From NCBI GenBank assembly GCA_017515325.1, contig JAFWGA010000059.1:1-32153 (forward strand): DNA of 32,153 nt, in the 5' to 3' direction. Below are positions 1-32,153 of the stretch, one piece after another; the first letter of the stretch is position 1, and each line of letters begins with the position of its first letter. A model generated the notes under the pieces. That model had not been told where the DNA came from, ran no database searches, and saw nothing but the letters and a program-made list of their open reading frames with translations. Made by a program: the position numbers and the translations under genes. The DNA is from Blautia sp. Lineage in GTDB: Bacteria > Bacillota > Clostridia > Lachnospirales > Lachnospiraceae.

Positions 1-30
1 CAATGCAAAAATCTCTTCAACAGTTTTCAT
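1..30 (-). CDS. 5' end of an unidentified gene, cut by the window edge
   Basis: Ten codons of an open frame begin at an ATG at 30 and run off the left edge, reading MKTVEEIFAL. A GAGG core at 37-40 lies six bases upstream, matching the GAGGTGG-type binding sites in front of the neighbouring LRR genes. A second in-frame ATG at 33 sits too close to that site. The start lies about 20 bases after the stop of the InlB-repeat gene, so the two are probably co-transcribed. It could instead be the continuation of that protein after a disruption, because the upstream protein ends soon after a catalytic-looking cysteine. Ten residues are too few for a family call. Confidence 0.4.
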   Translation of the reverse strand, partial: MKTVEEIFAL

Positions 31-50
31 CATCCACCTCGGATATTATC

Positions 51-950
51 TTAATTATAACCGAGATTATTATAGAACGTTTCAAAGAGGATTACCATAG
101 GTTTTGGAACAATATCAGTAATTTGGTGTGACAGAGCCATTTCATTACAGGAAAAGAACAGTGCAGCTGTCGTTGACATACCGCAGCAATTTCCATACCA
201 TCCCTGGTTCTGGGCGACGCGCCAGAAATTCTTCCCGGCAACGGTATCCCCAAACAGCAGCTTCACTGAAGGGTCGTAAGGAATGGGGTACGCCTCTCCC
301 TTTCCCGTTGTGGCGTACTCAAAGGCGGATTTGCTGTTATTAAAAGCATAGGCATCACGGGACACATTGAAGACGCGGTCAGACGTGGTCTTTTTCCAGA
401 CCGCGTAAAGTGTGATATTTTTGTCTTTCAGGAATCTTCCTCCGGCTTCATATTCCACAATATCTGAATCCGGGCTCTCCGACCATCCCTGGAAGGCATA
501 GCCAGTCCGGGACGGCTTTTGGGTGGACAGCGTCAAATCAACCCCTGCCTGTTTAACCTGTGGTTCCGGTGCCCCGGCACCGCCATTCGCATCATAAGAG
601 ACGGTATAGGTTTCTTCTTCTCCACCGACAGAATCCCAGACTGCTACCAGCTCAGTATCCGAATCATAGAAAAATAAATCACCCGGTTCAAATAATTCTG
701 CTGTAAGAATCGCCGCCCATCCTTCAAACCGGTATCCGCTGCGGACAGGCACCGTTTCGGAAAGCGTCAGTATCTCCCCTTCTGTTTTTGTCTGCGCTTT
801 TGGCGCGCCGGTGCCGCCGTTGGCGTCATAGGTGATGGTATAGGTCGCCGCAGCCTTCACCATGGGAGTCAGAAATTCAGTCTGGACAGAAAATGCCGCC
901 AGAAAGCACAGCAAAACAAGGATGGTCTGGTGACGAAATCGATGATTCAT
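51..950 (-). CDS. Secreted InlB-type repeat protein with a cysteine-protease-like tail
   Basis: The 299-residue product starts with a signal peptide: a basic N-terminus, a hydrophobic core at about residues 9-21 and a likely cleavage after VKAAA at 31-35. Two Listeria/Bacteroides (InlB B) repeats follow at about 36-105 and 114-186, each with the YDANGG start and the GY-F-GW motif. The last 110 residues contain WYGNCCGMST (Cys255/Cys256), which resembles the nucleophile region of papain-like or C39-like cysteine peptidases. Only 43 residues follow that site, and no clear catalytic His is visible, so the domain looks cut short. The start has a GGAGG site about ten bases upstream. The likely role is a surface or adhesion protein; protease function is only a suggestion. 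Confidence 0.75.
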   Translation of the reverse strand: MNHRFRHQTILVLLCFLAAFSVQTEFLTPMVKAAATYTITYDANGGTGAPKAQTKTEGEILTLSETVPVRSGYRFEGWAAILTAELFEPGDLFFYDSDTELVAVWDSVGGEEETYTVSYDANGGAGAPEPQVKQAGVDLTLSTQKPSRTGYAFQGWSESPDSDIVEYEAGGRFLKDKNITLYAVWKKTTSDRVFNVSRDAYAFNNSKSAFEYATTGKGEAYPIPYDPSVKLLFGDTVAGKNFWRVAQNQGWYGNCCGMSTTAALFFSCNEMALSHQITDIVPKPMVILFETFYNNLGYN

Positions 951-983
951 GTGTCACGCTCCTCCCTCTTTCCCATGTCCGGT

Positions 984-1598
984 TTAAAACATTTGACAGG
1001 CAATGTTCTTTTCCTTTGCATATTGTTCGGCTTTACTGCCACTGGCACATCCGATGACGAAGCTGTCGCAGTTTTCGAAGGCATCATCCGCGATATTCGT
1101 GACCGAAGCCGGAATGTAGATATAAGCCAATGAACCGCAATTTGCGAAAGCGCAGGATCCGATCTTTGTCACCTTGCTGCCAAGGAAAACATGGGTAAAG
1201 GCACTGTTTTCAAAGGCATTGTCACCAATCTCGACAAGCTGGGCCGGCGTACTGGCTGATGTATAGGTTCCCAGCTTTCTGGGGGAGGAGCTGCCATCGG
1301 CAAAAGAACCACCCACATATGCGTCGCAGGTTTCAAACCCCGGGTATACGACAGCGGCCTCGATCTTGTCGTTCCCTGCTGTGAACTGGTTGATATAAAA
1401 AATGTCGCTGTTATTGAGTTCCGTCACCTTCGCGCCTTTTTTCGTCAGAATCAGTGCGTATTCGTTACCGGCGAAGCACCGGTCTATTGAAAAGACAGCA
1501 ACATCCTGAGCACTGGCAGCGCTTACCAGGATGCTTAAAGCCAGCGCAAGCCCCATGGCCAGCGCAAAAACCAGAAAACCTTTTGTTGTTTTTTTCAT
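984..1598 (-). CDS. Short secreted BspA-like leucine-rich-repeat protein
   Basis: The product is 204 residues with a clear signal peptide (MKKTTKG, hydrophobic stretch at 8-28, cleavage near SAASA). The C-terminal half has LRR_5 (BspA/TpLRR) repeats: a GDNAFENS unit, then IGSCAFANCGSLAYIYIPASV and ADDAFENCDSF units, closing with the capping pattern GSKAEQYAKEKNI typical of these proteins. About residues 30-120 match nothing I recognise. GGAGGTGG lies just before the ATG at 1598. LRR_5 proteins are usually much larger surface adhesins, so this is a mini-version. It is followed 33 bases later by the InlB-repeat gene and probably shares its transcript. Confidence 0.8.
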   Translation of the reverse strand: MKKTTKGFLVFALAMGLALALSILVSAASAQDVAVFSIDRCFAGNEYALILTKKGAKVTELNNSDIFYINQFTAGNDKIEAAVVYPGFETCDAYVGGSFADGSSSPRKLGTYTSASTPAQLVEIGDNAFENSAFTHVFLGSKVTKIGSCAFANCGSLAYIYIPASVTNIADDAFENCDSFVIGCASGSKAEQYAKEKNIACQMF

Positions 1599-1698
1599 AA
1601 TCCACCTCCATGATAAAATCAGACATTTATATTATCTTTATCCTGACCAGCTGCAGTAATGAAGAAACGCTGACAGGGTCATATCAAGCAGGGAAAAC

Positions 1699-2085
1699 TC
1701 AGTCTGAAAGAATAGCGCACTCAAATCCATGGGCAAGAGCGTACTCTTCAATGCTTGTGCCCGGATAGACAAAAAAGCAGAGAAAATCCTTACAATCCGC
1801 AAAGGCATCATCCGCAATCTTAACGTCATTTTTCTTCCCAAAATGAACTTCCCGTAGTGAGGTGCAGGAAGCAAAGGCGCGCGAACCAATCGTTTTCACA
1901 GTATCTGGAACGGCGACAGAGATTATGCTCGTATCCCCTTCGAAGGCTCTTTTTGAAATCGTGGTAGTCCTGGCGGGAATAGACACGGTTGTTGTCGCGG
2001 CGAAAATAGATTGACCGGTATTTAAGATATTCACAAAGGTCAAAAGGATAATTAATCCTATAAAGGGCTTAAAAGATTTTTTCAT
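1699..2085 (-). CDS. Very short secreted BspA-like leucine-rich-repeat protein
   Basis: The product is 128 residues: a signal peptide (MKKSFKPF then a hydrophobic run to about residue 29), followed by barely three LRR_5 units (SKRAFEGDTSII, IGSRAFASCTSLREV, ADDAFADCKDF) and the terminal cap motif GTSIEEYALAHGF. It is a close structural match to the next gene and probably arose by duplication or from the same larger family. The GAGGTGG site is about 13 bases from the ATG, longer than normal. An ATT codon lies directly before the ATG, but ATG remains the best start. The function is likely surface exposed, with no enzyme motif. Confidence 0.75.
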   Translation of the reverse strand: MKKSFKPFIGLIILLTFVNILNTGQSIFAATTTVSIPARTTTISKRAFEGDTSIISVAVPDTVKTIGSRAFASCTSLREVHFGKKNDVKIADDAFADCKDFLCFFVYPGTSIEEYALAHGFECAILSD

Positions 2086-2813
2086 AATATAATGGTTTCC
2101 ACCTCATCTATATCATTACTAATTTTCAAAGTGATTATAATTATTGTTTATTAATTCCAGTGCAAAATACCTATCCTCACGGGAAGCTTGCTTGCCAGTA
2201 TGGGCAATGCTTCATAACCATTCCTCATTTCTGTCTCACCCCTGATTCTGATCCATGTGAGCGGAATGAGTCAGGATTTTTACGGGTAATTCACTGCTCC
2301 CATGAACAGCGATACGTTCCATGGTCCAGGTAAAACAAACAGAAAACCTGTGTTTGCCAATATCCTGCCGGATGATTTAATGATTTTTTAAAAAAATATC
2401 TTTGGAAACAGACCACAATAAACTTCAAGTCGATTAAATCTACTATTTATATGGTAACATATATCCGTGTATACGTCTACTATAATCTGAACTATTGTCG
2501 ATATTTCCCCCATCAATTACACCAGATCGCAGCGCGCTTTAATGTAATTGAATATTCATACAATTTATCGCTTGTTAAACAGTTCCTTTTTTACACGTAT
2601 TAAGGAGAAGAAAAGCAGCTCTCGAAAGAGTCATAGCGATACAATATCAAATGAATACACTCAGTATATTTACCAGGTTTTTATCGGTATACCCATTCTA
2701 CATAAAGACAATTTTGTCAGGGGTTGGAAGGGAGGACTGATAGCCATATGGTTTATTATATGTGACTGAATGAGTTGAGACGGAACAGTTTCCGCAGTAC
2801 TGCCGGGACCAGT
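2086..2813. other. AT-rich intergenic gap without a convincing gene
   Basis: About 730 bases separate the CapF operon (ending at 2814) from the LRR genes. The stretch is visibly more AT-rich than both flanks. Six-frame reading gives only short frames. The longest plus-strand one (2548-2769, TTG start) has no ribosome binding site and no recognisable motif. I see no stable terminator hairpin with a T-run after the GT2 stop and no transposase remnant. It probably marks the edge of the polysaccharide locus and the promoter region of the LRR genes. Confidence 0.5.
2134..2139 (-). promoter_or_regulatory. Possible -10 box for the LRR gene cluster
   Basis: A perfect TATAAT reads on the minus strand about 50 bases before the 2085 start. 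The best -35 candidate, TTGCAC, is 20 bases further up, which is too far for a standard sigma-A promoter. The surrounding sequence is AT-rich, so a chance match is possible. Confidence 0.3.
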
Positions 2814-3911
2814 TCAGCACTTTGCCACGGGCTTCGCAGGATATTTCAGCGGCATCTGTGGAATGCCGGAGCACATGATTACCGTCCGAAACACCGGCTG
2901 CCAGATCCTCCGCCTGCACAGGGCTATCATCAGCCTGTGCCTGGGGCTCAGCTGCCTGTATATGCCCTTCCGGGTCAATACTTTCCAGGGCTCCCTTCCC
3001 AGCATCCGGCAGACCAGGTCATTTTTTTCCCGACAGCCCAAGGGCTGGTCCGGCGATAAGAGCTCATATCTCAGAATACAGTAGAGCTCCACAGCGACTG
3101 CTTTGGCGTAAGCCGCCATATGGCCGGAGCAGTATTCCCCCTGCTTTTCCCACAGAAGTGCCAAATACGCCTCGACCTTTTCTATCCTGTCCCCGTGAAA
3201 TTTTCGTATCGCGGAGGACGGACTCATACAATAGCCAACCCAGACATTCGGCACGACGCATACCGACCTGCACCGGTCCAGCAGATCCATGTTCCAGATC
3301 AGATCCTCCCCAAACGGAAGCCCCTCCGCAAAAGGATTGGACAAGGCCAGCTCCTTTTTCATCAGCCGGCAGTAAGCGCCTCTGTTGATATAGCCGGAGC
3401 CTTTTATCTTCCGGAATCTGTCCTCATCCTGAGCCAGGTAATGCCCCTTCAGTCCATCCAGCTCATGCCCCTTCAGCACCACACTTTCCTGCCCGGCCAG
3501 GCTCCTGTCTGAAAACTCTTCATGGCAGCGTATCTGTCTCACCCCGGCGATCACAAGATCCACTTTTTCCCGCAGCAAATCTGCCAATCCCTCCTGCACT
3601 GCTACCGGAGAAAGAAGATCGTCCCCATCGACGTAAAAAAGGTAATCCCCCTGAGCTGCCTGTGTTCCCCTATTCCTGGCCGCTCCAACGCCCTTATGGG
3701 TCTGATGCAGCACCCTGATCCGCTTATCCTTCATCGCGGCAGCATCACAGAAAGCCCCCGTTCCATCCGTGGAGCCATCATCAACCAGGACAATCTCAAG
3801 CCTCCTGTAGGTCTGACCCAAAAGGCTGTCCAGACAGGACGCAAGCAGCCGCTGATCCGCATTGCAAACCGGCACAATGATACTGACCAGAGGATCCATC
3901 CCCATTCTCAT
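2814..3911 (-). CDS. Family 2 glycosyltransferase
   Basis: The GT2 fold starts at PLVSIIVPVCNAD, followed by the nucleotide-binding VDDGSTDGT and the metal-binding VDGDDLL (DxD-like) motif, with GAARNRG between them: the classic GT-A inverting sugar transferase signature. The open frame extends back to 4070, which would overlap the ATP-grasp gene by about 90 bases with non-GT2-like sequence. I therefore place the start in the ATG cluster at 3911/3905/3899, giving about 365 residues; none of the three has a strong binding site. It is the last gene of the CapF-CapG-ATP-grasp operon and probably adds the sugar made there, or a neighbouring one, to the lipid-linked repeat unit. No membrane segments are seen. 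Confidence 0.85.
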   Translation of the reverse strand: MRMGMDPLVSIIVPVCNADQRLLASCLDSLLGQTYRRLEIVLVDDGSTDGTGAFCDAAAMKDKRIRVLHQTHKGVGAARNRGTQAAQGDYLFYVDGDDLLSPVAVQEGLADLLREKVDLVIAGVRQIRCHEEFSDRSLAGQESVVLKGHELDGLKGHYLAQDEDRFRKIKGSGYINRGAYCRLMKKELALSNPFAEGLPFGEDLIWNMDLLDRCRSVCVVPNVWVGYCMSPSSAIRKFHGDRIEKVEAYLALLWEKQGEYCSGHMAAYAKAVAVELYCILRYELLSPDQPLGCREKNDLVCRMLGREPWKVLTRKGIYRQLSPRHRLMIALCRRRIWQPVFRTVIMCSGIPQMPLKYPAKPVAKC

Positions 3912-3978
3912 CCGTTTTCCCGTCACTTTTTCCGCGTCTGCCAAACCTTTCCAACCAGGTCCTGAAGACGGAACCTTT

Positions 3979-5280
3979 TTATCCGTTTTTTCCGTAACCC
4001 TCCAGAGCCCGGTCCACATCAAACCCCTCCAGAAGCATGTTCTTTCCTTCCGCATCCAGCACCCTGACACTCTTCATATAATGCTTCAATGTGCCTGAAA
4101 GCTCCGCCCTGCTGTCGCAGACCAGGTGCAGGCGGGCAAGCACCTGCTTCTCATTGCCGATCCACTGGGGCAGAACCTCATCTCCCTCGCCCAGGCGCTG
4201 CATCCCCGCAACGACGCGAGGATCCTCACCCAGCCTGTCCAGACCGGTGATCCTGCCAATCCTTCCCGCTTTCAGCAAAAACCAGAGGGTAGCCGCCCAT
4301 TTCCCCCGCAGGCGGGCATCATCCCTTGCCGCCAGGTCCATATCCCCTTCTGAGCCTGTCAGGGCAAAGCGGATCAGCATTTCCCGCTGATCAAAGCCAT
4401 GGATGGCCTTCATAATCAGATGAGGCGCCTCCCCCTGCAGGCGGAAGCCGGTATCATAGACATAAAATTCACCCTTCTCATAGAAACCGGAAAGCATCAG
4501 GACACCGTTCCTGATCCCGATTTTCTCAAACAGACGAAGCATCTGGGGATGCATCCGCTCAAAGTAGGCGTCCAGATGCCTGGACGGATAGGTCCCGCCC
4601 AGGCAGACGCGGGAAAGCCCCGGCTGCCGGTCTGTCGTGTAACGGTCATAGATGCAGGACGCCGAGCAATAGCCGTCCTTGAAGGTATAGTACATCCCCA
4701 TATCGTCGCACTGCATATAGCGTTCCACGATAAAGCGTCCGGAATGGGAAGCCTTCAGTGCTGTTGCCACCCCTCTTCTCAGATCCTCCTCCTGATAGGC
4801 CAGGGTCATGCCCACACCCCCGCCATTGTCCACCGGCTTGACCATGACAGGATAGACGATACGGTCCAGATCCTCCCGCTTCATTTCCCGGTCCAGCCGG
4901 AACTGGGGAACCCCATGAACGCCATACTCCTCGCAGACCGCCTTGAATACGTCCTTATAGGAAAAGACATCCACGATCTGCCTGGTGGCATAACAGGGAA
5001 GCCCCAGCGCTTCGCAGACCCTCTGGTACATCGGCACAAGGATATCCGCCACACCGACCAGAACACCGTCGACCGCCTCATCCCTTCCGATCCCTATGAC
5101 TGCCTCTACATCCAGTCCCTCATAGTCATAGGCTTTCCAGGCATGTTTTTTTGCCGGATCTGTCTTTCCCGCTGAGGCGACAATGGTTTTGATACCCCAG
5201 TCATTAGCGATCTTTACAAGGGGAACCGTCTCCGCATTGCCCCCCAGAATCAGAAGCTTCCTGCCCTCAAATTCACGCAC
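3979..5280 (-). CDS. ATP-grasp family ligase of a polysaccharide operon
   Basis: The 433-residue protein opens with a PurK/CarB-like pre-grasp domain (KLLILGGNAETVPLVK at about 8-23). It continues with an ATP-grasp core that includes PVMVKPVDNGGGVGMT at about 140-155, where Lys and the glycine loop bind ATP. ATP-grasp enzymes join a carboxylate to an amine or thiol through an acyl phosphate. A GTG start at 5280 follows GGAGGAA by about ten bases, with the site lying inside the end of the CapG gene. Its place between CapG and a GT2 suggests it adds an amino acid or other acid as an amide to a sugar, or makes the donor for that. The substrate cannot be read from the sequence. Confidence 0.75.
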   Translation of the reverse strand: MREFEGRKLLILGGNAETVPLVKIANDWGIKTIVASAGKTDPAKKHAWKAYDYEGLDVEAVIGIGRDEAVDGVLVGVADILVPMYQRVCEALGLPCYATRQIVDVFSYKDVFKAVCEEYGVHGVPQFRLDREMKREDLDRIVYPVMVKPVDNGGGVGMTLAYQEEDLRRGVATALKASHSGRFIVERYMQCDDMGMYYTFKDGYCSASCIYDRYTTDRQPGLSRVCLGGTYPSRHLDAYFERMHPQMLRLFEKIGIRNGVLMLSGFYEKGEFYVYDTGFRLQGEAPHLIMKAIHGFDQREMLIRFALTGSEGDMDLAARDDARLRGKWAATLWFLLKAGRIGRITGLDRLGEDPRVVAGMQRLGEGDEVLPQWIGNEKQVLARLHLVCDSRAELSGTLKHYMKSVRVLDAEGKNMLLEGFDVDRALEGYGKNG

Positions 5281-5283
5281 CTG

Positions 5284-6450
5284 TCAGTATTTCCTCCACA
5301 CCATTTTGTTGACCACGCCGACATAGCTCTGGATGATCTTAACCACCTTAGAGCTCACATTCAGATCCATATAGTCCGGAACAGGGATGCCGTTATTCCC
5401 TTCCTTCACCATCTCGACGGCCAGGTCGACAGACTGCAGCAGCCCGATTGTATCAATGCCGGAAAGAATGAAGCAGCCCTTGTCAAGCGCCTCCGGGCGC
5501 TCTGTCGAGGTTCTGATGCAGACAGCCGGAATCGGGCAGCCGATGGAGGTATAGAAGGAGGATTCCTCCGGCAGGGTTCCGGAATCGGAGACGACACAGA
5601 AGGCGTGCATCTGAAGGCAATTATAGTCGTGAAAGCCCAGAGGTTCATGGGCGATCACCCGGGAATCCAGCTCAAAGTCGCTTTCCAGAAGCCGCTTCTG
5701 GCTTCTGGGATGGCAGGAATACAGGATTGGCATGTCATATTTTTCCGCCATATGATTCACGGCCTGAAACAGAGACAAAAAGTTCTTCTCGGTATCGATG
5801 TTTTCCTCCCGGTGGGCGGAAAGAAGGATGTATTTTCCTTTTTCCAGGCCCAGCCGCTTATGAATATCAGAGGCCCGGATGGCATCCAGGTTGCTTGTCA
5901 GCACCTCGGCCATAGGGCTTCCGGTCACATAGGTCCGTTCCTTCGGCAGGCCGCAGTCAGCCAGATAGCGTCTGGCATGCTCGGAATAGGCGAGATTCAC
6001 ATCGGAAATAATGTCCACAATGCGACGGTTGGTCTCCTCCGGCAGGCACTCATCCTTGCACCTGTTGCCCGCCTCCATATGGAAAATGGGAATGTGAAGG
6101 CGCTTTGCCCCGATCACGCAAAGGCAGGAATTGGTATCGCCCAGGACAAGAACCGCATCCGGCTTTGTCTCGACCATGGCCTTATAGCTGGCGGCGATGA
6201 TATTGCCCATGGTCTCGCCAAGGTCTGCCCCCACGGCATCCAGGTAGAGATCCGGATCGGCCAGTCCCAGATCATGGAAAAAAATCCCGTTCAGGGTATA
6301 ATCGTAATTCTGCCCGGTATGCCACAGCTGGGTGTCAAAGCTTTTTCTGCATCTATCGATGACTGCCGCAAGGCGGATGATCTCCGGTCTGGTTCCCACA
6401 ATGATGGCAAGCTTTATCCTTCCGTTTTCCTTCCAATTTGGATATTTCAT
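5284..6450 (-). CDS. capG: UDP-N-acetylglucosamine 2-epimerase family, CapG/WbjD-like
   Basis: About 388 residues. Non-hydrolysing 2-epimerase signatures are present: VGTRPEIIRLA near the N-terminus, HMEAGNR followed by EETNRRIVD in the middle, LSAHREENID, and SDSGTLPEE near the C-terminus. HMEAGNR instead of the WecB-like HVEAGLR, together with the adjacent CapF gene, fits the CapG/WbjD branch that converts UDP-N-acetyl-L-pneumosamine-type intermediates to UDP-N-acetyl-L-fucosamine. The frame could open at 6534, but the ATG at 6450 is preceded by a strong GGGAGGAGGG site and begins just before the conserved domain. It lies 37 bases after CapF in the same operon. Confidence 0.85.
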   Translation of the reverse strand: MKYPNWKENGRIKLAIIVGTRPEIIRLAAVIDRCRKSFDTQLWHTGQNYDYTLNGIFFHDLGLADPDLYLDAVGADLGETMGNIIAASYKAMVETKPDAVLVLGDTNSCLCVIGAKRLHIPIFHMEAGNRCKDECLPEETNRRIVDIISDVNLAYSEHARRYLADCGLPKERTYVTGSPMAEVLTSNLDAIRASDIHKRLGLEKGKYILLSAHREENIDTEKNFLSLFQAVNHMAEKYDMPILYSCHPRSQKRLLESDFELDSRVIAHEPLGFHDYNCLQMHAFCVVSDSGTLPEESSFYTSIGCPIPAVCIRTSTERPEALDKGCFILSGIDTIGLLQSVDLAVEMVKEGNNGIPVPDYMDLNVSSKVVKIIQSYVGVVNKMVWRKY

Positions 6451-6487
6451 CTTCTTCCCTCCTCCCTGAAAGCCCTTTTTTGATCTG

Positions 6488-7720
6488 TCACTTCTCCACC
6501 GGCAGGAAAAAGGTATCCGGATGGGCGGGGTCAAATATCTCGTTGGCCCACATTACGGTCACCAGGTCCGTGTCCCCAATGTTCCTGATGCTGTGGGTGT
6601 AACCCGGCTTCTGGACGACAGACTGGATCCGGCTTCCGCTCACCTCATATTCCTCCACCTCGTCGCTGTCGATCCGGCGCTCCTGGATCAGTCCCTTTCC
6701 CGCCACAACAATAAATCTCTCCAGCTTCTTGTTATGCCAGTGCAGACCCTTGGTCACGCCCGGCTTGGTAATATTTACCGAAACCTGCCCGGCATTGACC
6801 GTATGGATCAGCTCGGTAAAGCTGCCTCGCTCATCCACATTCATGTTAAGGTCGGTGATGGTCTTTTCCGGGGGGAGATAGCTGATATACATGGAATAGA
6901 GCTTCTTTTCAAAGCCCCCCTCTGTCAGATCCGGGACAAAGGTACCCTCATCCCTGAATTTCTCCAGCAGGCTGACAATCTCTCCCAGACTTGCCTTATG
7001 GGTGACTGTGGCGGCGCAGTAGCGGCCGTCCTCCCTAAAATGCGGCGTGAGCCCGTCATAGACAATCCCGTCGATCACTTCCCCGGTCTTGGGATAGTCG
7101 GCCCGATGGGGATGCCCCTCCAGGGCATCCCATATCTCCTCCATCAGATCATCGATAAAGAGCAGCTCCAGCCGGGTCGAAGGATCATTTACCGTAATCG
7201 GCAGATCATTGGCAATATGATGGCAGAAGGTGCCCACGGCGCTGTTATAGCCTTCCCTCACAAACTTCCCCACCAGATTCGGAAAGCGATAGACATAGAC
7301 AGATGCCCCCGTCTGGGCTGCGTAGCTGAAAAACAGCTCCTCCCCGTCACGCTTGGATAATCCATATTCCGAGCCTGCGAACCGCCCGGCCAGCGTTGCC
7401 TGCACGGAGGAGGAAAGAATGACCGGGCAAGGATTATGATGCCTTTTCAGGATGTCAAGCAGTGTGGAGGAAAACCCAAAATTCCCCTCCCGGAATTCTC
7501 TGGGATCCTTTGGCCTGTTCACTCCGGCCAGATGAATCACAGCATCAGCCTTCCGGCAAAAAGCGTCCAGCTCATCCGGCGTGTTATCCTTATCATATTC
7601 ATATATTTCATCCACAACAAGCCCAGGCCTGGTTCTGTTCTTCCCATCTCTGAAATTTTTCAGATTCTCAACGATATTCCTGCCGACAAAACCGGCAGAA
7701 CCGGTAACCAGAATTCTCAT
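6488..7720 (-). CDS. capF: CapF-type bifunctional sugar reductase/epimerase (SDR plus cupin)
   Basis: 410 residues in two domains. Residues 1 to about 280 form an extended SDR with the Rossmann motif GSAGFVGRN (7-15), HLAGVNRP (63-70) and the YxxxK pair in YGLSK (119-123). Residues from about 290 form a cupin with GLHWHNKKLERF, the metal-binding His pair, and a late PGYTHSIRN. This arrangement is specific to CapF/WbjC, which epimerises and reduces a 4-keto sugar nucleotide on the way to UDP-L-FucNAc. The start at 7720 has GAGGAGAG upstream. It is the first gene of the minus-strand operon and follows a predicted sigma-A promoter. The third pathway enzyme, CapE, is not in this window. Confidence 0.92.
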   Translation of the reverse strand: MRILVTGSAGFVGRNIVENLKNFRDGKNRTRPGLVVDEIYEYDKDNTPDELDAFCRKADAVIHLAGVNRPKDPREFREGNFGFSSTLLDILKRHHNPCPVILSSSVQATLAGRFAGSEYGLSKRDGEELFFSYAAQTGASVYVYRFPNLVGKFVREGYNSAVGTFCHHIANDLPITVNDPSTRLELLFIDDLMEEIWDALEGHPHRADYPKTGEVIDGIVYDGLTPHFREDGRYCAATVTHKASLGEIVSLLEKFRDEGTFVPDLTEGGFEKKLYSMYISYLPPEKTITDLNMNVDERGSFTELIHTVNAGQVSVNITKPGVTKGLHWHNKKLERFIVVAGKGLIQERRIDSDEVEEYEVSGSRIQSVVQKPGYTHSIRNIGDTDLVTVMWANEIFDPAHPDTFFLPVEK

Positions 7721-7766
7721 CCTACTCTCCTCGAAATAATCTCAATCAATCACGCCTGGTAAATCA

Positions 7767-7792
7767 TATCGTAAATTCGTGCGCATACGATA
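7767..7792. promoter_or_regulatory. Inverted repeat in the CapF leader
   Basis: TATCGTA at 7767-7773 is matched by TACGATA at 7786-7792, a perfect 7-bp inverted repeat with a 12-base centre. It lies between the predicted promoter and the CapF start. It could be an operator half-site pair or a short RNA stem. No T-run follows, so it is not a terminator. Confidence 0.35.
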
Positions 7793-7883
7793 CCTGAAAT
7801 AATACTTGAAAAGCCACTGCTTTTTCTCTATTCTATTGTTACCCCACAAACAAAAGAGGAGAAATGGCAATGGCTCTGCCTTC

Positions 7884-7912
7884 ACTATACTAGAAAAAGT
7901 TCTGGATTTCAA
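7884..7912 (-). promoter_or_regulatory. Predicted sigma-A promoter of the CapF operon
   Basis: On the minus strand TTGAAA (7912-7907) and TATAGT (7889-7884) are separated by exactly 17 bases, an excellent match to the housekeeping consensus. Transcription would begin near 7877, leaving a leader of about 157 bases before the CapF ATG. Another promoter faces the other way only about 64 bases off, so both operons may answer to the same regulator. Confidence 0.65.
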
Positions 7913-7975
7913 CCGGATGCACATAGAAAAAAGCCGAAAAGGGGAAAGTCAAAATCAGAACATACGGTGATACTC

Positions 7976-8004
7976 TTTCCAAACCCGCGGAATCCTGATA
8001 TGAT
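7976..8004 (+). promoter_or_regulatory. Predicted extended -10 promoter of the acyl operon
   Basis: TATGAT at 7999-8004 is preceded by TG at 7996-7997, giving the extended -10 form. A weak -35 (TTTCCA, 7976-7981) sits 17 bases upstream. The weak -35 with an extended -10 suggests activator input or simply moderate strength. Initiation is expected near 8011, giving a leader of about 110 bases before the first KASIII gene. Confidence 0.55.
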
Positions 8005-8054
8005 AAGGGAATGGTAACTTGCAGCTACGATGTTTTTGATGATTACTCAGGTCA

Positions 8055-8075
8055 GCGGCCCGCACCGCGGGCTGC
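8055..8075 (+). promoter_or_regulatory. GC-rich leader hairpin ahead of the acyl operon
   Basis: GCGGCCCGC (8055-8063) pairs with GCGGGCTGC (8067-8075) across the triloop ACC: nine pairs, one of them a G-T wobble. A weaker stem, CCTAT with ATAGG (8075-8079 and 8088-8092), follows and is trailed by six T at 8097-8102. Neither is a standard terminator alone, but together they could form an attenuating leader. Confidence 0.45.
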
Positions 8076-8122
8076 CTATGAGACAGTATAGGTATGTTTT
8101 TTGATCAGAGACAGGAGACAAA

Positions 8123-9214
8123 ATGGCATTATTCAAGACACGGGGTGTTGAAATCGCAGGAGTCACCTGCGCTGTGCCCGACAATTTTATTCCGGCATCG
8201 CATTTTGCCGAACGCTTTGGACAGGATGCCGTGGATCGCTTCGTCGAGGGTACGGGCATACATTCCATATATAACGCGCTCCCGGAACAGACGGCGGGGG
8301 ACCTGGCCTGTGCCGCGGCGGAGGAGCTGTTTCGGAGGGTTCCCGTCGAGCGTGAGAAGATCGGCGTGATGGTACTGGTCACACAATCGCCGGATTACCG
8401 GCGCCCCTCCACAGCCTGTGTGCTGCAAAAACGGCTGAGGCTGCCGTTGGATTGTGCCTGCGTCGAAGTGGCTCTGGGCTGCTCCGGCTTTGTTTACGGC
8501 TTTCAGAGCGCCGGCTCCCTGCTGATGAACAGCGATTCGGAATATGCCCTGCTGCTGATCGGCGAGACAGCCTCCAAGCTTGTCAACCCCATGGATAAAT
8601 CCATTGCCATGATGTACGGAGACGCCGGGGCAGCGATCCTGCTGCAGAAGTCCGGCGACCGGGAAACCACCACGATTCTCAAGAGCGATGGCTATCGTTA
8701 CAAGGCCATCGTGCTGCCGGCAGGCGGCTTCCGGGACATGAATCCCAGCCACGAGCGATTCCTGTGTTCGGACGGCAATGAGCGCACGCTTTACGACATT
8801 TTCATGGACGGCACCTCGGTATTTTCCTTTACCATCTCGGATGTGCCCCAAACCATCAAGGCCTACTATGAAGCAACCGGAACGACGGCGGAGGATTATG
8901 ACACCATACTGCTGCATCAGGCGAATTACTATATCCTGAAACAGGTGGCCAAGCGGATCCGGGCTACGATGGAAAAGATTCCGGTTTCTCTGGACCGATT
9001 CGGCAATACCGGTGCCATCTCCATACCGCTGACGCTGTGTGACGCCTACCCGGAAAAGTCCCCTGGCAGAACCATACGCGCATTGATGAGCGGCTTCGGC
9101 ATCGGGCTGTCCTGGGGCGTCACCTCGGCCTATATCGATACCTCGAAGGTGTTCCCCATCATCAAAACCAGCGACTTTTACGCCGAAGGCAAATTTGTGC
9201 CGGGTGATTATTAG
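8123..9214 (+). CDS. Ketoacyl-ACP synthase III-like enzyme, first copy
   Basis: 363 residues, slightly longer than FabH (about 315-330). The thiolase-fold active site is intact: Cys120 in ALGCSGFVYG, His265 in LHQANYY and Asn295 in RFGNTGAIS, the Cys-His-Asn triad of decarboxylating KASIII. Such enzymes join an acyl-CoA (or acyl-ACP) starter to malonyl-ACP to give a 3-oxoacyl-ACP. AGGAGAC precedes the ATG at 8123. It is the first gene of the plus-strand operon, and its stop codon (TAG) is built into the ribosome binding site of the next gene. The second copy at 10004 is clearly a paralogue, so the pair may act on different starters or as a heterodimer. Housekeeping FabH seems unlikely given the non-fatty-acid context. 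Confidence 0.9.
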   Translation: MALFKTRGVEIAGVTCAVPDNFIPASHFAERFGQDAVDRFVEGTGIHSIYNALPEQTAGDLACAAAEELFRRVPVEREKIGVMVLVTQSPDYRRPSTACVLQKRLRLPLDCACVEVALGCSGFVYGFQSAGSLLMNSDSEYALLLIGETASKLVNPMDKSIAMMYGDAGAAILLQKSGDRETTTILKSDGYRYKAIVLPAGGFRDMNPSHERFLCSDGNERTLYDIFMDGTSVFSFTISDVPQTIKAYYEATGTTAEDYDTILLHQANYYILKQVAKRIRATMEKIPVSLDRFGNTGAISIPLTLCDAYPEKSPGRTIRALMSGFGIGLSWGVTSAYIDTSKVFPIIKTSDFYAEGKFVPGDY

Positions 9215-9224
9215 GAGGAAAAGC

Positions 9225-9992
9225 TTGTATCCTTTGATTGACTTGACGGACAGGCGCATCCTGGTCGCCGGCGCATCCTCAGGCATCGACAGACAGACTG
9301 CCGTCACCCTGAGCCGCCTCGGCGCGAAGATAATCTTGGTCGCCCGCCGTGAGGATAAGCTTCAGGAGGTTCTGGGCGAACTGGAAAACGATGGCCATAG
9401 CTGTTACTGTGCGGATCTGTCCCGGCTGGAAGCGATTGGAGATCTTTTCAAGCGCGTTGCCAGCGAACAGGGCAGGCTGGATGGTATGGTATACACAGCC
9501 GGCATCAGAAAAAATATCCCCTTGTCCATGTTCTCTCCGGAAAAAGTGAATGATGTGTTTACGATCAATTACTTTGCCTTTTTTGAATGTGTCAGACAGG
9601 CGTGTAAAAGAGGGCGCTATCAGGAAGAAATGAGAATTGTCGGCATTTCCTCCATAGCGGCTTTCGTCGGCAACAAGGCTCAGGAGGTTTATGCCGGTTC
9701 AAAAGCAGCCATGAACGCATCGATGCGCTGTATCGCGCATGAGGTTGCCGAAAAGGGAATCTGCCTGAATACGGTGGCTCCCGGCATGATCGGAACGGAA
9801 ATGTATGAAGACTATCTGGCCGATTATGGCGGCGAGGACGGTGAGGCGAATCAGAACCTGAAAAGACGGCAGTATCTTGGGATCGGGAAGACGGAGGACG
9901 TGGTAAATGCCATTGCTTTTTTGATCAGTCCCGCCGCAAGGTTCATCACAGGAGTGACATTGCCTGTAGATGGAGGCATGACGGCATCGTAA
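9225..9992 (+). CDS. Short-chain dehydrogenase/reductase, FabG-like
   Basis: About 255 residues with an SDR fold: nucleotide motif GASSGID, NNAG-equivalent YTAGI, Ser in GISSIAAF, catalytic YAGSK and a C-terminal PVDGGMTAS tail typical of FabG. The third glycine of the usual GxxxGxG loop is Asp here, a notable change that may affect cofactor choice or activity. I place the start at the TTG at 9225 because AGGAGG (9213-9218) lies six bases before it and the SDR fold begins directly afterwards; the frame itself opens at 9195 inside the KASIII gene. It lies between two KASIII genes, so its likely role is to reduce their 3-oxoacyl product to 3-hydroxyacyl. Confidence 0.87.
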   Translation: MYPLIDLTDRRILVAGASSGIDRQTAVTLSRLGAKIILVARREDKLQEVLGELENDGHSCYCADLSRLEAIGDLFKRVASEQGRLDGMVYTAGIRKNIPLSMFSPEKVNDVFTINYFAFFECVRQACKRGRYQEEMRIVGISSIAAFVGNKAQEVYAGSKAAMNASMRCIAHEVAEKGICLNTVAPGMIGTEMYEDYLADYGGEDGEANQNLKRRQYLGIGKTEDVVNAIAFLISPAARFITGVTLPVDGGMTAS

Positions 9993-10003
9993 GGAGATAA
10001 AAA

Positions 10004-11095
10004 ATGCTGACGAGGGTTAGTTCGATTCAGGTTACCGGCATAGCGGCAGCGGTTTCTCATCAATGGGAGTCGCTGCATGATCTGTCGGACGAAAAGCCGG
10101 AAATCATTGATAAGTTTATCAAAAATACAGGCGTTGAAGGAAGATACTCTGCCTCCGGCCGGCAGACCTCCTCCGATTTCTGCTTTGCCGCCGCAGACGC
10201 GCTGCTGACAGCCAGGAGCATCGACAGAAATAAGATTGGCGTCCTGGTCTATGTTACCCAGACCAGTGATTACCGCATTCCTGCGACAGCCTGTGTGCTG
10301 CAGAAGCGGTTGGGGCTTGGCGAGAATCTGATCGCTTTTGACGTGAATCTGGGCTGCAGTGGTTTCGTCTATGGTTTAAGCATTTGTTCCAGCATAATGA
10401 GTACCTGCAGCACGAAATATGGCCTGCTGCTGGCCGGAGATACCTCTGCCCGTGAATTCATGGAGGGCACGAAAAGCAAGACCGGGCATTCTGCCGCTAT
10501 GCTGTTTGGGGATTCGGGCACCGCCACTCTGCTGGAAAGAGGGGATGCAGACAATACCCTGGCCTTTGCCCAGAACACCGATGGCAACGGCTACCAGGCG
10601 ATCTTTGCTCCCTATGGCAGCTGGCGGAACCCCCAGGCACCCCCTGGCATGTTCACCAACTCCACGATGAAGGATATTGACGTCTTCACCTTTGCCACCA
10701 ATCGGGTACCCGTGCAGATCAATGATTACATGGCTGAGCTTGGCACAAGGCCGGAGGATTACGATTGCCTCATCCTGCACCAGGCCAACCTGATGATTCT
10801 GAAACGTATCACCAAAAAAACCGGCTTCCCGCCGGAGAAGATGCTGCTGTCAATGAATCAATTCGGCAACACGTCCTCCGCCAGTATCCCCATCACGCTG
10901 GTACATCACTACGGGGACATGACAAAGGGACAGGTCAACGCGCTGTGCTGCGGCTTTGGCGTGGGTCTCTCCTGGGCAACGGTAGCCCTGAAGCTGAACA
11001 TCCCGGATATTCTTCCCCTTGTGCATACGGATGAATACTTCGTGGATGGGTATAATCTCAATGACAGGAAAGAGAAAGCAGCCACGGATGCATAG
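10004..11095 (+). CDS. Ketoacyl-ACP synthase III-like enzyme, second copy
   Basis: 363 residues, the same length as the first copy, with the same ordered motifs: Cys118 in NLGCSGFVYG, His259 in LHQANLM, Asn289 in QFGNTSSAS. Blocks such as TACVLQKRL and CGFGVGLSW are shared or nearly shared with the copy at 8123, so the pair arose by duplication, though they are now well diverged. An AAGGAGA site precedes the ATG by a short gap after the SDR stop. Both copies keep the full catalytic triad, so neither is an inactive partner of the chain-length-factor type. The product is expected to be a 3-oxoacyl-ACP (or -CoA). Confidence 0.9.
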   Translation: MLTRVSSIQVTGIAAAVSHQWESLHDLSDEKPEIIDKFIKNTGVEGRYSASGRQTSSDFCFAAADALLTARSIDRNKIGVLVYVTQTSDYRIPATACVLQKRLGLGENLIAFDVNLGCSGFVYGLSICSSIMSTCSTKYGLLLAGDTSAREFMEGTKSKTGHSAAMLFGDSGTATLLERGDADNTLAFAQNTDGNGYQAIFAPYGSWRNPQAPPGMFTNSTMKDIDVFTFATNRVPVQINDYMAELGTRPEDYDCLILHQANLMILKRITKKTGFPPEKMLLSMNQFGNTSSASIPITLVHHYGDMTKGQVNALCCGFGVGLSWATVALKLNIPDILPLVHTDEYFVDGYNLNDRKEKAATDA

Positions 11096-11104
11096 GGGGT
11101 GTAA

Positions 11105-12526
11105 GTGTTGTTTCTGAATATCGATCAACATGATCAGGGAAAGACAGCCATAAAGGACGATTCCGGCCATACATTGACCTATGGCGAGGTCTGCGGCGCG
11201 GTCGAGGCATTTGCAGCCCTCGGCCTGCCCCGATGCGTGATCTTCTGCCTGTGTCAGAACAGTGCCGGGGCCCTGCTGGGTTACCTGGCCTTTGAGAATA
11301 ACCGGCAGGTGCCGCTGCTGCTGAGCGCCGGTCTGGATCAGGGGCTGCGCCATAATCTGGAAACCGTTTACCGTCCCTGCTATTACTGGGTCCCTGCGAG
11401 CATGCGTGAGGCTATCGGCGGGGAAACGGTGCATGAAGACTGCGGTTACGTCCTGCTTAAAACCGGTTACGCCCCTTATGCCCTGAACGAAAAGCTGTCC
11501 CTGCTGCTGACAACCTCGGGCTCCACGGGCAGCCCCAAGCTTGTGAGACACAGGTACGGCAACCTGGAGGCCAACGCCGAGAACGTGGCAAAAGTCTTCA
11601 ACTGGTCGAAAAACGAGGTGGGCATCTGTGATCTGCCCATGAATTATACCATGGGTCTGAACGTCATCAACAGCCACCTGGTGGTCGGTGCTTCCGTCTT
11701 GATGGTCAAGGCCAACCTGACGGATCCGGATTTCTGGGAATTCATCCGTGTCAATGAAGGTACCAGCTTCTGCGGCGTGCCCTTCAGCTATGAGATAATG
11801 CGGCGCATCGGCTTCGACAGGATGGATCTTCCGAAGCTGCGAACCCTGGCCGAGGGCGGCGGCAAGCTGACGGACAAAATGTTCAGATGGATCGCCGTTT
11901 TCTGCAGGAACAGCGGCAGGCGCTTCTGCGCCACCTTCGGCACCAGCGAGACCAGCGCCCGTATGGCATTCCTGGATCCGGAAAAGGCCCTGGATAAAAT
12001 CGGCAGCGTGGGCAAGGCTATCCCCCATGGAGAGCTCTTCCTGCTGGACGAAGTGCCAAACGAGGACGGTACCGTCACCGGCGAGCTGGGCTACCGCGGT
12101 CCCAACGTCACCATGGGCTATGCCGTATGCCGCGAGGATCTGTTGAAGGACGACAAGTTTCGCGGCGAATACCACACCGGCGATATCGCCAGGCGTGATC
12201 AGGAGGGCTTTTATTTCATCATCGGCCGCAAAGGCAGATTTCTGAAGCTGTTCGGCCTGCGGGTAAGCCTGGATGAAATCGAGCGGATCCTGAAAACCCG
12301 GTATCCAAAGGCAGACTTTGTATGCGCCGGCGACGACAAGCGGATGAATATCTTCACTACGGACGCCACACTCAGGGACGAGGTTGTTCCCTTTATCAGC
12401 GCAAAAACAAATCTGCACCGTTCGGCCTTCCGCCTTTTCGTCATCGATGAGATCCCGCGCAACGACTACGGAAAGATTACCTTCTCCGCGCTGGAGGAGC
12501 TGGCGCAAAGAAACGAAGAATGCTAA
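11105..12526 (+). CDS. Adenylate-forming acyl-CoA/ACP ligase
   Basis: 473 residues of the ANL superfamily: P-loop TTSGSTGSPK (136-145), GTSETSARM, the YRGPNVTMGY and YHTGDIA motifs, hinge region GRKGRFLKLFGLRVSLDEIE, and the catalytic lysine in NDYGKI (about Lys457). The enzyme activates a carboxylic acid as an acyl-AMP and passes it to CoA or to the phosphopantetheine of an ACP. At 473 residues it is on the short side, close to free-standing carrier-protein ligases such as DltA-type enzymes. The start is GTG at 11105 (or TTG at 11108) after AGGGGG, which overlaps the preceding stop. It probably supplies the starter acyl group for the KASIII enzymes or loads one of the two ACPs at 31.4-32 kb. 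Confidence 0.9.
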   Translation: MLFLNIDQHDQGKTAIKDDSGHTLTYGEVCGAVEAFAALGLPRCVIFCLCQNSAGALLGYLAFENNRQVPLLLSAGLDQGLRHNLETVYRPCYYWVPASMREAIGGETVHEDCGYVLLKTGYAPYALNEKLSLLLTTSGSTGSPKLVRHRYGNLEANAENVAKVFNWSKNEVGICDLPMNYTMGLNVINSHLVVGASVLMVKANLTDPDFWEFIRVNEGTSFCGVPFSYEIMRRIGFDRMDLPKLRTLAEGGGKLTDKMFRWIAVFCRNSGRRFCATFGTSETSARMAFLDPEKALDKIGSVGKAIPHGELFLLDEVPNEDGTVTGELGYRGPNVTMGYAVCREDLLKDDKFRGEYHTGDIARRDQEGFYFIIGRKGRFLKLFGLRVSLDEIERILKTRYPKADFVCAGDDKRMNIFTTDATLRDEVVPFISAKTNLHRSAFRLFVIDEIPRNDYGKITFSALEELAQRNEEC

Positions 12527-12569
12527 ACCGTTCCGAACCCGTAATGAAAAAGAGGTATTACCGACAATT

Positions 12570-13838
12570 ATGACACCCTCACAAAAAAACCTGCTTTCCT
12601 TACTGTCTCATGCCCTCTTCCGGCATGCCATGCCTGAGAATATCACCGGCCTGGACAGCATCATGGCCGAAGCTGACGTGCAGGGAGTCCTTCTCATGGT
12701 CTATCACGCCCTGGCCCGGAACAGCCTGTACCGCTCCGGTATCGAAAAATGGAAAAATCCGGCACATCGGCTTGCCGCTAATAATATACGGATTTTTCAA
12801 TATCACGAATTACTGCACGAATGGATGACAAAGGCCCGGATTCCCTATGTCATCTTAAAGGGCGCTGCCTCGGCAGAATATTATCCTGATCCCTATCTGC
12901 GCGAAATGGGCGATGTAGACTTCCTGGTAGAAGACAAGCAACTTGCGACGGTCGGCCGGATATTGGAAACACAGGGGTTTACCCGTCTGAATGAAAAGAA
13001 TCCACAGCATATCGTATATCTGAACCCTATCGTTTTTTTTGAAATGCATTTTCAGCTGCCGGGAATGCCTGACGGAAGCCCCGGAAGAATGATCGACAGC
13101 TACCTGGAGGATATCTATACCCAGTCCCGGCCTTATGGGAAAGGGGAAACAGATATGATCGTTCCTTCCCCCTTTCACCATGGCCTCATTCTGCTTTTGC
13201 ACACCAGCCATCATCTGACCGGAGAAGGGATCGGTCTGCGGCATTTATGTGACTGGGCAGTGTTTGAAAATTCTCTCGGAGAAGAGGAATTCACCGCTAT
13301 CTTTGAGAAGAAGCTGAAAGATGTCGGCTTATGGGAGTTTGCAAAGATCCTTACCATGCTGTCTTGCTTTTATCTGGGAGCGCCCCCCCGTAAATGGGCT
13401 TCCGTAAGCGAACCCGGCATACTCCTGCAGTCCCTGATCCAGGACATGCTGGCGAGCGGGAATTTCGGCATTAAGGACGCGGAAAGAAGCAACCAGACAT
13501 ATATCATTTCTTCAAGGGGAAAAAACGGAGTGGGAAATACCAATATCCTCCAACAGTTTTTTTCCTCGATCAACCGGATCGTAACCCTGAAATGGCCTGC
13601 TTCCCACAAATACCGGCTCCTGCTGCCCATCGGCTGGCTCTATTTTGGCCTGGGCTATCTGGTCAATATTCTCAAAGGAAAACGCCAAAAAATCCATCCC
13701 GGAAAAATGCTGGCGGGAGCGATCCACAGAAGAAAAATATACGCACAGCTCAGGCTTTTTCAAGCCGAAGCTCCAGACAATGAGCAGCGGCCTGACTTGG
13801 CGGTAAAACGAGCCTGCCGGAAAGAACCACGAAGCTGA
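12570..13838 (+). CDS. Nucleotidyltransferase-like protein (NTP_transf_5 family)
   Basis: About 422 residues. The region at 90-120 carries YVILKGAASAEYY followed by LREMGDVDFLV, the lysine-glycine plus DxD arrangement of the NTP_transf_5 (uncharacterised nucleotidyltransferase) family. A conserved His-rich HLTGEGIGLRHLCDWA sits at mid-length. Members are often found in exopolysaccharide and peptide-maturation clusters, but their reaction is not established. There is a short hydrophobic stretch near 360-375. The ATG at 12570 has GAGG about 14 bases upstream, so the start is less certain; the frame itself opens upstream inside the ligase gene. A role in modifying the sugar or acyl intermediate is only a guess from position. 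Confidence 0.75.
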   Translation: MTPSQKNLLSLLSHALFRHAMPENITGLDSIMAEADVQGVLLMVYHALARNSLYRSGIEKWKNPAHRLAANNIRIFQYHELLHEWMTKARIPYVILKGAASAEYYPDPYLREMGDVDFLVEDKQLATVGRILETQGFTRLNEKNPQHIVYLNPIVFFEMHFQLPGMPDGSPGRMIDSYLEDIYTQSRPYGKGETDMIVPSPFHHGLILLLHTSHHLTGEGIGLRHLCDWAVFENSLGEEEFTAIFEKKLKDVGLWEFAKILTMLSCFYLGAPPRKWASVSEPGILLQSLIQDMLASGNFGIKDAERSNQTYIISSRGKNGVGNTNILQQFFSSINRIVTLKWPASHKYRLLLPIGWLYFGLGYLVNILKGKRQKIHPGKMLAGAIHRRKIYAQLRLFQAEAPDNEQRPDLAVKRACRKEPRS

Positions 13839-13865
13839 ACCGTGACAAACGGAGGTGACTGTCCC

Positions 13866-14549
13866 TTGAAGATATTAGTTTTTGCGCCTCATCCGGATGA
13901 CGAGATATTAGGCTGCGGCGGAACCTTAGCAAGATATGTTGCCGAAGGAGCTGAGGTATCGGTATGCATCGTCACCAGCCCCTTGCCCCCGGTATACGAT
14001 TTCAGGATGGAAGAAGGTCAGAACTGGCCGCACATCATCTACCCGGAAATCAAGGAAAGCCACGGGATCCTGGGCATCAGAAACACCATATTCCTTCAGT
14101 TTCCCTGTGTGATACTGGAAAGCGTCATGAGGCATGAAGTGAACGGAAAGATCCTGGAGGTCATGAAGGCAGAAAAGCCGGATGTGGTCTTTATCCCCCA
14201 TTTCGGGGACATGCAGAAGGATCACAGGGTGGTGGCCGAAGCCGTAATGGTAGCGGTTCGTCCTAAATACTCCTTCGCCCCGCGGCTGGTCTATTCTTTT
14301 GAATGCCTGTCCGAAACGGAATGGAATATTCCCCACGGTGCAAATGCCTTTATCCCCAACACATACGTCAATATATCAGAATACCTGGAAAAGAAAATAG
14401 AAGCCTTCCGCTGTTACCGGTCTCAGCTTGGCGCCTTTCCCGACCCTCGCTCACCGGAGGCGGTTGAAGCCCTGGCAAGACTGAGGGGCTCCACTGCCGG
14501 CTTTTACGCAGCCGAGGCTTTCGCTCTGATCAGAGAATATCGCCCGTAA
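13866..14549 (+). CDS. PIG-L/LmbE-type N-deacetylase
   Basis: About 227 residues. The zinc motif APHPDDEILGCGGT lies right at the N-terminus (His9, Asp11, Asp12 region), and a second block PHFGDMQKDHRVV supplies the third ligand. Both are hallmarks of PIG-L family de-N-acetylases that act on N-acetylglucosaminyl lipids or small molecules. I use the TTG at 13866, seven bases after GGAGGTGA and directly before the conserved KILVFAPHPDDE; the longer frame from 13842 adds eight residues unlike the family. In this operon it may remove acetate from an amino sugar so that the LpxD-like enzyme at 17164 can attach a longer acyl chain. Confidence 0.88.
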   Translation: MKILVFAPHPDDEILGCGGTLARYVAEGAEVSVCIVTSPLPPVYDFRMEEGQNWPHIIYPEIKESHGILGIRNTIFLQFPCVILESVMRHEVNGKILEVMKAEKPDVVFIPHFGDMQKDHRVVAEAVMVAVRPKYSFAPRLVYSFECLSETEWNIPHGANAFIPNTYVNISEYLEKKIEAFRCYRSQLGAFPDPRSPEAVEALARLRGSTAGFYAAEAFALIREYRP

Positions 14550-14603
14550 CTGAACCCCGCTGCCGCTTCGTGTCAGGCCACTTTGCTGGATGGAGAACGA
14601 CTT

Positions 14604-15917
14604 ATGAATATCAGAACAGTCACCGTTATCGGCGTGACCGGTACAATGGGCGCCAATATCGCCGGTATATTTGCTTCCTTCGGCTGTGCCAGAGTATATT
14701 GTCTTGGGCGCAGTATGAAAAAGGTGCAGAATACAATTCCCCGCATTGTCATGTCCGTAAAAGCCGACGCCATTGCCAAAAACCTTATCCCTGCTGATTT
14801 TTCCATGCTGGAGGAATGCGTCGGCAAGTCCGATCTGATCTTTGAGAGCAGCAAGGAGGATATCAGGGTAAAAACACAGATCGCCGAACGCGTAGGCAAA
14901 GCTATGCTGCCCTATGCCGTTTCCGGTACCGGTTCATCCGGCCTGTCGATCACTGAACTTGCCCGGTGCTATCCCCAGAAGCTCCGGTCGCGCTTCTTCG
15001 GGATCCATATGTTTAATCCCCCTTATACGCTCCCTCTGTGTGAACTGACAGCGACGGAATACAGCAATTCCGCCTTAAAGGATGAGCTGAAGGAGTATCT
15101 TGCCTCCGTCCTGCACAGAACCGTGGTCGAGGTAAAGGACTCTCCCGCTTTTCTGGGCAACCGTATCGGTTTCCAGTTCATCAATGAAGCCCTTCAGTAC
15201 GCCGAACGTTTTAAGGACAATGGGGGAATCGACTATATAGACGCCCTGCTTGGCCCCTTTACCGGCCGTTCCATGCCTCCGTTGGCTACTTCCGATTTTG
15301 TGGGCCTTGATGTCCACAAGGCAATCGTGGACAATATCTATGAGAACACCTGCGATTATGCCCACAGGACATTTCTTCTCCCTGGTTTCGCAAAGGGCTT
15401 AGCCGCCGATGGCAAACTCGGCAGAAAAAGCGGTTGCGGCCTCTATCAAAGGATACACTATGAAAATGGATTCACAAGAGACACCGTGTATGATATTAAC
15501 ACCGGCTTTTATCGCGACGTGATCCCTTATGTCTTCCCCTTCGCTGACAAAATGAAGCAATACCTGTCGGAAGGAGATTATCAGAAGGCCTTTGAAGAAC
15601 TGGTAAAAAACCACAGTCTGGAGGCTGAAATCTGTCTCTCCTTCCTTCTGAAATACATCATCTACAGTCTTTATGCGGCAAAAGAGGTCGGATTCAGTAT
15701 TGAATCGGCAGACGATGTGATGGCGACGGGTTTCAATTGGTGTCCTCCCCTGGCTATGTACCAGGCTCTCGCTGCTGTGGCAGATGTTCCTGGGCTCATC
15801 CGGGAGCGGCTGCCGCAGATATGCCGGGAAGTCGACCTGACTCATTTGCTTGCGGCGATAAAGCCATCCAGATATGACTACCGTATTTATTTTAAATCCG
15901 GGAGGAAAATCCGATGA
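14604..15917 (+). CDS. 3-hydroxyacyl-CoA dehydrogenase family enzyme
   Basis: About 437 residues. The N-terminal NAD domain has [20 protein letters not shown], the GxxGxMG loop of this family, and the catalytic-His block [10 protein letters not shown] (His135) as in HBD/FadB. A C-terminal all-helical region follows and repeats, as in long dehydrogenases; no crotonase domain is fused. The reaction expected is NAD(P)H-linked reduction of 3-oxoacyl-CoA, or the reverse. ATG 14604 follows GGAG by about eight bases; a TTG at 14583 is the alternative. Its stop overlaps the thiolase start by ATGA, pointing to coupled translation and joint work: the thiolase makes 3-oxoacyl-CoA and this enzyme reduces it. 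Confidence 0.88.
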
Positions 15918-17167
15918 ACAGGGTATACATTCTTGGCGGAGCCCAGACCGATTTTGAGAGAAACTGGACAAAAGAAGGAAAAGGCATGGCAGCTCTGCTC
16001 AAAGAAGCAGTGGCTGACGGGCTGGAGGCAGCCGGCCTGACCTTCGACGACGTGTCCTGCCTCAACAGGGAAAACCGTATCGCCTGTTTTATCGGAAATT
16101 TCATCGCTGAAAAATATGTTGACCAGGGACATCTGGGAGCTTTCCTGACGGAGGTTGATCCGGCCTTCTATGGTCTTCCCTCAGCCCGATATGAAGCAGC
16201 ATGCGCTTCAGGCTCCGCCGCTATCGATGCGGCGGCTACCAAGATCAGGGCAGAGGAATACGATGTCTGTGTCGTGGTAGGCTGGGAGCTGATGAAAACG
16301 GTAGAATCGCGCATCGGGGGCAGCTATCTGGGTCGGGCTGCCTACTATGCCAAAGAAGGAAAAGGGATCGACCTGCCCTTTCCCAGGCTCTTCGGCAGAC
16401 TGGCTGACGAAACCTTAAAGAAATACCCAGAGCTGGATGAAAAGCGTTACATGGATGCCCTGGCCAGAATCAGTGTGCTTAACTATGCAAATGCCAAAAG
16501 AAACCCCCTTGCCCAGACAAGAAAGTGGTTCATGAGCTATGATCAGGCAAGCACGAGAGGCACCCAGACCAATCCCCTGGTAGGCGGCCGCCTGGGTGTC
16601 TCTGACTGCTCTCAGGTGACAGACGGAGCTGCTGTCATTGTGCTGTGTTCCCAAAGCTATCTCAAGGAAAAGGGCTTTTGGGGAAAACCCGTCATTAAGG
16701 GGTATGGACACAGGACGGCTCCTCTGCTGTTTGAAAAGAAGATGGCTGACAATAAAAACAGCCCCTATCTGCTCCCCTGGACCAGACAGGCCTGTCTGGA
16801 TGCATATAAAAGAGCCGGCATGGCCGTGGAGGATATGGATGTCTTTGAAACCCATGATTGCTTTACTTCTTCCGAATATGCTTCCCTGTCCGCCTTCGGC
16901 CTGACCGAACCCGGAAAGGAATACCAGGCCGTGGAAAGCCATCTGATCGCTTTCGATGGGGAGAAGCCTGTCAACCCTTCAGGAGGCCTGATCGGCTGCG
17001 GCCATCCGGTTGGAGCGTCAGGCGTAAGGATGATGCTGGATCTCTACAGGCAGATAAACGGCATCGCCGGGGAATACCAGGTCAGAAAAGCCCGCAATGG
17101 CATGATGCTCAACATCGGGGGAACAGCCACGACAAACTATGTGTTCATTATAGGAGCAGAAGAATGA
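15914..17167 (+). CDS. SCP2-type thiolase
   Basis: 417 residues. Nucleophile Cys97 lies in [12 protein letters not shown], and the C-terminal block [11 protein letters not shown] holds the His. The second catalytic Cys of classical thiolases is missing ([13 protein letters not shown] in its place), while a [12 protein letters not shown] motif occurs at about 315, the pattern of SCP2/SCPx-type thiolases found in bacteria and archaea. Such enzymes condense or cleave acyl-CoAs without decarboxylation. GGGAGG precedes the ATG. ATGA overlaps at both ends couple it to the dehydrogenase upstream and the acyltransferase downstream. Direction (synthetic or degradative) cannot be read from sequence, but the setting favours building a short branched or 3-hydroxy chain. 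Confidence 0.88.
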
Positions 17168-18048
17168 AAGAATATTTCAGGATAAGTGCCGGAAAATACG
17201 TCCCGGGCAAGAGCTTTGACGTTGTCCGTCCAGCCTCTTTGAATCATCCCAAAAATCATGCTGTCATGTTTATTATGCATGATCACATAACTGAGGCCGC
17301 TGCCTTTACCCAGTGTGAGGAATGCCTGATCTTCTGGCCGGAATCCATAGCGGTTCCCGAGGAGATAGAAGCCAGGCATGCCGTATACCGGTGCAGCTGG
17401 CCTCATACCCGCTATTGCAGCTTTTATGCGGAAAATGCCATCACCTACTATCCTCCCGTTGAAGATTTTGAACTGGTCAACGGGGCATTCATTGCGAAAA
17501 CCGCAAAAATCGGAAATCACTGCAGCATTCTCCCGGGAGCCTATATTGGCGGCGAAGCTGAGCTTGGTGACAACTGCTATGTGGGCGCCGGGACAAAGCT
17601 GGTCGGAGAGGTTCATATCGGCTCAAATGTCATCATCCGTGAAAATTCCGTAATCGGAGCAGACGGTCTGTCGACAGACCGGAATGAAAAGGGACATGCC
17701 TTAACCATGCCACAATTCGGGGGCGTCGTGATAGAAGACGATGTTCAGATCGGTGCCCTGACTGTGATCGCCAGAGGAGCTATCGACAATACTCTGATCA
17801 GACGAGGCTGTAGAATCGATAACAGCACCTTTATCTCTCATAATGTCACGATAGGGGAAGATACCTTTATCGTAGGAGAATCCATCATGTTCGGGAGCTC
17901 CTCAACCGGGGATCAGGTTTTCATCTCCGGAAACAGTACCATCCGAAACGGGAAACACATTGGCAGCAAAGCCCTCGTCGGCATGGGCTCCGTCGTTGTC
18001 TCAGATGTAGCCGCCGGCGCAATTGTCAAAGGGAATCCGGCGAAGTAA
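17164..18048 (+). CDS. LpxD-like left-handed beta-helix acyltransferase
   Basis: 294 residues. After an N-terminal domain of about 105 residues come repeated hexapeptide units ([LIV]GxxxX) from [16 protein letters not shown] on. The block [25 protein letters not shown] followed by [10 protein letters not shown] (His226) mirrors the catalytic-His part of LpxD, which transfers 3-hydroxyacyl from ACP to the 2-amine of a UDP-sugar. It starts at 17164 through an ATGA overlap with the thiolase and has AGGAG upstream; the frame opens far earlier in another gene and should not be used. An LpxD-type enzyme outside a lipid A operon, here with PIG-L, KASIII and ACPs, suggests N-acylation of a sugar in the polysaccharide or a glycolipid. 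Confidence 0.88.
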
Positions 18049-18070
18049 TATAGGACAGGATACTACTGCC

Positions 18071-18099
18071 AAAAATGATTCCTGCGGATTGTTCCGCGC
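18071..18099. repeat. Dispersed repeat, copy A
   Basis: CGGATTGTTCCGCGC (18085-18099) is identical to bases 32016-32030, and the flank to the left also matches, with one gap (ATGATTCCTG against GTGATTCTA). A small stem GCGGA/TCCGC with loop TTGT is present. It lies in the 96-base gap before the sugar transferase gene. Confidence 0.6.
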
Positions 18100-18144
18100 A
18101 TATGATAAGCATTTGTTTGCAGAGGGGAGGCAACTGCTGATACT

Positions 18145-18786
18145 ATGGAAGCAGAAAGAATGCCTGTGGTCAGAAAGACCATTTACACAAAATATGTAAA
18201 GAGACTGTTCGATATCCTTTTAAGCGGCCTGGCCATTATCGTGTTAAGCCCTGTCCTCCTCATCATCTGGATTCTCGAACTGGCCATACATGGAAGACCG
18301 GCTTTGTTTGCCCAGGAACGGCCAGGGCGCAACGGCCAGGTATTCAAATTATACAAGTTCCGTTCCATGACCAACGAAAAAGGGAAGGACGGACACTTGC
18401 TGCCAAGTGAACAAAGAATCACCTCTTTTGGCAGATTGATCAGACGTTTTTCATTAGATGAACTGCCGGAACTCTTTTGTATTTTTACCGGGAAAATGAG
18501 CATCATTGGTCCAAGGCCTTTGCTTGTGGAATATCTCCCTTTTTATACCAGGCGGCATATGGCAAGGCATGAAGTCAGGCCAGGCTTAGCCTGTGTTTCT
18601 TTAAAACCACTGAAAACCTGGTCCTGGAAGGATCAGTTCGAGAATGATATCTGGTATATCGAAAACTGCAGCTTTATCGTAGATTTCAAAATGATCTTTG
18701 CTGTACTTCGAGAGGCCATGGCTGGCGCAGAGTACAGAATCAATGACTCACGAAGCGAACTCTCCCCGGATTATTGGAAAGAATAA
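18145..18786 (+). CDS. Priming phosphoglycosyl transferase (bacterial sugar transferase)
   Basis: 213 residues of the WbaP/EpsL/PglC type: one N-terminal hydrophobic re-entrant segment at about 22-46 and the conserved catalytic region with QERPGRNGQVFKLYKFRSM, FGRLIRRFSLDELPEL and GPRPLLVEYLPFY. The enzyme moves a sugar-1-phosphate from a UDP-sugar to undecaprenyl phosphate, the first membrane step of repeat-unit assembly. The short form (no large N-terminal membrane domain) matches monotopic PGTs. The ATG at 18145 is 14 bases after GGGGAGG, a loose spacing. Its stop lies inside the stem of the shared terminator. It follows the LpxD-like gene, so the acylated amino sugar could be its substrate or a later decoration. 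Confidence 0.92.
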   Translation: MEAERMPVVRKTIYTKYVKRLFDILLSGLAIIVLSPVLLIIWILELAIHGRPALFAQERPGRNGQVFKLYKFRSMTNEKGKDGHLLPSEQRITSFGRLIRRFSLDELPELFCIFTGKMSIIGPRPLLVEYLPFYTRRHMARHEVRPGLACVSLKPLKTWSWKDQFENDIWYIENCSFIVDFKMIFAVLREAMAGAEYRINDSRSELSPDYWKE

Positions 18787-18831
18787 GGCTTGCGGCCTGC
18801 CAGGACGGACAGGCCGCAAGCCTTATTCTTT
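18778..18831. terminator. Bidirectional terminator between converging operons
   Basis: A perfect 22-bp stem (18778-18799 with 18810-18831) encloses a 10-base loop, with T or A runs on both sides. It contains AAGGCTTGCGGCCTG and its complement. Both flanking stop codons (TAA at 18784-18786 plus, 18825-18823 minus) are inside the stem, so both proteins end in Lys-Glu from the same palindromic bases. Confidence 0.93.
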
Positions 18832-19833
18832 TTCAAAGCTTCTTTCCATAAACCATAACAGAAACAGAGGGTTCCCGATTCTCACCAGAACCCGTTCAAG
18901 TGCCATTTTCTTTCCCTTCAGCCGTGACAGGTACTGCAGCAGAAAATCTCTTCTTTCATCCTTCAGAAAGCCGTCAAGATATCTGATCTTGCCTTGTGCG
19001 TCAAGGGGGCAGGTGGGATAGTTTATTTTTGTGATGGCGAACTGCGTATTTCTCCCTTCCCGCAGTTCCAGATCAGCTCTGCAGCTTTCATAGACATGGT
19101 AGTGCTGGTAAAGGCTCTTCATAGATGCGTACATCAGCTTTCTTCTCTGCAGCTCATCCGGATAAAATCTGCTGACCAGGGAGGATTTTCCTCTCACATA
19201 ATAGTGGTAGAGGCATTTGTCCATCACCTTGATCCTTGGCGTAGCCTTCAGGAGTTGCGTATTGAAAAGGAAATCCTCCCCCAGCTTTATCGTCTCATCA
19301 AAGCGTATTTTGTTCTGCCTGATGACCGAGACCGAGATCAGCCTGTTCCAGATGTAGTTAAAGTAGCAGTCTTTGTAAGCCTTTTTCAGCAGCCCCGTTA
19401 AGAAAACTCCCATTTCCTGGTCGGAGGATACCGTTTCAGGGATAAGGACAGCCTTTCCCCTCCTGGGATGACGACCTTCAATATGCTTCTCCCGGCCAAA
19501 AATGACGACATCAGCGCCTGCCGAATCCCGCAGGACGCTCTCAAGCATATCCTGCTCTATCCAATCGTCCGCATCCATAAAATACAGCCATTCGCCCCTG
19601 GCTGCATCGATACCGGCGTTTCTCGCCTTTGAAGGTCCTGCGTTTGCCTGATCGATCACTCTGACTCTTTTGTCTTCCTCTGAACAGTCCTTTAGGATCT
19701 GAAACGATTGATCTGTGGAGCCATCATTTACCGCTATTAATTCAAAATCAGGATAAGACTGTTTTAGTACGGAACCGATACTGGTTCTCAGATATTTTTC
19801 AGCGTTATATACCGGCATGACTATACTGATCAT
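18823..19833 (-). CDS. Family 2 glycosyltransferase
   Basis: 336 residues starting directly with the GT-A fold: MISIVMPVYNAEKYL, VNDGSTDQS for the nucleotide, SKARNAG and FMDADDWIE as DxD. The C-terminal 130 residues are helical and family-typical, without a clear membrane anchor. AGGAG precedes the ATG at 19833, ten bases after the pyruvyltransferase stop. It is the last gene of the long minus-strand operon and ends in the shared terminator. It probably adds one residue of the repeat unit; the sugar is unknown. Confidence 0.9.
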   Translation of the reverse strand: MISIVMPVYNAEKYLRTSIGSVLKQSYPDFELIAVNDGSTDQSFQILKDCSEEDKRVRVIDQANAGPSKARNAGIDAARGEWLYFMDADDWIEQDMLESVLRDSAGADVVIFGREKHIEGRHPRRGKAVLIPETVSSDQEMGVFLTGLLKKAYKDCYFNYIWNRLISVSVIRQNKIRFDETIKLGEDFLFNTQLLKATPRIKVMDKCLYHYYVRGKSSLVSRFYPDELQRRKLMYASMKSLYQHYHVYESCRADLELREGRNTQFAITKINYPTCPLDAQGKIRYLDGFLKDERRDFLLQYLSRLKGKKMALERVLVRIGNPLFLLWFMERSFEKE

Positions 19834-19842
19834 GGTCTGCTC

Positions 19843-21027
19843 CTAATGCCCTTCCTGCTTTTCCTGATATGCCGCTTCCAGATTGCTGCGCAAAAAACCC
19901 AGAGAATGCTCCACCAGATCGTCCAGTCTCGCATGGGCAAGATCATAGTCCGGATAATCTGGATCGATGGTCTCAGGAACCTCATTAATGACACGATCAG
20001 ATAAGCCTAATATTTCCATGAGGGGATAAAACCTGTTATTTGAGCTGTTCTCCCTTTTTCCCCGTATCATGGTATAAAATTTTTTCCTGAAAATGATGGA
20101 AAACAGGGTTCCATGGTAGCTGTTGGTCACAACATATTCCGCATTTTTAATCAGGTCAATCCACTCCTGGGGAGTTGGATTGGCAAAAGCCCGCTGCTTA
20201 AGGGCATCTGAGCCCAGCCATGCGACCTTGATGACAGGCAGGCCTGTATCCTTTTTTATTTTTCTCAGGATTTCATCATAAATATCCCGTGTCTCGGTGG
20301 TATAGAAAAAAATATATTTCTTGGGCTTTGCTGCATTGACTGCGATCCTTTCCCACTCTTCAGCCTTCAGCAGAAATACCGGATCGCAAACCGGGACAAC
20401 AGGACTGTCTGTAAATTTCCTGACATAGTCGGCCACATGCGCCTCCCTGATTCCTACCTGACGCAGATGGGGAATATTCTCCCGATAGATATCTTCCGCC
20501 CTGGCGCTTAATTCCGGTTTATGTCTGTAGTTCCATAATACATTAACGCCAAAGCTGACCGCATAGGAGAAAGCGTATTTTGTCGCAAAGTCAAGAAAAA
20601 AAACGGAAGCTCCATTCGTGTAATTAAAATTCCAGATCACATCACTTCCGCAGACAAAGGCGTCATAGACATCATTGAGTGATGGCAGCTCTTTCCTGGA
20701 GTGACAATCTGCATAGGTCATGTATTCATCTTCAAAGGCCGAAAACCGGCGTCTCCCGTAGAAACAGAAGACGGACAGATTATATCTCACCTTGTAATAT
20801 AATGGGATCAACGGATTTTTTATATGCTTTTTCTCAGGAATGCTCTCAGTAGGGTCCGAAGGACTCGGTTCCTCTTCCTTCGTAAATTTCCTGAGGGGAA
20901 GCAGATCATAATGGCAGCTTTCCCCGCCGACCTGGAGCTTTTCTATGGCCGTCTTGAGTGCATATGCCTGCAGACAACTGCCGTAGTTTACCGTATGATC
21001 AAAAGTCACACCACATACATTAACCAT
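19843..21027 (-). CDS. Polysaccharide pyruvyl transferase
   Basis: 394 residues of the PS_pyruv_trans family: GVTFDHTVNYGSCLQAYAL at the N-terminus, FVCGSDVIWN at about 130, and TNSYHGTLFSIIF at about 300, the characteristic SYHG block. Members move pyruvate from phosphoenolpyruvate onto hydroxyls of a sugar, giving an acidic ketal. The start at 21027 (AAAGGG, five bases) overlaps the FrhB gene's end by eight bases, so the two are coupled. A second family member sits at 27831-28901. Two in one operon suggest two pyruvylated positions or sugars. Confidence 0.9.
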   Translation of the reverse strand: MVNVCGVTFDHTVNYGSCLQAYALKTAIEKLQVGGESCHYDLLPLRKFTKEEEPSPSDPTESIPEKKHIKNPLIPLYYKVRYNLSVFCFYGRRRFSAFEDEYMTYADCHSRKELPSLNDVYDAFVCGSDVIWNFNYTNGASVFFLDFATKYAFSYAVSFGVNVLWNYRHKPELSARAEDIYRENIPHLRQVGIREAHVADYVRKFTDSPVVPVCDPVFLLKAEEWERIAVNAAKPKKYIFFYTTETRDIYDEILRKIKKDTGLPVIKVAWLGSDALKQRAFANPTPQEWIDLIKNAEYVVTNSYHGTLFSIIFRKKFYTMIRGKRENSSNNRFYPLMEILGLSDRVINEVPETIDPDYPDYDLAHARLDDLVEHSLGFLRSNLEAAYQEKQEGH

Positions 21028-22228
21028 TTCTGCCCTTTCTTCTCACAATACTGATCATCCTTCTGAGAGTTTTACGGTACCGGGGCGGGGTTTTTTCCAG
21101 GATCAGAACCATCAGCCGGGACTTGTCCAGAAGATATTTTCTTTCTGCGGCCTTCCAGCCCTTTCTGTGAAGCACTTCAAAGAAATCGTCCCGGAATGCC
21201 GGAATTGGATAAATCTTCTTTTGCTCGCCCAGGGTAAGATTATTTGCCTTTGCTATATTGGCGATTTCTGTCGGTGACAGCTGAAGCTGATCCCGGACAG
21301 AATCCAGGAGCTCCCGGCCTTTCTCCGTATTGACCAGAAGAGCGGAAACTCCCGCCTTTATGTCAAACTCATCATGAAACTGTCTGACTCCCCAGTAATC
21401 TCCCATCGTCAGGTCTTCCACACGATGCTCATACCGATAGGGGCATTGATAACAGGATCGCCGGTTTACCACCTTGGTATAAAAGGAGTAGTAAAAAGCG
21501 TTTCCTAAATAGGTGTCGCAGGCCTTCCCCTTGGGGGTCTGATAGGTAATATGCACGCCCACTCCATATTTTTCTTTATCCCGGGCATTAAACTTCAGTT
21601 GATCCAGGGGAACCTTCTTTGTCAGGGTTTTCAGGTACTCATGAAAGGCAAAGGGACTGGGACTCCCTCCGCAGAAAAAACATAAAGAAAAGAAATTATC
21701 ATAATCCTTTCTCAGATACTTTCTTAAACCGGCCAGCTGACAGGGCAAACCGGTAAACAAAACCGGCCTTCCCTCTTCCAGATAGCTTTTTATTTCCGGA
21801 AAGGTATCGCCCGCCCAGCTCCAGACATATTTTGAGCCGCGCATAGGCTTTATTTCTTCCTCGTTTTCTGCCTTACATACTAGCGCATGATATTCCTGAT
21901 CCCAGGCACAGCCGTAGCAAACTCCTCCCCGCTTAAAGATTTCCCGGGAAAAGGCGGTAAACAGACCGCCGGAGGTAGAGTCCTTCAACACTTCCCTGTC
22001 CAGAATCTGTGCTGCATAGGCGGCGGATACGGGCCGGGTCTGCGGCATCTGGATGGCCGGGCAGACCTTTTGGCATAGCCCACACTCGACACATAGCTCC
22101 TGGGAGATGGCCGGTGTCGGAAAGCCCTCCCTGTCCTCCTCCATTCTGATCGCCTGTTTCGGACATGCCTGCATACAGGCGCCGCAACCGGTACAAACTG
22201 ATCTGTCTGCTAAAACCATATGATTCAT
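21020..22228 (-). CDS. FrhB-type 4Fe-4S protein of polysaccharide clusters
   Basis: 402 residues. Two ferredoxin-like 4Fe-4S motifs open the protein (CTGCGACMQACP at about 15 and CVECGLCQKVCP at 46). They are followed by the FrhB/FdhB N- and C-terminal domains of the coenzyme F420 hydrogenase beta family, with a cysteine pair in RRSCYQCPYR and GDYWG. The family name comes from methanogen flavoprotein subunits; in Firmicutes capsule clusters such genes travel with pyruvyltransferases, and their reaction there is unknown. M1 at 22228 has AAGGA very close, so M4 at 22219 may be the true start. A flavin- and Fe-S-linked redox step on the sugar or pyruvyl donor is possible. Confidence 0.85.
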   Translation of the reverse strand: MNHMVLADRSVCTGCGACMQACPKQAIRMEEDREGFPTPAISQELCVECGLCQKVCPAIQMPQTRPVSAAYAAQILDREVLKDSTSGGLFTAFSREIFKRGGVCYGCAWDQEYHALVCKAENEEEIKPMRGSKYVWSWAGDTFPEIKSYLEEGRPVLFTGLPCQLAGLRKYLRKDYDNFFSLCFFCGGSPSPFAFHEYLKTLTKKVPLDQLKFNARDKEKYGVGVHITYQTPKGKACDTYLGNAFYYSFYTKVVNRRSCYQCPYRYEHRVEDLTMGDYWGVRQFHDEFDIKAGVSALLVNTEKGRELLDSVRDQLQLSPTEIANIAKANNLTLGEQKKIYPIPAFRDDFFEVLHRKGWKAAERKYLLDKSRLMVLILEKTPPRYRKTLRRMISIVRRKGRNG

Positions 22229-22242
22229 TTCCTTTACTAAAT

Positions 22243-23487
22243 TTACCGGCAGCTCTGTTCAGCCCCGGACTCTGCCGCGAAGTCCAGGATCGGCCTGACT
22301 GCCTGCTTCACATGATAATGTTCGCAGAGATATTGATAGCCCCGTTCCCCCATCCTTCTGTATTCTTCAGGGGCCAGCTTATCCATCTCCTTCAGGATTT
22401 CGACACATTGAGCCGGATCACTGCTCTCCCGCCACCAGCCAAATCCGCCTTCCACAACAATATGGGCAAGATCCGTATTCCGGTCCGTAAGGGCCAGGAC
22501 CGGCAGCCGTGCCTGCATATAGGTCAGCAATCTGCTGGGAAAATTCGGAATGGTAAACCTGTGGTCAAGGACGATCAATCCGATATCGCAGGCATAGACC
22601 ATGGCATCATAATCCTCTTTGGGCAGCCATGACATCAGCTTCAGATTCCGGGGAGACTTCTGACTGACAAAATTCTCCAGAATCCCATATTCTCCTCCGG
22701 CCCCGGCAATCAGAAAAAAGATGTCATCGATGCACCCGCAGCGATCAATGCAGTCCACCAGATAGGAGATATCCTGCCCTTTCCCAAGGTTTCCTCCATA
22801 AACGATAACCTTTTTATCTAAGGGAATGCCATATCTGTTTCTGAAGGCCTTCCTGCCCTCCGGATCCATCGATCGGTCAACCACCTCAATACTATTGGGG
22901 CTGATCTCCACCTTCAATGGATCTATTTCCGGATTATGCTTCAAAAGAAAATCAACATTGGCCTGGGACATGCAGCCGATTCGGTCAGAAACGGCATAGA
23001 GTTTTTTTTCCTTCCTTCTGAAATACCGATAGACCATTCCCATCAGACCCGTTTTTGACAACATGCCGATATCGACAGCGTTCTGAGGAAAGATATCCTT
23101 TAACAGGAGATAGGTCTTTGCATGATCCCGGCGTTTGACATAATCGATGGCACCGAGAAAGGTGATGGGGGGAGTGGAATATAAGATCAGGTCAAATTTT
23201 CTGTCGGACAGATATGTTTTGATCGCCCTCTTTAGCTGTGGTTCAATCAGGACGGTAGCTATCCCCTTCTCAATCTTATTGCTTTTCTGGATATTTCCGG
23301 TTTTCACTTTGAGAATGGTACAGATATCCTCTTCGATGAGATAGGTCTCTTTGCCATGTCTCCTTTGAATCGGGGAAATAATGGTAATCTCATTCCCCTG
23401 TCCCGCCAGTTCTCTCAGGAGATCCTCATAGATGGCATGGAAATGGATCGTCCTGATATCTACCAGGGTAAAAAACAGTACTTTCAA
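22243..23487 (-). CDS. Family 4 glycosyltransferase
   Basis: About 414 residues of the GT-B type. The Rossmann N-domain starts KVLFFTLVDIRTIHF; the C-domain has VYGGNLGKGQDI and the acceptor/donor region GLIVLDHRFTIPNFPSRLLTYMQARLPVLAL, the E/D-containing donor site. I choose the TTG at 23487 because AGGAG lies exactly six bases before it and the fold begins there; the ATG at 23514 would overlap the SDR gene by 16 bases and has no binding site. It resembles WbuB-like fucosaminyl transferases in overall pattern, which would fit CapF/CapG, but this is a weak match. Confidence 0.83.
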   Translation of the reverse strand: MKVLFFTLVDIRTIHFHAIYEDLLRELAGQGNEITIISPIQRRHGKETYLIEEDICTILKVKTGNIQKSNKIEKGIATVLIEPQLKRAIKTYLSDRKFDLILYSTPPITFLGAIDYVKRRDHAKTYLLLKDIFPQNAVDIGMLSKTGLMGMVYRYFRRKEKKLYAVSDRIGCMSQANVDFLLKHNPEIDPLKVEISPNSIEVVDRSMDPEGRKAFRNRYGIPLDKKVIVYGGNLGKGQDISYLVDCIDRCGCIDDIFFLIAGAGGEYGILENFVSQKSPRNLKLMSWLPKEDYDAMVYACDIGLIVLDHRFTIPNFPSRLLTYMQARLPVLALTDRNTDLAHIVVEGGFGWWRESSDPAQCVEILKEMDKLAPEEYRRMGERGYQYLCEHYHVKQAVRPILDFAAESGAEQSCR

Positions 23488-23498
23488 TTCCGTCTCCT

Positions 23499-24242
23499 TT
23501 ACATGATCGTGCATCCGTCCACGGCCAGCACCTGCCCGGAAATGTAGACAGAAAGATCAGAAACCATAAAAAGACATGCCTTCGCGATATCCTCCGGCTC
23601 TGCCAGCCGTCCCATACAGATATTGCTGATTCTGCTCTTCAGCTTTTCCGGATCCGCCTGCTTCATCATGTCCGTATTGGTCAGTCCTGGTGCGATGGCA
23701 TTCACCCGGATTCTCTTTGCCGCCAGCTCTTTTGCCGCGGATTTGGTGAGGGAAATCACAGCGCCCTTTGTAGCCGAATAGACAAGCTGTCCCTTATTGC
23801 CCCGCAAAGCAGTCATGGAGGTAATATTCACAATGCTGCCCCCCGTCTCCTGACGTCCCATGATCCTGCTGACCGTCTGCAGCATATAGATTGTGCCGTA
23901 GACGTTGACGGAAAACATTTTCTCCATATTTCTATGGCTGATCATGCCGATCAGTTCATTGAACTCCACGCCGGCATTGTTAACCAGTCCATCGATATGG
24001 CCGCAGGCTCTTCTGACCTTACCAATCCCCTCTGTCACCGCTCTTTCGTCCGAGATATCAAAATAGAGAGAGCGGACCTCTCCCTTAGCGTCTTTGTTAA
24101 ACTCCCCGGCCCACTCCTCCACGGAGCCTTCCCTGGTGGCAACTGCATACACAAGTGCGCCATTTTGGGCGAAGACCTGGCAGACAGCCTTCCCGATCCC
24201 GCGGCTTCCTCCGGTCACAATGCAGACCTTTCCCGTTAGCAT
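23499..24242 (-). CDS. Short-chain dehydrogenase/reductase, FabG-like
   Basis: About 247 residues, a textbook FabG-type SDR: TGGSRGIGKAV (cofactor loop), NNAGV, active-site Ser in NITSMTAL, YSATKGA for Tyr and Lys, and an ending in AVDGCTIM. The frame opens at 24344 within the upstream gene, but GAGGAG lies six bases before the ATG at 24242, so that start is used. It follows the 5S-like carboxyltransferase and may reduce 3-oxoacyl-ACP made from the extender unit that the transcarboxylase supplies, parallel to the SDR at 9225. A role on a sugar nucleotide cannot be excluded. Confidence 0.9.
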   Translation of the reverse strand: MLTGKVCIVTGGSRGIGKAVCQVFAQNGALVYAVATREGSVEEWAGEFNKDAKGEVRSLYFDISDERAVTEGIGKVRRACGHIDGLVNNAGVEFNELIGMISHRNMEKMFSVNVYGTIYMLQTVSRIMGRQETGGSIVNITSMTALRGNKGQLVYSATKGAVISLTKSAAKELAAKRIRVNAIAPGLTNTDMMKQADPEKLKSRISNICMGRLAEPEDIAKACLFMVSDLSVYISGQVLAVDGCTIM

Positions 24243-24252
24243 TCCTGTCTCC

Positions 24253-25650
24253 TCATCCATGCAGCCAGTCAACGTCAATCTCATGCACGACCAGGTCGTC
24301 TCTTTTTCTGATAAATTCCGGGGCGACCTGTTCAAACATAGCACAGCTCAGCAGATCCTCATCTGTCCTGGCAATATCATGGTAGCGCTCCCTGACCCTG
24401 TCCAGCTCATCCTCCAGAAGATCAGCGGGTCGGCAGGTGATCAGCTCATCATCCCCAATGGCCATCCTCCGGATATTTTCATTGACTTCTCCGGGCAGAT
24501 CGCCATACTCCCCTCGCAGAAGGCTCTTGGATTCCCTGGTAAAGCTTCTGTATCTTCCCGCCAGGACATTCAAAACAGCCTGTGTGCCAACGATCTGACT
24601 GGTTGGCGTAACCAAAGGCGGATAGCCGAAATCCCTGCGGACCCTGGGTACCTCAGCCAGGACCTCTTCCAATCGTTCCTCCGCATTGGCCTGCTTCAGC
24701 TGGGATATCAGGTTTGACAGCATCCCGCCGGGAACCTGGTAGAGAAGGGTGTTGGGATCCACACGCAGCACCTTTGAGCTGATGGTTCCCTCCTTTTCCA
24801 TCCTTGCCGCCACTTTTTTAAATTGCGCAGCAGCCTCTCCCAGCTTCTTTAGATCCAGGCCGGTATCTCTCGGGGTTCCCCGCAGTGTCGCCACCAGGGA
24901 TTCTGTGGCAGGCTGAGAGCTTCCGTTGGCAAACGGAGACAAAGCGCAGTCCACAATATCCACCCCTGCCATGGCAGCCATGAGATAAACCATATCTCCG
25001 GTTCCCGTTGTATTATGGGTATGAAGGTGTACGGGGAGGGACAGCCTTTCCTTCAGCTTCTTCACCAGGCTGTAGGCGTCCATAGGAAGCAGAAGATTCG
25101 CCATGTCCTTGATACAGATCGTATCCGCCCCCATCTGCTCCAGCAGGACCGCCTTTTCCACAAAATAGTCCTCGTTGTGGACAGGACTTGTCGTGTAGCT
25201 CAAGGCCGCTTCTACGATCCCACCGTATTTCTTTACTGCTGTGATCGCCTTTTCCATGTTCCGGACATCGTTCAGGGCATCGAAAATACGCACAACATCT
25301 ATACCGTTCTCAATCGATTTGCGGCAGAAGGCATCCACCATATCATCCGCGTAATGCCGGTATCCCAAAAGATTCTGCCCCCTGAGCAGCATCTGCAGTC
25401 TGGTATGGGGCAAAGCCCGTCGCAAGGCCCTCAGTCTCTCCCAGGGATCCTCGTGGAGAAAGCGCATACAGGCATCAAAGGTCGCCCCGCCCCAGCACTC
25501 CAAGGACCAGTATCCCATGGTATCTAGCACCTCACAGGCCGGAAGCATATCCTCCAGCTTCATCCTTGTGGCTGCCTGGCTCTGGTGGGAATCCCGGAGA
25601 ATGGTATCGGTAAGGAACAGGGGCTTTCTGACTTCAAACAGTTCATCCAT
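24253..25650 (-). CDS. 5S-like carboxyltransferase subunit (oxaloacetate/pyruvate half)
   Basis: About 465 residues of the HMGL-like/PYC_OADA type. LTDTILRDSHQS (metal Asp), CIKDMANLL (the lysine equivalent to the carbamylated Lys of the 5S subunit) and HLHTHNTTG (two metal His) are all present, followed by the conserved PGGMLSNL block. It takes CO2 from oxaloacetate onto biotin, or the reverse. The C-terminus has no biotin domain, consistent with the separate BCCP gene just upstream. ATG 25650 has GTGAGG six bases before it; GTG at 25662, overlapping the BCCP stop, is an alternative. With no OadB or biotin carboxylase beside it, its role is that of a transcarboxylase subunit. Confidence 0.93.
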   Translation of the reverse strand: MDELFEVRKPLFLTDTILRDSHQSQAATRMKLEDMLPACEVLDTMGYWSLECWGGATFDACMRFLHEDPWERLRALRRALPHTRLQMLLRGQNLLGYRHYADDMVDAFCRKSIENGIDVVRIFDALNDVRNMEKAITAVKKYGGIVEAALSYTTSPVHNEDYFVEKAVLLEQMGADTICIKDMANLLLPMDAYSLVKKLKERLSLPVHLHTHNTTGTGDMVYLMAAMAGVDIVDCALSPFANGSSQPATESLVATLRGTPRDTGLDLKKLGEAAAQFKKVAARMEKEGTISSKVLRVDPNTLLYQVPGGMLSNLISQLKQANAEERLEEVLAEVPRVRRDFGYPPLVTPTSQIVGTQAVLNVLAGRYRSFTRESKSLLRGEYGDLPGEVNENIRRMAIGDDELITCRPADLLEDELDRVRERYHDIARTDEDLLSCAMFEQVAPEFIRKRDDLVVHEIDVDWLHG

Positions 25651-25658
25651 AGACAGCC

Positions 25659-26045
25659 TCACTTTACCTCAAATAACAGATCCCCGCTGGCCACAGTCTC
25701 GCCGGTCCGGCAATTCATACTTGTAATCCTTCCGTCCGCCGGGGCAAGGATCTCGTTCTCCATTTTCATGGCCTCAAGGATCAGGACAAGCTCTCCGGCT
25801 TTTACCGTGCTCCCCTCATCCTTTTCTATCCGGATCACCGTTCCCGGCATGGGAGCCCTCACTGCCCCCGTATTGTACACCGTTTTCTTCTGGCTGGAGG
25901 GATCCATCACATTGACAGTGACGTCATTACCCTTGAATTCCCTGTATTCCTTTTTCCCCACAGGCTTAGCCCCTGCATTTTCAGGGACAAGCTCGATCTC
26001 CATCTCGTAGGTCTTTCCCTCTAAGGTAATGCGATACTTGCTCAT
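25659..26045 (-). CDS. Biotin carboxyl carrier protein (1.3S-like)
   Basis: 128 residues. The C-terminal 65 residues form a biotinyl domain with the invariant AMKMENEI motif; Lys94 is the expected biotin attachment site. MPGTV at 66-70 precedes it, as in transcarboxylase 1.3S and OAD carriers. The N-terminal 60 residues ([15 protein letters not shown], then a linker) match the OadA/MmdC-type carrier. It sits between the two carboxyltransferase genes and shuttles CO2 between their active sites. A GGAGG lies about eleven bases before the start, in the tail of the small gene. Confidence 0.95.
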
Positions 26046-26048
26046 GTT

Positions 26049-26222
26049 CTAAGAATCCTCCAGCTGATATTTATGATAGGAAATATGATTGTCTTCTATG
26101 AATTTCTCCAGACTGCTTTTCTGTATCTCTTTAAAGGAGAGAACCCTCACATGCTTTGGCTGCACACCCTTTTCCTCGGCAACAGCAGCTACAGCCATTG
26201 CCAGGATCTTCTCAGTTTCCAT
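26049..26222 (-). CDS. Small subunit of the transcarboxylase (OadG/MmdE-like)
   Basis: A 57-residue gene that is easily missed. It reads METEKILAMAVAAVAEEKG, then QPKHVRVLSFKEIQKSSLEK, then FIEDNHISYHKYQLEDS. The start at 26222 has AGAGG eight bases before it, and the gene fits exactly between the carboxyltransferase and the BCCP. The ILAMAVAAVAEEKG stretch followed by a basic VRVLSF segment is like the soluble C-terminal part of OadG/MmdD (delta), or the small epsilon subunit of methylmalonyl-CoA decarboxylase. The N-terminal membrane helix of OadG is absent, so the complex is probably cytosolic. The assignment is by position and pattern. Confidence 0.8.
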   Translation of the reverse strand: METEKILAMAVAAVAEEKGVQPKHVRVLSFKEIQKSSLEKFIEDNHISYHKYQLEDS

Positions 26223-26245
26223 TTGTCATACCTCTTTATGCGCCG

Positions 26246-27799
26246 TCATAGCGGAATATTCCCATGCTTCTTTTTCGGCAGGCTTCTTTCCTTTGTTTTA
26301 AGCATCCTGAAGGCGCCGGCTATCCTTGTCCTCGTCTCCTCCGGAAGGATCACCTCGTCCACATAGCCATGTTCTGCGGCAATATAAGGGTTCATGAATT
26401 TCCTGTTGTATTCATCAAGCAGCTCCTCCTTCTTCGCGGAAGGATCCTCCGCCCTTTCGATCTCTTTCCTGCCGATGATCGAGACCGCGCCGGCGGCTCC
26501 CATGACGGCAATTTCCGCGATGGGCCAGGCATACACCAGGTCAGCGCCTGTTCCCTTGCTGTTCATGGCGATATAGGCCCCGCCATAGGCTTTACGCATA
26601 ATCAGTCCCACCTTGGGAACCGTCGCTTCAGAATAGGCAAAAAGCAGCTTCGCGCCGTGGCGGATGATACCGCCATGCTCCTGCTGGCTGCCGGGAAGAA
26701 AGGCCGGGACATCCACAAGGGTGAGAATGGGGATATTAAAACAGTCACAGAAACGGATAAAGCGGGCTCCCTTATCAGAAGCGTTGATCTCCAGGGCTCC
26801 GGCCATAAACTGGCTCTGATTGGCCACAATCCCTATGGTATCGCCATCAAGCCGGGCAAATCCTATCACCAGATTTCTCGCAAAATCCTCCTGGATCTCC
26901 AAAAAGCTCCCTTCATCCACAAAGGTATGAATCACTTTCCTGACATCATAGGGCTTTCGGGAATCCACAGGGACAATATCGCCAAGCAGGAGGCTGTTAT
27001 CCCTGGGAATCCCCTCCACATGCATGGGTTTGTCTTCGTTATTCTGCGGGAGATAGCCCAGAAGACGCCGGACACCGTTCAGACAGGACAGATCATCCGG
27101 ATAAACAAAATGAGCGACGCCGGATGTACTGCTGTGCACCGAGGCGCCGCCCAAATCTGATGATGAGATGACCTCACCTGTGACAGACTTTACAACAGCA
27201 GGACCGGTGATATACATCTGGCTGTTCTTTTCCGTCATGAAAATATAGTCTGTGATGGCCGGAGAATAACACGCACCGCCGGCACAAGGCCCAAGGATAA
27301 CGGATATCTGGGGGATCACCCCGGACGCAGCCGTGTTCCGATAAAAAATGTCCGCATAGCCCGAGAGTCCGTCGATTCCTTCTTCTATCCTCGCTCCGCC
27401 ACTGTCATTGATGGAAATAAAAGGAGCTTTCATTTCCAGTGCCTTATCCATGGCATGGCAGATCTTCATGGCCTGGGCTTCCCCCAGAGAGCCGCCTTCA
27501 ACGGTAAAATCCTGAGAGGAGGCAAAAGCAAGCCGTCCATGAATATAGCCATAGCCGGTAACCACGCCGTCACCAGGACGTTTCTTTTTGTCCATCCCGA
27601 AATCAGTCGCCCGGGAAGTGATCATATCATTAAACTCGCAGAAGCTGTCATCGTCAAACAAGGCATCCATCCGCTCCCTGGCGGTCAGCTTTCCGGAAGA
27701 ATGCTGCTTTGCGATCCGGTCAAGACCACCGGCTGCCGCAATCACCTCTCTTTTGTGAATGAGGCGGTCAATCCCCTTCTGCCACTTTGCATCCATCAT
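26246..27799 (-). CDS. 12S-like acyl-CoA carboxyltransferase (PccB/MmdA type)
   Basis: 517 residues of the two-domain crotonase-fold carboxyltransferase family. LTARERMDALFDD at about 38, GGSLGEAQAMK, NDSGGARIEEGIDGL (oxyanion and acyl-CoA region) and the C-domain AYGGAYIAM and AWPIAEIAVMGA blocks are all in order. These enzymes exchange CO2 between biotin and an acyl-CoA, mostly propionyl-CoA/methylmalonyl-CoA and sometimes acetyl-CoA/malonyl-CoA. GGGAG precedes the two neighbouring ATGs (27799 and 27796). It is the first gene of the four-gene biotin set and follows the second pyruvyltransferase by about 30 bases. Housekeeping Na-pumping decarboxylation is unlikely because no beta subunit is present. 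Confidence 0.94.
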   Translation of the reverse strand: MMDAKWQKGIDRLIHKREVIAAAGGLDRIAKQHSSGKLTARERMDALFDDDSFCEFNDMITSRATDFGMDKKKRPGDGVVTGYGYIHGRLAFASSQDFTVEGGSLGEAQAMKICHAMDKALEMKAPFISINDSGGARIEEGIDGLSGYADIFYRNTAASGVIPQISVILGPCAGGACYSPAITDYIFMTEKNSQMYITGPAVVKSVTGEVISSSDLGGASVHSSTSGVAHFVYPDDLSCLNGVRRLLGYLPQNNEDKPMHVEGIPRDNSLLLGDIVPVDSRKPYDVRKVIHTFVDEGSFLEIQEDFARNLVIGFARLDGDTIGIVANQSQFMAGALEINASDKGARFIRFCDCFNIPILTLVDVPAFLPGSQQEHGGIIRHGAKLLFAYSEATVPKVGLIMRKAYGGAYIAMNSKGTGADLVYAWPIAEIAVMGAAGAVSIIGRKEIERAEDPSAKKEELLDEYNRKFMNPYIAAEHGYVDEVILPEETRTRIAGAFRMLKTKERSLPKKKHGNIPL

Positions 27800-27830
27800 A
27801 CCATCTCCCTGCCATATTTTTCATGCCCCT

Positions 27831-28901
27831 TCAGGCTCCTATTTTTCTCAGATATGCCATTCCCTTTTGCCTCATTTCCTCCAGGCGCAATTGGGTATCT
27901 GAATAATCCATAGGATCCAGCCTGATCTGTGAACTGTCATAAACCGCTCTGTCTGTCTGCCCTGCGTATTCCAGGAGATTCGTCACCCGCTCCGGCGCGT
28001 AATCGGGAACCAGGATGGAAAATTCTTTATGGAAAATCAGGGAAAAAGCCGTGCCATGAAAGGAATTCGTCACGACATAATCCGCATTGGCCAGCAGTTC
28101 AAGAAATTCCCGGGGGCCGATATTGGTCAGAGTTCTGTCGGCTCTGCCGAATGCCTTTGGCTCCTTTGTGATGACATAGATCTTCAGCCCTTTTTTCTCT
28201 GCTGCCTCATGCGCCATCTGATACAGCTTCCTTGATTCCGGAAGGCAATAGATGAGCAGATACCTGTCCTTTTTCTTTTTCTCCTTTATGTCCAGCAAAG
28301 CCTTCCACTCATCTCCGGTGAAAAGAAACACGGGGTCAGGCATCAGCTCCGCCGCTACGCCAAGCTCTGCCTGGAAATAATCCTGGGTGCTTTTCTCCCG
28401 AACGGACAGAAAGTCAAAGCGCAGAAGCTGTTTTTGGTACTCTTCATCCTTACCTGGCCGGCATACCCCCAGACTGGCCGCATAGGAGGCCTTGATTCCC
28501 TTTTCCACGAAATCAAGATAATAGGTATGGTCTCCCTTCGTCAACAGGAGGTTAAATACCTGGTCACTGCCCGAGATAAACAGGTCATAGCTGCCGTTTG
28601 TTTCCGCAATCGTGTCCCTCGTGTATAGCTTGCTTCTTTGCACATCCCTCCGGAAATGCCTGTATCTGCATCTTCTTCTGATCACAATCAGGTTAAACAG
28701 AAGATTATACATTCTCAGCTTCAGTCTCATACCAGGCCGAAGCACATGGCGGAATTTATGCATATTCTCTATGGCGGGGCAGCGGTAGTCGATCAGCTCC
28801 ACTTCGTTTCCCCAACCCTGTAATTTTTTCTGAAGAGAATACGACTGCAGAGCAGCGCCAAGATTATAGGCATTACAAAAAGTTAAGATTCCTATTTTCA
28901 T
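27831..28901 (-). CDS. Polysaccharide pyruvyl transferase
   Basis: About 356 residues. MKIGILTFCNAYNLGAALQSYSL starts the fold, FISGSDQVFN sits at about 100, and TNSFHGTAFSLIF at about 285 is the family's SFHG block. Expected reaction: transfer of pyruvate from PEP to a sugar hydroxyl pair. The frame opens at a GTG at 28940, which touches the polymerase stop but lacks a binding site; ATG 28901 with GGGAG upstream is chosen. It directly precedes the transcarboxylase genes. Confidence 0.9.
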   Translation of the reverse strand: MKIGILTFCNAYNLGAALQSYSLQKKLQGWGNEVELIDYRCPAIENMHKFRHVLRPGMRLKLRMYNLLFNLIVIRRRCRYRHFRRDVQRSKLYTRDTIAETNGSYDLFISGSDQVFNLLLTKGDHTYYLDFVEKGIKASYAASLGVCRPGKDEEYQKQLLRFDFLSVREKSTQDYFQAELGVAAELMPDPVFLFTGDEWKALLDIKEKKKKDRYLLIYCLPESRKLYQMAHEAAEKKGLKIYVITKEPKAFGRADRTLTNIGPREFLELLANADYVVTNSFHGTAFSLIFHKEFSILVPDYAPERVTNLLEYAGQTDRAVYDSSQIRLDPMDYSDTQLRLEEMRQKGMAYLRKIGA

Positions 28902-28939
28902 TCTCAGGGAACTCCCATTCTCCCCAAAACCAGTCTCCA

Positions 28940-30217
28940 CTAGAAGGAAAGCAAAAGACCCACAAAATATGTGATCAGAAAATTATAGTCATATAAAGGA
29001 TTACCGGAAAGACAATAGGCCAGGAAAAAAACCTGCAAAAAGATGCTCAGCCGAAGAGAATAAAACTCGTCATTTCTGATGCCTTCCACGATCAGTTCCC
29101 GGTATTTTCTCAGAGTCTTTACCAGAGCAGCGCCCGTGGCGAGCAGAAATGAACCCAATCCGGCGATACCCGCTTCACATAATAACTGAAGATAAACATT
29201 GTGAACCTCAAAGGTTTGTTTTGAATCACCAAGAGTATTTCTCGAATACATCCTGAATACGCCCCAGCCAATTCCCCGGAAAGGGTGTTTCTTGAACAGG
29301 GAATAGGCCAAGGCATACAAAATTGTCCGTCCGCTGTAGGTTTTGTCTTGCGTAGTGAATCTTGCGACAAGGGAGTGATAAGAATGACGGAACAAGGGTA
29401 CCAGGAAATATAACAGGATACTGGATGCAATTATCGCGATCATGGCAAAAACGATCCGCACTAATACCTCGGCATCTATCCGAAGAACATTTTCCCGTCT
29501 GAACCCACACAGCCAGATTACAAAAAAGGCTGCTGCGATATCCAGGACAAAAGCCCTTTTCTGCAGCAGCAGAAAAGCAGTGGAAAAACAGGCAAGGACA
29601 GCAACATTGTTGACCGTCAGCCTTTTTTCCCTCAGGGAAATGATATAGGCACCCAGCCCTGCGCAGATAAAGCTTCCTGCAGAACCGGCAAAGGGTATGA
29701 TTCCGCCCGTCACCATTGTCCCTGCCCTGCCTAAAACGACTCTCCTTGAGGCTGTTGTATATATACCCAGGAGGCTTGTCTGAAAAATATGTGTCGTAGC
29801 GTCAAGCAAAACGGTGATTGTTACGAAAAAACCACATCCAAATAAAGCTTTAAAGATAATCTCTTTGTCTATTTCTACCGTCTGCATACACAGGCAAAAA
29901 GCAGCACCGCCTATGATAGCCATAACGTCATAGTAACCTGCGGTTATCACCCCATGTCTGCCGCTGAGGATGCAGAAGCAAATGAAAAAAAACCAGGAGA
30001 TAAGGCCATTCGATCCGATTCGTTTCACTTCAAGCAAGGCAAGAAAGACAAGAGCAATCAGGGCACGCATCGGGAATCTGAAATATATGTCTACTGTCAT
30101 CTGGAAACTGACCCATAAGATCCAGAAAAGCGGCCACATGGTAAAACACCAAACCAACAGATCAACGACCGCTATCGTCCTGCGCTGCGGCAAATATCTA
30201 CCACTGCCTGACTCCAT
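28940..30217 (-). CDS. Wzy/O-antigen-ligase-like polymerase
   Basis: 425 residues, almost wholly hydrophobic, with about 10-12 predicted membrane segments. A periplasm-type loop holds HNVYLQLLCEAGIAGLG at about 355, the pattern of the Wzy_C/O-antigen ligase family, and RGIGWGVFRMYS precedes it. It would polymerise the flipped repeat units or ligate the chain. GAGGG lies seven bases before the ATG. No Wzx flippase gene is in the window, so it must be outside or replaced by an ABC exporter. Confidence 0.88.
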   Translation of the reverse strand: MESGSGRYLPQRRTIAVVDLLVWCFTMWPLFWILWVSFQMTVDIYFRFPMRALIALVFLALLEVKRIGSNGLISWFFFICFCILSGRHGVITAGYYDVMAIIGGAAFCLCMQTVEIDKEIIFKALFGCGFFVTITVLLDATTHIFQTSLLGIYTTASRRVVLGRAGTMVTGGIIPFAGSAGSFICAGLGAYIISLREKRLTVNNVAVLACFSTAFLLLQKRAFVLDIAAAFFVIWLCGFRRENVLRIDAEVLVRIVFAMIAIIASSILLYFLVPLFRHSYHSLVARFTTQDKTYSGRTILYALAYSLFKKHPFRGIGWGVFRMYSRNTLGDSKQTFEVHNVYLQLLCEAGIAGLGSFLLATGAALVKTLRKYRELIVEGIRNDEFYSLRLSIFLQVFFLAYCLSGNPLYDYNFLITYFVGLLLSF

Positions 30218-30304
30218 GATTTTCCCTCAATATCGTATTATCATAAACAAACAAAATGCGTAACTGTTAAGCCGCGTATTCCTTCACCGTTAAGGGACAG
30301 GCAG

Positions 30305-31423
30305 CTACCGGTAGATCTCATAGAGCTGCCCGCTGACTACCCTTTCGCTGAAGTGAATATCCGCATACCGGGCGATCCATTCCGGATCGTAATCCTTGTA
30401 TGAATGATAGATCTGCCGGAAAGCTTCCCTTAAAGAGTCAGGATCCCGGTAATCTGCGATAATTCCCAGTCTTTCATCCGGATTGTCCATAAAGACTGTG
30501 GTTTTTGAAGTAATTACAGGCTTTCCGCAAGCCCAGGCTTCTATCACCGGGACACAGAAGGTTTCAATCCGGCTAAAAACAACAAGAACATCCGATGAAG
30601 CAATCAGTTCGGCCATCTTCTCCCGCGCCAAAGCCCCCGGCATATGAACCTGGTCTTCTGCCTTGTTCACAGCGATGAGGGATCTGAGCCATCCTGCCTC
30701 CGATCCGTCACCCGCTACAGTCAGGGACACATCTTTATTGTCATGAAATACGTCAACAAAAGCTTCTATGACCATGTCATACTGTTTCAGCGGTACCAGT
30801 CTGCCCGAACAGACAAATCGGAATCCCTTGTGCGGTATCTTTCCCGGCTTGAAGACATGGTTCACAACATTAGGCACAATGAAGATATCTTTTCTGCCGG
30901 TAAGCTGACGGAGCGATGTCTGTAGTCCGGCCCCAACGCAGCAGAAGGCATCCGCCCTGGCCGCGAAATCCCGCAGATTCTGAAGGCAATAGCCGTCCAG
31001 TGTTTTGCATTGTACCGCGCTCCAGTGCTCCGTGGCGACTATCTTGACTCCCTTTTCCTGCCAGGGCTGGACAAGCCGATAGGGAAAAAGGGATGGATAG
31101 TGAACATGGATGACATCAGGTATCCCCTTTTTTTTCGCCAACCAGAAGATAAGCTTCTCCCTGAACCGGGCATATATTCTGTTTAGCCGCTGTTGGGAAA
31201 ATATGGGGCCAATCGGAATACTGCAGACCGCAAGATTGACCCCATCCTCCATTTTGCAGTAAAATCCGAATCTTCTCATTCTTCTGATCGATCTGATGTC
31301 GACCATCAGGTAGAAAACCTCCATGCCTGCCCTGGCCAGCATCTGAGCCTGCTCCAGCTCAAAGCTGCCACACATCTGATTGGCGGTGGTTGGATATTCC
31401 CTGCCAAGCACCAAGACTTTCAT
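30305..31423 (-). CDS. Family 4 glycosyltransferase
   Basis: 372 residues, GT-B fold. The start MKVLVLGREYPTTANQMCGSF is typical of GT4, the donor region carries VFSRIETFCVPVIEAWACGKPV (the ExxxxxxxE motif), and VCSGRLVPLKQYD opens the C-domain. GGAAGGG is seven bases before the ATG. It lies between ACP2 and the polymerase. It probably adds a middle or terminal sugar; the specificity is unknown. Confidence 0.9.
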   Translation of the reverse strand: MKVLVLGREYPTTANQMCGSFELEQAQMLARAGMEVFYLMVDIRSIRRMRRFGFYCKMEDGVNLAVCSIPIGPIFSQQRLNRIYARFREKLIFWLAKKKGIPDVIHVHYPSLFPYRLVQPWQEKGVKIVATEHWSAVQCKTLDGYCLQNLRDFAARADAFCCVGAGLQTSLRQLTGRKDIFIVPNVVNHVFKPGKIPHKGFRFVCSGRLVPLKQYDMVIEAFVDVFHDNKDVSLTVAGDGSEAGWLRSLIAVNKAEDQVHMPGALAREKMAELIASSDVLVVFSRIETFCVPVIEAWACGKPVITSKTTVFMDNPDERLGIIADYRDPDSLREAFRQIYHSYKDYDPEWIARYADIHFSERVVSGQLYEIYR

Positions 31424-31436
31424 AAATACCCTTCCG

Positions 31437-31676
31437 CTAGATTTCTACGCCATATCTGCGCAATATCTTTTTTCCGTTTTCATAAGATTCGTAATGAAGG
31501 ATATCCTCCGATTCAAACATGACGTCAAAGGCATCCTCTAATTCTGATATTAAGGAAAGATGCGCAACGGAATCCCACTGACTGACCGCTTTAAAGGTAA
31601 AGCTGTCATTCAGCACAGCCTCACCGACTCCGAGCACATCTGTAAAAATCCTGTTGTATTTTTCGAGGTTAGACAT
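31437..31676 (-). CDS. Acyl carrier protein, second copy
   Basis: 79 residues, ACP length. The phosphopantetheine site is Ser36 in QWDSVAHLSLI, in the helix-2 context of true ACPs (DSL in AcpP, DSV here). Helix 4 ends in YENGKKILRRYG. GGGAG precedes the ATG by six bases. Because the operon has two distinct ACPs, one may serve chain building (KASIII) and the other the acyl transfer, or one may carry an amino-acyl group. It is not the housekeeping AcpP, whose DSLD motif it lacks. Confidence 0.9.
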   Translation of the reverse strand: MSNLEKYNRIFTDVLGVGEAVLNDSFTFKAVSQWDSVAHLSLISELEDAFDVMFESEDILHYESYENGKKILRRYGVEI

Positions 31677-31740
31677 GGTAATCTCCCTTTGGCCGTACCC
31701 CCACGCCGTGTTGGCTGTCCGGCCTTCCTCACACGAAGCT

Positions 31741-31965
31741 TTAGTCCTTAACCATCAGCTTCAGAATATCTGAAACCGTCTCAAATCCCTTGATATCATC
31801 TCCGCTAAGCTTCACAGCGAACTCATCGTCCATCAGAACAATAAGGGACAGCTTTGCCATAGAATCATATTCCTCCACATCCGCAAGGACCGTGTCCGCT
31901 TCCAGGGTTCCCTCGTCAAGCTCCCATGTCTCCTCAAGCATAGCAATTCTTTCCTGATCTGTCAT
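31741..31965 (-). CDS. Acyl carrier protein, first copy
   Basis: 74 residues, acidic, with EEYDSMAKLSLIVLMDDEF: Ser35 is the predicted phosphopantetheine site. The start is the ATG at 31965, nine bases after AGGAGG (in 31973-31979). The frame extends upstream to 32097 through repeat sequence that should not be translated. It shares the W/Y-D-S-(V/M)-A-x-L-S-LI signature with ACP2 but differs elsewhere, so the copies are old. It is the first gene of the minus-strand operon in this window; any promoter lies to the right of or within the repeat region. Confidence 0.9.
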   Translation of the reverse strand: MTDQERIAMLEETWELDEGTLEADTVLADVEEYDSMAKLSLIVLMDDEFAVKLSGDDIKGFETVSDILKLMVKD

Positions 31966-32001
31966 TTCTTTATCCTCCTGATTCATATATGATTTTCCAG
32001 T

Positions 32002-32030
32002 CAAAAGTGATTCTACGGATTGTTCCGCGC
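32002..32030. repeat. Dispersed repeat, copy B
   Basis: The 3' 15 bases (32016-32030) are identical to the copy at 18085-18099, and the preceding bases also match after one gap. Here the repeat runs straight on into CCGCG-CTT-CGCGG, a perfect small hairpin (32025-32037). Confidence 0.6.
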
Positions 32031-32035
32031 TTCGC

Positions 32036-32141
32036 GGTCTCGCCTGTCGGGTCTCGCCTTCCGGCTCGGTCGGTTCTATACGATGCCCACCGGGCATCAG
32101 AACCGGTCGTTGCTAAACGCCTGCCACTGGCAGGCAGCAAC
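32036..32141. repeat. Short tandem repeats followed by two hairpins
   Basis: GGTCTCGCCT occurs at 32036-32045 and again at 32050-32059 (14-base period). Two hairpins follow. The first has outer CGGTTCT/AGAACCG (32071-32077, 32099-32105), a four-base left bulge ATAC, inner GATGCCC/GGGCATC and triloop ACC. The second (32109-32141) has outer GTTGCT/AGCAAC, left bulge AAAC, inner GCCTGCC/GGCAGGC and triloop ACT. No T-run follows, and no coding is seen. Confidence 0.7.
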
Positions 32142-32153
32142 CCACAATCCTCC

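Follow-up and report, generated by a model that had tools for sequence, protein, structure and literature searches.

Architecture of the polysaccharide locus

The 32,153-nucleotide stretch of DNA analysed here, referred to as the window, combines genes for polysaccharide assembly with genes for the synthesis and transfer of acyl groups, which raises the question whether the latter constitute one joint system or several. We favour, with a probability of roughly 0.55, a reading in which the window comprises most of a Wzy-type surface polysaccharide locus with two acyl-building modules, here termed A and B (Table 1), as judged from the genes, retained residues, neighbourhoods and correlated identities observed. 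The glycan locus of this gut-type bacterium would carry its own small fatty-acid-like kit, apparently for decorating an amino sugar with a short hydroxylated acid. Pfam and NCBIfam comparisons recovered each part named in an initial annotation of this DNA in its place, and the two operons described there do converge, the plus-strand operon ending at 18786 and the minus-strand operon at 18823. The window represents a complete contig, and the minus-strand operon may therefore be truncated on its 5′ side. The NTP_transf_5 protein and the phosphoglycosyl transferase of the plus-strand operon had gone unmentioned in that annotation.

Table 1. Features of the window, with positions, strands and basis of assignment.
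Feature	Position	Strand	Basis or remark
Divergent operon: GT2, ATP-grasp, WecB-like, CapF-like (L-FucNAc-type genes)	2814..7720	-	Pfam/NCBIfam
KASIII-like 1, module B	8123..9214	+	Pfam ACP_syn_III/_C
SDR 1, probable 3-ketoacyl reductase	9195..9992	+	True start between 9195 and 9234
KASIII-like 2, module B	10004..11095	+	Pfam/NCBIfam
AMP-forming acyl ligase, probable ACP1 loader	11105..12526	+	Pfam/NCBIfam
NTP_transf_5 protein, no assigned role	12570..13838	+	Pfam PF14907
PIG-L family de-N-acetylase	13842..14549	+	Pfam; HPDDE motif
3-Hydroxyacyl-CoA dehydrogenase, module A	14583..15917	+	Family match; kept residues
SCP2-type thiolase, module A	15914..17167	+	NF004936
LpxD-like sugar N-acyltransferase, 294 aa	17164..18048	+	Start overlaps thiolase stop
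Small phosphoglycosyl transferase (PGT; Bac_transf)	18145..18786	+	Pfam
GT2, polysaccharide pyruvyl transferase, FrhB-like protein	18823..22228	-	Pfam
Glycosyltransferase with GT1 domain	22243..23514	-	Pfam
SDR 2, probable 3-ketoacyl reductase	23499..24242	-	Pfam
Transcarboxylase 5S/OadA-like subunit (HMGL + PYC_OADA)	24253..25662	-	Pfam/NCBIfam
Biotinyl carrier	25659..26045	-	AMKM motif
12S/MmdA-like carboxyltransferase	26246..27799	-	Pfam/NCBIfam
Pyruvyl transferase, Wzy-type polymerase (Wzy_C), glycosyltransferase with GT1 domain	27831..31423	-	Pfam
ACP1	31437..31676	-	Weak matches; DS motif
ACP2	31741..31986	-	Weak matches; DS motif
Dispersed repeat, contig breaks there	32045..32153	.	30 matches in own genome, itself counted

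A dehydrogenase-thiolase pair accompanies sugar acyltransferases

Module A consists of the 3-hydroxyacyl-CoA dehydrogenase and the SCP2-type thiolase, its most plausible role being the provision of (S)-3-hydroxybutyryl-CoA. The thiolase exceeds the cut-off of the acetyl-CoA acetyltransferase model NF004936 (Bitscore: 555.1; cut-off: 375) and its C, HDC and GHP residues are retained in 40/40 sequences, while the His/Glu/Asn residues of the dehydrogenase are retained in 43/43, and the PDB matches of the latter are topped by 3-hydroxybutyryl- and L-3-hydroxyacyl-CoA dehydrogenases. The thiolase presumably works in the condensing and the dehydrogenase in the reducing direction. Named loci with the dehydrogenase number 49 and belong to Bacillota, Bacteroidota and Planctomycetota, and a search of a phylum sample of 398 genomes (E 1e-50) matched the window alone.

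The thiolase gene adjoins that of the dehydrogenase in 39 of the 41 decidable loci. Neighbours were counted over four genes in the 33 loci with full flanks (4 kb on each side): within this distance of the pair, 29/33 loci have a sugar acyltransferase, 19/33 a DegT protein, 17/33 a phosphoglycosyl transferase and 9/33 a deacetylase; no recognised acyltransferase is located near the pair in the remaining four (L028, L045, L052 and L057). The acyltransferase directly touches the pair in 23/33 loci, whereas other gene pairs in the same loci give a mean of 0.157, and on the basis of this contact and the proximity in 29/33 a chance neighbourhood was rejected. The families concerned are common to central metabolism, and ordinary butyrate or β-oxidation genes might by chance have come to lie in the locus; this is, however, highly improbable in view of their recurrence beside sugar acyltransferases across three phyla and of a second MmdA-like/OadA-like pair on contig C3 of the genome to which the window belongs.

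Both 3-hydroxybutanoyl enantiomers are described as common glycan N-acyl groups in an excerpt of PMC10609480, and the pair represents a candidate source of the (S)-form, distinct from the KASIII/ACP route. Located beside a sugar acyltransferase, it may serve as a genetic marker by which hydroxyacyl amino sugars can be predicted in bacteria with mostly unsolved surface glycans. More tentatively, and in our estimation with somewhat less than even odds, the pair may be a horizontally moving plug-in of at least three phyla that combines with any sugar N-acyltransferase (LpxD-, PglD- or GNAT-type) to diversify glycans, joined in the window by a discrete, transcarboxylase-fed, type II polyketide-like line that would supply a second, longer polyhydroxyacyl group to another sugar of the same polymer.

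The LpxD-like enzyme and its partners

In the subtype to which the window belongs, the partners of module A are the LpxD-like enzyme, the phosphoglycosyl transferase and PIG-L. The gene order dehydrogenase - thiolase - LpxD-like - phosphoglycosyl transferase is found again in five other loci, so the arrangement is not a chance one, and PIG-L is encoded no more than four genes from the dehydrogenase in 5/5 LpxD-type loci versus 3/28 other loci. Across six loci the identities of the LpxD-like enzyme, PGT and PIG-L covary (r 0.84-0.94, with PGT tracking the LpxD-like enzyme at r 0.94), as do those of the dehydrogenase and thiolase (r 0.78), while correlations between these two blocks are 0.41 or less. 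The LpxD-type sample is biased, since its loci were found via the dehydrogenase, and an independent class sample of 391 genomes yielded no further close LpxD-type member. Its distant LpxD-like relatives in three genomes (G204, G843 and G214; 150-229 bits) fall outside the close subfamily and do not have the pair beside them.

The top PDB match of the LpxD-like profile is E. coli LpxD (e-value: 6.3e-38), with H226, invariant in 6/6 sequences, aligned to His239, the catalytic histidine of the E. coli enzyme. The protein scores below the LpxD cut-offs (NF002060: 170.6 vs 207 bits; TIGR01853: 166.9 vs 242.5 bits). It also lacks the C-terminal end of LpxD, the helices of which meet ACP, stopping at residue 294, and its match covers 3eh0 (341 residues) no further than residue 295. 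As regards the N-terminal UDP-binding domain of LpxD, A. baumannii 4e75 is the one chain among the listed LpxD structures whose alignment begins at profile position 22, those of the remaining chains beginning at 81 or 107. For a structure model of low confidence (pLDDT 62.8), all PDB matches had e-values above 0.001 and TM-scores not exceeding 0.30; the best 22 of its 85 matches are LpxD, and this fold search weakly backs the likeness.

In lipid A synthesis, LpxC de-N-acetylates a UDP amino sugar which LpxD then N-acylates, and the same order of predicted steps, together with the LpxD-like sequence and histidine, is encountered in the window. The window differs in harbouring PIG-L where lipid A uses LpxC, a shorter acyltransferase without the C-terminal end, a Clostridia host and a capsule-type locus, and would place an LpxD-like enzyme in the polysaccharide synthesis of a Clostridia-type bacterium. 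The similarity, the conserved histidine and the presence of ACPs could also indicate an enzyme that takes a longer 3-hydroxyacyl-ACP from fatty acid synthesis to form a glycolipid anchor. This is rather improbable, however, as the C-terminal end is missing, the LpxD cut-offs are not reached and the LpxD-like gene directly follows the dehydrogenase and thiolase genes in 5/5 other loci.

The initial annotation suggested that the new acyl group could replace the acetyl of an amino sugar. No DegT-type aminotransferase is encoded in the window, nor was one found in its genome at 1e-20 (one query without positive control; genome 87.7% complete), which, with PIG-L near the dehydrogenase, is consistent with such an exchange, the chemistry of the product being predicted. 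DegT adjoins the pair in L025, L034 and L044, suggesting that the acceptor there could be a 4-amino sugar. Under the two-module reading, in which substrates, stereochemistry, order of steps and gene expression are predicted, the thiolase would condense two acetyl-CoA into acetoacetyl-CoA, which the dehydrogenase would reduce to (S)-3-hydroxybutyryl-CoA. PIG-L would strip the acetyl from UDP-HexNAc, or from a HexNAc intermediate early in the pathway, leaving a free amine to which the LpxD-like enzyme would attach the hydroxyacyl. The phosphoglycosyl transferase would then transfer the acylated sugar-phosphate, which opens the repeat as its first sugar, onto the lipid carrier.

A proposed ACP-dependent second module

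Module B is a carboxyltransferase, KASIII, SDR and ACP set, accompanied by an acyltransferase (AT) and PglD-like enzymes, and resembles the published viosamine and Flavobacterium O-antigen systems. The Cys-His-Asn residues of KASIII-like 1 are kept in A5, and both KASIII-like proteins score below the FabH cut-off (NF006829: 200.2 and 202.9 vs 249 bits). On contig C4 of genome G735, relatives were found of KASIII-like 2 (50-51% identity), SDR 1 (46% to the SDR next to KAS2), ACP1 (41%) and ACP2 (68% over 71 residues). The two ACPs lack Pfam matches and fall below NCBIfam cut-offs; they match PDB ACPs (e-values: 1.5e-4 and 7e-4) and both contain the DS motif. Relatives of the AMP ligase accompany an ACP1-like ACP in 7/10 fetched loci, and occur with LuxE in 8/10 and LuxC in 7/10, so that KASIII is not the sole partner of this enzyme.

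Propionibacterium transcarboxylase is composed of 12S, 5S and 1.3S subunits, and 12S-, 5S- and biotinyl-type subunits are likewise encoded together in the window (24253-27799). Unlike their counterparts, they form part of a glycan operon and remain below the 5S (NF008984: 556.8 vs 827) and mmdA (TIGR01117: 761.1 vs 998.8 bits) cut-offs, the PycB domain model NF006761 (689.6 vs 402) being the sole curated transcarboxylase-related cut-off exceeded. Relatives of the carboxyltransferase (59-64%) are found in the module B loci of G735 and G738, where the order DegT-MmdA-PglD-AT-KAS-SDR-ACP recurs, with changes, on G735:C3 and G738:C11.

MmdA is the top-scoring named family for the carboxyltransferase, which would agree with a methylmalonyl extender and the methyl-branched acyl group considered in the initial annotation. 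The motif of an AT is linked by rule to the choice of extender. The window encodes no AT, and the enzymes of C39, a contig of the same genome, and G735:C4 carry APFH and that of G735:C3 AAFH; these motifs, which lie outside the window on related or possibly neighbouring contigs, and the MmdA score below its cut-off, make a methylmalonyl extender quite improbable, and malonyl is weakly favoured. The transcarboxylase would then make malonyl-CoA without ATP, and the malonyl would be loaded on ACP, while the AMP ligase would place a free acid on ACP1. From these the KASIIIs and SDRs would build a short hydroxylated acyl-ACP, to be attached to a second amino sugar by a PglD-like acyltransferase, probably from C39.

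One joint system or two modules

The initial annotation treated both operons as one system. In its favour, relatives of enzymes from both operons occur on one strand of a single contig, G735:C4, and KASIII, ACP and AMP ligase genes lie upstream of the pair in the Prevotellaceae locus L050. Against it, and by the refuting condition that the initial annotation itself had set, either module occurs without the other: the flanks of 48 module A loci contain KASIII in 2/48 and MmdA in 1/48, three genomes (G731, G734 and G740) out of the six that have the LpxD-like core yielded no close KASIII or MmdA, and the fetched stretches of G735:C3 and G738:C11 harbour the KASIII/MmdA module without the pair, which is on another contig in both genomes. 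The comparison thus points to two separable modules and supports a joint system in part.

Both modules might still build one chain, with (S)-3-hydroxybutyryl-CoA priming the KASIIIs for malonyl extension, the SDRs reducing, and the LpxD-like enzyme moving a 3,5-dihydroxyhexanoyl-like acyl from ACP. The single strand of G735:C4 accords with this, as does the N-3,5-dihydroxyhexanoyl sugar of Flavobacterium psychrophilum, for which the accessible text of PMC6519341 gives two KAS, one ACP and a reductase as the authors' prediction. We nevertheless regard one chain as unlikely: close module B relatives are absent from 3/6 LpxD-type genomes, KASIII is lacking from the flanks of 46/48 module A loci, the match to LpxD stops short of its C-terminal end, and module B loci have PglD-like enzymes of their own.

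Relation to known acylation systems

The combination had seemed undescribed, which is correct in part, since ACP-based N-acyl synthesis in sugar loci is already published (PMC3927599; PMC6519341, as far as their excerpts go). The viosamine island of Pseudomonas syringae (vioS, vioR, acp and vioB), tied to an N-3-hydroxybutanoyl amino sugar, likewise unites KASIII, reductase and ACP genes within a single sugar locus. Its seven genes listed in the PMC3927599 excerpt, however, include no thiolase/dehydrogenase, LpxD-like enzyme, PIG-L or transcarboxylase, all found in the window, and its amine derives from the aminotransferase VioA, while the window has no DegT gene. Its small acyltransferase is VioB; the window itself has the LpxD-like enzyme only (and a PglD-like one if C39 adjoins). 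The island serves a flagellin glycan of a Gram-negative rather than a Clostridia polysaccharide. In the O-antigen locus of F. psychrophilum, which shares L-FucNAc genes with that of the window, wfpC-G are predicted by the authors to encode two KAS, an ACP, a reductase and a PglD-like acyltransferase (PMC6519341). Unlike the window, they act on QuiNAc4N from PglE/PglF, and the excerpt names no CoA-level cassette, PIG-L or carboxyltransferase. For the CoA-level pair, PIG-L with LpxD, and transcarboxylase in glycan loci, no account was recognised in the literature surveyed, mostly titles and abstract openings.

The contig end

Near-identical copies of the terminal repeat (98-100%) offer two contig ends as possible continuations of the window, that of C39 (left) or C1 (right, reversed). 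Up to its left end C39 encodes dehydratase-PglD-like-AT-SDR-SDR-KAS, of which the AT, PglD-like enzyme and dehydratase (the last over two thirds of its length) share 57-58% identity with those of G735:C4. Adjacency of the window contig (C6) and C39 is proposed from gene content and from a repeat at which other contigs end as well. The end of C1 contains sugar-transporter-like genes (named by eye) and no acyl genes, and C1 was rejected as right neighbour. The repeats at the right end of C5 and the left end of C52 face the same way as that of the window, so these contigs compete with it for the same partner, and the copies in C54 and C64 are internal.

Gene content of the window

All enzymes named in the initial annotation were recovered in the window, whose gene families were assigned with Pfam and NCBIfam. 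It spans an entire contig (G000:C6, 32,153 bases) of a draft genome that is 87.7% complete. The two ACPs score under the family cut-offs, with PDB matches at E 1.5e-4 and 7e-4 and a DS motif. The stop codon of the 3-hydroxyacyl-CoA dehydrogenase gene overlaps the start of the SCP2-type thiolase gene, which in turn overlaps the start of the LpxD-like gene, suggesting that the three are translationally coupled.

Features of the window and of compared contigs and loci
Feature	Position	Strand	Content	Basis
Operon 1	7720-2814	minus	CapF-like, WecB-like, ATP-grasp, GT2	Pfam/NCBIfam
Operon 2	8123-18786	plus		Pfam/NCBIfam
Operon 3	31986-18823	minus		Pfam/NCBIfam
Left end of contig	51-2085		InlB-type and BspA-type repeat proteins
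ATP-grasp	3979-5280		76-77% identity to proteins in L025 and L039
NTP_transf_5	12570-13838
Dispersed repeat	32045-32153		GC-rich, about 110 bases
CapF relative	G735:C4:4754-5866		two match pieces, single open frame
CapF relative	G735:C3:74040-75155		two match pieces, single open frame
After thiolase	L028:12989-14173		NTP_transf_5-like protein
After thiolase	L052:12556-13743		NTP_transf_5-like protein
C39 (L132)	G000:C39:20001-39373	minus	open reading frame, 6457 aa or longer

The dehydrogenase-thiolase cassette in other loci

A scan of genome contigs identified 49 loci with the dehydrogenase; as it was built on two peptide patterns (HMFNPPY and FPFADKM), retention of the dehydrogenase His is partly built into the sample. 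L040 lacks a dehydrogenase ORF in the gene set used and was left out, leaving 48 loci; two assemblies contributed two apiece (L030/L031 and L032/L068). The thiolase adjoins the dehydrogenase downstream in 39 of the 41 loci with at least 1 kb downstream, the exceptions being L047 and L071. An acyltransferase (LbH or GNAT, assigned by phmmer likeness at E 1e-5) lies within four genes of the dehydrogenase in 29/33 loci with 4 kb on each side, while DegT aminotransferases, phosphoglycosyl transferases (PGT) and deacetylases do so in 19, 17 and 9 of these. An acyltransferase directly touches the pair in 23/33, compared with a mean of 0.157 for other gene pairs of the same loci. The partner types vary, including PglD-like with DegT and LpxD-like with the de-N-acetylase PIG-L, and in an uncultured Clostridia bacterium (L062) the partners are a polysaccharide deacetylase and a GNAT enzyme. 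Neither L028 nor L052 has a recognised acyltransferase; in each, an NTP_transf_5-like protein (30% and 23% identity to the window protein, respectively) directly follows the thiolase. The window ATP-grasp relatives in L025 and L039, two dehydrogenase-pair loci, lie in the order GT2, one gene, ATP-grasp, SDR, the intervening gene being MBL-fold in L039.

Thiolase matches above 40% identity were restricted, besides the window, to G074 among 291 class-sample genomes, and a dehydrogenase search of a 398-genome phylum sample returned none beyond the window itself; the cassette is thus rare. In a tree of 43 dehydrogenases the phyla are intermixed, with both Planctomycetota rows among Bacillota, and one Planctomycetota dehydrogenase shares a starred set with that of the window. 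Horizontal transfer of the cassette is likely, although misbinned MAG contigs can yield the same tree picture.

A possible LpxD-like, PGT and PIG-L unit

LpxD-like proteins of 294 aa are encoded in six loci (window, L025, L031, L034, L044 and L056), the other five being 56-73% identical to that of the window; among 391 class genomes the window's is the only close member. The gene sits directly between those for the thiolase and PGT in 6/6 loci, and PIG-L follows PGT or precedes the dehydrogenase. PIG-L occurs within four genes in 5/5 full-flank LpxD-type loci versus 3/28 others (Fisher p 2.4e-4), in loci which, gathered through the dehydrogenase, are not an independent sample. Across the six loci, identity matrices correlate within an LpxD-like/PGT/PIG-L block (r 0.84-0.94; Mantel 22, 29 and 25 of 720) and within a dehydrogenase/thiolase block (r 0.78; Mantel 13 of 720), with r at most 0.41 between the two. 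This fits an acyl-sugar unit that would borrow its acyl donor from an exchangeable dehydrogenase/thiolase unit.

The LpxD-like profile finds its best PDB match in Escherichia coli LpxD; it retains His239 of that enzyme and lacks its C-terminal end. The C-terminal end of LpxD meets ACP, and its absence would favour a CoA donor. The window protein scores under the LpxD cut-offs; it is predicted to work like LpxD, yet is not filed as LpxD by score.

Predicted acyl group and known systems

Judged by family, the thiolase and L-type dehydrogenase would yield (S)-3-hydroxybutyryl-CoA. A review names (R)- and (S)-3-hydroxybutanoic acids as the most abundant amide-linked fatty acids in glycans (PMC10609480), and glucosamine with the R form is reported from Hafnia alvei (PMC4869667). 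A search with the G735 DegT at 1e-20 (one aminotransferase family, no positive control) gave no match in the window genome, suggesting that the amine there comes from deacetylation. As DegT is present in L025, L034 and L044, the same may not apply to every locus.

The combination in one capsule-type locus had seemed undescribed. ACP-based N-acyl synthesis has been published for sugar loci (PMC3927599; also PMC6519341, with the acyl pathway predicted by its authors). For the CoA cassette, the LpxD/PIG-L pairing and the transcarboxylase in such loci no description was found in the open-licence literature searched.

The carboxyltransferase, KASIII and ACP module

One strand of contig G735:C4, on which L034 lies, encodes, in order, DegT, dehydrogenase, thiolase, LpxD-like, PGT, PIG-L, carboxyltransferase (MmdA), PglD-like, LbH, AT, SDR, KAS2, ACP2, ACP1, KAS1, MBL, SDR2, two transketolase halves, AMP ligase, GNAT, LuxE and LuxC, sharing the ACP2-ACP1 order with the window. 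Biotinyl and OadA genes were not found in this stretch, the G735 OadA lying on C31 beside a second MmdA, nor were matches to the window NTP_transf_5 and ATP-grasp. The stretches examined of G735:C3 and G738:C11 carry the module without the dehydrogenase-thiolase pair. In a Prevotellaceae locus (L050, on G739:C4), KAS, two ACPs and an AMP ligase lie upstream of the pair, and MmdA and AT were not found in the stretch.

The two modules, whose genes were initially proposed to form a joint system, co-occur in the window genome, G735 and G738 (on separate contigs in the last). G731, G734 and G740, drafts which may miss genes, have the pair and no close relatives of KAS or MmdA; the genome-wide KAS search took in 14 genomes of the loci. 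KASIII and MmdA occur in the flanks of 2/48 and 1/48 pair loci, respectively (flanks up to 10 kb, many shorter).

The repeat at the right end of the window has 30 full or partial matches in the genome, itself included, several at contig ends. C39 starts with a copy in fitting direction, followed on the minus strand by a dehydratase (719 aa), PglD-like LbH, AT, two SDRs and a KAS that stops 265 bases short of where the contig ends. The AT, LbH and dehydratase (over two thirds of its length) share 57-58% identity with G735:C4, and the KAS is closest, among the loci compared, to KAS2, which precedes ACP2 there. The same repeat also lies at an end of C5 and of C52, and either could be the one that C39 adjoins. 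From its gene content, C39 probably continues the minus operon. The second fitting contig end with a near-identical copy belongs to C1, where the copy adjoins sugar-transporter-like genes. The AT motifs of C39, G735:C4 and G735:C3 weakly favour a malonyl extender over the methyl-branched option proposed initially.

KAS relatives occur in 12/391 class-sample genomes, window included, with ACP and SDR nearby in 7/7 loci examined from the eleven others. AMP ligase relatives occur in 11/391, again with the window, and an ACP1-like ACP accompanies the ligase in seven of the ten others, all examined. Around it in these loci (L101-L110) are also LuxE (8), LuxC (7), a transketolase N-half (3) and SDR, a set also found in G735:C4, which suggests reduction of acyl-ACP to an aldehyde, perhaps followed by ketol transfer.
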